From Planctomicrobium piriforme (GTDB taxonomy: Bacteria; Planctomycetota; Planctomycetia; Pirellulales; UBA1268), in the NCBI GenBank assembly GCA_945869735.1, contig CAMBPQ010000006.1, forward strand, positions 1-64,000: a stretch of DNA of 64,000 nucleotides, given 5' to 3'. The position numbers and the translations under genes are program-made. Below are positions 1 to 64,000 of this stretch, piece by piece (within the stretch, counting starts at the first letter, position 1; the number at the start of each line of letters is the position of its first letter). The notes beneath the pieces are model-generated. The model had not been told where the DNA came from and searched no databases. It was given only the letters and a program-made list of their open reading frames with translations.

Positions 1-327
1 GGTCGCATCGAGACGGTGCCGGATTGGTTCGCCCGCGGACGCTCAAAGGCCTGGTGGCTCCCGCTCCACAAAACCCGTCCAGACCACAGATGTGATCGCC
101 CTGCGCGGCGGCCGTTTACCGCTCTGCCCATGAAAACCCAGGATGGACCAATGGTTCTTGTGGCCGACTGCCTTCTTTGTCGAGCATGGGCTGTTCGGTC
201 TGGTGACCCGAACACAAGCGGGCCTTCTCAACCCCTATCGGACCCCATCCCAACCCGCTCCGCGCCACCACGCCGTATACCCGTCGCTCGCGCTCCGGGC
301 TTTTTGGCAGGTACGCCGCCTTCAACG
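1..327. other. Intergenic region with repeat copies, no gene seen
   Basis: I see no convincing coding frame here; the frames that stay open have low-complexity translations and are shadows. The stretch holds two dispersed repeats: positions 5-33 match 34129-34157 exactly over 29 bases, and positions about 275-310 are a copy of the REP-like family found at several other sites. It lies downstream of the minus-strand TPR gene. Confidence 0.6.
275..310 (+). repeat. REP-like repeat, orientation B
   Basis: The core reads CGTCGCTCGCGCTCCGGGC followed by TTTTTGG. Close copies lie at about 15787-15822 and 21361-21400 (same orientation) and 36366-36405 (inverted). The complement resembles the AGGAAGCCCCAAGCGCGAGC type copies at 8125, 20332, 21436 and 34087, so both appear to be one family in two orientations. 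Confidence 0.7.
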
Positions 328-2529
328 CTACCGCACCGTGCCGGTGGCTTCGGCGCGGCTGGCCATCTCGGCGTAGTTTCGCGACTGCTCGTCGTCGCCC
401 TGTTCGGCGTACATCGTCGCCAGGTTCCCGTAGGCCACGGAGAGGGCACGCTCCTCGAGTTGGCTCTTGTCGACGGCGGCCACCATGAGGTCGACGCCGC
501 GACGGCTGAGCGATACGGCTTCCTCGCGACGCGCCACCTGCCAGTAGGAGATCGCCATGCTCACGTACGACTCGCCGAGCCGGCCGAGATCGCCGTCGCT
601 TTCGAAGCAATCGTTGTCGTCCCACAGCGGGACCGCACGATCGAACCAGGTGACGGCTGTCGTGTGGTCGCCGCGCTGGAGGCTGTGCATGATGCCAATG
701 CGAAATAACAACTCACCGACGCTCTTGCGCTCTTTGACGGTGAGCTCGCGGTGCTCCGCACCCCGTTCCAGGTAGGCCGCGGTGAGCGTGGCGTTATCGA
801 GCATATCGGTGGCGTCGCCACGTTTCTGGGCAGCGGTGAGGGCGTCGGTGAGGCCCTGCCCGACCTCCCAGTCGAGCTGCCGTCGCCGCCACGGATCGGT
901 TTCAGCCTCACCCATCCGGTCACGGAGTTCCAGGAGCCGCTTCACCCAGGCGAGTGGTTCGATCGCGTCCGTGGAGCCTGCCGCGGCGGCCAGCACGCCG
1001 CGACAAAGTTGCAGTTCCAGCACGTATCGTTCGCGGTCGCCGCCATCAAACTCCTTGACGACCGTATCCGCCCGGCTGATCCACTTGGGAATCACGCGGC
1101 TCTTCTGTTGCCATGTACCCCGGGCGATCGCCAGTGCCGTGCCGAGGTGAGCGTCGAGCAACACCTCGCGGACGGCGGCCTGCACTGTGGGCGACAGTGT
1201 GGTCAGCAGGGGCGAACCACGGCGGATGGCCTCGCTGAACTGTTCGACGGACTTTTGGTGATTGGGAATCTTTCGGGCGAGTTCGATCCGCCCGGCGAGC
1301 CGCGCCGCCTGCGCCATGACCAGCGGCGACGAGTTGGCGGCACTCGCGACGCCGTCGAGCACGGTCTGGGCCTCGTCTGGTCGGTCGAGGGCCAGAAGCA
1401 CACTGGCGTGTTTGAGCTTCGTCCAGACATCCTCAGGATCCAGACGGACAGCTTGTTGCGCCAGAGTCAGGGCCTGCATCCATTTGCCCTGATCGGCCAC
1501 CAGGACGAGGAGGAGCCGATGGGCACGGACGTGCTGTGGGTCGATCTGGATCGCGTACTGCAGGTCGGCTACCGCATAGGCGGAGCGCGTTTCGATCTCC
1601 TTCTCGGCTCGCAGCACGAACGAATCCGGGTCGAGCGGTTCGATGAGGATGCCGGTGGCTTCTTCCGTTCCGGGAGTGACGCTGAGGATCACCCCGCGTT
1701 CGGGATAGACCGCGCCGATCACGGTGTCTTGTTCGTTGTGGACCGTCACGGTGCGGAGGTCCGCGATCTCCAGTTGCCGCGCAAGGTCGGCCATGGGAAC
1801 CGGTTCGGTGAGTTTGATGATGATCGATGCAACGACGTCATCCCGGTAGCTGACCTCGACGCGTTCGAATGGCTCGATCGCCCACGTCGATCCAGCCGTT
1901 CCATCGTCGCGGGTCACCGCCTCGCCGGCGCCCCAGTCCTTTTCGATCACGGCGCGGCTGGTCTTGCCAGGCAGGACGCCGCGAAAACTTGCCGGGTCGA
2001 CCGAAAGCGTCGGCATCTCGTCAGGCGACACGGTCTGCGGCTTGGTCTGCGGCGTGGAAACGGAGTCCGTGGTTTCGACCACTGACTCCGCCCGCGGCGG
2101 CTCGACGGTCTCGGTCGGCGGTTGGGGCGTCTCGGGCAAGGGGACGGGGCTGGATGGCTTCGGCAGTGTCGCCACCCGGTCGTTGAGCCACCGACGTAGT
2201 CCACCTGTTTCGGCCGCTGGAGGGGCGGCGACGGGGCTGAGTCTGGGGGGAGCCACCGGTTTCACAACCGGTTTGGCGGCGGGCTTTGCGTCGCTCCAGT
2301 CGGCGATGGGAAGGGCGACGGGGGCGTCCGGTTCCCGGTCTTTTTTTGTCGCCCGCGCGGCGGTCTCTGTGCCGCCAAAAGACTCGATCCATCCCGGCAG
2401 CCGCATCAGCGTCCGCGGCGGGGTCGATTCCCCGTCGGCGGCACGGACGCCGACGGCGAATCCGCAGGCTCCCGCGACGAGCGATCCGCACAGAAGCAAT
2501 CGCGAGTTCGAGCACCGCAGCGTGGCCAC
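328..2529 (-). CDS. Secreted TPR-repeat protein
   Basis: A protein of 733 residues. I chose the GTG at 2529 because AAGGAG lies about six bases before it; an upstream in-frame ATG would add 16 residues without such a site. The first 30 residues are a basic stretch plus hydrophobic segment ending in VRAADGE, a likely signal peptide. Residues about 60-190 are rich in Pro, Thr and Val and look like a linker. The remainder is helical with TPR-like patterns, for example AVRLDPEDVW and LAGRIELARKIP, so a protein-protein scaffold outside the cytoplasm is likely. It is followed on its 3' side by repeats rather than another gene, and by a repeat-filled gap upstream. No catalytic motif is visible. The specific role is unknown. 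Confidence 0.8.
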   Translation of the reverse strand: MATLRCSNSRLLLCGSLVAGACGFAVGVRAADGESTPPRTLMRLPGWIESFGGTETAARATKKDREPDAPVALPIADWSDAKPAAKPVVKPVAPPRLSPVAAPPAAETGGLRRWLNDRVATLPKPSSPVPLPETPQPPTETVEPPRAESVVETTDSVSTPQTKPQTVSPDEMPTLSVDPASFRGVLPGKTSRAVIEKDWGAGEAVTRDDGTAGSTWAIEPFERVEVSYRDDVVASIIIKLTEPVPMADLARQLEIADLRTVTVHNEQDTVIGAVYPERGVILSVTPGTEEATGILIEPLDPDSFVLRAEKEIETRSAYAVADLQYAIQIDPQHVRAHRLLLVLVADQGKWMQALTLAQQAVRLDPEDVWTKLKHASVLLALDRPDEAQTVLDGVASAANSSPLVMAQAARLAGRIELARKIPNHQKSVEQFSEAIRRGSPLLTTLSPTVQAAVREVLLDAHLGTALAIARGTWQQKSRVIPKWISRADTVVKEFDGGDRERYVLELQLCRGVLAAAAGSTDAIEPLAWVKRLLELRDRMGEAETDPWRRRQLDWEVGQGLTDALTAAQKRGDATDMLDNATLTAAYLERGAEHRELTVKERKSVGELLFRIGIMHSLQRGDHTTAVTWFDRAVPLWDDNDCFESDGDLGRLGESYVSMAISYWQVARREEAVSLSRRGVDLMVAAVDKSQLEERALSVAYGNLATMYAEQGDDEQSRNYAEMASRAEATGTVR

Positions 2530-2936
2530 GAGGTATCTCCTTCGACGGAGGCCGGGAATAGTCCGGGGGCAATCCACCCGGAAGGGCCGGGACGGTAGGT
2601 GGTCCCTGTCCGCGGGTCCAGACCAGACCAGACCAGACGTTCTCGCGGCCTTTTGCGGCGTCCGCCAATCTGGCTAGGGCGCATCCGACTTTGGTGGATC
2701 GCCGGCTCGGGGGTGGCAAAAGTCTCGTCGCCGGGGCGAGGATCCGCCCCAGGCTCCTCGAGCGTTCGCCGACCCCCTTGCCTACCTCCTCCAAGGTGCC
2801 ATGTCGCCGGCCTTGCTGGCAAGCGAAGCCAGGATGGCGAAGCGAGGCCAGCACGGCGTGAGCGGAGGGCGGGATGCCCGTAGCGAACGTCCGGCGACAG
2901 GGCACGGGCCACCCCGGACAGCGAGCGAGCCAGCCC
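2530..2936. other. Repeat-rich intergenic gap, no gene seen
   Basis: This gap between the TPR gene and the aldolase gene holds four perfect tandem copies of CCAGA at 2618-2637 and a copy of the long intergenic repeat (about 2680-2800). Open frames exist in several phases but none has a convincing start or family resemblance. The promoter of the minus-strand TPR gene must lie in its left part. Confidence 0.6.
2680..2800 (+). repeat. Long intergenic repeat, family C, copy 1
   Basis: It begins near GCGCATCCGACTTTGGTGG, continues through CGCCGGCTCGGGGG and GGCAAAAGTCTCGTCGCCGG, and ends near CTACCTCCTCCAAGGTGCC. Other copies lie at about 6352-6500, 20211-20335 and, in part, 21281-21318 and 17693-17755 (inverted). 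All are intergenic. Confidence 0.75.
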
Positions 2937-3980
2937 TCAGGCCCCAGCGTATCGCTTGGCCATCTCGGCGATCGTGATGCACTTCACCTTTCCGGCATTT
3001 CCGGCCTGACCGAACTGCACCATCCGCTCAACGCAAACCTTCTTCATGGCGTCGCGAGAAGGCTTGAGGAAGTCGCGGGGGTCGAACTTCTCGGGCGTCT
3101 CGGCAAGGACCTTGCGGATCGCACCGGTGATCGCCATTCGGCAGTCGGTGTCGACGTTGATCTTCCGCACGCCGTGCTTGATGCCCCGCTGGATCTCCGC
3201 CACGGGCACGCCCCACGTCTGCGGCATTTTCCCACCGTACTTGGTGATGATGTCTTGCAGTTCCTGTGGCACGCTCGACGAGCCATGCATCACCAGATGA
3301 CAGTTGGGGAGCTTCGCATGAATCTCCTCGATCCGCTTCATGGCCAGCACGTCGCCGTCAGGCTTGCGGGTGAACTTGTAGGCGCCGTGGCTCGTGCCGA
3401 TGGCGACTGCCAAGGCGTCGACACCCGTTGCTGCGACGAACCGAGCCGCCTCATCGGGATCGGTGAGCAGCTGGTCATGCGAGAGTTTTCCCGTAGCACC
3501 GTGGCCGTCCTCCGCCTCACCTTCGCCGCTCTCGAGCGAGCCCAGGCAGCCGAGCTCACCCTCCACGGACACGCCGCGGGCGTGCGCGAGCTTTACGACG
3601 TCCTTCGTGACCTGCACGTTGTAGTCGAAGTCGGCGGGCGACTTGCCATCCTCCTTAAGCGAGCCGTCCATCATCACGCTCGTGAAGCCGTGGTCGATCG
3701 CGCTCTCGCACGTGGCCGGTGAGTTGCCGTGGTCTTGATGCATCGCGATCGGGATCTGCGGATAGAGTTCGGCGGCGGCGAGCATCAGATGCCGAAGGTA
3801 GTTGTCTTGGCTGTAGCTGCGGGCGCCCCGCGAGGCCTGCACGATCACCGGCGAGTCGGTCTCCTTGGCCGCCTCCATGATCGACTGGATCTGCTCCATG
3901 TTGTTGACGTTGAAAGCTGCGAGTCCGTAGCCGTTTTCGGCAGCGTGGTCGAGCAGAATCCGCAGTGGAACGAGGGGCAT
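2937..3980 (-). CDS. fba: Class II fructose-bisphosphate aldolase
   Basis: A protein of 347 residues, the usual length of the zinc-dependent class II enzyme that splits fructose 1,6-bisphosphate into glyceraldehyde 3-phosphate and dihydroxyacetone phosphate in glycolysis and gluconeogenesis. The sequence carries the metal-binding [10 protein letters not shown] segment, the VSVEGELG stretch, [19 protein letters not shown] and the C-terminal [11 protein letters not shown] signature. I chose the ATG at 3980 ([10 protein letters not shown]) because family members begin there and GGAG precedes it; the open frame upstream is longer but not conserved-looking. It is monocistronic and divergent from the DUF454 gene. 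The full-length match to the cbbA/fba type is strong. Confidence 0.95.
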
Positions 3981-4104
3981 CGGAGGCTCTCCAAAGGCGG
4001 GTGGGGCGAGGGTCGTCGGGGGTGCAGCGCTTGAGATCATACGGCAAACATGCGCGTGGTAGAATCCCCGTAGTTGCCTGGCACAACTCGGGAAGCCCCG
4101 CTTC

Positions 4105-4530
4105 ATGGACCTCCGCCCCGTCACCGACCCGCTCCGCGGGTTTCTCTACGTGAGCGGCGGCTGGATCTGCCTTGGGCTCGCCGTGCTCGGCGCCGTGTTG
4201 CCGCTGCTTCCGACGACGCCGTTCGTGCTCTTGGCGAGCTGGTGTTTCTACCGCGGCTCGCCCCGGATCCACGCCTGGCTGCACCGCTCGAAGGTCTTCG
4301 GGCCCACGCTCGACGACTGGCAGCACTACCGAGGTATTCGCCGCAGTCTCAAGCATCGTGCCATCGTGATGGTGGTGACGGTGGTGACGCTGAGTCTGCT
4401 GCTCAGCAGCCTCCACTGGACACTCCGCTACGCATTCTTCGCCGCGGTGGCGACCGGTCTGTACGTGATCTGGTCGGTGCCAACCCTGCCCGATGACGCC
4501 CCCCAGGCACCCCGGACGCTCGCCGAGTGA
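4105..4530 (+). CDS. DUF454 (YbaN-like) inner-membrane protein
   Basis: A 141-residue protein matching the small DUF454 family. Residues about 18-45 form one hydrophobic span containing the family signature [20 protein letters not shown], followed by the amphipathic [14 protein letters not shown] segment. Residues about 90-120 form a second hydrophobic region. The function of the family is not established. The gene is divergent from the aldolase gene, with only 124 bases between the start codons, and it ends 31 bases before the GHKL ATPase gene, so the two may be co-transcribed. Confidence 0.85.
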
Positions 4531-4561
4531 CCGTCACCACCCACGCGACGCTTTCGCCATC

Positions 4562-6349
4562 ATGAAGACCAACACGCAGGCCATCACCGGCACGCTCACG
4601 ATCGGCGACCAGTGGAACGCGATCACGATCATCGCCCACTCGCAGACGCATCCCCTCAAGGCGATCTGCGAGCTCACCGAAAATGCCATCGATGCCGGGG
4701 CGACGAGCGTCAGGATCTCGCGGCGACGCGCCCAGGGCAGCTTGTTCCTCGAGGTCGAGGACGACGGCCGCGGCGTGGCTCCCGACGCGTCGGGGGCCGC
4801 TGACTTCGAACGGATCGCCACCCATCTCTGCGATTCGATGAAGCGGCAGCTCCACGGCACCCAGCGGCAGGGTGTGCATGGCGAGTTTGGGATCGGCCTG
4901 CTCAGCTTCTGGAGCCTCGGTGAGGAGTTGCGGATGACGTCCGGGGGTGGTCCGGGATCCCTTCGCGAACTCCATCTCGTGCGTGGCGAGCGGCAGTACA
5001 CAATCCGCCCCGCACGCGGCCGGCTCGCGATCCGCGGCACCCGCGTGACGGTCGGCCCGCTGCTGGAAGGCACGAAGAATCTCGTCACCGGCGAGAAGAT
5101 CGCCCGCTATCTCTCGGCCGAACTCCGCGACCGGATCCGGCGCACGGGCGTGACGATCGACGTCGTCGACGCGGTGGCCCGGCGGGAGATCCGCGTCGTA
5201 CCCCGTGAGTTCGACGGCGAGCGGCTGGAGATTCCGCGGCGGTATGCGACGCCGCTGGGCGACGTCAACGTCGAGATCTACCAGCGGGGAGACGAGGCCG
5301 CCGGCACCGGCGGAATCGCGGTCTGCAAAGACGGCACGCGCGTGCTCGCCGACATCGCCGAGCTTCTCCCGTTCCAGCACGCGCCATGGACCGACCGGCG
5401 CCTGGAGGGGCTCATCGATTTCGAGGCCCTGGCGCTCGCTCCCGGCACCCGTTCGGGCATCGTGCCCGACGCGGCTCTCGACGCGCTCGCGGCCATCGCA
5501 CCGGCGATCGAAGCCGGCATCCTGGCGGCCGTCACTTCGCGAGAGCAGGCGGAAGCCGAACGGGCCAGTCGCCAACTCCTCAAGCAAGTCCACAAGGCGT
5601 TCGCCTCGGCGCTCGCCGATCTTCCGGCCGAAGACTATCTCTTCTTCGATCTCCCCAAGCACGAGCTGGCGCTCCAGCAGCGGGAGGGCTCATCGGGCGC
5701 CGGATCTGCGTCCTCCGGTGACCAACCATCGCAGCCTCGGGCGCCAGTCGCCGAGCCTGCCCCACTGCTTTTTGCACCCCAGCCCGGACCGCTGGCCAGC
5801 GTTCGGATTTCCCCGCGTCACCCCCGGCGACCGCCCGGCGGTTCGTGCCTGTTCACCGCCGTCGCCAGCGACGCGCAGGGCATCGCGATCCCCGCTGGCG
5901 TGACAGTCGCGTGGCAGATCATCGCGGGCTCGGCGGCGATCGCGACCGATGGCTTGTCCTGTCGCCTAGCCTCATCTGACGTCGGGCTCGTCACGGTCGA
6001 GGTGCGGGTACGGCAGGGCGACGTGGAGGTGAGCGATCAGGTGGATCTCAAGTTCATGATCGACTCCGCCGGTGATAGTTCGGGTGGCCGCGGCCTACCC
6101 AGCTACCGGCTGGAGCCGGAACACGGCCAGCCCTGGCGGTCGCGGTACGACGCGGCGGGCAATGAGATCGTGATCAACTCCGCCCACCGAGACTTCCTCG
6201 CCAGCCGCTCGGCGGCGGCCAGGCATCGCCGCTACATCGGCAAGCTCTACGCGAAGGAGGTCGTGCTCACGAACTTTCCGCACGAGTCGCCCGCCGAGGT
6301 GATGGAGCGGCTCATCGAGGTCACGCTCCGTACCGAAGACTCGCTGTAG
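4562..6349 (+). CDS. GHKL (Hsp90/MutL-type) ATPase with Ig-like insert
   Basis: A protein of 595 residues. The first 115 residues hold the three ATP-binding motifs of the GHKL fold: the N-box ELTENAIDAGA (residue 37 on), DDGRG (67-71) and GEFGIGLLSFW (107-117). The arrangement is most like Hsp90/MutL/topoisomerase VI-B rather than a histidine kinase, since there is no dimerisation/phosphoacceptor domain. Residues about 410-500 resemble a bacterial Ig-like (Big) domain, with alternating beta-type residues such as GVTVAWQIIAGS and LVTVEVRVRQG. The last 80 residues form a separate alpha-rich end. The ATG at 4562 is the first plausible start; an upstream in-frame ATG overlaps the DUF454 gene. There is no signal peptide, so it is probably cytoplasmic, which makes the Ig-like part unusual. 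The role is unknown. Confidence 0.8.
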   Translation: MKTNTQAITGTLTIGDQWNAITIIAHSQTHPLKAICELTENAIDAGATSVRISRRRAQGSLFLEVEDDGRGVAPDASGAADFERIATHLCDSMKRQLHGTQRQGVHGEFGIGLLSFWSLGEELRMTSGGGPGSLRELHLVRGERQYTIRPARGRLAIRGTRVTVGPLLEGTKNLVTGEKIARYLSAELRDRIRRTGVTIDVVDAVARREIRVVPREFDGERLEIPRRYATPLGDVNVEIYQRGDEAAGTGGIAVCKDGTRVLADIAELLPFQHAPWTDRRLEGLIDFEALALAPGTRSGIVPDAALDALAAIAPAIEAGILAAVTSREQAEAERASRQLLKQVHKAFASALADLPAEDYLFFDLPKHELALQQREGSSGAGSASSGDQPSQPRAPVAEPAPLLFAPQPGPLASVRISPRHPRRPPGGSCLFTAVASDAQGIAIPAGVTVAWQIIAGSAAIATDGLSCRLASSDVGLVTVEVRVRQGDVEVSDQVDLKFMIDSAGDSSGGRGLPSYRLEPEHGQPWRSRYDAAGNEIVINSAHRDFLASRSAAARHRRYIGKLYAKEVVLTNFPHESPAEVMERLIEVTLRTEDSL

Positions 6350-6351
6350 AG

Positions 6352-6500
6352 CGCACTGGCCTCACACGCATCACTGGCTCGGGGGCGGCAAAAGTCTCGT
6401 CGCCGGGGCGAGGATACGCCCAAGGCTCCTCGAGCGGTCGCTGCCCCCCTCGCCTACCTCTTCCGAGGTGCCCCCGAGCCGGCGATCCACCAGAGCCAGG
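6352..6500. repeat. Family C repeat bounded by 11-bp inverted repeats
   Basis: This copy of the long intergenic repeat sits between the convergent GHKL and MFS genes. It is bounded by GGCTCGGGGGC at 6376-6386 and its perfect complement GCCCCCGAGCC at 6470-6480, about 105 bases apart end to end. That structure is MITE-like. Because the element lies between two convergent genes it could also fold into a large hairpin and stop transcription from both sides, which is inference. Confidence 0.65.
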
Positions 6501-6529
6501 TCCGCTCGAGCCGCTGCGTTCCCGCCAAC

Positions 6530-8014
6530 TCAGTGCTCGAGTGTGGTGTCGGGCTCGGGGAGCCACTGCGTGAGAATCGCGCCCACGAGGGCGTAGCCGC
6601 CCGCGACCGCGGCGCCGGCCAGCGCGATCCTCACGGGATCCGGAGGCGTGGCTGCGGAGAACGTCAGCGTGAGCCACGCGGCGGCGGTGCCGAGCACGCG
6701 GCCGCCGATGTTGGCCGCGAAGCTCTCGCCCGTACCGCGGAGATGGGTGGGAAACACGAGCGCGATGTAGTTGCCCCAGAAGCTGAACTGCGCGACCGTG
6801 AGCAGGCCCGCCACGAAAATGCCCGCCTTGATCCAGGGGAGCGAGTCGGCGTTGGAGAGCTGTGTGGAGATCCACCAGAAGAGCGCAGGCACCACGACGA
6901 GCGCCGGAATCTGAAAAAGCCGCAGTAGCCGTCGTCGACCGAGAATCCGCAACGCAGCGAAGGCGAGCAGCACCCGCCCCACGAGGCCGCCGATCTCCTG
7001 GTAGATCGTGACGGTGGCCACCGCCTCGTCGGTGGCGTTGCCGGCGATCGCCTTGAGTTTGCCCGGAGCAGGTGCGGGCTTCCCGGCCTTACCGGCCGCG
7101 GCGACGGCCTCGTCCTGCGCCGCCTTCGCGGTGGCAAGGATCGCGGCGTGCCCCTTCGGCCCACCGAGGATCTGCGGCAGTTGCTGGATCGCGCCAAACG
7201 CGATGCCGTAACTGGCAGCAAAGACGAGCGTGGTCACGACGGTGGTGCGCACGAGCGCGGGGCTGAAAAGCTCGCGAATGCTCGGCCGCTTGAGAGTGCC
7301 AGCCCGCTTCTTCTCGGCCCACACGGGACTCTCGGGCAGAAACGGTCGAATGACGATCAGCGGCAGCGCCGGAATCACGCCGGAAATGAGCGTGTAGCGC
7401 CAGGCCTCGTGGCCACCCTGGATCGCCGGCAAGGCGTCGGCCAACCGGGCGGCGAGCACCGTGGCCGAGCCCACGAGGAGCCCACCGAGCGACGAGAATG
7501 CCTGAGTCCAGCCAAGCACCCGCTCCCGCTGCTCATGGTTCGGGAAGAGTTCGGCGAGCCAGGCGACCGCCGCGACGAACTCGACGCACACGCCAATGAA
7601 CACGAGGCAGCGAAAGAAGAGCAGTTGCGGCAGCGACGTGGCGAAACCGGCGGCGAGTGCGGCAAAGGCATAGAGCAGAATGCTGAAGGTGAGCACACGG
7701 CGGCGGCCCAAGAGGTCGGTGAGGTAGCCGCCCAGCAGGCCGAAGACGCCGCCGGCGAGTGCCGGCAGGAAGAAGAGCGCGCGGGCCCACTTCGTGTATT
7801 CGGGTGAGCCCGGCACGAGCAGCGGCACGCCCTCAGGCGTCATGCCCCCGAGCGCGGCAAGCGCCGGCTTGATCACGAGCGGGAGCATGAGGAGTTCATA
7901 GATATCAAACGCGAAGCCGATCGCGGCGATCGCACAGACGAGCCAGCCGGTGAGCGTGAGTTTCCCGGTCGCCGTCATGCCGACGGAAGCGGAGCCATTC
8001 GCGGGCGTTGCCAT
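6530..8014 (-). CDS. Major facilitator superfamily transporter
   Basis: A 494-residue membrane protein with the layout of the MFS. The motif A region between helices 2 and 3 reads GGYLTDLLGRRRVL, and the helix 4-5 area reads FRCLVFIGVCVEFVAAVAW. A second half with further hydrophobic spans follows a cytoplasmic loop (WAEKKRAGTLKRPSIREL). A region of about 50 residues after QILGGPKGHAAI is rich in Ala, Lys and Pro (KAGKPAPAPGKLKA) and looks like an added loop. The substrate cannot be told from sequence; the overall pattern recalls the sugar and organic-acid carriers. It lies downstream of the lipoprotein gene on the same strand, about 185 bases away with a REP-like copy between them, so co-transcription is uncertain. 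Confidence 0.85.
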   Translation of the reverse strand: MATPANGSASVGMTATGKLTLTGWLVCAIAAIGFAFDIYELLMLPLVIKPALAALGGMTPEGVPLLVPGSPEYTKWARALFFLPALAGGVFGLLGGYLTDLLGRRRVLTFSILLYAFAALAAGFATSLPQLLFFRCLVFIGVCVEFVAAVAWLAELFPNHEQRERVLGWTQAFSSLGGLLVGSATVLAARLADALPAIQGGHEAWRYTLISGVIPALPLIVIRPFLPESPVWAEKKRAGTLKRPSIRELFSPALVRTTVVTTLVFAASYGIAFGAIQQLPQILGGPKGHAAILATAKAAQDEAVAAAGKAGKPAPAPGKLKAIAGNATDEAVATVTIYQEIGGLVGRVLLAFAALRILGRRRLLRLFQIPALVVVPALFWWISTQLSNADSLPWIKAGIFVAGLLTVAQFSFWGNYIALVFPTHLRGTGESFAANIGGRVLGTAAAWLTLTFSAATPPDPVRIALAGAAVAGGYALVGAILTQWLPEPDTTLEH

Positions 8015-8124
8015 TTAGGAATCTCTGGGCCGCGGCCGGTCGTGCACAAAAGACGCCGGTCAGGCCCCACGGCTTATCGGCGGCAGCAGCATGCGTCACC
8101 TTCTCCGCGAGAATCGCCACGCTT

Positions 8125-8157
8125 CCCGTCAGGAAGCCCCAAGCGCGAGCGCGGGGA
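8125..8157 (+). repeat. REP-like repeat, orientation A
   Basis: The core is AGGAAGCCCCAAGCGCGAGC followed by GCGGGGA. It lies between the lipoprotein and MFS genes. The copies at 21436-21467 and 34087-34118 differ at only a few positions; 20332-20357 lacks a CGAG; 36445-36476 is inverted. Confidence 0.75.
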
Positions 8158-8199
8158 AGACGCCTGCCACCTCGCTCCGCTCCGCACGGCCATCGGACT

Positions 8200-8646
8200 T
8201 CACTGCGGACCAATCGACGCCGGATTCTTCGCGAGGAAATCCCGCGGGCCGCGGGTCGTGTAATACGGATAGGCCACGGCCCCGGTCGGCGGGCCAGCGG
8301 GCTGGGTGGCGCCGTAATCGGAGCCAGCAAGCGCCGCCTTCTCCTCGGGCGTCAGGTGATGCTTGGCGAGACCGCCATACGGTCCCACGTGCCGCGGATG
8401 GCAGGCGCCCCCTTCGCACTCCTGACAGGCTCCGCTCGGGCAGTTCCCGTCGGGGCAGCCCTCCGGGCCGCACTGGCCGCCCTGACACTGGCCATCCTGG
8501 CATTGACCGCCGACCTGACCAGCGTGATGGCCGTGCGGACCGTCGGTGTTGAGCAGGAAGAGCCGGTCGATGATCGAGCAACCGCTCGACGTAGTGATCA
8601 CGGCGGCGACGACAACCAGACCGAGGGCGTGAGGCAGCGATTTCAT
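8200..8646 (-). CDS. Cys-rich lipoprotein
   Basis: A 148-residue protein with a lipoprotein signal: a short basic start (MKSLPHAL), a hydrophobic stretch, then TTSSGC, so the cysteine is likely lipidated and the mature protein membrane-anchored outside the cytoplasm. Residues about 45-85 contain eight cysteines spaced two to five apart among Gly, Gln and Asp (QCQDGQCQGGQCGPEGC and onward), flanked by histidine clusters (GPHGHHAG and CHPRHVG). Such spacing suggests metal binding or disulfides, which is inference. The C-terminal part, with YPYYTTRGPRDFLAKNPASI, looks like a short conserved tail. I do not recognise a named family. The start at 8646 places the signal peptide correctly; an upstream ATG adds 14 residues that would spoil it. 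Confidence 0.75.
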   Translation of the reverse strand: MKSLPHALGLVVVAAVITTSSGCSIIDRLFLLNTDGPHGHHAGQVGGQCQDGQCQGGQCGPEGCPDGNCPSGACQECEGGACHPRHVGPYGGLAKHHLTPEEKAALAGSDYGATQPAGPPTGAVAYPYYTTRGPRDFLAKNPASIGPQ

Positions 8647-8801
8647 GGGCGGGGTTCCCGATGGGCGGAGCGAGCGCCGCCGGCACATCGCCGCAGGCCA
8701 CTCTTCCGCGTTTCACCGGTGGTATCGGTCGTGCAGAGCGCGCGGGTTGAGCAAACTCTGCGGGCGAGAATCCAGGCAGGATGCGCAGACGCGGTGCCGC
8801 A

Positions 8802-10097
8802 TTAACCCCGGTAGCGGCCGGCGATGAGCGCGATGTTTTGTCCGCCAAAGCCGAAGCTGTTGGAAAGCGCGTAATCGCACTTCCCTTCCCGAACCTTGTT
8901 GGGAACGTAGTCAAGATCGCAGTCGGGGTCGGGCGTCTCGTAGTTGATCGTCGGCGGCAGAAGGCCGTCGCGGATCGCACACAGGCAGACAATGAGTTCC
9001 GTGGCTCCGGCGGCGGCGATCAGGTGCCCCATCATGCTCTTCGTGCTCGATACCGGAATCTTATAAGCACGCTCACCGAAGACCTTCTTGATCGCGAGCG
9101 ACTCGACACGGTCGTTCACGCTCGTGCTGGTGCCATGAGCGTTGATGTAATGGATGTCGGTGAGCCCAAGTCCCGCATCCTTGAGCGCCATCGTGATGCA
9201 CGCCGCGGCACCGCGGCCCTCGGGGTGCGTGTCGGTGATGCGGTAGGCATCGGCGGTCGAGCCGTAGCCGACGAGTTCGCCATGGATCTTCGCCCCACGC
9301 TTCTTCGCGTGTTCGAGTTCCTCGAGCACCACCATCGCCGCCCCTTCACCGAGCACGAAGCCGTCGCGATCGTTGTCGAATGGCCGACTGGCCCGGGTCG
9401 GCTCGTCGTTCCGCGTCGAGAGCGCCGTGAGCAGGTTGAAGCCGGTCACGCCGAAGGGATGGATCATGCTGTGTGTGCCGCCCGAGAGCATCACGTCGGC
9501 CTCGCCGCGACGGACGATCTCCGTTGCCTCGCCAATCGCCTGGCTGGAGGCGGCGCAGGCGGTGAGGCAATTGAGGTTGGGCCCCTGTGCGTCAAACAGG
9601 GCCGCGAGATGGCCGGCCGGCATGTTGGGCTCCTGCTCCACTTCGGAGAGCGGATGGAGCGTCTCGAGACCGAGCTTGGTGAACTTCGCCACATCGAGCG
9701 TGTCGCCCTCGATCGCCGCCATCATCATCCGCGTGAAGGCTGCGAAGTCCTGCTGCCCCTCGCCACTACCGAGATAGATGCCGAGCCTGGTGGGATCGGA
9801 GGGCAACCCCTGCGGGAGTCCGGCGTCGGTCATCGCCTGAATCGCCGCGCCCGCGGCGAACTTGGTGTGGCGGCCGCAAAACTCCCACGCCTTCGGATCC
9901 TGCCCTTCGTAGGCCATATCCCAGCCCCGAACTTCGGCCGAGATCTTCGTGGGAAACTTCGATGCGTCGAAGATCGTCGTCAGCCCCACGCCCGAGGCGC
10001 CGGCGACGAGATTCTTCCAGAGCTGCTCCACTCGCACGCCCAGCGGCGTGACGCAGCCAACACCCGTGATCACGACCCGTCGTCTGTCGGCACCCAT
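8802..10097 (-). CDS. fabF: Beta-ketoacyl-ACP synthase II type enzyme
   Basis: A 431-residue condensing enzyme that joins an acyl group to malonyl-ACP. The catalytic triad is intact: Cys181 in NCLTACAASSQAI, His321 in INAHGTSTSVND and His358 in TKSMMGHLIAAAGA, with Lys353 beside it. The glycine-rich end NSFGFGGQNI is also present. Start chosen at 10097 (MGADRRRVVITGVG), where FabF proteins begin. It is the last gene of a minus-strand cluster after a dehydratase, ACP and a second dehydratase, 19 bases from the previous stop. The cluster has no malonyl transferase or ketoreductase, so it either borrows these from central fatty-acid synthesis or makes a specialised acyl chain. It may be a second FabF rather than the housekeeping one. 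Confidence 0.92.
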   Translation of the reverse strand: MGADRRRVVITGVGCVTPLGVRVEQLWKNLVAGASGVGLTTIFDASKFPTKISAEVRGWDMAYEGQDPKAWEFCGRHTKFAAGAAIQAMTDAGLPQGLPSDPTRLGIYLGSGEGQQDFAAFTRMMMAAIEGDTLDVAKFTKLGLETLHPLSEVEQEPNMPAGHLAALFDAQGPNLNCLTACAASSQAIGEATEIVRRGEADVMLSGGTHSMIHPFGVTGFNLLTALSTRNDEPTRASRPFDNDRDGFVLGEGAAMVVLEELEHAKKRGAKIHGELVGYGSTADAYRITDTHPEGRGAAACITMALKDAGLGLTDIHYINAHGTSTSVNDRVESLAIKKVFGERAYKIPVSSTKSMMGHLIAAAGATELIVCLCAIRDGLLPPTINYETPDPDCDLDYVPNKVREGKCDYALSNSFGFGGQNIALIAGRYRG

Positions 10098-10116
10098 CGC
10101 CCGTCTCCGCGTGGCC

Positions 10117-10617
10117 TCACCAGTCGGGCCGCGCGAGCGGCTGGCCCGCCTCGTCGCGGCCGATGTCATAGATGTGCATCTGATCGAGCCAGCGGAGCAG
10201 TTCCTCCGGCTCGAAGAGCTTCGGCACGCCCTCTCCCGGCCCGAGGTGAGCGAAAAACAGCTCCGCCTCGCCCTGAAGCCGGTCGCCAATGGTGCTTGTC
10301 ACCTTCGTCAGCGAACCGGTCGGCTTCAGGTCGATCACCTCGGCCACGAAACGGATCGTGTCGCCCGGCACGGCATCGAAGTAAAACTCCGCGGCCGCCA
10401 CCTTCGCGAGCACGACACGGCGGTTGAACTCGATCGCGTCAGCCACGAGCAGGCCGGCCGCCTGGGCCATGCCCTCGACGATCAGCGAGTTAGGCATGAT
10501 CGCCACGCCCGGAAAGTGGTCGTGGAGGTGCTCCTCAGCAAGCGAGACGTTCTTGACGGCCGTAGCGCGTTTGCCGCGAACAAACTCGTCGAACCTATCA
10601 ATCCAGAACCAGCGCAT
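10117..10617 (-). CDS. FabZ/FabA-like hot-dog dehydratase
   Basis: A 166-residue hot-dog-fold protein resembling 3-hydroxyacyl-ACP dehydratases. The segment HDHFPGVAIMPNSLIVEGMA carries the FabZ-type active-site histidine and the helix entry, although the usual HFPxxPxxPG reads HFPGVAIMPN, so the final Pro-Gly is Pro-Asn. The following AQAAGLLVAD is typical. Residues beyond 140 form an extra tail (LLRWLDQMHIYDIG). It lies between ACP and FabF genes on the same strand. The product probably removes water from a beta-hydroxyacyl-ACP made in this cluster. The start ATG at 10617 lacks a strong ribosome-binding site. A thioesterase-like role is the alternative. Confidence 0.8.
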   Translation of the reverse strand: MRWFWIDRFDEFVRGKRATAVKNVSLAEEHLHDHFPGVAIMPNSLIVEGMAQAAGLLVADAIEFNRRVVLAKVAAAEFYFDAVPGDTIRFVAEVIDLKPTGSLTKVTSTIGDRLQGEAELFFAHLGPGEGVPKLFEPEELLRWLDQMHIYDIGRDEAGQPLARPDW

Positions 10618-10689
10618 GAATCCGTTCGCGGCGGTCTGCCGCCTCTGGAGGGAAGGGTGAGAGCGTCAGCACGCCCTTGAATACAAGGC

Positions 10690-11076
10690 TCAGGCCACCA
10701 GTTTGCTCTGCACGTACCGCACCATGTCTTCCACGGTGAGGGTATTGGCGAAGTTTTGCACGCTGGGATTGGCCTCGAACTTCGAGAGATCGGCGAACGG
10801 CATCCGCGCTTTGAGCGCGGCGATGCCCGCTGCCGTCACCTTGCCGTCGGTCACGAACTCGGAACTCGAGAGCACGTCCTCAGGGAAGAGTTCGCCTCTT
10901 GAAATCTTGATACCGAAGGTCTTTTCGAGGCGGAACACGATGTCGAGGAAGTCGATCGACTCCGCCCCGAGATCTCCCACCATGGTCGCGTTCGGGGTGA
11001 CATCGTCCTCGTCGACTCCGAGGGCATCCACGAGGGCAGACTTCACCTTGTCAAAGATTTCATCGCGAGACGGCAT
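10690..11076 (-). CDS. Acyl carrier protein, long form
   Basis: A 128-residue protein whose first 85 residues match acyl carrier protein. The phosphopantetheine attachment site is Ser40 in DLGAESIDFLDIV, where the first residue of the usual DSL motif is Glu. The helix after it reads RLEKTFGIKI. The protein continues about 40 residues past a normal ACP, with a segment around PSVQNFANTLTVEDMVRYVQ, which explains its length over the usual 75-80. The ATG at 11076 is preceded by AAGGTG. The Ser environment and the extended end suggest an ACP dedicated to this cluster rather than the housekeeping one. It is about 70 bases upstream of the next dehydratase gene. Confidence 0.9.
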   Translation of the reverse strand: MPSRDEIFDKVKSALVDALGVDEDDVTPNATMVGDLGAESIDFLDIVFRLEKTFGIKISRGELFPEDVLSSSEFVTDGKVTAAGIAALKARMPFADLSKFEANPSVQNFANTLTVEDMVRYVQSKLVA

Positions 11077-11290
11077 CGACGCTTCACCTTGCAAACGAGG
11101 GATGGGACACGCCCAGGAGGGCGACGCTGTGTTGTAATGTCGGCCAGCCCGCATGGGAACCCGAAGTTGCCCATTTTCCGCCGGCCGAAAGGGGCCAAAC
11201 GGAAAAATCGGTCGGAATTTCCCGATGAAAAGTCGCTTTTTGGGCCTCGCCGAAAGGGCCGCCGCGGCGGTGCCGAGACGGCCAAGGGCC

Positions 11291-11842
11291 TCACCCGCCC
11301 GCGTTGGCGAAGGCAGCGGCAGGAGTGACTCCCTGCGACATGTAAGGGACAGACTTCTGCTGGGCACCGGCACGCGCTGGGTAGAGGAGCGCCCAGAGCT
11401 TTCGCATTTCCGACCGCACCCGGATGTCGAGAGCGGCCCCATGGGGCACGCGGTCCGCCATGTTGTAGCGCTCGAGAACAAGTCTGGCGGTGAGGCTCGT
11501 CCGATCGCCGACGGTGCCGCTGGCCTTTATTGTGGTCGTTTTCTCGTCCTGGGAGAGGATCTGGGCCGTGACGGTGAGAACTCGGCCGGGCTCGACGAAG
11601 GCACCGTATTTCACGTTTCTGGCAGCGCGGAGCACCACCATGCTGTGGGCGAAATCCTCGCCCAGCCGAATCGTCCAGGCCGCGGCCTGGGTCATCGACT
11701 CGAGCATCAGCACCCCCGGCATGACCGGAAAGCGGGGAAAGTGGTCGGCCAGGTATTCCTCGGCCAACGACAGCGTTTTGATCGCCGTGATCGACTTGCC
11801 GGGTTCGATCGACAACACCCTGTCGAGTAGCGTGAACCGCAT
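11291..11842 (-). CDS. FabZ-like hot-dog dehydratase, second copy
   Basis: A 183-residue hot-dog protein and the first gene of the cluster. The segment LADHFPRFPVMPGVLMLESM follows the FabZ pattern HFPxxPxxPG closely, including the catalytic histidine, and TQAAAWTIRL continues the central helix. AGGAGG ends eight bases before the ATG at 11842, a strong site. It is a paralogue of the 10117-10617 gene, but keeps the canonical Pro-Gly, so the two may act on different chain states. About 214 bases separate it from the ACP gene, with short GC-rich inverted sequences such as GGCCGAAAGGGGCC between them, so the promoter for the downstream part may be separate. Confidence 0.82.
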   Translation of the reverse strand: MRFTLLDRVLSIEPGKSITAIKTLSLAEEYLADHFPRFPVMPGVLMLESMTQAAAWTIRLGEDFAHSMVVLRAARNVKYGAFVEPGRVLTVTAQILSQDEKTTTIKASGTVGDRTSLTARLVLERYNMADRVPHGAALDIRVRSEMRKLWALLYPARAGAQQKSVPYMSQGVTPAAAFANAGG

Positions 11843-12323
11843 GATTACCTCCTGCTCCTACGTCATCCTCTCGTCGATCACGGATGCGGTTGCCAGCCAT
11901 GGTCCCGCCGTCGGCTCACGTGTTTCCCCGGCGTTGAGCCGCAGAAACACGCCGACTGACCAATCGACGAGCCGTGAGTATAGGAGTTGCCGATGCCTCC
12001 ACAACACGTGCGGTGTCGAAAAGCACACGGCTGCCACGCTGACAGCCGGCACGATCGGTGTGACTGCCAAAGTTTCGCGACGATTCTGCTGAGACCGATG
12101 TTTTCCAGGCTCGCCACGCGGCCCCGGCCGGTGATCGAACGTTCATGGCGACTGGCGCGCCCGTTTTATTTTTAACCGTTCTTTGACCGCCAGTTGCTTC
12201 CGTCATCGTCGTTGCGAATCATTCCTCGCGCACGAAACGCCGGGAATGTCGCTCCAGGGACGGTCTCCAGGGACGGTCTCCAGGGACGGTGTCGATCCAC
12301 CACGTCGCTTGAGGAGCCTGACC
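11843..12323. other. Divergent control region with tandem 13-bp repeat
   Basis: No gene is seen between the divergent dehydratase and first Hsp20 genes. Three perfect tandem copies of CTCCAGGGACGGT occupy 12252-12290, shortly before the first Hsp20 start, and could be a regulatory or slippage-made array. An AT-richer stretch at 12165-12190 (TTTTATTTTTAACCGTTC) stands out in this GC-rich sequence and is a plausible promoter zone. I see no CIRCE-type inverted repeat. Confidence 0.55.
12252..12290 (+). repeat. Three tandem copies of a 13-bp unit
   Basis: CTCCAGGGACGGT is repeated three times without mismatch directly upstream of the Hsp20 array, ending 33 bases before the first start codon. It is either a slippage product or a set of binding sites. 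Confidence 0.9.
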
Positions 12324-12821
12324 ATGTCCACCTTTCGCCCCGGATTTGCGCTACCGTTCGAGGAACTGCGTGACGAAATCGATCGTGTCTGGACCACGCT
12401 GACCGCCGCCCCGCCGGTGCATGGCTGGGGAACGCGGCCCGCCGAAGGTGTCTTCCCCGCGGTCGCGGTGCGGGAGAGTGACGAGGCCATCACCGTCGAG
12501 GCCGAACTGCCCGGCCTCGATGCCGACGACGTCGAGATCACGGTTGCCGGCGATGAGCTGCTCGTGAAGGGGTCACGGCCGGAGATCTGCCCAGTGCCTC
12601 ACGCGTCGGGCCGGGCAGGCAACGGCGACGGCGAAAAGCAGGACCGTGTCATGTGGCACCGCCGTGAGCGGGGCACCGGCGCGTTCGAAAGGCGCATCGC
12701 GCTGCCGGTCGCAGTCGACGCCTCACGCGTCGAAGCCCGACTTGTCGACGGCGTGCTCACTGTCACCTGCCCCAAGGCCGCCGAGTGTCAGCCCCACAAG
12801 GTCGCCGTGCGATCGGTCTGA
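12324..12821 (+). CDS. Hsp20 family small heat-shock protein, first copy
   Basis: A 165-residue small heat-shock protein, an ATP-independent holdase. The alpha-crystallin domain spans about residues 45-160: it starts at FPAVAVRESDEAITVEAELP, continues with GLDADDVEITVAGDELLVKG, and closes with ALPVAVDASRVEARLVDGVL and TVTCPKA. A loop of about 20 residues (PHASGRAGNGDGEKQ) is longer than in its neighbours. GAGGAG lies nine bases before the ATG at 12324. The gene is first in a three-gene array; 57 bases separate it from the next. The C-terminal IxI/V-type motif appears only weakly as HKVAVRSV. Confidence 0.9.
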   Translation: MSTFRPGFALPFEELRDEIDRVWTTLTAAPPVHGWGTRPAEGVFPAVAVRESDEAITVEAELPGLDADDVEITVAGDELLVKGSRPEICPVPHASGRAGNGDGEKQDRVMWHRRERGTGAFERRIALPVAVDASRVEARLVDGVLTVTCPKAAECQPHKVAVRSV

Positions 12822-12878
12822 CGTCGCGAGTTCGTTCGTCCTTCATCATTCCGCACCCCTCACGCAGGAGAACCCAGC

Positions 12879-13262
12879 ATGGTCACCCAGACCCAAACGA
12901 CGATCCCCGCCAACGAACCGCAATCGGAGCCGACTCTCACCTACCAGCCCAACGTCGACATCTGCGACCTCGGCGCGGAGGTACTGCTCGTCGCCGACAT
13001 TCCCGGCGCGCACGCTGCCGGGATCGACGTGACCTTCGAGGACGGCGTCCTCGCGCTCCGGGCCGCCGTGTCGCCCCGCGAACTTCCAGGCCGGGCCGTG
13101 CGGCAGGAGTATGGCATCGGCAACTACCGTCGCTCGTTCCGACTCGGCGATGGTTTCGACGCCTCGCAGATCTCGGCCCACTACAAGAAGGGGGTGCTCA
13201 CGATCCACGTGCCGCGGCTGGCCGCCGTGCGGCCCCGCAAGGTGGAGGTGAAAACGGCCTGA
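12879..13262 (+). CDS. Hsp20 family small heat-shock protein, second copy
   Basis: A 127-residue member of the Hsp20 family, the shortest of three. The alpha-crystallin domain runs from about residue 25 (PNVDICDLGAEVLLVADIPG) to the end (SQISAHYKKGVLTIHVPRLA, then RPRKVEVKTA). The N-terminal arm is short and rich in Gln, Thr and Pro, which suggests a different oligomeric state from its neighbours. AGGAGAA precedes the start. It lies 57 bases after the first and 75 bases before the third copy, so a shared transcript is likely. The beta-strand between residues 45 and 70 (IDVTFEDGVLALRAAV) is well preserved. Confidence 0.88.
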   Translation: MVTQTQTTIPANEPQSEPTLTYQPNVDICDLGAEVLLVADIPGAHAAGIDVTFEDGVLALRAAVSPRELPGRAVRQEYGIGNYRRSFRLGDGFDASQISAHYKKGVLTIHVPRLAAVRPRKVEVKTA

Positions 13263-13337
13263 CGCCGCGGCCGCGTCGCTTGTTCGTCGTCTGTGTGTTC
13301 TTTCATGTTTTTGCCTGACCTGAAGAGGAGACATTCC

Positions 13338-13829
13338 ATGAGTCTGATCCCTTTTCGCACGAAGCGGTCGAGCGGGATGGAATCCGGAAGCCTCGCCACC
13401 CTGGCGGACTTCCGCAACGAGATGAACCGGCTGTTCGAGGGTTTTTTCAGCCGGCCGTCACTGGCATCGCCGTGGTTCGGGACGGCCGAGCATGGGCAAT
13501 GGCTGCCGGCGATCGACATGTCGGAAAACGACGCTGAGATCCACATCCGCGCCGAGCTGCCGGGGATCGATCCGAAGGACGTCGACGTGAGCGTGTCGGA
13601 GGACCGTCTGGTGATCTCCGGCGAGAAGAAGTCGGAGAAGGAGGCAACCGGCGAGGGCTGGAGCCACCGCGAGAGCCACTACGGCGGTTTCAGCCGCGCG
13701 ATCCCACTGCCGGAGTCAGTCGACCCCGCAAAGGTCACGGCCCGGTACGACAAGGGCGTGCTCATGGTCGAGCTCACGAAGTCGCCCACGAGCGCTTCGC
13801 GAAAGGTGCCCGTGCTGACGGCGAAGTAG
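13338..13829 (+). CDS. Hsp20 family small heat-shock protein, third copy
   Basis: A 163-residue classical bacterial small heat-shock protein. The N-terminal arm includes FRNEMNRLFEGFFSRPS, typical of the HspA/IbpA-like class. The alpha-crystallin domain includes WLPAIDMSENDAEIHIRAEL, PGIDPKDVDVSVSEDRLVIS, FSRAIPLPESVDPAKVTARY and KGVLMVELTKSP. It ends in ASRKVPVLTAK. GAAGAGGAG precedes the ATG at 13338; the upstream part of the frame is not needed. It is the last gene of the array and is closed by the terminator at 13861-13904. Confidence 0.93.
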   Translation: MSLIPFRTKRSSGMESGSLATLADFRNEMNRLFEGFFSRPSLASPWFGTAEHGQWLPAIDMSENDAEIHIRAELPGIDPKDVDVSVSEDRLVISGEKKSEKEATGEGWSHRESHYGGFSRAIPLPESVDPAKVTARYDKGVLMVELTKSPTSASRKVPVLTAK

Positions 13830-13860
13830 CGGCCGCCGCCGTGCATCCAAGGTATGCTGC

Positions 13861-13904
13861 GTGGCTGTGGGAGTGAGCACTCCCACGGCCACGCACCTTT
13901 TTCC
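13861..13904 (+). terminator. Rho-independent terminator of the Hsp20 array
   Basis: GTGGC-T-GTGGGAGTG pairs with CACTCCCAC-G-GCCAC around a two-base AG loop, giving 15 pairs with one G-U, followed by a CTTTTT tract. It lies 31 bases after the third Hsp20 stop. Its presence argues against starting the next gene at the GTG that opens the hairpin. Confidence 0.85.
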
Positions 13905-13917
13905 GTCCCGCCCCGCG

Positions 13918-14742
13918 ATGCCACTCGTCCTCTCACTCCGCGACGCCGACGATCGTAGTCCGTTGTCGATCGATCTCGACGGCATCGTGCCCGATCGTCT
14001 TTCGTCGCTCACCCTGCCCGCGATCGCGCGGCTGCCGGTCCTGGCCGACGGTCGGCCGCGTGAACTCGGCACACTCTTCCACCTGTCGGGCGATGCAGCC
14101 GACGCCGCAATCGAATGCCGCGGCAACTTCTCGCGGGTGCATCGCCTGGCCGCCGGTATGCAGTCGGGCTCAATCTGCGCGACGGGCTCGATTGGTCGCC
14201 ACGCCGCCGAAGGCATGGCGGGAGGCCGGCTCGATATCTCTGGCGACGCCGGCGATTGGCTCGCCGCCGAGATGGCCGGGGGCGAGATCCACGTCGCGGG
14301 CAACGTGGGCGATAACCTCGCCGCCGCCCTGCCCGGCAGTCCGATCGGCATGCGTGGCGGGCTGGTGACCGTCGCCGGCCATGCGGGCGTCCTTGTTGGC
14401 TCCCGGATGCGCCGGGGCATCGTCGCAGTCGCTGGTCGCTGCGGCGACGCCGCAGGATTTGAGATGCGGGCCGGCTCCGTCGTGATCGGCGGCGACGTTG
14501 GCAGGCAGCCTGGGCTCGGCATGCGCCGCGGCTCCGTGATCGCGCTGACAGCGCGGCCCGAACCGCCGGTCACGTTCCGCCGAGGCACCGCATGGCGGCC
14601 CGGCTTTCTCCCGCTGCTCCTGAGGCGGTTGGCTGCCGCCGGGTTCCGGCCGGCATCAGCCGCGTCGCCCCCGGGCGGCTGGCGGCAGTGGCATGGCGAC
14701 GCGCTCGCCGGAGGCCGCGGCGAGATCCTCCATCCCGCATAA
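13918..14742 (+). CDS. fhcC: Formylmethanofuran dehydrogenase subunit C homologue
   Basis: A 274-residue protein matching the C subunit of the formyltransferase/hydrolase (Fhc) complex, which in methylotrophs and planctomycetes converts formyl-tetrahydromethanopterin to formate by way of methanofuran. The evidence is the repeated Gly-rich beta-helix: SGSICATGSIGRHAAEGMAG, GRLDISGDAGDWLAAEMAGG, EIHVAGNVGDNLAAALPG, MRGGLVTVAGHAGVLVGSRM and later turns of the same length. This is also the fold of the GltB C-terminal domain. I start at 13918 (MPLVLSLRDADD), after the terminator hairpin. No fhcA, B or D is next to it; in planctomycetes C1 genes can be scattered. The last 60 residues are a basic, less conserved tail. 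Confidence 0.85.
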   Translation: MPLVLSLRDADDRSPLSIDLDGIVPDRLSSLTLPAIARLPVLADGRPRELGTLFHLSGDAADAAIECRGNFSRVHRLAAGMQSGSICATGSIGRHAAEGMAGGRLDISGDAGDWLAAEMAGGEIHVAGNVGDNLAAALPGSPIGMRGGLVTVAGHAGVLVGSRMRRGIVAVAGRCGDAAGFEMRAGSVVIGGDVGRQPGLGMRRGSVIALTARPEPPVTFRRGTAWRPGFLPLLLRRLAAAGFRPASAASPPGGWRQWHGDALAGGRGEILHPA

Positions 14743-14871
14743 CGACGGCCCCGCCGCTCAGGCGGCCGGCGTCAGCCTGATTTTCAGGCCGTTTTCCGCA
14801 ACCGCCTTCCGCCGCCCCGGATCCTTGGCTATCTTTTGGGGTTCCCGATTCCCAGCACACGAAGATCAACT

Positions 14872-15240
14872 ATGCCCACGATCAGCCAACTCGTCCGCAG
14901 TCGCCGCCGCCCCAAGCGGAAGTTCTCCAAGTCGCCCGTGCTCGACCGCTGCCCGCAAAAGCGGGGCGTCTGCTTGCAGGTCCGCACGATGACGCCGAAA
15001 AAGCCGAACTCGGCCCTCCGGAAGATCGCCCGCGTGCGGCTTTCCAATCAGAAGGAAGTCACCGTCTACATTCCGGGTGAGGGCCACAACCTCCAAGAAC
15101 ACTCCATCGTGCTCATCCGCGGCGGCCGTGTTCGCGACCTCCCGGGTGTCCGCTACCACGTCATTCGCGGTGCTCTCGACACGCTGGGTGTCCAGGGCCG
15201 CAAACAGTCCCGCAGCCTCTACGGCGCGAAAAAGGGCTGA
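14872..15240 (+). CDS. rpsL: 30S ribosomal protein S12
   Basis: A 122-residue S12 with the expected motifs: [20 protein letters not shown] at the start, the [13 protein letters not shown] decoding-site loop, [31 protein letters not shown] and RSLYGAKK at the end. It sits in the small-subunit decoding centre. The ATG at 14872 fits the family N-terminus; the upstream frame extension is not conserved. It is followed by rpsG after 40 bases, as in the str operon. The fusA and tuf genes that often come next are absent here. Confidence 0.98.
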
Positions 15241-15280
15241 GATCCCCGATTCATTGCATCAGTAGGAAAGACAGAGATTC

Positions 15281-15751
15281 ATGGGAAATATCACAGCCAG
15301 CCGCGAACAACTTCGCCCCGATCCCCGCTACGGGTCGCTTCTCGCCAGCAAGTTCATCAACTGCCTGATGGAAGACGGCAAAAAGAGCGTCGCGCAAAAC
15401 ATCTTCTACAAGGCGATGGACATCGTCACCAAGAAGATCACCGAAACTGAGGCCATCGAGGTCTTCAACCGTGCCCTCGAGAACGTGAAGCCCGCCGTCG
15501 AGGTCCGCTCGAAGCGGGTCGGTGGTGCCGCCTACCAGGTGCCGATGCAGGTCAACCGCAACCGTCAGCAGTCGCTGGCGATCCGCTGGCTTTTGCAGGC
15601 TGTCCGTGAGAAGAAGGGCCGGGGCACCTTCGAGAAACTCGCCGAGGAGATCATCGCCGCCTACAAGCGCGAGGGTGCCGCGGTGACGAAGCGTGACAAC
15701 GTGCACCGCATGGCGGATGCGAATAAGGCATTCGCGCATTTCGCCTGGTGA
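15281..15751 (+). CDS. rpsG: 30S ribosomal protein S7
   Basis: A 156-residue S7, the primary binder of the 16S rRNA 3' domain. Recognisable segments are [52 protein letters not shown] and [19 protein letters not shown]. The start ATG at 15281 is preceded by AGGAAAG somewhat far away. It pairs with rpsL as a two-gene str-type operon. The end of the gene overlaps a strong stem-loop, described separately. Confidence 0.98.
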
Positions 15752-15763
15752 GACCAGGCGAAA
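15739..15763 (+). terminator. Stem-loop over the rpsG stop codon
   Basis: TTTCGCCTGGT and ACCAGGCGAAA form a perfect 11-bp stem with a GAG loop. The stop codon TGA (15749-15751) is inside it. There is no T tract, so this may be an attenuator, RNA-end protector or regulatory site rather than a classical terminator. No further str-operon gene follows. Confidence 0.65.
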
Positions 15764-15786
15764 CGCCGGTTCCGCGTCACTGCCCG

Positions 15787-15822
15787 CATTCCCGTCGCTC
15801 GCGGTCCGGGCTTCTTGGAACC
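15787..15822 (+). repeat. REP-like repeat, orientation B
   Basis: The core CGTCGCTCGCGGTCCGGGC followed by TTCTTGG is close to the copies at 275 and 21361. It sits between rpsG and the decayed ATPase gene, which converge. Confidence 0.65.
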
Positions 15823-15855
15823 CACGGATCGTGCTGAGGAGGCTCTTGTCTCAAC

Positions 15856-17603
15856 TCACGCCGGTGGCCGCCCCGGCGCCCACCGGCCCGTGAAGCGCGT
15901 CTTGGCCACATGGGCCACCACGAGATCGGCCACGACCGTCACCGCCAGCACCTGCCAGTAGGCAGCCGGCAGCGGCACGAATCCGAAGAGACCCCCCAGC
16001 CCCCAGCCGTGAACCCGCAACCAGATTCCCACCAGCACCGCCGTCGTCGCGGCCAAAAAGCGGCAGGCTCGCCCGGCTCTGCAGGAACAGGATCCGATCG
16101 GTCCGGATCACGTGGATCACCAGTGCATGCGTGAGCAGCGACTCCACGAACCAGCCGGTGTGGAATCGTGGCATGTGGGCCGTGGCCTGGCGATCTGCTC
16201 CAGGTCGACGTCGTCGGTCGGGATCGGCACCTGCGACAGATCGTAGATCAGATTGTTGGCCAGGAGCTGAACCGGGGCCATGGGCACGAACGGGAGAATC
16301 ACGCTGGCGGCGAGCACGTTGAACATGGTGCCAAAGTTGGAACTGGCCCCCATGCAGATGTACTTGAGCACGTTGACGAACACCCTGCGGCCCTCGCGGA
16401 TGCCATCCAAGAGCACCCCCAGATCCTTGTCGAGCAGGATACAGTCGGCGCTCTTGCGGGTGAGGTCGACGGCCGAATCGAAGGAGATACCGACGTCTGC
16501 CTCCCGGAGCGCCAGGGCGTCGTTGACGCCGTCGCCGAGAAACCCCACCACGTGCCCCTTGCGCCGTAGCGTCTCGATCACCCGCCGCTTCTGATTCGGC
16601 GTCAGGCGGGCCATCAGCATCGCCGGGCCGACCGCCTCCGTAAGTGCCGCGTCGTCGAGCCGGTCGATGTCGTCGCCGACGAACACTTGGCCCACGTCGA
16701 TCGCCAGTTCCTGACAGATCTTCCGGCGCACGAACTCGTTGTCGCCCGTGAGCAATTTCACCGTGACGCCTCCCGCCGCCAGGGGCGCGACGGCCAGCAC
16801 GCGAAAGCCGCCGGCCGCCATCGGGCGTCGACACCACCACTGACATCAAGCGCCGCGAGAAGTCGAACGGGATCTCGTCCGCCTTTGCGTCACCCTTGTG
16901 GGGCACGAGTCCGTGAAAATGCTCGTGCTCGAGGATCGCCCGGTCGAGGATGTTCTTGAAGCCGGTCTGGAAGTGGCTGTTGAGCCAGGCCAGCGTCAAC
17001 ACATTCAGGTCATCGCGGAGCATCACGTCGCAGTGCCGCTCGGGCACGAGGCCGACCATCAGCCAGGTGAACCGGGTGAGGCCACTATCGAACGCGGTGG
17101 GGGCCTCGGGCATGTCGAGCGTCGCCGAGATGCCCCCGAGCAGTGTCCTCCGGCCGGGCACCAGCTCCTCGATCGGCACCTCCCGCGGCTCGCCGTCGCG
17201 GAGCACGGTCGCATGCAGGCGAATCATCGACCGCAAGGCGACCGCCGCGACGTCGGCCCGGGATTCCTGGGCGAACCGGATCCCGACGCCGATCGTCATC
17301 ATGGCGACCATGAGGATTCCAGCGGCGGGATCACCGGCCACGAACGATGATCCGGCGAGGATGGCAAACAGCATGACGAGCGGGTTGACCACCGCCCGGG
17401 CCAGCACGTGGACCAGAGATTCGCGGCCGTGTGCCGTGAGCATGTTGGCCCCACGTCGCCCGCCCCCGCTGAGCTTCGTCCGTCGCGAGCCCGCGCGGCC
17501 CCGAGGCGACACTCTCGAGCACACGCGCCGGATCGCTGCGGGCCGCATCGGCCACGTCCCGTGACACGTGCTCGGGTGACGATCGCGAATGGGTGGTGGC
17601 CAT
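15856..17603 (-). pseudogene. Decayed MgtA/MgtB-type magnesium P-type ATPase
   Basis: Pieces of a P3-type Mg2+ ATPase are spread over three reading frames. N-terminal part: AARSDPARVLESVASGPRG, then in another frame LTAHGRESLVHVLARAVVN with the first membrane pair. Next comes RFTWLMVGLVPE joined straight to LAWLNSHFQTGFKNILDRAI, so helices 3-4 and the phosphorylation DKTGT motif are gone. Further on are KLLTGDNEFVRRKICQELAI, GFLGDGVNDALALREADVGI and KYICMGASSNFGTMFNVLAA, in a third frame, followed by LFLQSRASLP and WLRVHGWGLGGLFGF. With about four frame changes and the loss of the catalytic aspartate this cannot encode a working pump. Boundaries are approximate. The AWLNSHFQTG segment is characteristic of MgtA/MgtB. 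Confidence 0.88.
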
Positions 17604-17692
17604 TGCAGGTCACTTCGACGACGCAGATCTGGTGCCGCGTTCGTGCTGCCGACCGTAAAGGGATTCTAGGGCGAGTCCTTTGGTATGACTGC

Positions 17693-17755
17693 GAGCTGGC
17701 ACCTTGAAGGAGGGAAGCGAGGGGGTCGGCGAACGCTCGAGGAGCTTTGGGCGGG
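17693..17755 (-). repeat. Family C repeat, partial inverted copy
   Basis: On the minus strand this reads CGCCCAAAGCTCCTCGAGCG, then TTCGCCGACCCCCTCG and ends TTCAAGGTGCCAG, matching the right half of the copies at 2680-2800 and 20211-20335. It lies upstream of the flavin-nucleotide-binding gene. Confidence 0.7.
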
Positions 17756-17782
17756 CCCTCCCCACCCGGTAGACTGCCGAGC

Positions 17783-18280
17783 ATGGACGCCGCCACCTCC
17801 CAATTGCTCGGCACGCTGATCCTCGGCCGTTCGGTCGCCGCCCTGGCCACGTTGCACGACGGCCGGCCGTTCGCGTCGATGATCCCCTATGCAATCCACC
17901 TCGATTCCCGCACGGGACGGCTGCGATTCATCACGCACGTCAGCCGGCTCTCGACCCACACCCGCGACATGCTCGAGTCGCCGGATGTCTGCCTGCTGGT
18001 GACGATGCCGGAGAATAACTCACAGCCGCCACAGGCTTTACCGCGGGTGTCGCTTCCAGCGACCGCCACATTCATCGCCCCGGGCGACGACGACCATGGC
18101 TCGCTCAAGGCGGCCTACCTCGCCCGCTTCCCGCATGCGGCCGATTATTTTCAACTCGGCGACTTCTCAATCGTGACGCTCGAGCCAGTCTCCGCCCGGT
18201 TCATCGCCGGCTTTGCACGCGCCCTGACGCTCTCGCCGGCACAGGTCGCCGCCGCCGTCGGCGACGTGGCCCTTGGTTGA
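17783..18280 (+). CDS. PNPOx-like flavin-nucleotide-binding protein
   Basis: A 165-residue protein with the split-barrel fold of the pyridoxamine 5'-phosphate oxidase family, closest in style to the HugZ/PNPOx-like group. Diagnostic features are the opening segment SVAALATLHDGRPFASMIPY, FITHVSRLSTHTRDMLESPD and VCLLVTMP, then the later ARFPHAADYFQLGDFSIVTL. It lacks the C-terminal DUF2470 part of HugZ. The likely ligand is FMN or haem, and the role a flavin-dependent oxidase, reductase or haem-handling protein, which cannot be decided here. The ATG at 17783 fits the family start. The gene converges on sppA with only three bases between the stops. Confidence 0.8.
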   Translation: MDAATSQLLGTLILGRSVAALATLHDGRPFASMIPYAIHLDSRTGRLRFITHVSRLSTHTRDMLESPDVCLLVTMPENNSQPPQALPRVSLPATATFIAPGDDDHGSLKAAYLARFPHAADYFQLGDFSIVTLEPVSARFIAGFARALTLSPAQVAAAVGDVALG

Positions 18281-18283
18281 ACT

Positions 18284-20167
18284 TTACCGCAGGCGAATGC
18301 GGACGGGCATCAGCAGTTGCGGCCGGCCTGAGAGCAGGAGCACGAGCGTGTCGGTCTCGGCCACCAGCGGCCCGAGGACGGGCAGCGCCGCAATGCGTGC
18401 CAGCAGCAAACCGTGGAGCGACGAGACCCCGCCAACCGCGGCCGTGATCCGGGCGACGGGGTCGCCGCCGCGGGCCGCCGCACCAAACAGATCTTCGAAC
18501 AGTCCCCGCGGCTCCGGGAGAAGCAGGCGGTCGACCTCCTCCCCAGCCTTGATCCCGGCCAACGCTTTCGCCTCGTCGATGGCGTCGTCGAGCGTGCCCA
18601 GCCGGTCGACGAGGCCGGCCTCCTTCGCCTGCCGACCGGTAAACACGCGGCCCCCGGCCAGCTTCTCGACCTGCTTGTTGTCGAGTTTCCGGCCGGCGGC
18701 GACCTTGGACGTGAACAACCGGTAGACCTCCTTCATGGTCGCGAGAAACGCCTCGCGCTCGTCGGGCGTGAACGGCTCCTGCAGCGACAGCCAGCCGGAG
18801 TTCCTCCCCTTGCTCACCACGTCGGTATGCACGCCCAACTTCTCGAGCGCGTCGCCCACGGCGACCTTCCCTCCCACCACACCGATCGAACCCGTCAGCG
18901 TGCCCGGGGCCGCCACGATCGTGTCGGCCGCCACCGCGATGTAGTAGCCGCCGCTAGCTGCGATGTCGGAAAGGCTCGCCACCACGGGCTTGTTCGCCCG
19001 CTCGACTTCCCGCCAGATCAGGTCGCTGGCGAGCGCCGAGCCTCCCGGGGAATCGATCCGCAGCACGATGGCCGCGACCTGGTCGTCTTTGGCGGCGTCG
19101 CGAATCGCCTGCATCACCGTCTCCGACCCGGCCGCACCACCCATCACAAGGTCGTCGGCGCTCTTGCCTTCGCGAATCTCGCCGGCGACGTGCACGACCG
19201 CGATCCGCTTATTCCGCCCGGAGAGTGCCGACGGCTTCTGACCGGAAAGCAACTCCAGCAGCTTGACGACGCCGCCCATCCCCGAGAAATCCTGGTCGAG
19301 CTTCCGCTCGGCGTAGTCGCGTGACACCTTCGGCGACTCCTCGCCAATTCGCTTGGCAAGCGCGGCGACTGCCTCGTCCTCGTAGCCAACTGAGTCGATC
19401 AGTTTCACCTCCCGGGCCTGCTCGGACGTGAACACGCCGACGTCGATCAGGGCACGCACCTTGTCCGCGGGGAGCCGCCGATCCGCGGCCACGTGCTCCA
19501 CGAGTTGTTCGTAGAGGTCGCCGATAAAACTCTCGTATTGGGCCCGCAACTGCGGGCTCATGCTATCGCGGGTGAAAGGCTCGCCGGCCCCCTTGAACTC
19601 ACCCACCTGGAGAATCTCGGCAGCGACTCCAAGCCGGTCGAGCATCGACTTGAAGAACGTCATCTCGGCCCGCACCCCCGTGAGCTCAAGCGTTGCAGCA
19701 GGCGGCATCGCGATCGTATCGCACGCCGTCGCCACCGCGTAGTGCACAGGCGAGCCGCTCACGAGTTGCGCCGCGACCGGCTTGCCTGCCTTCTGGATCC
19801 GGACGATCGCCGCGCGGATCTCCTCGGCCCGGGCACGCCCCAGATCGGGCGACTCGATCGACACGACCACGCCTTTCACCCGGCTGTCTTCGGCCGCCTT
19901 GTCGAGCCGTTCCACGAGTCGGTGAAGGTGGGGGGCGACGTCGGCAAGCAGGCCCCCCTGCCCCACGCCGTCGGGCAGGCTGCCTGCGATCCGCACATGG
20001 GCGATCGTGGCCGTCGACTTCTTGCGGCTGGCGGCAGCATCCCGAGGCTGCTCCGCGATGGCCGCAGATGGCTCGGCCCTCCCGGGGGTTGCAGCCTGTA
20101 GGACCATGGCCGCCGCGACCAGCAGGAAATGCACAGGCCTCAATACGGACATCAGAAACCCTGCCAT
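18284..20167 (-). CDS. sppA: Signal peptide peptidase SppA, long (67K) form
   Basis: A 627-residue membrane-bound serine protease with duplicated domains, as in E. coli SppA. Catalytic Lys192 lies in VGEFKGAGEPFTRDS of the N-terminal domain and Ser405 in DIAASGGYYIAVAA of the C-terminal domain, matching the Ser-Lys dyad and its spacing in the family. PGTLTGSIGVV and GRVFTGRQAKEAGLVD are further hallmarks. The N-terminal stretch (residues 1-30) is hydrophobic and ends near PGRAEPSA, so it is a signal peptide or anchor. Start at 20167 chosen because GGAG precedes it and it begins the hydrophobic segment. It degrades remnant signal peptides in the envelope. The last 70 residues are an extra, mostly hydrophobic tail. 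Confidence 0.93.
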   Translation of the reverse strand: MAGFLMSVLRPVHFLLVAAAMVLQAATPGRAEPSAAIAEQPRDAAASRKKSTATIAHVRIAGSLPDGVGQGGLLADVAPHLHRLVERLDKAAEDSRVKGVVVSIESPDLGRARAEEIRAAIVRIQKAGKPVAAQLVSGSPVHYAVATACDTIAMPPAATLELTGVRAEMTFFKSMLDRLGVAAEILQVGEFKGAGEPFTRDSMSPQLRAQYESFIGDLYEQLVEHVAADRRLPADKVRALIDVGVFTSEQAREVKLIDSVGYEDEAVAALAKRIGEESPKVSRDYAERKLDQDFSGMGGVVKLLELLSGQKPSALSGRNKRIAVVHVAGEIREGKSADDLVMGGAAGSETVMQAIRDAAKDDQVAAIVLRIDSPGGSALASDLIWREVERANKPVVASLSDIAASGGYYIAVAADTIVAAPGTLTGSIGVVGGKVAVGDALEKLGVHTDVVSKGRNSGWLSLQEPFTPDEREAFLATMKEVYRLFTSKVAAGRKLDNKQVEKLAGGRVFTGRQAKEAGLVDRLGTLDDAIDEAKALAGIKAGEEVDRLLLPEPRGLFEDLFGAAARGGDPVARITAAVGGVSSLHGLLLARIAALPVLGPLVAETDTLVLLLSGRPQLLMPVRIRLR

Positions 20168-20210
20168 GGTCGATTTCTCCGGGGATGAAGGCTCGTGCAT
20201 CCTAGTGCGC

Positions 20211-20335
20211 ATTCGATTTCCGTGTATCGCCGGCTCGGAGCGGCAAAAGTCGCCGCTGCGCGGTCCTGCGGATTGTCGCCGGGGCGAGGATCCGCCCAAG
20301 GCTCCTCGAGCGTTCGCCGACCCCCTTGCCTCCCG
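20211..20335 (+). repeat. Family C intergenic repeat, copy 3
   Basis: It starts GCGCATTCGATTTCCGTGTA and CGCCGGCTCGG, and includes GTCGCCGGGGCGAGGATCCG and GCTCCTCGAGCGTTCGCC. It runs into an orientation-A REP-like copy, so the two repeat families abut here. Confidence 0.75.
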
Positions 20336-20357
20336 TCAGGAAGCCCCAAGCGCGGGG
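20332..20357 (+). repeat. REP-like repeat, orientation A, short form
   Basis: CCCGTCAGGAAGCCCCAAGC followed by GCGGGG; compared with other copies a four-base CGAG is missing. It abuts the end of a family C repeat. Confidence 0.7.
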
Positions 20358-20454
20358 CATGCGGGAAGCACACCGCCCCGCTCCACCTCAGGCAGATCCG
20401 CTCAAGCGAGAACCGGTCGCCGGAGGAAAATGCCCCCTTGAAAATGAACGGCCG

Positions 20455-20468
20455 TATAGTAAGATACT
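20455..20468 (+). promoter_or_regulatory. Candidate lexA promoter/operator
   Basis: AGTA-AGA-TACT (20458-20468) is a perfect short inverted repeat overlapping TATAGT (20455-20460), which resembles a -10 element, about 90 bases before the lexA start. A self-regulating LexA would be expected to bind here. The match is short and I cannot compare it with other SOS genes of this genome. Confidence 0.3.
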
Positions 20469-20556
20469 GGCGTCCACACCTTTTTCCACCGATACACACC
20501 CCATCCCCACCATCCTCCATCCTCCAAAGGACAGCGGCTCGCGCCGCTCGGCATCC

Positions 20557-21279
20557 ATGTCAAAGCGTAAAGTTTCGGCTCAGCGTCCCGCCGTGAATGA
20601 GCGGCCGAAGGCCCGTCGGGTTGCTGTAGCCGTCGCGGCCATCCGCGGCAACCCGCTCAACCTCCCCCGCAAGTCGGCCAATGACGAGAGCGACGCGCCA
20701 ACCGCGCGGCAAATGGAGATCTACGCCTTCATCCGTGACAAGATTCATTCCCGCGGATACGGACCAACGGTCCGTGAGATCGGGACGGCGTTCAAGATTC
20801 GCTCGCCCAACGGAGTCGTCTGCCATCTCAAGGCGCTCGAGCGGAAAGGCATGATCACCCGTGGCAAAAACATGTCGCGGGCCATCGAACTCGTAAACGA
20901 GCCTGCCCATCTTCGTGGCCTGCCGATGGCCGGCTGGGTGGCGGCTGGATCCCTTCGTCCGTCAGAGGAGCAGAGTGAGCGGATCGACTTCGAGTCGCTC
21001 TTCAACCGTGACAACCATTTTGTGCTTAAAGTGATGGGCGAATCGATGATCGACGCGCAGATTGCCGACGGCGATTGGGTGGTGATCCAGAAGAAGCAGA
21101 CGGCCCACTCGGGCGACATCGTCGTGGCGCAAACGGAAGACGGCGAGGCCACGCTCAAGCAATGGTTCCCTGAGCGCGACCGGATCCGGCTGCAGCCTGC
21201 CAACGCCTCGATGAAGCCGATCTACGTGAAAAACGCGCGTGTGCTGGGCGTGCTCGTCGGCGTGGTGCGCAAAACCTAA
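20557..21279 (+). CDS. lexA: LexA repressor
   Basis: A 240-residue SOS repressor with a self-cleaving S24 peptidase domain. The DNA-binding domain (residues about 47-112) includes TARQMEIYAFIRDKI and GPTVREIGTAFKIRSPNGVV. The cleavage site is Ala130-Gly131 in AGWVAAGS. The catalytic pair is Ser163 in VMGESMID and Lys201 in EATLKQWF, at the expected spacing. A basic 45-residue extension (RPKARRVAVAVAAIRGNP) precedes the winged helix and is absent from classical LexA of about 200 residues. The ATG at 20557 could therefore be too early, although no better one follows until Met53. RecA-driven cleavage should induce DNA-repair genes. Confidence 0.93.
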   Translation: MSKRKVSAQRPAVNERPKARRVAVAVAAIRGNPLNLPRKSANDESDAPTARQMEIYAFIRDKIHSRGYGPTVREIGTAFKIRSPNGVVCHLKALERKGMITRGKNMSRAIELVNEPAHLRGLPMAGWVAAGSLRPSEEQSERIDFESLFNRDNHFVLKVMGESMIDAQIADGDWVVIQKKQTAHSGDIVVAQTEDGEATLKQWFPERDRIRLQPANASMKPIYVKNARVLGVLVGVVRKT

Positions 21280-21280
21280 T

Positions 21281-21318
21281 GCGCATTCGACTTATGTGTA
21301 TCGCCGGCTCGGGGAATG
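21281..21318 (+). repeat. Family C repeat, left end only
   Basis: GCGCATTCGACTTATGTGTA and CGCCGGCTCGGGG match the start of the copy at 20211 and then the similarity stops. Confidence 0.65.
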
Positions 21319-21360
21319 CGCCCGCTACACAAACCGGCTCAGCGTGACCACAACGGTCGC

Positions 21361-21467
21361 TACCCGAATACCCATCGCTTGCGCTCCGGGCTTCTTGTGG
21401 GCATCCGACGCAATGCGTTGCGATCCGCGGCGCCTCCCGTCAGGAAGCCCCAAGCGCAAGCGCGGGG
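21361..21467. repeat. Inverted pair of REP-like repeats
   Basis: The left arm at 21361-21400 (CATCGCTTGCGCTCCGGGC, TTCTTG) and the right arm at 21436-21467 (CAGGAAGCCCCAAGCGCAAG, CGCGGGG) are approximate reverse complements. They make a BIME-like unit able to form a long hairpin after lexA. The same pair in the reverse order occurs at 36366-36476. Confidence 0.7.
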
Positions 21468-21583
21468 AATGCGGGTAGCACTCCGCCCCTCTCCAACAAA
21501 GGCAAATGCGCTCTCATCGCTGTCAAGCAGCGTAGCAGCGTGAGCGGTATGGCGGCCCCGCGGCCTGCCGAAACTTGCGGGCT

Positions 21584-23023
<1,440 letters not shown>

Positions 23024-23057
23024 AGTGTGTTCCTCATGATAGATGCTCGATGCATGT

Positions 23058-24638
23058 TCAGGCGGCGCGGCCCGTGGTGGACTCTCCACCAGCCGCGACG
23101 CCAATCTGCGCCAGCGGCAGCGTCAGCCGAAAGGTGGAGCCCTGGCCCGGCCCCTCACTGCTCGCCTGGATCCGACCGCCATGGTCGGTGACGATCCGGT
23201 GCGCGATTGAGAGACCGAGACCCGTGCCCTGGCCAGCCTTTCGCCGTGTGAAAAACGGCTCGAACAAGTGCTCGAGCACTTCCTCTGTCATTCCACAGCC
23301 GTCGTCGGTGAACGTGAGCACCGCCTCGCCACCGCTTCGCTTCGCCGCCACGCGGACCCGCCCCGTCTCCTCGATCGAGTCGAGCCCATTGACCAGGAGA
23401 TTGAGCACGACCTGCTTGATCTCCTGCGGATTGACCATCACGAGCACGTCTTGTCCCTCCTCGATTTCGATCGTGCGGCCGGCGAAGCGGCCCACGTGCC
23501 GCAGCATCTCGGCCACGTCGGCCACGAGGCCGACGAGCGCCGTCGCCTGCCGGCGCACTTCGCCGAGCCGGGAAAAGTCGAGGAGCTTCTCCGTAATCCC
23601 CTTGCACCGGAAGGCCTCGCTCTGGATGAGCGCGAGGTAGCGGCGGGCCACCTGTGCGTCGGCCTCGCCCGGCGCCAGCGCGTTGATGCGGCTCTCCAGC
23701 GATTCGGCACACATCGCGATCGAGGCGAGCGGATTGTTGATCTCATGGGCCACGCCGGCGGCCAGAAAGCCGACGCTCGCCAACTGCTCGCTACGGATCA
23801 CCTCACGGGTCCGCTCCTGCACCTGCCGGTCGAGATCGTCGCGGGTCTCCTGGAACCGTTCCGTCATGTCGTTGAGTGCGTCGGCGAGTTCGGCCATCTC
23901 GTCATGCGTGTCGAGCTGGATACGGTAAGTAAAATCACCAGCAGCGACGCGGCGTGAGCCGTGGCCGAGAAGCCGCAGCGGGCGAAACACCCAACGGTAG
24001 GTGAGCACGCCGATCGCGGTCAGCAGGGCCGCAGCAGCGAGCGCGGAGGTCCAGGTCGTGACGATCAGTGAGCGGTAGCGGGTCCGCACCTCACTCGAGA
24101 GGTCATGGAGGCGTTGCTGGAGAAATGACGGTAACTCGGCCGTCAGCGCGGCGAGCGAGTCGAGGTGCGGGGCGGCGGCGAGCAGCATCCCGCGGCGGGC
24201 GGACGGGGCGGCGGCCTCCCCCTTCTCAACCCGGTGCTCTCGGGCAATGCCGTCGATTGTCGCGAGGCAGTCGGCGATCCGCTGCGCCGTCTCGGCCTCG
24301 CAGGTGCGATCCGCGAGCGGCACATCGTCGAGTTCGAAGGCCGCGAGTTGCTGCCGGTAAGCCTCGAGCGCCGCGGCCGCCGCCCGTAGAACAGAATCGA
24401 AGACGTCGTCCTCCGTCTCGTCGGCCAAGGCCCGGGCGTGGGCGACCCGGAGGATGCCCACACACTCGCCGAGTTCGCTCGCCAGCGGCAGTTCCGCCAC
24501 GCGGCAGGAGAGCGAGCGGACGAGTCGGCGGTAGGAGTAGATGCCGAGAAAGCTGCTCGCCGAAAGCACGGCCACCATCACGCCCACGAGCAGGGCGCCG
24601 AGGAGCAGCTTTTCGCGGATCGCGCGTTGCCGTGGCAT
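23058..24638 (-). CDS. Membrane sensor histidine kinase
   Basis: A 526-residue kinase. Residues about 10-33 are the first membrane helix (LLLGALLVGVMVAVLSASS), followed by a 155-residue helical sensor region outside the membrane, then a second helix at about 191-217 and a HAMP domain (RPLRLLGHGSRRVAAGDFTY). The phosphorylated His298 is in AAGVAHEINNPLASI. The ATP-binding domain has LNLLVNGLDSIEE, TDDGCGM and GQGTGLGLSIAHRIV. The NtrB-like H-box AAGVAHEINNPL fits its pairing with a sigma-54 activator. GGGAGG stands eight bases before the ATG at 24638. The sensor part resembles four-helix-bundle ligand or stress sensors but shows no specific motif. Confidence 0.93.
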   Translation of the reverse strand: MPRQRAIREKLLLGALLVGVMVAVLSASSFLGIYSYRRLVRSLSCRVAELPLASELGECVGILRVAHARALADETEDDVFDSVLRAAAAALEAYRQQLAAFELDDVPLADRTCEAETAQRIADCLATIDGIAREHRVEKGEAAAPSARRGMLLAAAPHLDSLAALTAELPSFLQQRLHDLSSEVRTRYRSLIVTTWTSALAAAALLTAIGVLTYRWVFRPLRLLGHGSRRVAAGDFTYRIQLDTHDEMAELADALNDMTERFQETRDDLDRQVQERTREVIRSEQLASVGFLAAGVAHEINNPLASIAMCAESLESRINALAPGEADAQVARRYLALIQSEAFRCKGITEKLLDFSRLGEVRRQATALVGLVADVAEMLRHVGRFAGRTIEIEEGQDVLVMVNPQEIKQVVLNLLVNGLDSIEETGRVRVAAKRSGGEAVLTFTDDGCGMTEEVLEHLFEPFFTRRKAGQGTGLGLSIAHRIVTDHGGRIQASSEGPGQGSTFRLTLPLAQIGVAAGGESTTGRAA

Positions 24639-24828
24639 ATCCGACCTCCCTGTCGGCGGTGGGTCCCCGCCTGTGTCACCCTGCGCGGGCTGGGGAGAGT
24701 AGCAAAGCCGATCTCCTCGACAAAGGCGGGAATCCTGGGGCCACACCGCGATACCGCGTCAGGAAGCATGCCCGCGTCAGCGGTTTGGCTGCACGGGGAA
24801 GACGTCCACCACTTCGTCCCGCCCTGAA

Positions 24829-27126
24829 CTACACGAGGCCCCACCGCTTTCGCAGAAACCACTCACCGCACAAGCAGGCGGCCATGAGGAGGAACATGGG
24901 CGAGGTATCCCACGGCGAGAACGACCACTGTTCGGTCGACTCGAAGGTGGGCGGACTGGCGGCGATCTCCTCGAAGATCGCCGGCAGTTCCTCGGGCAGC
25001 CGCACGCCGCCGCTGGTCACCTCCGCGATCTGCCGCATCAGCAGTGGATTAGCCCGTGGGTTGGCGAGTTCCAAATCCTGACGAAACACGGTGAACCGGG
25101 CCGACCGCTCCCGCGGCGTGGCGTCGCCGGGCCTCGTGGCCCTGACGACGAGCTTCCAGTCTCCCGGCTCGGCGCACTCCGCGACGGTGCCCGAGAAGGT
25201 ATCGCCCTGTCGGCCGACGCGAACGGGCCGCTTCTGGCCGTCGGGGCCGATCACCACCGCATCGAGCGCGACACCGGCCTGGGCCGTGCCGTCGGGCTTC
25301 GTGAGGCCGGCGTCGAAGGGAAGGGGCGTGCCCGGTGAAATCCGTCGCTGGGCGAGCCGCACCCAGAGCGTGTCCTGCTCGGCGTCATCCTGCCGTGCGA
25401 GCCAGAGCACGAACTGCCGCCAGAAACGGCGGTGCTGCTCAACGGCCCCCTGCATCGCCCACCGCCAGGTGGAGTCGGCGGCGAAGGCGAGCACGCGGCC
25501 CTCGCCATACTCACGGCCCACGAGCAGCGGCTTGCCGTCCGGCGTCGCGGCGAGGGTCTTCGTCGTCGGTAGGAGCCGACCGATGAGGCTCGCTCCGTCG
25601 AGCGCGGGCAGCGCCCGCCAGACTGCGGCGGTGTCGTCGTCAGTCTTACCGAGCCGGAGGATCGAGATGTTGCCAAATCGCTGATCGGGCACCATCCGCA
25701 TCGCCCCCTCCATGTGCAGCCCCTTGCGGACTGGCTCGTCAAACGGCTGCCGAGCGAGACGGTCAGCCTCGAAGGGCATCGCCGGTCCGAGCGCGGAACC
25801 GGCCCAGCCTCCCGCTTCGAAGGCGTGAAACCCGCCGAGCAGCCCCAGACCAGCGCCAGCGTTCACCTTCCCGAGGATCGTCTTCAGGTCGTCGCCCCGC
25901 ACCGCCGACGAGTCGAGATCGCCGATCAGAAACGCGTCGTAGTCGCCGGTGAGTCGCCGAGAGATGTCGACCGGCCAGCGGTTGCGGCGGCTGGAGTCGA
26001 TCCAGTCGAAGTCGACCTGCATGTCGGGGCTGGCTGCGAGCATCCGCCGCAGGAACCGCTGCTCTACCCTCAGCTCGCCCTCCAGGTAGAGCACGCGGAG
26101 TCCGCCGTCGATCACATCGACAAAGGTCGAGAGTTCGTTGTTGGCGAGGATCACCTCCCCTTCCTGAGGTTCGACCTTGAGCGTCAGCTTCCGCTCGCCG
26201 ATGACCTTGGGCGTCCACGCGAGCCGCACCGCCTCCTCGACCGCTTCGCCTGCGACCTGCACGATCGTCCGCGCCACCTCCTCCACCACACCCGACTCGT
26301 TCTCCGCGAGGAGCACGACGGCAGCCTGCCGGCCCGCCAGCCCGTCGAGCCTGACACGACCCGCCACTTCGAGCGCATTCTTCACGTAGACGGTCTCGGC
26401 AACCGCGAGGTTGACGACCGCTGCGTCTCGACCCTGGCCGCCGCCACGCTGCTGGCCGAAGGTCACGCTCCAGAGCGGGACGCCAGTATCGGCGATCTTC
26501 CGAGCCGCCGACTGTGGCGGGAGGTCACGCGGGGCGTAGGCATGCTGGGCCCCGTCGCTGAGCACGACGATGCCGGCGATCGTCCGGCCTGCCGTTGACC
26601 GCAGGCCATCGTCGATCGCAGCGCCGATCGCCGTCTCGTCGGCAGCGGGCTCGTCGGCCCAGGACCCGAGCGGAAAGGGGTCGGCACCGATTGGGGTGAC
26701 GGGATGCAGTTCGCGGTCGAACCGCCAGACGGCGATCTCGAAATCACCTGCCGACGCGAGCGCCTCGGCCGCGGGCCGCGCGGCGGCCAGCGCATCGGCC
26801 ATCTCCTGCCACCTCGTCCGGCCGCCGGGCCCGTCGGCCACCGTCATGCTCTCCGACGCATCGGCGAGCACGATCACGGTGCCCTGCTGACGGGCGTTTT
26901 GGGTGGCCACGAACGTCGGCCGTAGCATGCAGGCCACGAGCGCCAGAAACGCGGCGAGCCGTAACAGCGAGAGCACGAGCCGGCCGGTCGGCGACACACG
27001 CGAACGGTCGGGCGGCACGGCCAGGAGTACAGCCAGCAGAGCCAGCGCCACCACCGCCACGAAGGCCCACGACCACACGGGGTCGAAGTGCAGCGACACT
27101 TCCTGGAGCGACCGCGACGGGGTCAT
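24829..27126 (-). CDS. Membrane VWA/glutamine-amidotransferase-like protein
   Basis: A 765-residue protein of a type common in planctomycete MoxR clusters. Two hydrophobic spans lie at about residues 16-40 and 48-67, then a von Willebrand A-like domain with a degenerate metal site (VIVLADASESMTVADG; the canonical form is DxSxS). The central part (about residues 330-560) resembles a glutamine-amidotransferase-like fold, with VLYLEGELRVEQRFLRRML and LGLLGGFHAFEAGGW; no catalytic Cys is visible. A last helix near the end (MFLLMAACLCGEWFL) anchors the C-terminus. The start overlaps the stop of the BatA-like gene as ATGA, showing translational coupling. It probably forms a membrane complex with that protein. 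Confidence 0.82.
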   Translation of the reverse strand: MTPSRSLQEVSLHFDPVWSWAFVAVVALALLAVLLAVPPDRSRVSPTGRLVLSLLRLAAFLALVACMLRPTFVATQNARQQGTVIVLADASESMTVADGPGGRTRWQEMADALAAARPAAEALASAGDFEIAVWRFDRELHPVTPIGADPFPLGSWADEPAADETAIGAAIDDGLRSTAGRTIAGIVVLSDGAQHAYAPRDLPPQSAARKIADTGVPLWSVTFGQQRGGGQGRDAAVVNLAVAETVYVKNALEVAGRVRLDGLAGRQAAVVLLAENESGVVEEVARTIVQVAGEAVEEAVRLAWTPKVIGERKLTLKVEPQEGEVILANNELSTFVDVIDGGLRVLYLEGELRVEQRFLRRMLAASPDMQVDFDWIDSSRRNRWPVDISRRLTGDYDAFLIGDLDSSAVRGDDLKTILGKVNAGAGLGLLGGFHAFEAGGWAGSALGPAMPFEADRLARQPFDEPVRKGLHMEGAMRMVPDQRFGNISILRLGKTDDDTAAVWRALPALDGASLIGRLLPTTKTLAATPDGKPLLVGREYGEGRVLAFAADSTWRWAMQGAVEQHRRFWRQFVLWLARQDDAEQDTLWVRLAQRRISPGTPLPFDAGLTKPDGTAQAGVALDAVVIGPDGQKRPVRVGRQGDTFSGTVAECAEPGDWKLVVRATRPGDATPRERSARFTVFRQDLELANPRANPLLMRQIAEVTSGGVRLPEELPAIFEEIAASPPTFESTEQWSFSPWDTSPMFLLMAACLCGEWFLRKRWGLV

Positions 27127-29447
27127 CCTTGCACCTGCGGCACGGGAGGGACCGGCGGCGGGCCCGACCGCGGCGGCACGGGGGGCGGAAGCGGTGACGA
27201 CGCGTTGCTGACGGGCGGCACCAGCGGGGGGACGACTCGATCGGCGGGCGCGGCCTCCTCCGCAAACGTCGCGGCGGCCCCCTGCCCCGCATCGACACCT
27301 TCGCGGGGCGAATAGAAACGGTTGGCGACCATCCAATCCGCTGCCATCGCCAGCGCCACAAGCACGATTACCCACGGGAAGAGTTCAGAACCGATCCGTT
27401 CGATATTCACGTCGCGAACCAACTCGTCCTCCGTCCGTGCGAGCCGGTGGCCCGGGCCGAGCACGGCCGCGAGATCCGCGGCGGGCACGCGACTGAAATC
27501 GGTGGCGGAGGGGACGAGGTTGACGCTGAAGCCCTTGGCCACACCCCCCACCTCGCCGCCAGCGCGGACGACGTAGTTGCCCGGCACCTGCGTGGCGGTG
27601 ACGGTGATCGTGCCCCGCTTCTGGTCAACCGCCGCAGGAAAGTCGTCGCCGGCCGGCGTGCTCACGACCGCGGCCGGCACGTCCCGCCGATCAAGGTGCA
27701 GGACGGCCGCGGAGCCGGCGAGCACGTTGCGGTCCTCCGAAGTGTCGATGGCGTGCAGGAGCGTCTCGGTGGCGAGAATCAGGAAGGGCCAGGGCTCGAA
27801 GCCGGTGGCGAGCGTGTTCCAGGCGTCGGGATCCGTCCCGGCCTGCGAGACGGGGGTCGTGACGAGCACGACGGTGCCGCCACCCAGACGGTGCTCGACC
27901 ACCGCGGGAAGCCCGTTGCGATAAGGGGCAACCACAGCAGCCGTGGCAGCGTTCCCGATACCCAGGGGCTCCCCGGCCGGGGTGAACTCCCAATGCCGTG
28001 TGACCGGAAAATCCTGCCACGGGACGGCGTCGCCGACCCGTCGGAACGCCGCGAGGATCGGGTGATCGAGCGACGCCGGCGCCAGGAAGTTGCCCTCCTT
28101 GCTCCGCCACACGCGGACGATGTCGCCACCGAGCACGCGACGGGAGGCATCGGAGTTGAACCGCTCAGCGGATCCGGCCCGCGGTCCGAGCCAGATCACG
28201 AGGCCCCGGCCAGTGGCAACCCAGCGTTCGAGCGCTTCCCACGTCTGCGGTGGCAGCGGCGGCGGGTCGAGCAGCACCATCCCCGCGGCTGCGTCCCATG
28301 AAGCCGTGTCGAGCAACTCGATGTCGATCACCTCGGGCTCGAACCGTGCCTTGCCCGACTTCACGAGCGACTGCGGGGCGATCGCCTGCACGAGAAAGTT
28401 CGCCGTTCGCGCCGCGGGCCGAGGCGCGGCGACGATCACGCGGGCCGCGGCGCCCACCTCGACCGTGAAGTAGCGGACATCGTCTGCCTCCAGATCGTCC
28501 GCCCCCTCGATGACCACCCGGCCCTGCCGCGTCCCCGGCTCGAGTCCTGCGATGTCGAAGTCGACCTGCACCGGTTCCGCAGGCGTCCAGGTCACAGGCT
28601 TCACGCCGCGCCGCACATACTGCCCGTCGGCCCCGAGCAGTTCCACCGCGACGGCGCGGGTGGCATCGGGCCCAACCCGGGAGGCCGACGCTGTGATAGC
28701 CAGGGCCGTGCCGGCCGAGACCCGCTCCCCCGAGAGGTCGATCGCATCGATCGCGAAGTTCTGCGGGGCCGAGGCACCGACGTCGATGAACGCCACCGTC
28801 GGCTCACCGGCGGCCGCCTCGGGCTGCGTCGCGGCGTTGTCCCAGGCGCCGTGTGAGCAGTCAGTGAACACGTAGAGTTCCTTGCGGGCCAGTTCCGCTC
28901 CCGCGAGCAGTCGGCGGGCCTCGGCGATCACGCTCGGCAGCGGGGCCGCCGGCGTGGCGGCGGTGAGCCGGTCGATCCGCGCAGCCGCGGCCGCCACCGT
29001 CGGCGAGAACGTCGCCGCCCCGCCCGAGGTATCGAGCACCGCGACCTTGCTCCCAGCGGGGAGTTTGCCAAATAGCACACGAGCCATCGCGGCGGCGCGA
29101 TCGAGCCGCGTCTGGTTGGCCTCGCGGAGCGTCATCCGCGGGGACGCGTCAAAGACGAAGGCGGCCGCGACCGGTCCCTCGCCATCGACGAGCCAGCCCG
29201 CGCCGCGGAGCACCGGCCGGGCGAGTGCCAGGGCGAAGAGCGCCAGCGCCGCCATCCGCACAAGCAGCAGCAGGATGTGGCTGAGCCTGAGCCGGCGGCG
29301 GTTGGCCACCGCCCGCTCGCGCAAAAACCGCAGCGCGGGAAAGTCGTGCGGCACCGGCTTCCGCCGCATGATGAGATGCAGCACGAGCGGCACCGCCACG
29401 AGCGCCGCCCCACCGAGGAGCAGGGGTGTGATGAACGAGAGACCCAT
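27123..29447 (-). CDS. BatA-domain membrane protein with VWA-like region
   Basis: A 774-residue protein. The N-terminal BatA-type signature is clear: ITPLLLGGAALVAVPLVLHL, then RRKPVPHDFPALRFLRER and a second membrane helix. A VWA-like region follows (AAFVFDASPRMTLREANQTR), with the metal site again altered. After about residue 300 comes a beta-rich region and a membrane helix (LFPWVIVLVALAMAADWM) close to the end. The final 55 residues are strongly proline-rich (SPLPPPVPPRSGPPPVPPVP), probably a cytoplasmic contact tail. It begins three bases after the DUF58 stop and overlaps the next gene by four bases. The family works with MoxR ATPases in envelope assembly or stress resistance. Confidence 0.82.
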   Translation of the reverse strand: MGLSFITPLLLGGAALVAVPLVLHLIMRRKPVPHDFPALRFLRERAVANRRRLRLSHILLLLVRMAALALFALALARPVLRGAGWLVDGEGPVAAAFVFDASPRMTLREANQTRLDRAAAMARVLFGKLPAGSKVAVLDTSGGAATFSPTVAAAAARIDRLTAATPAAPLPSVIAEARRLLAGAELARKELYVFTDCSHGAWDNAATQPEAAAGEPTVAFIDVGASAPQNFAIDAIDLSGERVSAGTALAITASASRVGPDATRAVAVELLGADGQYVRRGVKPVTWTPAEPVQVDFDIAGLEPGTRQGRVVIEGADDLEADDVRYFTVEVGAAARVIVAAPRPAARTANFLVQAIAPQSLVKSGKARFEPEVIDIELLDTASWDAAAGMVLLDPPPLPPQTWEALERWVATGRGLVIWLGPRAGSAERFNSDASRRVLGGDIVRVWRSKEGNFLAPASLDHPILAAFRRVGDAVPWQDFPVTRHWEFTPAGEPLGIGNAATAAVVAPYRNGLPAVVEHRLGGGTVVLVTTPVSQAGTDPDAWNTLATGFEPWPFLILATETLLHAIDTSEDRNVLAGSAAVLHLDRRDVPAAVVSTPAGDDFPAAVDQKRGTITVTATQVPGNYVVRAGGEVGGVAKGFSVNLVPSATDFSRVPAADLAAVLGPGHRLARTEDELVRDVNIERIGSELFPWVIVLVALAMAADWMVANRFYSPREGVDAGQGAAATFAEEAAPADRVVPPLVPPVSNASSPLPPPVPPRSGPPPVPPVPQVQG

Positions 29448-29450
29448 GGC

Positions 29451-30350
29451 TTAAAACCTCGTACGGCGGCTGACGAGGTATTCCATGAGGGCGCGGTCGA
29501 ACTGCATGTCCGTGTCGAGCGGCACGTAGTCGATCCCCGCCCGGAAGCATGACGCCCGGTAGTCCTCGCGGAAGGCCTCGACTGCCTGTACGTAACCGCG
29601 GCGGGCCGCGTCAGCGTCAATCACGAGCTTATCGCGGCCCTCGGGCTCGGTGAGCTCCACCATGCCCTCGAACGGAAATGTCACCTCGGCCTCGTCGAGG
29701 ATGTGAAACAGGATCACATCGTGGCCGCGGTGCCGGAGCCGGAGGAGCGCTTCCTTGATCGGCGCGGGATCGGCAAGCAGGTCGCTAAAGACCATCACGA
29801 GCGACCGGTGCCGGAGCATCGCGGCCACCTGCACGAGACTCCTCGCAATGTCGGTCCCACCCGACGGCTCGACCTTCGAGAGCACGGAGAGCACCTGGGC
29901 GATCTGCGAACGCCGCGAGCGGGCTGGCAGCGAGGCGTGGAGCTTCTCGTCGAAGACCATCAGGCCGCAGGGGTCCTGCTGGTGGATCATCAGCCAGCAG
30001 AGCGCGGCGGCGAGTGAGATCGCGTAGTCGAGCTTCGTGATCTGCTGGCGGTAGGTGTAGGCCATCGAGCCGCTCGCGTCGATCACGAGGTAGCCCGTGA
30101 TGTTGGTCTCGGCCTCGAACTTCTTGATGTAGTACTTGTCGGTCTTGGCGTAGACGAGCCAGTCGATATCCTTCGGATCATCGCCCGTCGCATACTTGCG
30201 ATGCTCGCTGAACTCGACCGAAAACCCCTGGTACGGGCTGGCGTGCAGGCCCTGCAGAAAGCCCTTGACGATGAACTGGGCGCGCAGATCGAGCCGCGCG
30301 ATCTGCCGCACGACCTCAGGCTTCAGATATTCCTCGACCGCGCGGGCCAT
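29451..30350 (-). CDS. DUF58 domain protein
   Basis: A 299-residue DUF58 protein. The family core is the segment GFSVEFSEHRKYATGDDPKD followed by IDWLVYAKTDKYYIKKFEAE and a VWA-like domain starting VIDASGSMAYTY with its metal-site Asp-x-Ser-x-Ser. DUF58 proteins are almost always next to MoxR-type AAA ATPases; here moxR lies 39 bases upstream and the BatA-like gene three bases downstream. There is no signal peptide, so it is likely a cytosolic or peripheral partner of MoxR. The exact substrate is unknown for the family. Confidence 0.92.
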   Translation of the reverse strand: MARAVEEYLKPEVVRQIARLDLRAQFIVKGFLQGLHASPYQGFSVEFSEHRKYATGDDPKDIDWLVYAKTDKYYIKKFEAETNITGYLVIDASGSMAYTYRQQITKLDYAISLAAALCWLMIHQQDPCGLMVFDEKLHASLPARSRRSQIAQVLSVLSKVEPSGGTDIARSLVQVAAMLRHRSLVMVFSDLLADPAPIKEALLRLRHRGHDVILFHILDEAEVTFPFEGMVELTEPEGRDKLVIDADAARRGYVQAVEAFREDYRASCFRAGIDYVPLDTDMQFDRALMEYLVSRRTRF

Positions 30351-30389
30351 GCTTTACCACGGGACCAAGGCCCGGGTTCCTCGTCCGCA

Positions 30390-31415
<1,026 letters not shown>

Positions 31416-31629
31416 GCCTGCGATCCTTCCTGCCGGGGTGCGGAGTCTGTCGAGCCCCTTCAGTATCGGGTGTGGTCGCCGGGCCGGCAATCGAACACGC
31501 ACGGCATCGAGGCTTGGCGGCAGCGCATCCTGCCGCCTCGGCAAACGTGATACCATTGAAGCGAGCGTGCGGGGCGCGGTTTTGCATCCAGACCGCCCAT
31601 GCCGCCCTGCCGCCGCCCGGGAATCTGGC

Positions 31630-34041
31630 GTGATCTGCCCCCGCCCTCTCCGCGTCGTCCAGAGCCTCCGCCTGCCGGCGGCGCTGGTCCTGTTCTGTGT
31701 CGCGGTCTGCGGCTCGTCGGCCGCCACCGCGGCCCCGCCCCCACCGCAAATCGGCCCCACCGACATCCAGAGGGCGATCGACAAGGCCCGCGACTACCTC
31801 CTGTCGCAGCAGAAGGACGACGGCTCCTGGGAGGCGATGCGGTCGAACGACAAGCGCGCCGGCGCCACGGCGCTGGTGATGCTGGCGCTGGCCAACGCGG
31901 GGGTCACGGCCGACCGGCCGCCGATGCGTCGGGCCCTCGACTGGCTGCGGCAGCAGACGCCGGAGGAGACCTACTCTGTCGCCCTGCAGACGATGATCCT
32001 CGCGATGCTCTCGCCGGAGGCCGACCGGGCGATCCTCGACCGCAACGTCGCCTGGCTGGAACTGGCGCAAGTGAAGCAGGGGCCGGGCACCGGCTCCTGG
32101 TCCTACGCGCAGAACCGTGGCGTCGGCATGGGCGACAACTCCAACTCGCAGTTCGCCCTGCTCGGGCTGCACGAGGCGTCGCGGGCCGGCATCCGGGTGG
32201 CCGAGGAGACGTGGGTCCGCGCTCAGCAGTACTGGGTCGCCTGCGCCAACGCCGACGGGTCGTGGGGCTACACGCTTGGCAACTCGGGGGGCTCCGGGAG
32301 CATGACCTGCGCCGGCATCGCCAGCGTCTGGATCACCTCGGAGCACATCGGCACGCCCGACGCCAGGGCCGCCCGCGACAGCGTCTCGTGCTGCGGCGGC
32401 GGTGCGTCGCCCCGCGTGCTCGAAAAGGGAATGGAGTGGCTTGGCCGGCGGTTCTCCGTGATGCAAAACCCGGGCACGGGCGGGGAGACGTGGCTCTACT
32501 ACTACCTCTACGGCCTCGAGCGGGTAGGCCGGTTCACGGCCCGCCGCTACATCGGCGACGACGACTGGTATCTCGAGGGCGCGAGGATGTTTGCCGCCAC
32601 GCAGGATCGGCTGTCGGGGAAGTTCGTCGCCAACCGCATCGAGGACTCGATCGTGGCGACGAGCTTCGCGCTGTTGTTTCTTGCCAAGGGCCGCCGCCCG
32701 GTCATCGTCTCCAAAAGCCGGCACGGCCCCGAGAACGACTGGAATCGGCATGGCCACGACATCGCCCACCTGGTCGAGCACCTTGAGACGAGATGGAAAA
32801 AAGACTATCCAGCCGGGCTCTCGTGGCACGTGACCGACACGCCGACCGCCAGCCTCGACGACCTCCAGCAGGCACCCGTCTTCTGGCTCTCGGGCAAGGT
32901 CGCCTTTGATCTGGGGCCTGACGCCGGCCCACGACTACGGCGGTACATCGACGAAGGCGGCTTCATTTTTGCCGAAGCCTGCTGCCCACAGAGCAGCGAG
33001 TTTGATCGTCGCCTGCGACAGCTGGTCGACGAAATCTTTCCGGAACCGGAGTATCGGCTGCATCTCCTGCCTCCCGAGCACCCGGCCTGGCACGCCGAGG
33101 AGATCGTCCCGCCCGAACTGCATCGGCCACTGATGGGAATCGACTACGGGTGCCGCACCTGCCTGATCTATGCGCCGCCGACTGACGTGGAAGACCCGAA
33201 GGCGGCGATGCCGAGCCTGTCGTGTCTCTGGGAACTCGGCGGGCCGTCGCGCCGGGCGCTGCGTCCGGCGATCGCCCGTGAGGTCGACGCGGCGCTCGCG
33301 ATTGGCACCAACGTGCTGGCCTACGCGACCAACCGCGAACTCAAAAGCAAGGATGCGTTCTTCGGTACCCTGCCGGCCGAGCAACCCCGTGCCGACCGCG
33401 TGGACCGCGGCCAACTCGCCATCGGCAAGCTGCGGCACTCCGGCATGTGCGACGCGGCCCCCGCAGCGCTCGCAAACATCCTGCGGGCCGCGGCCCGCGA
33501 GACGGGCATCCGTGTTGACGACACGCCGGCACAGATCGACCCGGCCGACGACCAGCTTTTCGAGTATCACCTCGTATTCATGCACGGCCGCCAGGGCTTC
33601 GCCTTCGACCAGCCGCGGCGGGAACGGATCGCGAAGTTTCTTGACCGCGGCGGCATGCTCCTGGCCGACAGCGTCTGCGCCGCCGGAGACTTCACGCAGG
33701 CCTTCCGCACCGAGATCGCCGCGATCCTGCCAGGCCACACGCTCGAGGAAATCCCCGCCGATGACCCGCTCTTCACGGCGGCAGAATACGGCGGCTACGA
33801 CATCCGTCAGGTGACGCTTCGAGAGCCGGCGGGTGGCGATGGCCCGATGGGAGTCAGGAAGCGACAGATCTCTCCGAAACTCGAAGGCGTCCGAATAGGC
33901 GACCGCTGGGCCGTGATCTTCTCCCCCTACGACCTCTCCTGCGCGCTCGAGAAGCAAAACTCGATGGAATGCACCGGCTACGGCCGGGAGGACGCCGAGA
34001 AGATCGCCCTCAACGTGCTGCTCTACTCACTCCATCAGTGA
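31630..34041 (+). CDS. Terpene-cyclase-like repeat / DUF4159 fusion
   Basis: A protein of about 803 residues. After a likely signal peptide (residues 10-35, ending in TAAPPPP) come repeats of the squalene-cyclase/prenyltransferase alpha-toroid type: KARDYLLSQQKDDGSWEAM, SVALQTMILAML, YWVACANADGSWGYTLGNS. From about residue 390 to the end is DUF4159, with DLGPDAGPRLRRYIDEGGFI and later RIAKFLDRGGMLLADS, apparently a second, related half. There is no DxDD acid motif of true cyclases, so a scaffold role is more likely. The GTG at 31630 is my best start but is poorly supported. It is divergent from moxR and shares its control region of 214 bases. A separate DUF4159 protein occurs at 48431. Confidence 0.78.
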   Translation: MICPRPLRVVQSLRLPAALVLFCVAVCGSSAATAAPPPPQIGPTDIQRAIDKARDYLLSQQKDDGSWEAMRSNDKRAGATALVMLALANAGVTADRPPMRRALDWLRQQTPEETYSVALQTMILAMLSPEADRAILDRNVAWLELAQVKQGPGTGSWSYAQNRGVGMGDNSNSQFALLGLHEASRAGIRVAEETWVRAQQYWVACANADGSWGYTLGNSGGSGSMTCAGIASVWITSEHIGTPDARAARDSVSCCGGGASPRVLEKGMEWLGRRFSVMQNPGTGGETWLYYYLYGLERVGRFTARRYIGDDDWYLEGARMFAATQDRLSGKFVANRIEDSIVATSFALLFLAKGRRPVIVSKSRHGPENDWNRHGHDIAHLVEHLETRWKKDYPAGLSWHVTDTPTASLDDLQQAPVFWLSGKVAFDLGPDAGPRLRRYIDEGGFIFAEACCPQSSEFDRRLRQLVDEIFPEPEYRLHLLPPEHPAWHAEEIVPPELHRPLMGIDYGCRTCLIYAPPTDVEDPKAAMPSLSCLWELGGPSRRALRPAIAREVDAALAIGTNVLAYATNRELKSKDAFFGTLPAEQPRADRVDRGQLAIGKLRHSGMCDAAPAALANILRAAARETGIRVDDTPAQIDPADDQLFEYHLVFMHGRQGFAFDQPRRERIAKFLDRGGMLLADSVCAAGDFTQAFRTEIAAILPGHTLEEIPADDPLFTAAEYGGYDIRQVTLREPAGGDGPMGVRKRQISPKLEGVRIGDRWAVIFSPYDLSCALEKQNSMECTGYGREDAEKIALNVLLYSLHQ

Positions 34042-34086
34042 TGAGCCGAATCGGTCCACCGCGGGTGACATGCTGAGCCACGCCTC

Positions 34087-34118
34087 CCCGTCAGGAAGCC
34101 CCAAACGCGAGCGCGGGG
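34087..34118 (+). repeat. REP-like repeat, orientation A
   Basis: CCCGTCAGGAAGCCCCAAAC then GCGAGCGCGGGG, one base different from the copy at 8125. It is followed ten bases later by the 29-bp repeat shared with the left end of the window. Confidence 0.75.
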
Positions 34119-34128
34119 TAGACGGGTG

Positions 34129-34157
34129 GCATCGAGACGGTGCCGGATTGGTTCGCC
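34129..34157 (+). repeat. 29-bp exact repeat shared with position 5-33
   Basis: GCATCGAGACGGTGCCGGAT followed by TGGTTCGCC is identical at both sites and diverges just after (CGGCGG against CGCGGA). Here it is in the convergent gap after the DUF4159 fusion gene. Confidence 0.8.
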
Positions 34158-34309
34158 GGCGGTGACATGCTCGCCGCCGGGGGATTTTGCTACAGGATGC
34201 CAGTTTGGCCGACGGGGCATCGCTCGTGAGTCGCAAACATTCCCCGGCGTCTGCGCGTGCCCCCGACCGGCTCCTCACGATCCCTCCAAAAACCGGCTGG
34301 ACTTCCGAA

Positions 34310-35005
34310 TCACCGCTCGTCGCTGGAACCGCCCACGAGAAAGCTGGCGTAGTAGAGCAGCGTGAGGATGCTCTGCAGCGTGCCGGCAACGTAGGTCCAG
34401 GCGGCCGCGTTGAGCACGTTATTGACCGCCCCCATTTGGGCCGCTGGCACGATGCAGAGGTCGACGAGTTGGGCCTTCGCGCGGTTGCTGGCGTCAATCT
34501 CCACGGGGAGGTTCACCAACTGAAAGAAGACGGTGCCTCCGAAAAGGATGATGCCCAGCCACGCGACCGCGGAGAGCGACATCGCCACGCCGATCATGAA
34601 CACGAAGAAGCCCAGGCCGCTGCCGAAGTTGGCGACGCCGACGGCGGCATTGCGGACGGCCATCAACGAGTAGCCCTGGGCGTCCTGCAGCGCGTGGCCG
34701 GCCTCGTGGGCCGCGATGCCGACGGCCGCCAACGACCGCTCCCCATACACCCCCTCCGAGAGCCGCAGCACTTTGGCCCGGGGGTCGTAATGGTCGTTCA
34801 ACTGGCCAGGGACGGCCTCGATCTCGATCTCGGTGGCGCCAGCCGAATCGAGAATGTGCCGGGCTGCGGCGGCCCCCGTCAGCGGAGCCGGCTCGCGCGA
34901 TGCGGCCGCGAACGCGGAGTGCACCCGCCACTGGGCCCACATCGCCAGGAGCATGGCGGGGGCGATCCAGAGCAGGTAGTTGGGATCGAAGTAAAAGCCT
35001 GGCAT
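34310..35005 (-). CDS. Membrane zinc metallopeptidase, YugP family
   Basis: A 231-residue protein matching the YugP/DUF230 family of putative neutral zinc metallopeptidases. The zinc site is VGIAAHEAGHALQDAQGY; upstream is LNDHYDPRAKVLRLSEGVY, the other conserved block. Hydrophobic spans lie near the N-terminus (LLWIAPAMLLAMWAQW), in the middle (FFVFMIGVAMSLSAVAWLGI) and at the C-terminus (LQSILTLLYYASFLVGG). The start MPGFYFDPNYLL at 35005 has GGGAGG in front and fits the family; an in-frame ATG at 35050 is an alternative. It is an inner-membrane enzyme of unknown substrate. Confidence 0.88.
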   Translation of the reverse strand: MPGFYFDPNYLLWIAPAMLLAMWAQWRVHSAFAAASREPAPLTGAAAARHILDSAGATEIEIEAVPGQLNDHYDPRAKVLRLSEGVYGERSLAAVGIAAHEAGHALQDAQGYSLMAVRNAAVGVANFGSGLGFFVFMIGVAMSLSAVAWLGIILFGGTVFFQLVNLPVEIDASNRAKAQLVDLCIVPAAQMGAVNNVLNAAAWTYVAGTLQSILTLLYYASFLVGGSSDER

Positions 35006-35134
35006 CGGCGTCAGCCTCCCGTCCTCGTGAATCGTCTCATTCGCCGCCATCGGCCCCGGCGGCAGCCTTCGAGCGACCAGACTATTCTAGACGTTCGCCC
35101 GGCGCATGGCTCGCCGGCTCCACACCGGCGTCTC

Positions 35135-36259
35135 ATGTACTACGCACGCTCCACCACCACGGTTCCCTCGAGTGCCCAAAGTGTCGCGACGGCGGCGCTG
35201 CTCTTGGCCTGCGTGGCGGGCTGCGGCGGCCCGGCGGAAACGCTGGTGGTCGCCACCTCTGAAAAGCCGTCCGCAGTAATCGATGCCGCCGCGCTCTGCA
35301 GCCGGATCGACACCGTGCTCGCCCACGCCCGCGACGCCCGCCGGCTCGACGCGGGCGTGCAAGGCGCCTGGCAGGTGGTGCACGGCATCCTCGCCTTCGG
35401 CCCGGAGTTTCCGGTGACCGCGAAGGGAAAGACGACGCCGGCGCTTGCCTATCTCCTCGGCGGCGGCCAACTCACCGGCTGGAAGCTGCGGGCCGGCGAT
35501 CCGGGCGTGATCGCGATCGTCGAGGAGGGCAGCACTCTGGGCCAGGGGCATCCCGACCAGTGGCTCGGCTATCTCTCCCAATGCGGCGTCTCGGCAGGTG
35601 ACGGCGACGCGGTCGAGGGTGGCATCCCGCTCGACACGCCCCTGGTGGTCGGTGGCCGGAGCTACGCGGTCGCCGACCTGCTCACGCAGGCGCAGCACGA
35701 CATTCGTCCGGGCCAGGAAGCCACGTGGACGCTCATGGCCCTCGCAGCCTGGCTCCCTCCCGATGCGGCCTGGACGAGCGGCGACGGGGAGGCCTGGACC
35801 ACTGAGCGGGTGGTGCGAATGGAGGCGGATGCCGACATCACATCGGCGGCCTGCGGCGGAGCCCATCGCCTCTACGGTCTCGCTGCCGCCGTGAACGCCC
35901 AGCGAGTGGCGACCGGAGCGGAGCCGAGCGGGGGCTGGGCCGCGGCGGCGGCCGTGCTCGACGAGTATCTCGACCGCGCGCGGCGGTTCCAGCAGGCCGA
36001 CGGCAGTTTTTCAGTTCACTCCTTCGATAGGCCCGGCACATCGCCTGACGTCTTCGCCCGGCTCGGCGCCACGGGGCATGTTTTCGAGGTCGTGGCTCTC
36101 AGGCTCGACGACGAGCGGCTCTCGGAGCCCTGGGTGACCCGCGCGGCCGAGCGACTGGTGTCTCTGCTCGAACAAACAGCCGACCTCGACGTCGAATGCG
36201 GCGCCCTCTATCACGCTGCCCACGGGCTGGCCATCTACCGCCGTCGCATCTGCCGCTAA
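35135..36259 (+). CDS. Lipoprotein of unknown function
   Basis: A 374-residue protein with a lipoprotein signal ending in LLACVAGCGG, so the cysteine at about residue 30 is lipidated. The mature part is mostly helical, with an internal pattern that resembles the repeat-type alpha-toroid (ADLLTQAQHDIRPGQEATWT, AWLPPDAAWTSGDGEAWT, AVLDEYLDRARRFQQADGSF, GHVFEVVALRLDDERL). This may be related to the terpene-cyclase-like repeats of the 31630 protein, but the likeness is weak. Conserved-looking acidic and Trp residues suggest structure rather than disorder. I do not recognise a named family. The gene is not in an obvious operon; it is divergent from the Zn-protease gene. Confidence 0.72.
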   Translation: MYYARSTTTVPSSAQSVATAALLLACVAGCGGPAETLVVATSEKPSAVIDAAALCSRIDTVLAHARDARRLDAGVQGAWQVVHGILAFGPEFPVTAKGKTTPALAYLLGGGQLTGWKLRAGDPGVIAIVEEGSTLGQGHPDQWLGYLSQCGVSAGDGDAVEGGIPLDTPLVVGGRSYAVADLLTQAQHDIRPGQEATWTLMALAAWLPPDAAWTSGDGEAWTTERVVRMEADADITSAACGGAHRLYGLAAAVNAQRVATGAEPSGGWAAAAAVLDEYLDRARRFQQADGSFSVHSFDRPGTSPDVFARLGATGHVFEVVALRLDDERLSEPWVTRAAERLVSLLEQTADLDVECGALYHAAHGLAIYRRRICR

Positions 36260-36365
36260 GTCATCCGTCTCGGTTTCAGAAAGCGTCACCGCGTTAGCGA
36301 TACAGTTGCCCCGCTCGTGCCGCGGTCCTCACGGCTCACGCTGTTGGTCTTCCTGACGGATACAC

Positions 36366-36476
36366 CCAAGAAGCCCGGAGCGCAAGCGGGTATCCGGGTG
36401 GCGACCGTGACGTCGGTGGGGAGCGGGTTGGGGTGGCAGGGGGATTCCCCGCGCTCGCGCTTGGGGCTCCCTGTGA
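36366..36476. repeat. Inverted pair of REP-like repeats
   Basis: The first arm, about 36366-36405, reads CCCAAGAAGCCCGGAGCGCA and AGCGGGTATCC, the complement of orientation B. The second arm, 36445-36476, reads CCCCGCGCTCGCGCTTGGGG, the complement of orientation A. They fill the gap between the convergent lipoprotein and hisS genes and could act as a bidirectional terminator, which is inference. Confidence 0.7.
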
Positions 36477-36482
36477 CCCGCG

Positions 36483-37817
36483 TCAGCCGTGACGCAGAGC
36501 TTCGAGGGACGAGTGGACCGCGTCGACGAGCACGTGCAGGTCGCCGTGCCAGTCGATCGCCACGCTCTGCTGGGTGGCGAGATTCTTGAACTGCGCCGTG
36601 CCGGCGGCGAACTCTTCGCTGCCGATCACGAGCGCTGCGGCAAAGCCCCGCTTCGCGGCGAGTTTCAACTGCTGCCCGAGCTTCCGCGCCTCGGGGAAGA
36701 ACTCGACCGCCATGCCAGCGGCGCGGAGCGCTGCCGCGATCCGTAGGTAGTCGCCCACGTGACACTCGTCGAAGTGCACGAGAAACACATCGGCGGGAGT
36801 CTCGACGGTCGCCACGCGGCCGAGTTCCTCGAGCCCGGTAAGAAGCCGGTCGATGCCGAGCGACGCGCCCACGCCCGGCAGTGATTGCTTCGTGTACAGC
36901 GCAGCAAGATTGTCATACCGTCCACCGGAGCAGATGCTGCCGAGGGCCGGCAGCTCATCGAGAAAACTCTCCAGCACGATCCCTGTGTAGTAGTCGAGCC
37001 CTCGGGCAATCGAGGGATCGATGGCGATGCGTCCTTCGGCCACGCCGGCGTCTCGCGCCCCCGCGATAATCGTCCGTAGCGCCGCCACGCCCGCCCGCCC
37101 CTGCTCCGCGTCCCCCACAAGTCGTTCGAGTCGCGTGAGCACGTCGCCGGCCGACCCACTGAGGCCCGCCATCTCGAGCAGCGCGGCCACCGCATCAGGC
37201 GCCACGCCGTGGGCGGCCAGTTCAGCGGCGACGGCCTCGGGGGTCACCTTGCCGAGCTTATCGAGGCTCCGCAGGACCGCGGTGGAGCGGTCAGTGAGCC
37301 CCAGCCGACCGAGGATTCCGGCAAGCACGCGGCGGTCGTTGATGCGGATCGTGAACTCCACGCCGATCGCCGTCAGAAGGTCGTGCACAACGAGCACCAT
37401 CTCCAGATCGGCGACGGGGCTCGTGGTGCCGATCGTGTCGAAGTCGCACTGCATAAACTCGCGGTACCGGCCGCGCTGCGTGTTCTCGCCCCGCCAGACG
37501 GCGGCCATGTGATAGCGCTTGAAGGGCAGGCCGAGCTTGTGCATGTGCTGCGCCGCGAACCGCGCGAAGGGCACGGTCAGATCGAACCGCAGCCCCACGT
37601 CACGGCCGCCGTGGTCCTTGAAGCGGTAAAGCTGCTTGTCGGTCTCCTCGCTGCCCTTGCCCGTGAGGATCTCGAGGTATTCAAGCGCCGGCGTGTCGAT
37701 CGGCGCGAAGCCGTACGACCGGTAGACACGACGGGCGATCTCCAGGACCTTCTCGCGGGCGATCGCCTGTGCCGGCAGGTGGTCGCGGAAGCCTTTGAGG
37801 GTACGGGGTTCGATCAC
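36483..37817 (-). CDS. hisS: Histidyl-tRNA synthetase
   Basis: A 444-residue class II synthetase that charges tRNA-His. It opens with IEPRTLKGFRDHLP, then YGFAPIDTPALEYLEIL, class II motif 2 YREFMQCDFDTIG, the histidine-specific peptides RGLDYYTGIVLE and CSGGRYDNLAALYTKQ, and motif 3 GVGASLGIDRLL. The C-terminal anticodon-binding domain begins at VFLVHFDECHVGDYLRIAAA. The GTG at 37817 is the best start by family fit; the upstream frame runs into the neighbouring gene. It follows the YkgJ-type gene by 13 bases on the same strand, so the two are probably co-transcribed. Confidence 0.95.
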   Translation of the reverse strand: MIEPRTLKGFRDHLPAQAIAREKVLEIARRVYRSYGFAPIDTPALEYLEILTGKGSEETDKQLYRFKDHGGRDVGLRFDLTVPFARFAAQHMHKLGLPFKRYHMAAVWRGENTQRGRYREFMQCDFDTIGTTSPVADLEMVLVVHDLLTAIGVEFTIRINDRRVLAGILGRLGLTDRSTAVLRSLDKLGKVTPEAVAAELAAHGVAPDAVAALLEMAGLSGSAGDVLTRLERLVGDAEQGRAGVAALRTIIAGARDAGVAEGRIAIDPSIARGLDYYTGIVLESFLDELPALGSICSGGRYDNLAALYTKQSLPGVGASLGIDRLLTGLEELGRVATVETPADVFLVHFDECHVGDYLRIAAALRAAGMAVEFFPEARKLGQQLKLAAKRGFAAALVIGSEEFAAGTAQFKNLATQQSVAIDWHGDLHVLVDAVHSSLEALRHG

Positions 37818-37830
37818 GTGGTGGTTCCCG

Positions 37831-38322
37831 TCACACGATCGGCAGCAGCGCGGGCTTCGGGCTGCGGATCGACTTTCCCTGGCTCTTCTTCCTACGGCCA
37901 TCACCGACATGCATGCCACCTGGGCCGAGCACGGCGTCCATATATTCCTCGACCTGCTCGCACGTCTCGAAATACTGGTCGTAGACCCAGTCGTCCTCGT
38001 ACTCGCAGTCCTTGGTCGTGTACTCCCGGCAGATTTGCGGCCGCGTCTCGTAGATGCCGCAGCGATGATCGTCCTGCAGGTGCTTGCAGACCGTGTGCAC
38101 GCAGACATACCAGTCGCCGTCTTCGGTGAACACGGTCGCGTGGTCGTGGAGGAGGAACCAGCGGATGTACTCGAACTCCTCGCGGGTCGTCGGCGTTTCC
38201 AGCGGCAGTGCGAAGTAGCGGCAGCATTTTGCCGTGCAGAACTCGCAGAGCACCTTGTCCGCGGGCACGTCGCCCCGCTTGGGTTTGACGGCGAGTTGCG
38301 GGAGCGGAATATCGGCGATCAC
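37831..38322 (-). CDS. YkgJ-family cysteine cluster protein
   Basis: A 163-residue member of the YkgJ/UPF0153 putative zinc- or iron-binding cluster family. The cysteines are arranged as LCEFCTAKCCRYFALPLE, then CVHTVCKHLQDDHRCGIYET and RPQICREY, DCEYEDD. The GTG at 38322 has GGAGG about ten bases before. The C-terminal 40 residues are basic (GDGRRKKSQGKSIRSPKP). It lies 13 bases upstream of hisS. A role in metal binding or in modifying a cofactor is suspected for the family, but not known. Confidence 0.88.
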   Translation of the reverse strand: MIADIPLPQLAVKPKRGDVPADKVLCEFCTAKCCRYFALPLETPTTREEFEYIRWFLLHDHATVFTEDGDWYVCVHTVCKHLQDDHRCGIYETRPQICREYTTKDCEYEDDWVYDQYFETCEQVEEYMDAVLGPGGMHVGDGRRKKSQGKSIRSPKPALLPIV

Positions 38323-38354
38323 GATCGGCGGCCTCCGGGTGCGTTCGGGCCGAT

Positions 38355-38394
38355 ACTATAGCGTGTTTCGGCGGGGATGCCGGCGTCCTATACT
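38355..38394. promoter_or_regulatory. Candidate divergent -10 elements, recJ and ykgJ-hisS
   Basis: In the 111-base divergent gap, TATACT at 38389-38394 reads toward recJ and TATAGT (complement of 38355-38360) reads toward the YkgJ-type gene. No clear -35 boxes are seen, so this is only suggestive. Confidence 0.3.
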
Positions 38395-38433
38395 GGCGGC
38401 TCTGATCCGAGATTCGAGGAAGGGATTCCCACG

Positions 38434-40221
38434 ATGCCCAAGCGGTGGCACATCCGTCCGCACGACCCGGCTGCGGTGGCGGCGCTTGAGCAGTCAACCG
38501 GCGTGTCGAGCATCCTTGCCGGACTGCTCGCGGCCCGCAGCATTACCGATCCCGCCGCCGTGAAGGCGTTTCTCTCGGGCTCGCTCGCCGATCTTCGCGA
38601 CCCCGAGACGCTGCCGGGCGTACCCGAGGCGGCCGACCGCATCCTCGCCGCGGCGCGGGCTGGAAGAAAGATCGTGATCTACGGCGACTACGACGCCGAT
38701 GGCATGTGCGCGACGGCGATCCTGGTCTGCTGCCTGGAGGCGATCGACGCGAAGCCCGTTTGGTATGTGCCAAGCCGGCAGGAGGAGGGCTACGGCCTCA
38801 ACGCCGAGGCTCTGGCGACGCTCGCCACGCAGGGCGCGAGCCTCGTGGTGACAGTCGACTGCGGCATCACTGGCGTCGCCGAGGCGAAAGTCGCCAGGGA
38901 CCTCGGCCTCGAACTGATCATCACCGACCATCACAACTTTGCCGAGGCGTTGCCCGAGGCCGACGTGCTCGTGCATCCGCGGCTCCCCGGCGGCGGCTAC
39001 CCCTTCGGTGGCCTGTGCGGCGCCGGCGTGGCCTTCAAACTCGCCTGGGCGATCGCCACCCGCGCGAGCGGATCGAGCCGGGTCACGCCCCGGCTCCGCG
39101 AAGCGCTTCTCCGCGGCATCGGTCTGGCGGCCTTCGGCACGGTCACCGACGTGATGCCGCTGGTCGACGAGAACCGCCTGTTCGTGAAGCACGGAATCGA
39201 GAACCTCCGCCAGCGTGGCGGTCCAGGGCTGGCCCGCCTCATCGAACTCACCGGCCTGCACGAGCGCTCGCGACTGGAGAGCGAGGACATCGCCTTCAAA
39301 CTCGGCCCTAGGCTCAACGCCGCCGGCCGCATGGCCATGGCCACCCATGGCATCGAACTGCTCGTGACGGATGACCGCACTCGGGCCGCATCGCTCGCCG
39401 ACTACCTCCACGAACTCAACACGCAGCGGGAGACGGAGGAGCGGAGCCTGCAGCTCGCAGCCGCGAAGCAGGCGAAGGAGCAGTTCGATCCCGACGCCGA
39501 CGCCGCGCTCGTGCTCGCCGACCGCGGCTGGCACAAGGGGGTGATCGGCATCGTGGCCGGCCGCTTGGCAGAACGCTGGCATCGGCCAGTGATCATGATC
39601 GCCCGCGACCCGCTGCAGGGTGGTCCGGCGACCGGCAGCGTGCGGAGCGTGCCGGGCTTCGACGTGCTGGCGGCGCTCAAGGCCTGCGCGGGGCACCTCC
39701 TGGGCTGCGGGGGGCACGCCGCAGCGGCAGGACTCCAGATCGACGACGCGAAGATCGACGAGTTCCGTCGGGCATTCGTCGCCGAGGTCGATGCCCGCCT
39801 CCCCGAATCGCTGCGGCGGGCGCAGATCACGATCGACGGCGAGACGTCGCTCGCGGCCTTGACCAGAGACACGGTCGAGCAGTTAGAGAAGCTCGCCCCA
39901 TTCGGCGAGGGCAACCGCCGCCCGGTGCTGTGTGCCTCGGGCGTGACGCTCGCGGAGCCGGCCCGCACCATGGGCCAGTCGGGCCGCCATCTTCAGCTGC
40001 AGCTCCGGCAGCACTCCGCACGCATGCGTGGCGTGGCGTTTGGCGCCGGTGAGTGGCTCCCGCACCTGCCGCTGCCGGGACAACCCTTCCACATCGCGTT
40101 CCGCCCCAAGATCAACGAGTTCCGCGGCCGCCGCACCGCCGAACTCGAGATCATCGACTGGCGGCCCGACGGCATCGACGTATCGAGCGACCTTCCCGAC
40201 CTCGTAGCAACGACCACCTGA
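38434..40221 (+). CDS. recJ: Single-strand-specific exonuclease RecJ
   Basis: A 595-residue 5'-3' single-strand DNA exonuclease used in recombination and mismatch repair. DHH-family motifs are visible: IVIYGDYDADGMCATAIL (motif I), TVDCGITG, LIITDHHNFAEALPEAD (the DHH motif), and a C-terminal DHHA1 domain with LLGCGGHAAAAGLQI. The end of the protein has an OB-like region (MGQSGRHLQLQLRQHSARMR). GAGGAAGGGA precedes the ATG at 38434. The length matches bacterial RecJ. It is divergent from the YkgJ-hisS pair. Confidence 0.95.
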   Translation: MPKRWHIRPHDPAAVAALEQSTGVSSILAGLLAARSITDPAAVKAFLSGSLADLRDPETLPGVPEAADRILAAARAGRKIVIYGDYDADGMCATAILVCCLEAIDAKPVWYVPSRQEEGYGLNAEALATLATQGASLVVTVDCGITGVAEAKVARDLGLELIITDHHNFAEALPEADVLVHPRLPGGGYPFGGLCGAGVAFKLAWAIATRASGSSRVTPRLREALLRGIGLAAFGTVTDVMPLVDENRLFVKHGIENLRQRGGPGLARLIELTGLHERSRLESEDIAFKLGPRLNAAGRMAMATHGIELLVTDDRTRAASLADYLHELNTQRETEERSLQLAAAKQAKEQFDPDADAALVLADRGWHKGVIGIVAGRLAERWHRPVIMIARDPLQGGPATGSVRSVPGFDVLAALKACAGHLLGCGGHAAAAGLQIDDAKIDEFRRAFVAEVDARLPESLRRAQITIDGETSLAALTRDTVEQLEKLAPFGEGNRRPVLCASGVTLAEPARTMGQSGRHLQLQLRQHSARMRGVAFGAGEWLPHLPLPGQPFHIAFRPKINEFRGRRTAELEIIDWRPDGIDVSSDLPDLVATTT

Positions 40222-40230
40222 AGGGTGCCC

Positions 40231-41592
40231 ATGCTGATCTCCTCTCGTTGGCTTGTAGGCCTGATCCTGGTCGCGAGCGCCGTCAGCAGGGGCGATGACT
40301 GGCCGCAGTGGATGGGGCCCCGGCGCGACGGTGTGTGGCGCGAGAGAGGGCTCGTCGCATCGATTCCCGCCAGCGGGCTGCCGGTGAAGTGGCGGGTGCC
40401 CGTCGCCGGCGGCTATTCGGGGCCGGCGGTGGCAGATGGACGCGTGTTCGTCACCGATTACGTCGTCCGCACAGGGGAACTCGACAACAGACCCAACGAT
40501 CGCTCCCTACTGACGGGGAGCGAACGCACCCTCTGCCTCGACGCGGCGACCGGACGACTGCTCTGGAAGCACGAGGCCGACTGCGCCTATTCGATTTCCT
40601 ACGCGTCGGGTCCGCGTTGCACGCCGACGGTGGCCGACGGCCGCGTGTACGTGCTCGGCGCCGAGGGCAACCTGCTCTGCCTGGAGGCCGCGACGGGCAA
40701 GCCGCTGTGGTCGAAAGACTTCAAGCGGGACTATGCGGCCCCGACCCCGATCTGGGGATTCTGTGGACATCCGCTCGTGGAGGGCGAGCTGCTCGTGTGC
40801 CTCGTGGGCGGTCCGGGCAGCGTGGCCGTCGCCTTCGACAGAAAGACGGGCGCAGAGCGCTGGAAGGCACTCTCCGCAAGTGAAAGCGGCTACTGCCCGC
40901 CGACGATGATCGAAAGCGCCGGCGTGCGGCAACTGATGATCTGGGACGCCGACAACCTCAACAGCCTCGACCCGCAGACAGGCCGGCCGTTCTGGACGAA
41001 ACCGCTCAAGCCGATGTATGGGATGTCGATCATGGCGCCGCAGGTCGCCGACACGAAGCGTGGACGCGTGCTCTTCGCCAGCGGTATCGGTCGGGTCGGG
41101 GCGCTCTTTGCGCTGGCCGCCGACGTGCCCGAGGCAAGCATCCTTTGGCGGGGTGAGCCGAAATCGGCCGTCTACTGTGCCAATAGCACACCCTTCATCG
41201 CGGGCGACACGCTCTACGGTTGCGACTGCGACACGGGCATGCTCACGGCGGTCGAACTCGAAACGGGCCGGCGGCTCTGGGAGACCGCGGAGCCAACCAC
41301 GGGCGGCCCGCGCCGAGGAAAGCACGGCACGGCGTTTCTCGTGCGGCAGGCCGAGGCCGTTGCCTCCGACCCGCCCGCCACATCGAGGGTCTGGATCTTC
41401 AGCGAAACGGGCGACCTCATCCTCACGCGGCTTTCTGCGGACAGATACGAAGAACTCGGCCGCATGCATCTGCTCGACCCGACGAACGAGTGCTTCGGCC
41501 GCGAGGTTGTCTGGAGTCACCCTGCGTTCGCGGGAGGATGCGTTTTTGCGAGGAACGACCGGGAACTTGTCTGCGTGCAGGCTACTGAATAG
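40231..41592 (+). CDS. Secreted PQQ-like beta-propeller protein
   Basis: A 453-residue protein with a signal peptide at residues 1-22 (LVGLILVASAVSRGDDWPQW, cut probably near SRG). After it comes the planctomycete-typical start DWPQWMGPRRDGVWRERGL, then PQQ-like repeats: TLCLDAATGRLLWKHEADCA, GNLLCLEAATGKPLWSKDF, AVAFDRKTGAERWKALSA, SLDPQTGRPFWTKPLKPM, AVELETGRRLWETAE. This is the BamB/PQQ-dehydrogenase-like propeller, without the quinone-binding Asp-x-Asp signs of true dehydrogenases. I use ATG at 40231, with AAGGG before it; a GTG six bases earlier is also possible. It follows recJ by nine bases. Probably a periplasmic scaffold or sensor. Confidence 0.85.
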   Translation: MLISSRWLVGLILVASAVSRGDDWPQWMGPRRDGVWRERGLVASIPASGLPVKWRVPVAGGYSGPAVADGRVFVTDYVVRTGELDNRPNDRSLLTGSERTLCLDAATGRLLWKHEADCAYSISYASGPRCTPTVADGRVYVLGAEGNLLCLEAATGKPLWSKDFKRDYAAPTPIWGFCGHPLVEGELLVCLVGGPGSVAVAFDRKTGAERWKALSASESGYCPPTMIESAGVRQLMIWDADNLNSLDPQTGRPFWTKPLKPMYGMSIMAPQVADTKRGRVLFASGIGRVGALFALAADVPEASILWRGEPKSAVYCANSTPFIAGDTLYGCDCDTGMLTAVELETGRRLWETAEPTTGGPRRGKHGTAFLVRQAEAVASDPPATSRVWIFSETGDLILTRLSADRYEELGRMHLLDPTNECFGREVVWSHPAFAGGCVFARNDRELVCVQATE

Positions 41593-41712
41593 GGCATTTC
41601 GGCCCCGGCGGGGGCCGCGGGGAACGGCGTTGTCCCGGGCCGCTGAAGCGTGTATTCTTCTGGTCTCTCCCACGTGCGGGCATCGGCAGCGATGCGTCTC
41701 GCCGCACGAGAT

Positions 41713-41787
41713 CGGGGCGTAGCTCAGCCTGGCTAGAGCGCTACGTTCGGGACGTAGAGGTCGCACGTTCGAATCGTGTCGCCCCGA
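41713..41787 (+). tRNA. tRNA-Pro (anticodon CGG)
   Basis: The acceptor stem CGGGGCG pairs perfectly with CGCCCCG. The anticodon stem CTACG/CGTAG encloses TTCGGGA, so the anticodon is CGG and reads proline CCG. The T arm is GCACG-TTCGAAT-CGTGT. The discriminator is A and the CCA end is not encoded. The D arm carries GCTC/GAGC. The element lies immediately upstream of the accessory region at 41.8-47.1 kb. Confidence 0.95.
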
Positions 41788-42020
41788 CTTGCCTTATCGT
41801 ACGAAACGACACCATCGCAAAGGATGAAGGATAGCCCGGTCAATGGCACTTCCTCAACGGTCTTCCGGCTGATGATCGACTCGTGAGCCTCGGGAGGAGC
41901 GGCCTTGGCGTCCGGAGCGGGTTTCTCAAAACGCCCCGCGGCCGCTTCGGTGGCGTTTTTCTCGCGGCTGCGCAGACCCCGTCCCAGTTCGCAGTTTCCC
42001 GACATGCGTGGGTCGCACCC

Positions 42021-42970
42021 GGCACCGCTCAGAGGCTGTGAATGTCGATCACGGGCAGCTCGTCTATCCGTCGCTTGGAAGAATGCCCGGTCGTCATGGG
42101 CCTGCACGAGCTCGTCCTAGTCGGTGGGCGGGCCACGAGCGGGCGACACCGGCGGCGGTTCGAGTGGTTCGTCGAGGTGTGTGAGAATCTTCCGGATCGG
42201 CCCCGGCTCGCGGACAGGAAGTCCGCAGCAACCGGAGGTTGCCAAGAGTGCGAAGGCCAGGGATGGTTTCGCACTCGGAAAGCAGTCTGAACGCGATCAG
42301 CCGGATGTCACCGCCGCACGCTGGGCACGCAAGCGGAAACTCCTCCCCTACCCGCGCCATGAGCTTGGCCCACGCAATCCGCGACGTGTCGTGCGAGCGG
42401 GGCTTTCGATGCGCGTCACAACAGCCTCCTGTGGCGCGACCGTCGTCCGTATGTCCGCCGGTCGCGGCGTCTTGCCGCTTGCCGACATTCCCGATTGCCA
42501 GCGCCGTGACGGCCCGCCTGAGCTTGTGGTTGGGTGCAAACACCCCGTGGTAGCGATGCCGGTGCTTCCGCGGCGGGGGCACGAGATCGGCGAGCCGGTC
42601 CAAGAACTCAAACGGCGTGAACTCGACAACGCCGTTGGCCCCCGGCCGCGTGGACTTTCGGCCGCGGCCGGGCCCGACCCAGTTGGTGGCTTTGTGTCGG
42701 GGGAGCAGGTAGTGGACTTTGGCGATGCGGCCGTCTGGGCCGCGAGTCACGGAGAGTCGCTCGAGGGCAAAGGATGGCCGGGCGCAGTATCGAAGCAGGT
42801 GTTCCAAGCTCTGAAAATAGCTCGGCACGTCGCGGTCGATGAGTGTGATCCGCACGCTCGCGTCGATGGAAAACCCGCTGTTCTCCCAGGCGAGCATGTC
42901 GGCGGCGGCCGCGGCGTTGAGCAGGCCCGCAAGCCTGAACCACCGGATCACGCGGCAGCGCACCCGCTCG
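42021..42970 (-). mobile_element. Truncated IS91-family transposase
   Basis: The minus-strand frame 42094-43029 encodes the C-terminal part of an IS91-type transposase: VRCRVIRWFRLAGLLNAAAA, DASVRITLIDRDVPSYFQSL, EHLLRYCARPSFALERLSV, NWVGPGRGRKSTRPGANG, PPRKHRHRYHGVFAPNHKL and the zinc-like FPLACPACGGDIRLIAF. The N-terminal half with the first catalytic residues is missing: the similarity starts abruptly at about 42970, where a transporter fragment begins. After LIAF the natural frame is lost; the expected ILTHL-EPLEPPPVSPARGPP tail lies in another frame (42120-42200). A second partial copy of the same end is at 44541-44718. The element is dead. Confidence 0.82.
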
Positions 42971-42973
42971 GAC

Positions 42974-43390
42974 CTGACCGACCTCTTTGGGCCCCGCTTC
43001 GTGGGCGCGATCCACGGCCGGCTGCTCACAGCATGGAGCGTCGCGGGAGTTCTCGGGCCGGTGCTCGTGAACTACGTCAACGAGCAGCAGGTGCGGGCGG
43101 GCGTGCCCCGCAGCGCCGCCTACGACCGAACGATGATCCTGCTGGCGGGCCTGCTGGCGATCGGCTTCGTCTGCAATCTGCTCGTCAGGCCGGTGGAGAT
43201 GGTTTCGACGAAGGCTGCTGGACCGGCCGCTGCCTCTTCATCACCGCCGGCGAGCCAGGCCACGGAGATGATGACTCGTTATGCCGAGCGCGGAATCGGG
43301 TTGCTCGTGAGCCTGTGGCTGCTCGTGGCGGTGCCTCTGGCCTGGGGCCTCTGGACCACACTGCAGCAGGCGTGGGCGCTCTTCGGATAA
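42974..43390 (+). pseudogene. C-terminal remnant of an OFA-type MFS transporter
   Basis: The plus-strand frame reads LTDLFGPRFVGAIHGRLLTA, WSVAGVLGPVLVNYVNEQQ, then AAYDRTMILLAGLLAIGFVC NLLVRPV as further membrane spans, which matches the last third of the oxalate/formate-antiporter (OFA) branch of the MFS. It ends in two more hydrophobic helices (GIGLLVSLWLLVAVPLAWGL). The start is cut off at the junction with the IS91 fragment, so about two thirds of the gene are missing. The family call rests on the GPRFVGAIHGRLLTAWSVAG block. Confidence 0.78.
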
Positions 43391-43401
43391 GAACCTGCCC
43401 G

Positions 43402-43480
43402 ATCGTCGAGAGCCGGTGGCCGGCGACGTTGAGCACGTCGTCGATCCGCCCCATGATCCAGTAGGTGCCGTCGGCGTATC
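43402..43480 (-). pseudogene. Fragment of an acyl-CoA/acetyl-CoA synthetase
   Basis: On the minus strand, YADGTYWIMGRIDDVLNVAG followed by HRLSTIGQV matches the hinge and signature of acetyl-CoA synthetase-type AMP-forming ligases (DGxYWxxGRxDDVxNVxGHRLST). Only about 26 codons survive; frames on both sides have no ligase similarity. The fragment starts 12 bases after the transporter remnant ends. Confidence 0.65.
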
Positions 43481-43647
43481 CTAACGCGCTGGCCAAGCAA
43501 TAACCGCGCCCCGGGCGTCACGACCATTGCACCAGTCGCCCCGTGGCGGCAAGTTTCCAACGTGTCCGAGAGGTAACGTCCCGAGACGCAACTCCTTTCT
43601 GATATTCTCACGGCGACGCACATTCCCTCACAACGGAGTCGACCACC

Positions 43648-44145
43648 ATGGTGCCCTCACAGATCATTACCCGCGGCCTGCTGTCCCTCTCGATCGCTTT
43701 TGCCTGTGGCAGCGTTGCCCTTGCCCAATCCGCCACGGCCGTCACTCCGGCCCGGGAAGCCGCCATCGAAGCGGGCATCAAGGACCTCTCTTCTCAGTGG
43801 TCGACCGCGTATCTGAAGAACGACACCTCGATCCTCGAACGGATCTGGGCCCCTGATTTCGTCTACGTCGAGCCCTCGGGCCACCGCTTCACGAAGGCGG
43901 AGGGGATCGCCTCGCTCAAGTCGGGCGGCGAGCGGCACACCGTCTCGGAGGCCAGTTCGATCGACGTGCGGGTGTATGGCGGCGGCACGGTGGCGGTTGA
44001 CGTCGGCGACTACAAAGAGGCCGGGCAAGACAAGGACGGCAAGCCCTTCGAGCGGGCATCGCGGTTCACGAATGTGTGGGTGCTCAAGGACGGAGCATGG
44101 CGGTGCGTCAGCGGCCACGCGTCGGTGATCCCCACGAAGCCGTGA
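43648..44145 (+). CDS. Secreted DUF4440/SnoaL-like protein
   Basis: A 165-residue protein with a signal peptide (MVPSQIITRGLLSLSIAFAC, cleavage likely after SVALA-Q) and a cone-shaped NTF2-like domain of the DUF4440/SgcJ type: AIEAGIKDLSSQWSTAYLKN at the N-terminus, ILERIWAPDFVYVEPSGHRF, TKAEGIASLKSGG and FTNVWVLKDGAWRCVSGHAS. GGAG precedes the ATG. It is one of the few intact genes in the decayed region. Its substrate is unknown; NTF2-like proteins can be enzymes or ligand binders. Confidence 0.85.
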   Translation: MVPSQIITRGLLSLSIAFACGSVALAQSATAVTPAREAAIEAGIKDLSSQWSTAYLKNDTSILERIWAPDFVYVEPSGHRFTKAEGIASLKSGGERHTVSEASSIDVRVYGGGTVAVDVGDYKEAGQDKDGKPFERASRFTNVWVLKDGAWRCVSGHASVIPTKP

Positions 44146-44270
44146 TTCCGACGGCTGAGGCAGGTGCGCCGCGTACGACCGGGGCCGGCAAAGAGCCAAC
44201 GACCGAGAGATTTGGTTCCGGGCCCTCTGCGATCCTGTGGCGCTCGCAGTCACCCCAATAAGGCGCATCC

Positions 44271-44540
44271 GTGCCAGGGTTGGCCGACACTGCCACAGAG
44301 CCGATCGAGAACGTCCGCATCCGCGAGATCCTCTCCCGCTGGTGGGGCTTTGAGACGCTGCGGCCGCTGCAGGCAGACGCCGCGCTCGCCGGCTGCGACT
44401 CGCTCGTCGTGATGCCGACCGGCGGTGGAAAAAGCCTCTGCTACCAACTGCCGCCGCTGGTGAGCGAGACGACCGACGTCGTGGTAGCCACCGTCGCCTT
44501 CGGCATGGGCATCGATCGCTCCGACGTCCGCCTCGCGTCC
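44271..44540 (+). pseudogene. Internally deleted RecQ helicase remnant
   Basis: The frame begins with an N-terminus typical of RecQ (IREILSRWWGFETLRPLQAD), Walker A as MPTGGGKSLCYQLPPLV, and then jumps at VSETTDVVVATVAFGMGIDR, which in intact RecQ lies some 230 residues further on (the helicase motif V region). So the helicase core between motifs I and V has been deleted in frame. After SDVR the frame is cut by the second IS91 fragment at 44541. The zinc and HRDC domains are absent. Confidence 0.82.
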
Positions 44541-44718
44541 GGCACGGCTCAGAGGCTGCGGATGTCGATCGCAGTCATCTCGGCGGGCGACGCTTGATAG
44601 ACGTCGCGGTCATCATGGGCCTGAACGAGCTCGGCCCAGTCCGACGGTGGGTCGCGGGCCGGCGAGACGGGAGGCGGCTCGAGCGGTTCACCGAGGTGTG
44701 TCTGGATCTTCCGGGGAA
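44541..44718 (-). mobile_element. Second IS91-type end fragment
   Basis: It begins GGCACGGCTCAGAGGCTGCG and GATGTCGATC, matching the left end of the first copy at 42021 (GGCACCGCTCAGAGGCTGTG). Similarity continues through CATCATGGGCCTGAACGAGC and GGTTCACCGAGGTGTGTCTG, then stops near 44718. It joins the RecQ remnant on one side and an antitoxin gene on the other, so the shared left boundary probably marks one end of the element. Confidence 0.75.
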
Positions 44719-44928
44719 ATCGGCGGCAGGACCCATTTTCGGTAAATCGCTCCCGTCCCCGAAACCGTTCATCCAGGGCGGTTCTGTTGCCCGTGCCCGC
44801 TTCTCTTCGCGCTCGAGTTGGGCACGTAGAGTGTCGGTCACGAACTGCCGCAGACTGACGCCGATAAGAGCCGCTCGGGCCTTCGCGAGCCGGAAGATTT
44901 CGTCAGGTATGTCGATCGTTGTTTTCAT
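44575..44928 (-). pseudogene. RHH antitoxin fused to IS91 sequence
   Basis: The first 70 residues are a ribbon-helix-helix antitoxin: MKTTIDIPDEIFRLAKARAA, LIGVSLRQFVTDTLRAQLER, then EPPWMNGFGDGSDLPK. The rest (about residues 71-117) is translated IS91 fragment and is not an antitoxin tail. The normal end of such antitoxins, which binds the partner PIN toxin, is lost, and no toxin gene follows. DNA binding by the RHH part might still be possible. Confidence 0.72.
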
Positions 44929-45092
44929 ACAATCAGCGCAGCCGTAAATATGGCATCTGCAATTCCGTATTTACGGTGATGGTGCGATACGGCCAAATTC
45001 CGCTTGCCGGCGGGGCTTCCGCTCGTGCATCACCACGAAACTCAGCAGGTCGGGGTTCATGCTGCCGAGGCCTTAGTAAGGATAGGGTCGGC

Positions 45093-45326
45093 CAATGGCA
45101 CTTCGGCAAGCGTCGGCCTGGCGGGGCGGATCATGAGGAGCATCAGCCGGGACCGGTCGGCCGGGCCCTTCCCGAGCCTGCCGATCGCGGCGAGAGCCCG
45201 TTGCTTCCGCTCCGCTGGATCGCGGCGACCAACCTTTGGAAGCGCTTCGTCGACGCAGGCGCGAATCATGTTGGCCATCGACTGGCCCTGCTCGGCGGCG
45301 CGTGTTTGCCATTGGTCATCGCTGCA
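45093..45326 (-). pseudogene. Degenerate RHH-type antitoxin fragment
   Basis: The minus-strand frame reads SDDQWQTRAAEQGQSMANMI, then RACVDEALPKVGRRDPAERK and QRALAAIGRLGKG, the pattern of an RHH antitoxin with a conserved tail. There is no start codon before MANMIRACVDEAL, and the expected N-terminal beta strand is missing; the end runs into unrelated sequence. A purine-rich site (AGAAGGAGG) with ATG lies upstream but in another frame, suggesting a frameshift. Confidence 0.5.
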
Positions 45327-45382
45327 CCGAGCCTCCTTCTGGCCGAGGTGTTACCCTCCTGTTCAGCTTCCAATCCAAGGGT

Positions 45383-47116
<1,734 letters not shown>

Positions 47117-47237
47117 ACAATCGACAATCCGATCAACAATCCGGGACGGGAGCGCGGCCGCGGCCCTCGTGGCGGACCTCGTGGCAAAGAAACTGCTCGA
47201 CAAGACGCTCGAGCGTGGAGCGTTGGCAAATGTTCCG

Positions 47238-48434
47238 CTAGGGCCGCGACCAGCGGATGTTCGTGGCGGCGGCGAGTCTCGCCATCGTTGCGGCGGCCTC
47301 GGCAGGCGGTGCGGCGTCAATCGCCCAGATGATGTCGAGCGTGCGGCCGGCAGCCGCGCGGCAGCGACGCCGCGATTCGAGCGACGCCGCGAACCGGGCG
47401 AGCACGTCGCCCGCGGCTTTTTCTCCCGTGATCACGGTGCAGCCGCGACCGAACCATGCCGATTCGAAGGCGAGCTCTGCGAGCGACGGATCGGCCGCCA
47501 ATTCCACGGCTGAAAAATTCCGCACCGGTGTGGAGAGCCCAAACCGCCCGAGCGACACCCACGGCAGTTCCGACCGCCCCGCGAGCGGGTCGGCCGCCGC
47601 AAACAAGAGGAACGATTCCCCGCGCCGCACAAGCGACTCGAGCCAAGTGGGCAGCGCTTCGAATCCCCCCGGCGGGAGCGACACCACATGTTCCTTGCCG
47701 GCGAGGCCGTCGACGGGCGTGCCCGCGAGCGGCAGGGGCCAAACGGGATCGAACGTGCTGTTAAATCGGCGGACGTATTCCATGCCAACGAGACCGAGCG
47801 CGACGACAAGCGCGGTCCATGCCACGCCCCGGTTGCCGCGATCGAAACGGTCGGCGACCACGAGCTGCGATTCCGGCAGTTTCCGCACGTCGCGTTCCGG
47901 CTCGACATCGGCCGCGGCCGGATCGGCGCCGCTGGCGTCAGTCGCCTCCGCGTCGCTGCTCGGGGCAGCCGTATCACCTGTGGCTGCCACCTTCACGGAG
48001 GCACGGGCTTTCTTGCCCCGGGCGCGGTAGGCGGGAATCTTCTCGAGCTGCTCCTCGACCGCGCGCTCGTAGGCCCCCTCCTCCTCGGCCACCGTCACGC
48101 CCGCCACGTCGGCCTGGTCGGCCGCGGTGTCTTCCGCGAAGCGGATGTTCGCGGCCCGGCCGCGGAGCTTTTCCTGAACCGCCTGCGTCCCCGCAGCCTC
48201 GGCCGCGAGCACCTCGGCCGAGCGGTCGATCTCGATCGAGCGAATGCTCGTCGACGTCGCCGCAGCGAGCACGACCCCAGCGGCTGCCAGCCCCGCAGCC
48301 GCGACCAGGCGGGGCCAGCGGTGGCGGTGGGCGATGCCGGCGACGAGGAAACAGAATGCGCCCGCCCAGGCCGCCGCCGAAGCGAGGCCCAAGAGGCCGA
48401 AGGTCTCCCAGAGGATGGCGAATGTCGACGTCAC
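47238..48434 (-). CDS. Membrane protein at the end of the ExbBD operon
   Basis: A 398-residue protein. Two N-terminal membrane spans (FGLLGLASAAAWAGAFCFLV and LVAAAGLAAAGVVLAAATS), a middle acidic region of about 130 residues with AEEEGAYERAVEEQLEKIPA, a third helix (VAWTALVVALGLVGMEYV), and a C-terminal domain that looks globular with a mixed alpha/beta pattern. No family is recognised; the general build recalls DUF4350-like proteins. The GTG at 48434 overlaps the stop of the DUF4159 gene (GTGA), a sure sign of coupling. It is the last gene of the operon. Confidence 0.75.
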   Translation of the reverse strand: MTSTFAILWETFGLLGLASAAAWAGAFCFLVAGIAHRHRWPRLVAAAGLAAAGVVLAAATSTSIRSIEIDRSAEVLAAEAAGTQAVQEKLRGRAANIRFAEDTAADQADVAGVTVAEEEGAYERAVEEQLEKIPAYRARGKKARASVKVAATGDTAAPSSDAEATDASGADPAAADVEPERDVRKLPESQLVVADRFDRGNRGVAWTALVVALGLVGMEYVRRFNSTFDPVWPLPLAGTPVDGLAGKEHVVSLPPGGFEALPTWLESLVRRGESFLLFAAADPLAGRSELPWVSLGRFGLSTPVRNFSAVELAADPSLAELAFESAWFGRGCTVITGEKAAGDVLARFAASLESRRRCRAAAGRTLDIIWAIDAAPPAEAAATMARLAAATNIRWSRP

Positions 48435-50026
48435 TTGCGGTGCTTTCGCGTCATGTCGAGGTAGTTGGTGAAGGCGTGGTAGATGATGTTCACGCCGAGC
48501 CGGTACGACTGCTCGCACAGCTCGCGGCTCATGCCCGAGCCGCCGGTCTTCCAGGCGTCGTTGATGTCGCCGGGGTGGTAGAAGACAGCCCAGCGGTTTT
48601 GGTGCTTCACGCCGAGCGCCCGGTCGCCGCCGTGATGCCACAGCGGTGGAGCGCCGTCGGGAAACGTGAACGGCCCCTGGAAGATCGGGTCGTCGTCGGC
48701 GATGGTCACGAGCTGCCGGTCGGGAAACACCGCCGCCATCAGGGCGGTGAAGCTGTTGTGGAAGTGCGGGCTACCGGCATCGGCGAAGAGCATGCCGCCA
48801 TCAAGGAGATAGTCGCGGAGCACCTTGACGTCGCCCGCCGAGACCGGGATCGAGCCCGCGCCGGTGAGATACAAAAACGGCGGCGCGAATCCCTTGTCGA
48901 AGTTCCGCAGCTGCTGGATCGTGCGGGCCTCGGGCACCTTGGCGATCTTGAAGCCGGTCACCTTCTTGAACTCCTCCATGAAGTTCATGTCGGCCCGCGA
49001 CGCCTCGTCCATACCGTCGTCCCAGCCGGGGCCGTTGTGCTTGATCCGGAAGAACCGCACCGGATCCTTCCCCACGCCGTCGGGCCAACCGCCCTCCTTG
49101 CCGCCCCCCTTCCCCATCTTGCCCGCCGCGCGGGCCTGGGCCGAACCCGTGTCGGCCGTGTAGGTGATTTCGGAGGCCTTCTCCACCGTCTCCTCGACTT
49201 CGGAATCCTTGTCGAGGTCGGGCTTCGAGAGGATGATCGCCGAGTTGAGGTTGAGGATGTACCGCTTCTTTTTCTTCTTCACCGGCTTGGCCACCTGCAC
49301 GACGGCAGCCACCGCCTCCTCGCCCGAGCCGTGCGGCACGTTGTAGCGCTCGCGGCAGCCGATGTATTGCATGAGCCACGGAATGATCACGATCAGGAGC
49401 ATGTGGCTCCAGAAGCTGCCGAGCCAGCTCTTGCGAAACAGCGGATCGGCACCGCCGGTGCGGACGTTCTCCACGATCACGTCGCCGACCGCGGCCGGGG
49501 GCTCGCCCGCGTCGCTGCGGCGCCGGGCGAACGACGCGATCGTCGATCCCCGCCAGCTCTGCACGTGGCCGAAGAGGGCCATCGCCAGCGTCAATAGCGC
49601 CGGCCCGACGAGGCTCCACCAGAGCGTGAAGAGCGTGACGGCATCCTGCTGCAGGCCGTCGACCATGAGTTTCTTTTCGCCGATCACGCCGACGCCGCGG
49701 GTGACCAGCACGAGCCAGGCCGCCAGCCCCAGGTAACTCGTCCAGAAACCCAACCGCACCAGCCGCAGCGCAAACCTCCCCGGCAGGAACGCGGCGAGGC
49801 CGCCGGCTACGGCCACGACGGCCGCCACCGCGAGCAAGACTCCCACGCCCTGGGCGTGCGTGGTCACCCCATCGGTGGCAAACGGCTCCACGAGCCCGGG
49901 ATGAAGCGCGGCGAGCCAGTCGGCCGCTTGCCACAGCCGCCAGGCGCATGCGCCGCCGATCGCCGCGAGCGCCAGGAGCGTCGCGGCGAGCGTGGCCCGC
50001 GCGAGAATGGAGGGGGAAAGACGCAC
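48431..50026 (-). CDS. Membrane-anchored DUF4159 protein
   Basis: A 531-residue protein with hydrophobic spans near the N-terminus (LAATLLALAAIGGACAW, GVLLAVAAVVAVAGGLAAFL, FWTSYLGLAAWLVLV, LWWSLVGPALLTLAMALFG) and one at about residues 205-225 (HMLLIVIIPWLMQYIG). After a lysine-rich linker (KPVKKKKKRYILNL) comes DUF4159: ADMNFMEEFKKVTGFKIAKV, PPFLYLTGAGSIPVSAGDV, LRDYLLDGGMLFADAG, NRWAVFYHPGDINDAWKTG. The DUF4159 part therefore probably lies in the periplasm. A second DUF4159 protein sits beside moxR at 31630. The GTG at 50026 is the start; the gene is 7 bases downstream of the TonB-like gene. Confidence 0.82.
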   Translation of the reverse strand: MRLSPSILARATLAATLLALAAIGGACAWRLWQAADWLAALHPGLVEPFATDGVTTHAQGVGVLLAVAAVVAVAGGLAAFLPGRFALRLVRLGFWTSYLGLAAWLVLVTRGVGVIGEKKLMVDGLQQDAVTLFTLWWSLVGPALLTLAMALFGHVQSWRGSTIASFARRRSDAGEPPAAVGDVIVENVRTGGADPLFRKSWLGSFWSHMLLIVIIPWLMQYIGCRERYNVPHGSGEEAVAAVVQVAKPVKKKKKRYILNLNSAIILSKPDLDKDSEVEETVEKASEITYTADTGSAQARAAGKMGKGGGKEGGWPDGVGKDPVRFFRIKHNGPGWDDGMDEASRADMNFMEEFKKVTGFKIAKVPEARTIQQLRNFDKGFAPPFLYLTGAGSIPVSAGDVKVLRDYLLDGGMLFADAGSPHFHNSFTALMAAVFPDRQLVTIADDDPIFQGPFTFPDGAPPLWHHGGDRALGVKHQNRWAVFYHPGDINDAWKTGGSGMSRELCEQSYRLGVNIIYHAFTNYLDMTRKHRK

Positions 50027-50033
50027 CGCCGCC

Positions 50034-50450
50034 TCAGTTGGGGTTGGTATCTTCGATGCTCAACCCGAGATCGTCGGGGGCGGAGGGGATCTCCTCGGGC
50101 TTGGCCGCCTCGGTCGTGGCCTTTTCGATCGGCGTCTTTGCCTCAGCGCCGGCCTGCGGCTCGGCGGGCTTGGCCTCGGGCTGCCCTTCGGCAGGCTGCG
50201 ATGCGGCAGCCTCGGCCGGCGCGGAGGCGGCCTTCACGGCTGCAATCGCCGCTTCCTTCCGCACCTTCGCCCCCTCGGGGTCGAGCCAGTCGCGAACCGT
50301 GCCGACGGAGAACCCGCCGATCACGATCGCATGGAGCACAAGCGCTGCCAGAAACCAGCGGACGAGGTGGCTTTTGGAGAAGCCCAAGAGCAGGTCGTCG
50401 GGCGAGATCTGATCGGCCGACGTGGCGGCGCGGGGGGATGGAGCGGTCAT
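50034..50450 (-). CDS. TonB-like anchor without C-terminal domain
   Basis: A 138-residue protein with the N-terminal design of TonB: a cytoplasmic start, one membrane helix at about residues 29-49 (SHLVRWFLAALVLHAIVIGG), then a periplasmic Ala/Pro/Glu-rich stretch (AASAPAEAAASQPAEGQPEA, KPAEPQAGAEAKTPIEKAT). It stops at DLGLSIEDTNPN, with no TonB C-terminal domain that could contact an outer-membrane receptor. AGAGGAAACC precedes the ATG. It lies between the exbD genes and the DUF4159 gene. I infer an adaptor that takes energy from ExbBD; this is not demonstrated by sequence. Confidence 0.72.
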   Translation of the reverse strand: MTAPSPRAATSADQISPDDLLLGFSKSHLVRWFLAALVLHAIVIGGFSVGTVRDWLDPEGAKVRKEAAIAAVKAASAPAEAAASQPAEGQPEAKPAEPQAGAEAKTPIEKATTEAAKPEEIPSAPDDLGLSIEDTNPN

Positions 50451-50503
50451 GGTTTCCTCTTTCTTGATGTCCTGTCGTTCTATTTTTTCGTTTACGGTTT
50501 CGT

Positions 50504-50923
50504 TTACGGTTTCGCCTGCGATGCCTGCCCGACGGCGGCGATCACGCCTCCGCCCTTGGAGATCGCCGCCAGCACCGGCTCGAACACCTTCTTGTCGACG
50601 CCCTGGTCGCAGCGAAACACCACCATCCGGTCCTTCATATCTTTCTTGCCGGCGAGAAAGCCGGCGACGCCGGCCTCGATCGTGGCCGGGGAGGCGACCG
50701 GCCGGCCGTTGAAGAAGACGCCGCCATCGGCGTCGATTGACACCGACACATTTTGATTCTCCAGTTGCGCGAGCTCCCGCGCGTTCGGCGGCTTGATGTT
50801 TCGCGTGTCGTCCTTTGCGAAGTTGCTCGTGAGGATGAAGAAGATCGTCAGCAGAAACGCGATGTCTCCCATGCTCGCCAGGGGCACGGCGGGGGCGACG
50901 CGGCGCGACTTGCGGAGTTTCAT
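50504..50923 (-). CDS. exbD: ExbD/TolR-type protein, second copy
   Basis: A 139-residue protein with the family layout: basic cytoplasmic start (MKLRKSRRVAPAVPLASMG), one membrane helix DIAFLLTIFFILTSNFA with the proton-path Asp20, and a periplasmic domain with VSVSIDADGGVFFNGRPVAS and MVVFRCDQGVDKKVFEPVLA. It overlaps the other exbD gene by four bases (ATGA), and ends before the TonB-like gene. Two ExbD proteins per ExbB fit the stoichiometric need for a heterodimeric plug. Confidence 0.93.
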   Translation of the reverse strand: MKLRKSRRVAPAVPLASMGDIAFLLTIFFILTSNFAKDDTRNIKPPNARELAQLENQNVSVSIDADGGVFFNGRPVASPATIEAGVAGFLAGKKDMKDRMVVFRCDQGVDKKVFEPVLAAISKGGGVIAAVGQASQAKP

Positions 50924-51336
50924 TCTCCCTCCTCCACGATCGCCACGATGCCGCCGGCCGCGCTGATGGCGGCCATCGTCTCGTAGTAGATCTGGTAGTC
51001 GACCTTGCCGGCTGTTTCGAGCATCACCACCCTTTCCTCCCCCTGCTTCTTGGCGAGTTGCAGGTCGAGGAGCCGCTCCTGGAGGGCGGCCATCGACACC
51101 TCCTGCTCGTTGAAGAGCAGCTTGCCGTTGGTGATCTGCACGGTAGGGGTCTTCGCATCGGTCTTCGCGGCCTGCTGCTGCGCGGCCGCACCCGATGGAA
51201 GCTCCGCCGTGAACCCGGTGAGCTTGCTCATCGTGGTCGTGAGAATGAAGAAGATGATCAGCAAAAACGCGATGTCCGACACCGAATCGGTCGGGATTTC
51301 GAGTTCGCGTTTTTCCTTGCGCCGGACGAAGGGCAT
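50920..51336 (-). CDS. exbD: ExbD/TolR-type protein, first copy
   Basis: A 138-residue ExbD-like protein. The start MPFVRRKEKRELEIPTDSVS leads to the membrane helix DIAFLLIIFFILTTTMS with the conserved Asp21. The periplasmic part has PTVQITNGKLLFNEQEVSMA, LQLAKKQGEERVVMLET and AISAAGGIVAIVEEGE. It follows exbB by 15 bases and overlaps the second exbD. The two ExbD proteins differ clearly in their periplasmic parts, so they are unlikely to be redundant. Confidence 0.93.
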   Translation of the reverse strand: MPFVRRKEKRELEIPTDSVSDIAFLLIIFFILTTTMSKLTGFTAELPSGAAAQQQAAKTDAKTPTVQITNGKLLFNEQEVSMAALQERLLDLQLAKKQGEERVVMLETAGKVDYQIYYETMAAISAAGGIVAIVEEGE

Positions 51337-51351
51337 GGCAGGGTGACCTTG

Positions 51352-52068
51352 TCAGGCTGGCGAGGCGGGTCGGGCGGCAACGGCAACGGCAGCGGAGGCT
51401 CCAGCGGCCGGCCGGGGCTGGGTCGCGGCCCCCTGGCGGAGCGTGATGTAGTCGAGCAGTTCGGAGGCCGCCTCCACCATCTCCGATTCGACGGCGCCGG
51501 CCCGCGAGGTGAGATAGTGGTAGGGCACCACCGCGATGAGCGAGATGATGAGGCCCGCGGCCGTCGTGATGAGGGCCTCGGAGATGCCCGCCGAGACCGT
51601 CTCGTTCGACACGCCGCCCACGGCCATGCCGGCGAAGGCGCTGATCATGCCCGTGACGGTGCCGAGCATCCCGAGCAGCGGCGCGGAGCCCGCCACGAAC
51701 GAGAGCACTCCGAGCCGCTTGTTGAGCGCCGAAGAGGCGACTTGCGAGTAGTTTTCCATGGCGTCCTCGACGAGCGCGCGGCAGATCTCCGGACGGCCCG
51801 CCGTCACCCGCGCGAATTTCGCATAGGCCTGCAGGCCCGCGAGCATCACCGCCGACACCGGCCCGGGCGTGCTCGCGCACAGCGACATCGCCTCGCCGAC
51901 CTTGCCACCGGCGAGCAGTTCGAGCACCTTCGACCGCAGCGATCGCGAGTCGACCTTGTCGTTGCGGGAGAAGGCGATCCAGCGGTCGATGACGACGGCC
52001 ACGGCGAGCACGCTTTGCAGCATGAGCGGCGCCATCATAGAGCCGCCCTTGATGATTGTTTCAAGCAT
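51352..52068 (-). CDS. exbB: ExbB/TolQ/MotA family proton channel
   Basis: A 238-residue MotA/TolQ/ExbB-type protein. Helix 1 is MAPLMLQSVLAVAVVIDRWI; the conserved helix 2 region reads LGVLSFVAGSAPLLGMLGTV, TGMISAFAGMAVGG; helix 3 is ALITTAAGLIISLIAVVPYH. With ExbD it forms a channel that turns the proton gradient into motion. The ATG at 52068 overlaps the preceding gene by eight bases. The C-terminal tail of about 30 residues is Ala/Pro-rich. Confidence 0.95.
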   Translation of the reverse strand: MLETIIKGGSMMAPLMLQSVLAVAVVIDRWIAFSRNDKVDSRSLRSKVLELLAGGKVGEAMSLCASTPGPVSAVMLAGLQAYAKFARVTAGRPEICRALVEDAMENYSQVASSALNKRLGVLSFVAGSAPLLGMLGTVTGMISAFAGMAVGGVSNETVSAGISEALITTAAGLIISLIAVVPYHYLTSRAGAVESEMVEAASELLDYITLRQGAATQPRPAAGASAAVAVAARPASPA

Positions 52069-52465
52069 CGGAAGGGGTTCCTGGGGAAGTCGGGGTGGAC
52101 GGACTGGCGAGCGCCACGAGCGCCCGCGCGAGGAGCGGATCGAGCCGCACCGGAGGAATGTCGGGGCCGGAGGGAACGGGCGGAAAGCCGAGCTCGCCGG
52201 TCACGTGGTTGTAGACCGCGCGGGACAGCGCCGCGCGCGGCAGCTGGATCAGGGAGGGCCGCGGGCCGGCCGCGGCGAGCACGAAGCTCTTCCCGACCAC
52301 CGCCGCCCAGACCTGCCCGCCCCGCAGCCAGCCGCCGGTGTCGATCCGCGTCGCCGAGGGGGCCGCGAACTGCACCGGCGCGTCGCCGAGACCGTGGGCG
52401 GCCAGCAGATCGCGGACGGCGGCGGGCAGGGCCGTCGGTTCGACGGAGTTGAGCGTGGCGGTCAT
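52061..52465 (-). CDS. Small unknown protein before exbB
   Basis: A 134-residue protein with no signal peptide or membrane helix. It begins MTATLNSVEPTALPAAVRDL and contains ATRIDTGGWLRGGQVWAAVV, GKSFVLAAAGPRPSLIQLPR and AALSRAVYNHVTGELGFPPV, a mostly beta pattern. The start ATG overlaps the giant gene's stop (ATGA) and its own end overlaps exbB, so translation is coupled on both sides. I do not recognise a family. The W/G-rich core recalls small beta-barrel (PH-like) domains; this is only an impression. Its conservation in the operon could show whether it is a cytoplasmic partner of ExbB. Confidence 0.7.
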   Translation of the reverse strand: MTATLNSVEPTALPAAVRDLLAAHGLGDAPVQFAAPSATRIDTGGWLRGGQVWAAVVGKSFVLAAAGPRPSLIQLPRAALSRAVYNHVTGELGFPPVPSGPDIPPVRLDPLLARALVALASPSTPTSPGTPSDA

Positions 52466-55400
52466 TGCCCCTCGTTCTCCATCTGCCCCTCGACAGTCAC
52501 CATCGCATCTTCCGAAAGCCGGCCGCGGGCGAACTTGGCCCACTTGCTCTCGGGGAAGTCCCAGGTGAGCTTCTTGAAGTTGCGGTAGGCGTTCTTGGGG
52601 TCCTTCTGCTGCAGGCAGACGTCGCCGGCCCAATACATTGCCTCGGCGGCAAGGTCTTTTTCCGTCTGCGGGTCCTTGGCGATCCCCTCGAAGCCCGCCT
52701 GCGCCCGCTTGAAGTCCTTCGCCCGCATGTAGCACTGGGCCGAGAGCATCTTCGTCTTGGCAGCGAGCGAATGCCGCGGGAACCGCTCGCTCAGCCGGCC
52801 GAAGACCTCGGCGGCCGTCGTGAACATCTCGCGGCCCCTGATCGCCACCTTCTCCTTCTCGACCCGGTCGGTCTGGGCGTTCGACTCCTCGTCGAGCTGC
52901 TTCCCCTTGGCGAGGAAGTATTGGCCGAGGCGGGCGATCGTCTCTGCCACGAGCTCGTTGTCGGGGTAGCGGTAGGAGAGTTTGACGTACTCCTCGCAGG
53001 CTTGGTCGATGTCGCCGAGCGTCTCCAGCACGAGCGCCTTCTTGTACTGGCTCTTCGGGGCATACTCGCTGTCGGGATGGCTCGACACGATGTTGCTGAA
53101 CCGGGCGACGGCATCGAGGGCATGCTGCCGCTTGACATCCTCGTTGGCGGCCTCCTTCGAAAACTCGAACGAGAGGTTCGCCAGCAGGTAGTCGGCCTGC
53201 GCCCGGGCCTCGGTGTCGGGATAGTCGCGGATCGCCTCTTCGAGCAGTTTCTTGCCTTGGGTGATCTCGCGGCGGGCGAGGCTCTCCTGGCCGAGCTCGC
53301 GGTGCCGCTTGGCCAGTTCGAACCAGGCCTCCGCTACCGTGAACTGCGTCTGCACGGCGATCGTGGGATCGTTGAACCGCTTGGTAAACGGCACAATCCG
53401 GCCGTCGCCCCCCTTGAAGATCTCCACCGTCCGCTCGATGGCTTCGCCCGCCGGCGGCTCGTAGCGGATCTTCACGGTCTCGCCGTAGGCGACCGGCAGC
53501 CCACGGTCGCCCGTCGCCGGGGCGTCGGCCGCGACCGGGGCTTCGTTGTCGCGGTAGAAGAGCCTGACCACTCCCTTGAAGACGCCCGAGTGGCCGAACG
53601 TCTCGGCGAGCTGCAACTCCAGTTCACCGCCGCCCGAAGCGGCCAGCCGCACGGTCGCCGTGTCTTTGTCGTCCGACACATCGAGCGACGGATGGATGAG
53701 CCGCACGTGCAGGCTGTCGCCCACGAACGTCCCCACGACCGCGTTCTGATAACGGTCGTCCATGACGTCGAAGATGATGTCGGAGGTGAGCTTCACCGGC
53801 TGGACGATCCACTTCTCGCCGCCGTCCTTGGCCGTAGAGCGATAGCCGACGTAGATCGTGTCGTTGCCACGCACCTGGAGCGTGGGGGGTTCATATCGCA
53901 GTCTGAAGTCGTTTTCCGTCGTGAGCGACTCGTCCGGCTCGTCCGGCACGGCTCCGAGCTCCTTATTCACGAGGAACACGTAGCGGCCCTCGGCGAGCGG
54001 ATCGACCGCGAAGCGGTTGCCGCGGACCACTACGTTGCTCACGCCGGGGGGCGGCTGGATGCCGCCCACGTCGCCCGGATGCCGCATGAGCCGGATGGTG
54101 CCCGGCACGTCGAGCGGAAACTCCCCTTCGCCCACCGGCCGCCCGAGTTTCTCGCGGCCCGCCTCGGTCTGCACGAAGATCTCGGCCATGCTCTCAGCGC
54201 TCTTGGCGATCGCGGGCGCGAGCAATTCGACGAGGAGCGGGCCGTCAACGAGCACCTGTGCCGGGCTGTCGGCCTCGGCCATCCTGTCCGGCCGCACGGC
54301 CACGATCTCCCGGGTCACGGGCACGAATTCGCCGAACCGGCGGCCCACCTCCCGTGTCACGACGACGGCCTTGCGCTCCGCCTCGTCGAGCGGACGACTG
54401 GCCACGTCGAAGACCCGCAGCTGTGCGTCGTCGGCCCCGGACTGTTCGACTAGGCTCGTCCGCTCCCAGGGGATGCCGGGATCGGTGTTCTCGCCGTCGA
54501 GATAGGCGATGCGCAGGTCCTCGCCCGGCTCCACCGTCAGTTCCGTCGGCCGCTGCGGCTCCCCGGCCACCGGAAAGACCGTGCCGATGAAGATGCCGGA
54601 GTGCGGCTCCGTCTCGAGGGCCTCGACGGTGATCGGCTTGCCGCGGCCCGCCTTTACCGTGAAGCTCACGCGGTCGGGCTCGGGCGAGGTGTCCATGTCG
54701 GGGTCGCCGATGAACATCTTCACCGTGTCGCCCACCGCGAACCGCCGCATCGGCACGTACCGGGTCCGCCGCTCGCCGTTATGTTCGATAAACTCGACGA
54801 ACGCGGCCGAGACCTCGGCGTTGGTGAACGTGGCGGTGAGGAACTTCTCCTGTGTGGCCCGCTCCTTCGTGATCACCGTCGGATCCTCGTAGATCACCGT
54901 GAGCTTGTCGCCCGGGATGATCTCGAGCACGTCATTCTTGGCGACGTCGAGGAAGCTCCGCTCCGTCGGCAGCACCTTCTTGCCCTTGGCATCGACGAGG
55001 GCGATGGTATTGATCGCTGGCGCGTCCGTTTCGAAATCGGCGAGGAGGAGCCGCACAACGCGGGCCCGCGAGCCCTTCGCGAAGGCCACCTCGAACGCCG
55101 AGCCGTCGGCATTCGACTTGATCTCGGCCGGGGCCGTGCCGAACGCCTCGGCGACCGCCGGATGCTTCTCGATGGAGAACGTCTCCTTCGGGATCGAGGC
55201 GGTGAACGGGGCCTCCGGGGCGTCGATGAGCACCTCGAACTTGAACGGGTCGTGCTGATAGGCATACACGTAGACGTCGATCCGATGCACGCCCTTGGTG
55301 AGGACCTGCTCGATCTTCAGGGGCGCCTGCGGATTCGCCGAAGACTTGCCGTCGATCGCGAAGACATACTTGTGGTGATCCGGATTGCCCTTGGGATCGA

Positions 55401-58400
55401 GCGTGAACGACCGCGTCTGCGGCTTGTCGATCTCGAAGCCCGCGACCCAGTGGCCGACGTACCAATTCGAATTGATCTGCATGGGTCCGGCCAGGCCGTT
55501 GAGGGTCTGGTCGAGCGGGCCGACGGCGAGCGAGTCGATCTTTCCCAAGACGAGCGGCGAACCCGTCGCCAGCCGGCCCTTCTCCAGGTAGTCGGCGAAC
55601 TGCGCGGGCGATCCGAACGGCACCGGCTGGCCGACCATCCGCGCGAACTCCGCCCGCGGGCCGCCGTCCCACGGCACGAACGTCGCCTTGCCGTCGGCCC
55701 GCCACTGGCCGACGGTGCGAAAGTCGCGGCCGTTGAGCGAGGTCTGCACGTAGACGTCCTTGAGCTTGCGGCCGGGAACATTCGCGGCGACGGTCATCTT
55801 CCCGAGGGCGACGTTGTCGTTGAGATCGACGGCGAATGTCTTCGGCCGCTTGTTGTCGGCGAGGCCGATCCAGGGCGTGCCCGACGCGGGTCCAATGACG
55901 TTATTGGGATCGTTGCCCTCGGTCGAATCAGAGGCGTAGGCCGTCGCCTGCCCGGAGCTGGTGGGCACCTGGCCCTCGAAGACGCCCGTGTAGGGGCCCG
56001 TCTCCGTGAGTTTCACCACGAGGCTGTCGCCGCTGGCGGTCGTCGCGCGGACGGCGATCGTGTCGGGCTGGGGCGTCGTGCCGCGGTCGGGATCGACCAC
56101 CCGGATGTTCACGGGGTTGCCGGGCTTGACCTGGTCTTCGCTGCGGTTCGCGGCCAGCGACGTGCTCTGCGGCGCGCCCTGGTCGAGCTCGAGCTTCGCG
56201 CGGATCATCTTCTCGAGGGCCCTGTTCTCCAGCTCCTCCTTCGTGAGGATCGCGCCGCTGGAGGCGAAGACTTCCGCGTCGGTGACGACGGTCATCGCCG
56301 CCGGCTCCTCCACGTTGCCCTTGGAACCCGCGGTAAACGACTCGGCGAACGTGTAGCGGACGGTGTCGCCGCCGACCAACTGCAGCACGTGGTCGCCCTT
56401 GGTGGGGGGGCCGAGCTGCGTGGGAATCTGGCCGGTGAACCGGGTCTTCGAATCGCCGACCGGGAAGAGGTTGAACCGTTCCTCGTCGCCGCTGGCCGTC
56501 CAGGCGCGGATCTCGATCTGCGCGGCCTTGCCGACGACGGCGAGGTTTCGATCCTCGAGGTCCACCTCGAGCGGCTTGCCGGGGATGAGGAACTTCTTGT
56601 CGCCGAGCACGCCGAGCTTCACTTTCGCGGCCACGTCGTACCTGCGGCGCAGGAGGTTGAGCTTGCCCTCGAGGATCCGGCCGCCCACGTGGTTGGGCAC
56701 CCGAGTGAACACCTCCTGGAGGAAACCGGCCGCCTCCTCGATCTCCTCCTGGTCGGTTTTCAAGAGTGCCAATTGATAGAGGGCCTCTGCCTGGAGGTTT
56801 CTGTCGGGCCGCCGCGAAAGCCGCTGAAGTTGTTCGCGGGCGCGGTCGAACTGCCGGGTGAGCCGGTCGACCTCAGCCACCCGCAATTCAGCGTCGGCCT
56901 TGCCGGCCGAGCCGTCGAATTCCTTGGCCGCCGCGAGCCGCTCGTCGAGGGCCCGGGCCTGGGCATCTTCGCGGCGGGCCAGCGCGATGTCGGCATAGGC
57001 GACGAGCAGGCCGGCCTGGGCCTCCGCGGCGAGCACGCCCGGCGCCGACTCGGTCCAGGCGAGCAGGAGCTGGCCGAGCTCGCGGGCGCGGTCGTAGTTG
57101 CCCGTCGCGGTGTTCTCGCGGATGAGCCAGGCCGTGAAGTCAGGATTCAGCTCCTTGTAGATCTGCGTCACGATGGCGGGATTGGTCATATAGAGCTGCC
57201 AGGCCCCCTGCGGCTTGCCGGCGGCCAGCTGTACCTGTGCCTCGTAGATCGCCCACCGCGGATCGTTCCGCGGCACGGGGTTGCCGCCGCCGAGCGCGAG
57301 CAGGGCGTCGGTGCGGATCGCCGCCAGCGGGCTGCGGGCGCCGTCGGGCAGGAACGAGCCGAGCATCTGCAGGCCGCTCTCGGCGATGGCGGCCGCGATG
57401 CCGGTCTTGCCGGCCCTGGCGAGCCCCACCGGGATGGCCGCGAGCTGGACCGTGAACGGCGGGTTGTTGTTCTCCCGCGGAACCCGCCAGAGTCCACGAA
57501 ACACCCGCGGCAGGTCGGCCTCGCGGCCGCCGGCCTGCAGGGCCTGGGCGATGACCGCACCATTCCACTCGGCGGGCCAATTCGACGGCTGCGGGGTGTC
57601 GAACACCGCGGTGACCACCGCGATCTCGTCGGCCGTGAGCGTGGGGGCCGGTGGATTGTCGGGGAAGATCGCTCTGAGCGACGGCGCGGCCGTCCGCGTC
57701 GGAAAGGCCTTGCGCCGCTCGAGGAGGGCCGCGACCTTCTTGAAGTAGTCGGCCCGGGCCGCCGACGACGCGATCGCCGCCGGCTCGGTGGGGATCGAGG
57801 CATAGCCCATGGCAACGTTATCGAAGCGGGTCTTGCCCCAGGCCTCCTCGGCGGCCGCGACCAGTTTCGCCCCCGCTCCCCCGGGGGCGGCGAGCGCCCG
57901 GCCGTACCAGTTGCCGACGTCGACGGCTGTCCACGTCGGCGGACCCGTGACGGCATCGCGGCGGTCACCGGCCACGAGCACTTGCGGCAGACGGTCGTAC
58001 TGCTTCGGGGCGTTGGGCCCGGCGGCGAGGCCGGGGAAGCCGGCGAACATCTCGGCGGCGAGCGTCGCCGCCTTCTGCTTCTGATCCGGGCTGTAGCTTA
58101 AAAACTGCCAATCGAGCCAGCCGCTCGACTTCGACTCCTCGACGAACATGTCGTCGAAATAGGTCTCGGGCGGGTAGGTCTTCGCGAGCGGCTGAAACTC
58201 GTTGCGGATCAGCCACTGGTAGCTGGCCGTGGCGCTTGCATGGGCGACGGACTGCTTGTGGACGAGCAGCGCCTTCGTGTCGACGAGCTTGGCCATCACC
58301 TCCTTGCCCGCCTCCTGATCCCGCCAGCCCGCCCCCATCTTCGTTTGGCGGAACAACCCGAAGAGTTCGGGCTCGAATCGGCTCTTCTCCAGCTGCGCGA

Positions 58401-60522
58401 GGATTCCCTTGCCGATCACGGCGTTGAGCTTGAGAGCCTGGCCCTTGCGGTCTTTGGGAACGTTGGAAAAGTGGCCGCCCGGTCGTCCGCTTTCCAGCGC
58501 ATACTCGATCGCCTTCAGGGCCGCAGTCGGCTTGCCCGGCTGCCACAATGCGATCTGGTCGGCGATCACCTCGGCTTGGAAGTCGGCGATCTCGAGGCCG
58601 GTGGCGCCGCTGCTCAACAGCCACTTGAGCGCCGGCCCGGCGAACGGCGTCTTCTGCGCCGGAAAGCCGCGGACGAGCTTGTAGGCCTCGCGGCCGGCGG
58701 CGACGTAGGCATCGGCCTTCTTCTCCCGCGCCGCCTGCACGCAGCGGCCGAGGTGCATCGCCAGCGGGTCGGCGAGTTTGGCCCAGTCGGCGCTGGCCGG
58801 CACGTTCACGTCGAACGCCTTCTTAAACTCCTCCTCCAAGGGCACGATCTGCGCGGCCGTCTTCTCCCACGTCGCGACCGCGTCAGCCCGCGCCTTGTCG
58901 GCGGGAGCCGCCTGGGCGGCCGCCTGGGCGTTCTTGAGCTGGGTGCGGGTCTGCTCGGCCCACTGCTTGAAGGCGGCATGGACCGGCGTGATCGCGGCGG
59001 TGCGGGTCTTCTTGTCCCACGGCACCCAGTCGAGCCGCCGCAACTCGGCCGCGAATGCCGACTTGTCTTCCGGCGGGGCCGCGGCAAACGCGACGGCCAG
59101 GCAGCCGGCCGCCGCCTCCGGCTGGAAGAGCGCGATCGGCGTGCGGTAGACCCCCTCGGGCGCCCAGGCGGCCAGCGCCTTGTTCCAATCGGCGTCGGTC
59201 GTCGCGGGCTGCCGCGGAAACGTTCGGTAGATACCCCACAGCCCGTTGGCCGCCCCCCATGTGGAGGCGAATTCGCCGTGCCAGGTTTCGGCCTGCGAGA
59301 GATGCTTGAGGCCCGCGGGGAGATCCGTGCCCTTCGTCGCGGCCACGGCATTGACAACCTTCGCCGCATCGGACTCGACGCCCAAGAACAGCGTCGCCTG
59401 CTTCGCGAACACGGCCGGGTCGGGCTTGTTGACCAGCAGCGGCAGGCCGCGGGTGCCTGCAGCATTTTGGAACACGGCGGGAAACTTCGCGCCGAGTTCC
59501 ATCCACTGCTCTGGCGAAGCCTGGAAGTTCCACCAGCCGTTCCAGCCGTTTATCGCTTTCGCCTTCTCGTCGTCAGGCAGTTTCTCGAACGACGCCGTCC
59601 ACAGGCCGGTGATCGGCCCGCCGATCGTCTGCCAGGCCTGGTGGCCGTTGGTGCCGCAGAAAAACGTGTTGAGCATGTCGTTGAGCACGGCGGCCGTGGG
59701 CGCGGCGTCGACGTAGGCCGCGGCCGCGGCCGCGACGGGAGCGAACGCCGCGGCCTGCGCGGCCGCATCCTTGCCCGCGACCGCCGCCTGGAACTCGAGC
59801 CAAGAGGTGATGAATCCATACCGCGCGGCCAGCGGCGGGCTCTCCCGCACAAGGCCCACGATCTGCCGGGCCGCCGGCGCCGCGGCATGCCTGTCGGGCG
59901 TGGCGCGGGCGAGCTCGCCCATCGTCGCGTCGAGACTCTCCCAGTAGAGATTCCGTTCGAGCTCCAAGGGCAGTTTTTCGGCCATCACCGCCGCGAGGAT
60001 CTGCGCCGCCGTGACGGAATCCTTGCGGGCCACGGCCTGCTCCAAAAACCAGCCGTCGAACTGCCGGGCCTCGAGCGACTGCCGCAACTCCAAGCCGTTG
60101 CGGACGAAGAACGAATAGGCGTCGTCGTTGCTCTGCAGGCAGCCCACGAGAATCTCGTAAAGCCGGGCCGCCACGCGGCTGCGGGCCTCGTCGGCCGGCA
60201 TCCCGGCGATGCCCCGCTTGTAGAGCGAGGCTGCGGCCTGCAGGTCGCCCGCAGCGAGGGCCGTATCGCCCGCGGCGACGAGCACCCCGGCCGCCGGCGA
60301 CGGATGGCGTGCGAGCCAGGCCTTGAGGGCGATGTTGGCGGCATAGGCATCACCGCTCTTGCCGGCCTGCGACAGAAACTCCACGACCTGTGGCTCGGCA
60401 GCGTCCGGTGAGAGCTTCGCCTGCTGCGGCTCGGCCGCGTGGACCGCGACGAGGTGGGCCGCGACGAGGTGGGCCGCGACGAGGCAGGCCGCGACCGCGA
60501 TGCGAAGAAGCGAGGTGTTCAT
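52462..60522 (-). CDS. Giant secreted TPR / Ig-like repeat protein
   Basis: A protein of 2,686 residues. It has a signal peptide (residues 1-28) whose hydrophobic core is built of VAAHL repeats. Residues 30-1300 are helical, with TPR-like patterns at both ends (AGDTALAAGDLQAAASLYKR; AEALYQLALLKTDQEEIEEA). A beta-rich central part follows, with a repeated Ig-like module near residues 1310, 1470, 1930 and 2270 (for instance VVDPDRGTTPQPDTIAVRA, IGDPDMDTSPEPDRVSFTV, IHPSLDVSDDKDTATVRLA, each followed by an ET/GxF box). Around 1700-1790 a PA14-like segment occurs (YVGHWVAGFEIDKPQTRSFT). Residues 2385-2686 are TPR_6 repeats. No membrane anchor is seen, so it is periplasmic or exported. The ATG at 60522 fits the signal peptide and GGAGG upstream. 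Confidence 0.85.
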   Translation of the reverse strand: MNTSLLRIAVAACLVAAHLVAAHLVAVHAAEPQQAKLSPDAAEPQVVEFLSQAGKSGDAYAANIALKAWLARHPSPAAGVLVAAGDTALAAGDLQAAASLYKRGIAGMPADEARSRVAARLYEILVGCLQSNDDAYSFFVRNGLELRQSLEARQFDGWFLEQAVARKDSVTAAQILAAVMAEKLPLELERNLYWESLDATMGELARATPDRHAAAPAARQIVGLVRESPPLAARYGFITSWLEFQAAVAGKDAAAQAAAFAPVAAAAAAYVDAAPTAAVLNDMLNTFFCGTNGHQAWQTIGGPITGLWTASFEKLPDDEKAKAINGWNGWWNFQASPEQWMELGAKFPAVFQNAAGTRGLPLLVNKPDPAVFAKQATLFLGVESDAAKVVNAVAATKGTDLPAGLKHLSQAETWHGEFASTWGAANGLWGIYRTFPRQPATTDADWNKALAAWAPEGVYRTPIALFQPEAAAGCLAVAFAAAPPEDKSAFAAELRRLDWVPWDKKTRTAAITPVHAAFKQWAEQTRTQLKNAQAAAQAAPADKARADAVATWEKTAAQIVPLEEEFKKAFDVNVPASADWAKLADPLAMHLGRCVQAAREKKADAYVAAGREAYKLVRGFPAQKTPFAGPALKWLLSSGATGLEIADFQAEVIADQIALWQPGKPTAALKAIEYALESGRPGGHFSNVPKDRKGQALKLNAVIGKGILAQLEKSRFEPELFGLFRQTKMGAGWRDQEAGKEVMAKLVDTKALLVHKQSVAHASATASYQWLIRNEFQPLAKTYPPETYFDDMFVEESKSSGWLDWQFLSYSPDQKQKAATLAAEMFAGFPGLAAGPNAPKQYDRLPQVLVAGDRRDAVTGPPTWTAVDVGNWYGRALAAPGGAGAKLVAAAEEAWGKTRFDNVAMGYASIPTEPAAIASSAARADYFKKVAALLERRKAFPTRTAAPSLRAIFPDNPPAPTLTADEIAVVTAVFDTPQPSNWPAEWNGAVIAQALQAGGREADLPRVFRGLWRVPRENNNPPFTVQLAAIPVGLARAGKTGIAAAIAESGLQMLGSFLPDGARSPLAAIRTDALLALGGGNPVPRNDPRWAIYEAQVQLAAGKPQGAWQLYMTNPAIVTQIYKELNPDFTAWLIRENTATGNYDRARELGQLLLAWTESAPGVLAAEAQAGLLVAYADIALARREDAQARALDERLAAAKEFDGSAGKADAELRVAEVDRLTRQFDRAREQLQRLSRRPDRNLQAEALYQLALLKTDQEEIEEAAGFLQEVFTRVPNHVGGRILEGKLNLLRRRYDVAAKVKLGVLGDKKFLIPGKPLEVDLEDRNLAVVGKAAQIEIRAWTASGDEERFNLFPVGDSKTRFTGQIPTQLGPPTKGDHVLQLVGGDTVRYTFAESFTAGSKGNVEEPAAMTVVTDAEVFASSGAILTKEELENRALEKMIRAKLELDQGAPQSTSLAANRSEDQVKPGNPVNIRVVDPDRGTTPQPDTIAVRATTASGDSLVVKLTETGPYTGVFEGQVPTSSGQATAYASDSTEGNDPNNVIGPASGTPWIGLADNKRPKTFAVDLNDNVALGKMTVAANVPGRKLKDVYVQTSLNGRDFRTVGQWRADGKATFVPWDGGPRAEFARMVGQPVPFGSPAQFADYLEKGRLATGSPLVLGKIDSLAVGPLDQTLNGLAGPMQINSNWYVGHWVAGFEIDKPQTRSFTLDPKGNPDHHKYVFAIDGKSSANPQAPLKIEQVLTKGVHRIDVYVYAYQHDPFKFEVLIDAPEAPFTASIPKETFSIEKHPAVAEAFGTAPAEIKSNADGSAFEVAFAKGSRARVVRLLLADFETDAPAINTIALVDAKGKKVLPTERSFLDVAKNDVLEIIPGDKLTVIYEDPTVITKERATQEKFLTATFTNAEVSAAFVEFIEHNGERRTRYVPMRRFAVGDTVKMFIGDPDMDTSPEPDRVSFTVKAGRGKPITVEALETEPHSGIFIGTVFPVAGEPQRPTELTVEPGEDLRIAYLDGENTDPGIPWERTSLVEQSGADDAQLRVFDVASRPLDEAERKAVVVTREVGRRFGEFVPVTREIVAVRPDRMAEADSPAQVLVDGPLLVELLAPAIAKSAESMAEIFVQTEAGREKLGRPVGEGEFPLDVPGTIRLMRHPGDVGGIQPPPGVSNVVVRGNRFAVDPLAEGRYVFLVNKELGAVPDEPDESLTTENDFRLRYEPPTLQVRGNDTIYVGYRSTAKDGGEKWIVQPVKLTSDIIFDVMDDRYQNAVVGTFVGDSLHVRLIHPSLDVSDDKDTATVRLAASGGGELELQLAETFGHSGVFKGVVRLFYRDNEAPVAADAPATGDRGLPVAYGETVKIRYEPPAGEAIERTVEIFKGGDGRIVPFTKRFNDPTIAVQTQFTVAEAWFELAKRHRELGQESLARREITQGKKLLEEAIRDYPDTEARAQADYLLANLSFEFSKEAANEDVKRQHALDAVARFSNIVSSHPDSEYAPKSQYKKALVLETLGDIDQACEEYVKLSYRYPDNELVAETIARLGQYFLAKGKQLDEESNAQTDRVEKEKVAIRGREMFTTAAEVFGRLSERFPRHSLAAKTKMLSAQCYMRAKDFKRAQAGFEGIAKDPQTEKDLAAEAMYWAGDVCLQQKDPKNAYRNFKKLTWDFPESKWAKFARGRLSEDAMVTVEGQMENEGQ
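60443..60496 (-). repeat. 15-bp tandem repeat inside a signal peptide
   Basis: On the plus strand the unit GCCGCGACGAGGTGG occurs at 60443-60457 (one base changed), 60458-60472 and 60473-60487 (two changed), then partly again. In the gene it encodes VAAHL-type five-residue steps of the signal peptide core. The unit keeps the frame, so copies can be added or lost without harm. Confidence 0.85.
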
Positions 60523-60552
60523 GATTCGTGAGTCCTCCACGGTGGTTCGTGT

Positions 60553-62922
60553 TCAGTTTCCGGATTCGGTTCCGCCGCCGGCCGGCTTCAGCTTGGCTTG
60601 GATCTTCGGCATGATCGCGCGGCCCTTCTCGGCGGCAGCGCTCGCCGGATATTCGAAGAGCAGCTGCTCGCACTTGTCGTGCGCCTTCTGTACGTCGCCC
60701 ATGCGGTAGGCCACCATCACCCACTTCAGCAGCATCTTGTCGAGGAACTGTGCGTCGGGGTAATCCTGGAAAACCTGCTCGAGGAGTTCGCTCGCAGCGG
60801 CGTTGTCCTTCTTGTCGACGTGGTAGTCGATCAGCTTCCCGAGGGCTTCCCCGGCATAAGGGCTGTCGGGATACCGCTCGGCGCAGGTCTTGTACTCGAC
60901 GATCGCCCGCTCGGCCGCCCCAGGCACCGGCTGCCCGGTTTCGGTTTCCTGCGACTCGAGCGCCCGCGCGATCCGATACTGCGCCTCCGCCTTGATCTGC
61001 GAGGCCTTGAGGCCGAGGATCCGCCGGTAGACGGCGATCGCGCCCGCGGTATCCCGCTGATCCTCCTTGATGCGTCCGATCTGGAGGAGGGCCTGGTCTA
61101 CGAACGGCGATTCGGGATAGAGCCTGTTGAACAGTTCGCAGGTCTTGATCGCCGCCTCGTAGTCGCTGGCGGTGATGTGGAGATCCCACTTGATGCGAAA
61201 CGCCTGCTCGGTGAGCGAGGCGGGAATCGCCCCCGACTGCCGGATGATCGGCTCGATCCGCGAGAGCCCCTCGGCCACCTTCTCCTTCGCACCCTTCGAG
61301 AGCCCCATCGCCCGGAAGATACGGCCCAGTTCGAGGAAGGCCTCCGCCTCGACGAGGCTCTTCTTCGCCGCGACCACCGGATCGGCCACCTCGTACTGCA
61401 CGGCCCGCGGGCGGCTGTCGATCTCGCTGCCGACGAGGATCGTCGCCGAGGCCGTCCGCGGCGAGGTGCCGGCGATGTGCCGCTCGTCGCCGAACGTCGC
61501 CACGACCTCGTCGCCGAGGGCGACGGTGAGCATCTGGTCGGCCTGATCGACCGGCTGATCCTCGACGAACCGGCCGAGCGAGAACTGCCCGCGGAACCGG
61601 CCGGAGCGCACGGGGCCCGACGGCACCGCCTCCCCTTCGGATGCGGGCACAAATTCCGTGAGCGGGACGGTGATCTCGTCGCGGGTCCGCCACCGCTGCT
61701 CTTCGCCTTGGAGGAGTTTTTCGAGATCCACTCCCGTGGCCAGCGACTCCTCGGCGTCCTCCTCCTCCTTGAACCGGGCGATCACGCGGACGGTGGCCGG
61801 GTCGGCCGCGTCGGAGACATCCAGGTCGGCGTCGGAAACCGTGACGAAGACGGGCTGCCCCGGAAAGGCGGCGTCGGCGATCGACTCGAAGTCGCCGCGG
61901 GTGAAGGCCACGGCCCCCGTGCCCACCACGCGCACGTCGCGCGACCGCGAGACGTTCTTCTCTCCGTCGAGCGTGTTGCCATCGATGTACGACGTGCTGA
62001 TCGTGTCGCCGCCGATCACCTGCAGGGTACCGTCGCCGGGCTTCGCCTTGCCGAGCGCCGTCGCGACCGAGCCGAGCGAGGCGTGGTCGTTGCCGGGGAG
62101 CGGCACGAGCGAGACGGTCTCCTTGTCGCCGCTCTTGGAGGCGATCGTCACCTTCACGTCCTCGCCGAGATTCGCGAGCACCGGCAGGTCGGTGTCGTGG
62201 ATCTTGACGTAGAACCGGCGGCCGGCCTCGCAGAATTCGAGCTCGTCGCCCGCGTCGTCCACGAACGTGCCGACGAGGCCGAGCGCCTCGATGGCCTTGT
62301 TCCAGTTGCCCTGCGCGAAGTGGCACATGCCGATGTAGTAGTACGACTGATTAGCCCAGACCGTGTTGGGGAAATCGGTGGTGATCCGGCGCAGAAGCGG
62401 GAAGGACTGGGCGTATTGCCGCGTCTGGAAGTAGGCCATGCCCTGCAGGTAGAGCGATTCGAGGAACAGGTCGCGGTCTTCCTTCTCGAGTTCCTTGCCC
62501 GGCTGCTCGAGCGACTTGAGGTTGCGGAGGTAGCCGATCGCTTCCATCTGCTGGCTGCGCGAGAGCGCATGCCTGCCGAGGGCGAGGTAGGCCCGAAACC
62601 GGATCGGATCGGTGGGATACTGCTCGACGATCGTCTCGAGAATTTTCGTGCCGCGGTCGTGCTCGCCCGCGTCGAGCAGCTCCTGCCCCTTGCGAAGCAG
62701 CTGGAAGGCGGCGTAGTTGCCCCCCTCTCCCTGCTTCCCGCCCCGCCCCTGCGGCTGGGCCTGGCCATCGGCCGGGGCCTGACCATCAGCCTGCCCCTGC
62801 TTCGCCTCACCGCGCGAGCGGCGCGGCCGCTGCGCCTCGGCAGACTGCGAGCAGAGCAAGGTCGACGCGATCGCTATCGCCAGCACGCCGGGTCGCATAA
62901 TCGTCATTTGAATTCTCGCCAC
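60553..62922 (-). CDS. Secreted TPR protein with Ig-like modules
   Basis: A 789-residue protein related to the giant one. After a signal peptide (VLAIAIASTLLCSQSAEAQ) and a Gln/Gly/Arg-rich linker come TPR repeats from about residue 70 to 240 (LLRKGQELLDAGEHDRGTKI, YLQGMAYFQTRQYAQSFPLL). Two Ig-like modules follow (YVKIHDTDLPVLANLGEDVK; VFVTVSDADLDVSDAADPAT), then more TPR (residues about 520-780; FLELGRIFRAMGLSKGAKE, AIVEYKTCAERYPDSPYAGE). I prefer the GTG at 62922, with GGAGGA before it and one base after the upstream stop; the ATGs at 62937 and 62907 are alternatives. The stop is 30 bases from the giant gene. Confidence 0.82.
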   Translation of the reverse strand: MARIQMTIMRPGVLAIAIASTLLCSQSAEAQRPRRSRGEAKQGQADGQAPADGQAQPQGRGGKQGEGGNYAAFQLLRKGQELLDAGEHDRGTKILETIVEQYPTDPIRFRAYLALGRHALSRSQQMEAIGYLRNLKSLEQPGKELEKEDRDLFLESLYLQGMAYFQTRQYAQSFPLLRRITTDFPNTVWANQSYYYIGMCHFAQGNWNKAIEALGLVGTFVDDAGDELEFCEAGRRFYVKIHDTDLPVLANLGEDVKVTIASKSGDKETVSLVPLPGNDHASLGSVATALGKAKPGDGTLQVIGGDTISTSYIDGNTLDGEKNVSRSRDVRVVGTGAVAFTRGDFESIADAAFPGQPVFVTVSDADLDVSDAADPATVRVIARFKEEEDAEESLATGVDLEKLLQGEEQRWRTRDEITVPLTEFVPASEGEAVPSGPVRSGRFRGQFSLGRFVEDQPVDQADQMLTVALGDEVVATFGDERHIAGTSPRTASATILVGSEIDSRPRAVQYEVADPVVAAKKSLVEAEAFLELGRIFRAMGLSKGAKEKVAEGLSRIEPIIRQSGAIPASLTEQAFRIKWDLHITASDYEAAIKTCELFNRLYPESPFVDQALLQIGRIKEDQRDTAGAIAVYRRILGLKASQIKAEAQYRIARALESQETETGQPVPGAAERAIVEYKTCAERYPDSPYAGEALGKLIDYHVDKKDNAAASELLEQVFQDYPDAQFLDKMLLKWVMVAYRMGDVQKAHDKCEQLLFEYPASAAAEKGRAIMPKIQAKLKPAGGGTESGN

Positions 62923-62923
62923 G

Positions 62924-64000
62924 TCATTCCTCCGCATCGACGCCGCCTCCGATCGGGAGCCCCATTTCCTCGAGCCGCTGGTGCGCCTCGCTCGACTGGC
63001 CGCTCTTGGGATATTTCTTGATCACGCCGCGGACGGACCGCACGTATTTTTCCTTGGCCCCGGCGTCGCGGTAGAGATAGGCGATCGTGATCGCCGCCTC
63101 CGGCGCACGGTCCTTGAAGAAATTCTCGACCTCCTTCAGCTGCGACACGGCCGGCTCGAGCTTGCCGAGCTTCGCCAGGCACTCCGCCGTCCAGAAGAGG
63201 GTTTGCGGCGGGCTGTCGGCCTGCCGGTAGGAACTGATCGCCTCCTCGTGCTTGCCCGACCACTGGAGCAGGTTGCCGGCAAGCAGGTGGGCCTCCTTGG
63301 CGGTTTCGGGCGACTTTTGCACCTCTGCTGCGATCGCGAGTCCCTCGCTGGTGTCTTTCTCGTTGCGGAAGTGGTGGTGAGGATGGCAGCGCCAGTGGAG
63401 ATAGCGGAGGGCGGCCATCTTGCCCTTCGCGGCGTCGTTGAAGCCGAGGCAGGCCCGCAGCGCGAGGTCGCGGGTGCCGGGGAGCTTTGCGTGCTGCTGC
63501 ATCCAGTCGCAGATCTTTTGCTTCTCGCCGTCGGGCATCTCGGCGAGCTTCAGCTTGCCGAACGTGTTGCCGGCCAGCCCCGCGTCGCCGCGGTTCTCGA
63601 CGATCTCGTAGACGAGCGCGAGGATGTTGGCGTTCGACATCTTCGCGAAGTCGAGCTTACGGTAGTATTCGTCGGCTTTCCCCTTGTCGGCGGCGAAAAG
63701 GCCCACCCAGCGGCCGATCCGGCGGAAATCCCCCTCCTTCTGCTGCGCGGCGAACTGCTTGTCGAGCCGCTGCGCCCAGGCGGCGTCGTCCCGCTCGTAC
63801 ATGCGGATGTAGTTCGCGGCGGCGATCTGCTGGTCGTCGTTCGTCGGCAGCGCCGCCTGCAACTGTCCGGCCCAATAGCGGTAGAAGGCGTCGCGGTCAT
63901 CCTTCTGCACGTCGGTGAACTGGTTGTTTTGGTCGATGAACTGGCGGACCGACCACCAGAAGTCGCCGGCGGTGGCGATGTCTTTTCCCGGATCCCGCGG
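62924..64000 (-). CDS. TPR-repeat protein, start beyond the window
   Basis: The frame is open to the right edge (FWWSVRQFIDQNNQFTDV and DDRDAFYRYWAGQLQ lie near it), so the start is outside. Visible are 358 residues, with helical repeats such as AAANYIRMYERDDAAWAQRL, HLLAGNLLQWSGKHEEAISS, LFWTAECLAKLGKLEPAVSQ and AITIAYLYRDAGAKEKYVRS. It ends GLPIGGGVDAEE. The stop overlaps the ribosome-binding site of the next gene. It is the first gene seen in the operon and more genes may lie upstream. Confidence 0.85.
   Translation of the reverse strand, partial: PRDPGKDIATAGDFWWSVRQFIDQNNQFTDVQKDDRDAFYRYWAGQLQAALPTNDDQQIAAANYIRMYERDDAAWAQRLDKQFAAQQKEGDFRRIGRWVGLFAADKGKADEYYRKLDFAKMSNANILALVYEIVENRGDAGLAGNTFGKLKLAEMPDGEKQKICDWMQQHAKLPGTRDLALRACLGFNDAAKGKMAALRYLHWRCHPHHHFRNEKDTSEGLAIAAEVQKSPETAKEAHLLAGNLLQWSGKHEEAISSYRQADSPPQTLFWTAECLAKLGKLEPAVSQLKEVENFFKDRAPEAAITIAYLYRDAGAKEKYVRSVRGVIKKYPKSGQSSEAHQRLEEMGLPIGGGVDAEE

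Follow-up and report, generated by a model that had tools for sequence, protein, structure and literature searches.

Organization of the operon

The window, as we call the whole stretch of 64,000 nt that was analysed (positions 1-64,000 of contig CAMBPQ010000006.1 of Planctomicrobium piriforme), contains ten minus-strand genes that make up one operon. This reaches down to position 47238 from a first gene that ends at 62924 and has its start 678 bp outside the window (Table 1). The giant/small protein, ExbD1/ExbD2 and DUF4159/membrane protein junctions are 4-nt overlaps, the small protein and ExbB genes overlap by 8 nt, and the remaining junctions are gaps of 7-53 nt. The preliminary description of ten tightly packed genes, including their lengths, is confirmed by this layout. 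All three TPR proteins carry N-terminal Sec-type signal peptides, as read from their sequences. Upstream of the operon, the nearest gene (C6:65361-70613) lies at a distance of about 680 bp and codes for a secreted FlgD-Ig/PQQ-like protein of 1750 aa; no gene for TonB or a receptor is present on that side.

Table 1 Features of the operon and its surroundings (C6, contig coordinates).
Feature	Position	Strand	Evidence or remarks
g1, secreted TPR protein, 584 aa	62924..64000, start C6:64678 beyond window	-	homologue position in modules
g2, secreted TPR protein, 784 aa	60553..62907	-	two Ig-like domains resembling those of the giant; YbgF/CpoB-scoring C-terminal TPRs
Giant secreted protein, 2686 aa	52462..60522	-	solenoid, Ig-like repeats, C-terminal TPRs; profile family
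Small protein, 134 aa, family unknown	52061..52465	-	confined to type-1 modules
ExbB/TolQ-like motor subunit, 238 aa	51352..52068	-	PF01618, E=2.2e-25
ExbD1/TolR-like subunit, 138 aa	50920..51336	-	PF02472; TolR
ExbD2 subunit, 139 aa	50504..50923	-	PF02472
Anchor, 138 aa	50034..50450	-	TolA/TonB-type helix ALVLH, linker
DUF4159 protein, likely transducer, 531 aa	48431..50026	-	PF13709, E=2.4e-33
Three-helix membrane protein, ~398 aa, GTG start 48434	47238..48434	-	closing gene of type-1 modules
tRNA-Pro(CGG)	41713..41788	+	congener synteny stops here; left edge of variable region holding the module

The tRNA-Pro gene borders the variable region in which the module is located, and a search of 21 congeners did not reveal the full module; together, these two observations make horizontal acquisition of the module likely. 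A mis-binned contig was ruled out, since the contig is syntenic with the congeners up to tRNA-Pro (~71-91% identity) and its GC content matches. A classical tRNA island flanked by att repeats was also rejected, as the contig showed no directly repeated copy of the 3' end of the tRNA.

The motor and two candidate force transducers

Pfam searches identified one ExbB homologue (PF01618) and two ExbD homologues (PF02472) above cut-off. The motor is nearest to TolQ/TolR at scores below equivalog level (TolQ, 92 bits versus a cut-off of 221; TolR, 33 versus 127). The transmembrane Asp is retained in ExbD1 (SDIAF) and ExbD2 (GDIAF), and in both ExbDs in most modules. A Zorya (ZorAB) defence system was rejected, as PADLOC returned no ZorA or ZorB match.

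The anchor has a TolA/TonB-type helix (ALVLH), which is followed by an Ala/Pro/Glu-rich linker and a conserved C-terminal motif, KPEEIPxAPDDLG.SIE.TN, with no globular C-terminal domain. It matches the TolA profile (E=2.6e-6) over the helix and linker only (model positions 4-92 of 362), the alignment leaving out the TolA C-terminal domain. In 14 of 16 anchor homologues, the helix has a His with a small residue at position -4, which is Ser in seven of these 14. The DUF4159 protein comprises N-terminal helices with an S-x-x-x-H signature in the last one (SFWSHMLLIVIIPWL), a basic linker (PVKKKKKR) and a DUF4159 head; the transmembrane signature recurs in 16 of its 20 homologues. S-x-x-x-H matched 40 times in the sampled other proteins of the genome, and a single match fell in a hydrophobic segment, that of a transducer adjoining another ExbBD pair. 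In the other ExbBD clusters of this genome, the transducer head is an alpha/alpha toroid.

The DUF4159 fold is known from PDB 4i66, which was also the only significant fold match of a weak AF2 model of the head (pLDDT 57). In TonB and TolA, the corresponding position holds the C-terminal domain; Pfam gave no vWA match for the protein, and we found no mention of DUF4159 in the literature searched. As both the anchor and the DUF4159 protein combine a TonB/TolA-type transmembrane signature with a subsequent linker, their sequences suggest that they are likely force transducers. In a sister clade (G045, G323 and G277), the DUF4159 helix is devoid of the His, as are the two anchors of the clade that were examined, and docking may therefore differ there.

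A search of the whole genome yielded no TonB_C, no TonB-dependent receptor barrel and no TolB_N match, so that the absence of a TonB C-terminal domain and receptor, initially noted for the operon, extends to the entire genome.

The giant and the TPR proteins

The giant comprises an N-terminal solenoid, about five Ig-like repeats (residues ~1300-2350) and YbgF-like TPRs at its C-terminus. The Ig repeats match S-layer proteins, namely 8c8k (E=4e-8) and Kuenenia Kustd1514, while an AF2 model of a repeat (pLDDT 65) displayed an all-beta fold with no useful Foldseek match. Residues ~1525-1800 correspond to a discoidin/PA14-equivalent region, which is recognisable in the window protein by alignment alone; glycan-binding domains are clear in its relatives only (PA14, E=6.6e-27; F5/8C, E=4.5e-19). 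The TPRs of g2 score above the CpoB/YbgF cut-off (97.2 versus 90.1 bits).

The preliminary description had envisaged a motor without its usual partner, whose place was taken by the giant proteins. This was not borne out, as the operon encodes two likely transducers of TolA/TonB type, and the TonB/TolA signature in the helices of the anchor and the DUF4159 protein led us to abandon the idea that the giants pair directly with the motor. With two such transducers encoded, the giant is more likely to be the downstream load of the motor.

Recurrence of the module in planctomycetes

Of the 392 planctomycete genomes sampled, ~20 contain the module, or ~5% of the phylum as sampled; they belong to many families. 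Its gene order is repeated in ~20 other planctomycete loci, for which reason a chance neighbourhood was dismissed, and the flanking genes do not recur. A profile search detected the giant family in 21 of the 392 genomes, and the giant is present in all 17 genomes with a full-length DUF4159 membrane protein (P=6.7e-25). The ExbBs of the modules form one clade in the tree (support 99/98). The g1 homologue comes first in type-1 modules (L099, L100, L101, L102, L105, L106), the only ones to contain the 134-aa small protein, and last in type-2 modules. There are variations: the module of UR.bin147 has a single ExbD, and some giants are encoded apart from any motor (L081, L082, L083, L092), with motor modules elsewhere in the same genomes. 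The genes other than exbBD keep their linkage to it in relatives, and the earlier proposal of a distinct kind of motor operon devoid of TonB and receptor is supported, its link to giant TPR/Ig proteins extending across planctomycetes.

Proposed mechanism and alternatives

We favour, with moderate confidence, a self-contained proton-driven machine that would send force across the envelope through the motor, the two tethers, the TPR proteins and the giant, and that would probably move a polymer. The inner-membrane motor would consist of a TolQ-like ExbB pentamer and the two different ExbDs, with the anchor and the DUF4159 protein docking onto its side via their TolA/TonB-type helices. The DUF4159 domain would stand in for the TonB/TolA C-terminal domain, the anchor ending instead in its conserved C-terminal motif. 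Both tethers may then pull g1 and g2 in the periplasm, and the force would pass through these to the giant, which, with its Ig repeats and putative glycan-binding modules, could make contact with the outer envelope or with a glycan. Such a machine would most likely serve to transport a polymer, either a polysaccharide or one of the cell surface, through the envelope or along it. Against this model weigh the missing His in the sister clade, the single ExbD of UR.bin147, the giants encoded apart from a motor, the fact that glycan-binding domains are clear in relatives only, and the lack of any outer-membrane protein encoded in the module.

Several other readings were weighed against this one. 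The closest contender, although rather unlikely in our estimation, is a machine resembling Agl-Glt/Nfs that imports nothing: its motor would pull glycan-binding and TPR proteins over the envelope, either for gliding or for winding polymer around the cell. Its component layout would be that described in M. xanthus (PMC3169522), and glycan-binding modules would fit a surface polymer. However, the window motor, tethers, g2 and giant gave no gliding family match at E<=0.01 against NCBIfam profiles, there is no FHA/TonB GltG, and the giant has a signal peptide, whereas the 4132-aa giant TPR protein GltI of the M. xanthus Glt system is listed without one (PMC3169522). Membership in Agl-Glt was not supported by these profile searches, the match being one of architecture. 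We regard as unlikely a periplasmic uptake machine for large polysaccharides that would substitute for Ton-SusCD in bacteria whose lineage has no TonB receptors. Dextran does enter the planctomycete periplasm in a CCCP-sensitive manner by an unknown route (PMC5394234, PMC5520146), which, like the PA14/discoidin modules of the giants and the missing TonB_C and receptor, speaks for this function. Yet the module encodes no outer-membrane protein, channels included, no CAZyme cluster was seen recurring beside it, and, being sporadic, it cannot be the general planctomycete uptake route.

An equivalent of Tol-Pal serving outer-membrane stability or division is improbable. The TolQ/TolR affinity of the motor, the TolA match of the anchor and the YbgF/CpoB score of g2 all point in this direction, and the lack of TolB in the genome counts on both sides; but the module contains no Pal-like or OmpA-like protein, and a housekeeping function should persist, which is at odds with the absence of the full module from the congeners and its rarity in the phylum. 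Finally, TPR-ExbB-ExbD pairs are frequent in planctomycetes, and the locus might be an ordinary neighbourhood of a TolQR pair and unrelated TPR genes. This is highly improbable and is already contradicted by the near-perfect co-occurrence; the conserved component order in distant families and the distinct ExbB clade also speak against it.

Comparison with known systems

The module appears to be related to, but different from, the Ton, Tol and gliding motors. It shares with ExbBD-TonB the ExbB/ExbD families and the S-x-x-x-H transmembrane signature of its transducer, the difference being the absence of a TonB C-terminal domain and receptor from the genome. Common to Tol-Pal are the TolQ-/TolR-like motor, the TolA-like helix and linker and the CpoB/YbgF-like TPRs; the module departs from it in having no TolA C-terminal domain, in a genome without TolB, and in its sporadic distribution. 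Although the Ig repeats of the giant match the Nitrosopumilus S-layer protein (8c8k, PMC11153153) and Kustd1514, the giant adds TPR solenoids and is encoded in a motor operon, and lattice formation is unsupported.

Its closest known counterparts appear to be two. The gliding and spore-coat systems of Myxococcus (AglRQS-Glt and Nfs, PMC3169522) likewise combine one ExbB-like and two ExbD-like proteins with a TonB-like transducer, several TPR proteins and a giant TPR protein, whereas the giant of the module is secreted and has Ig and glycan-binding domains, and DUF4159 has no named counterpart there. In the PVC group, planctomycetes included, TPR-tolQ-tolR-tolR-vWA clusters were described in 2025 as a new class of force transducers (PMC12204202). 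These contain, in the same order, a TPR gene, one tolQ-like gene, two different tolR-like genes and a transducer with a TonB/TolA-type helix. Unlike them, the module has DUF4159 rather than vWA as its transducer head. Its additional components are the headless anchor, the giant TPR protein with its Ig and glycan-binding domains, and another two TPR proteins.

Our analysis gives DUF4159 a testable role as a force transducer head and offers a concrete candidate for force-driven polymer handling in bacteria that take up macromolecules, the TonB route being missing from this genome. Tentatively, the module might even belong to a class of its own, to be ranked with Ton, Tol and Agl-Glt among the proton-driven envelope machines. 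In it, DUF4159 and a headless mini-TonB would act as paired transducers pulling a giant S-layer-type glycan-binding protein, and planctomycetes that lack TonB receptors would have a horizontally mobile engine with which to carry polysaccharide across the envelope or along it. Our findings also extend the 2025 idea of motor-driven transducers that swap their heads, from the published vWA to DUF4159 here and the alpha/alpha toroid of the genome's other ExbBD clusters.

Operon layout and conservation of the module

All ten minus-strand genes of the preliminary description were recovered at their positions, with junctions overlapping by 4-8 nt or separated by 7-53 nt. The window lies on a 71 kb contig (C6), which holds, past the window end, the start of g1 and a gene for a 1750-aa secreted protein. 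Neither TonB nor a receptor is encoded just upstream of the operon, and no Tol gene is found there either. A homologue of the 1750-aa FlgD-Ig/PQQ-like protein also precedes a giant in another genome (G203, locus L093), so this protein may belong with the giant.

Coordinates and order of the features discussed (window positions unless a contig, C, or fetched locus, L, is named)
Feature	Position	Strand	Description
g1	start C6:64678, outside window	-	TPR, 584 aa; transcribed first
g2		-	TPR, 784 aa; second
Giant		-	2686 aa; third
Small protein		-	134 aa; fourth
ExbB, ExbD1, ExbD2		-	fifth to seventh, in this order
Anchor		-	138 aa; eighth
DUF4159 membrane protein		-	ninth
Further membrane protein		-	tenth, final gene
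1750-aa protein	L006 2361-7613 (C6:65361-70613)		upstream of operon
Tandem giants	L091 1-14915		two in succession (genome G242)
Tandem DUF4159 transducers	L087 13397-16626		two in succession (genome G068)
ExbBD-linked proteins	L044 4412-6049; L046 10960-13797; L032 13277-16936; L042 14148-17315		S-x-x-x-H helix, SQHop_cyclase_C-like alpha/alpha-toroid
Second DUF4159 domain	33463-33861	+	within 922-aa ORF (31273-34041)
tRNA-Pro(CGG)	41713-41788		
Multi-copy element	about 41826-42981		immediately after tRNA
RecQ remnant (by reading)	44271-44597	+	short ORF; early and late helicase motifs, middle absent
FAD-dependent oxidoreductase-like	45236-47116	+	seemingly split over two frames (45236-45736, 45794-47116)

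The ten-gene set is a module. When 392 planctomycete genomes were searched with a profile built on the C-terminal half of the giant, relatives of 2500-3000 aa turned up in about 20 of them, spread over many families, and the fetched loci contained the same components, bearing out the suggested linkage of the non-Exb genes to exbBD. The relatives are mainly draft genomes, in which contig ends cut some modules. Type 1 modules (the window, L084-L088, L090, L091, L144 and L145) are ordered g1-g2-giant-(small)-ExbB-ExbD1-ExbD2-anchor-DUF4159-(membrane protein), partial on short contigs. Type 2 modules (L007, L030, L080, L089, L095, L148 and L149) read ExbB-ExbD(-ExbD)-anchor-DUF4159, with g1 at the end where visible and g2-giant ahead in several. 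Flanking genes do not recur among the loci compared. In a tree with 13 other planctomycete ExbBs, the majority of them TPR-linked, all 20 module ExbBs formed a single clade (support 99/98). A profile of the entire DUF4159 protein gave strong full-length matches in 17 of 294 genomes, and all 17 encode the giant; the next-ranked matches were restricted to the DUF4159 domain. The chance of this overlap is about 7e-25 if genomes are independent, which is not fully true. Solitary giants distant from a motor (L081, L082, L083, L092) occur in G120 and G188, two genomes with motor modules elsewhere.

Motor and putative transducers

The window ExbB is closest to the TolQ family, and the proton-path aspartate is kept in ExbD1 (SDIAF) and ExbD2 (GDIAF), as in most modules. 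The DUF4159 protein has a Ser-x-x-x-His helix preceding a basic linker (window helix SFWSHMLLIVIIPWL; 16/20 homologues), and the anchor helix carries a His with a small residue four positions earlier in 14/16 homologues. S-x-x-x-H is also present in TonB and TolA helices. The motif has been described, with its His as the motor contact (PMC12204202). Among the 40 S-x-x-x-H matches in a sample of the same genome's other proteins, a single one lay in a hydrophobic stretch, in a transducer adjoining another ExbBD pair. The anchor matched the TolA profile across helix and linker (E=2.6e-6), and type 1 anchors share a C-terminal motif, roughly KPEEIPxAPDDLGISIDETN.

These helix signatures make the DUF4159 protein and the anchor the likely two force transducers of the module. 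The giants are therefore the probable load, rather than replacing the motor's usual partner as had been suggested. The His is missing from the DUF4159 helix of all three members of a sister clade (L030, L080, L089) and from the anchor helix of L080 and L089; coupling is therefore not uniform among modules. AF2 models were shallow and of low confidence. For the DUF4159 head, the structure of a relative is available: 4i66, from the myxobacterium Haliangium. A second DUF4159 domain in the window, in an ORF conserved across the genus, is of a different DUF4159 family from the transducer's.

TonB_C, the TonB-dependent receptor barrel and TolB_N had no match in this 95%-complete genome, which has four more MotA_ExbB loci beyond the module. 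At two of the four, on contigs C94 and C48, ExbBD is accompanied by S-x-x-x-H proteins carrying an alpha/alpha-toroid (SQHop_cyclase_C), possibly another type of transducer head. Similar proteins occur in other genomes (L032, L042), and head-swapping thus looks general in planctomycetes.

Architecture of the giant

The giant bears a signal peptide. It has a solenoid at the N-terminal end, YbgF/CpoB-like TPRs at the C-terminal end and about five Ig-like repeats. The Ig-like repeat, also found in g2, matches S-layer proteins of Nitrosopumilus (E=4e-8; PMC11153153) and Kuenenia (E up to 3e-9). The mid-region of relatives' giants holds PA14 (E=6.6e-27) or discoidin (E=4.5e-19) domains, over which the window giant aligns with a weak score.

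Probable acquisition of the module

In 21 congeners no giant was detected, nor any full-length DUF4159 protein. Synteny with congeners runs up to the tRNA-Pro, where matches stop, in several exactly at the tRNA 3' end. The sequence beyond varies between genomes, each of the congeners compared (G009, G018) having its own, and the site thus resembles a hot spot of integration or rearrangement. The window ExbB clusters with type 1 of other classes, while module carriers of its own class (G323, G045) are type 2. The simplest reading is horizontal gain, although the module's GC is like that of the remaining sequence and a repeat of the tRNA was not detected. The element following the tRNA, possibly a transposon remnant, recurs within this genome on C113, C120 and C124, as well as on numerous contigs of congeners (about 73-88% identity). 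The split oxidoreductase-like gene appears to be a frameshift or pseudogene.

Proposed function

The anatomy suggests a chain in which force would pass from the motor through two tethers to the TPR proteins, the giant and finally a glycan or the outer envelope. Such a chain might serve polysaccharide uptake into the periplasm, an attractive reading because planctomycetes import dextran and chondroitin sulphate there by a route not known, dextran entry being CCCP-sensitive (PMC5394234, PMC5520146); the module is, however, too sporadic for a general planctomycete route. Movement of a surface polymer, as in Nfs/Glt, is an equally plausible role.
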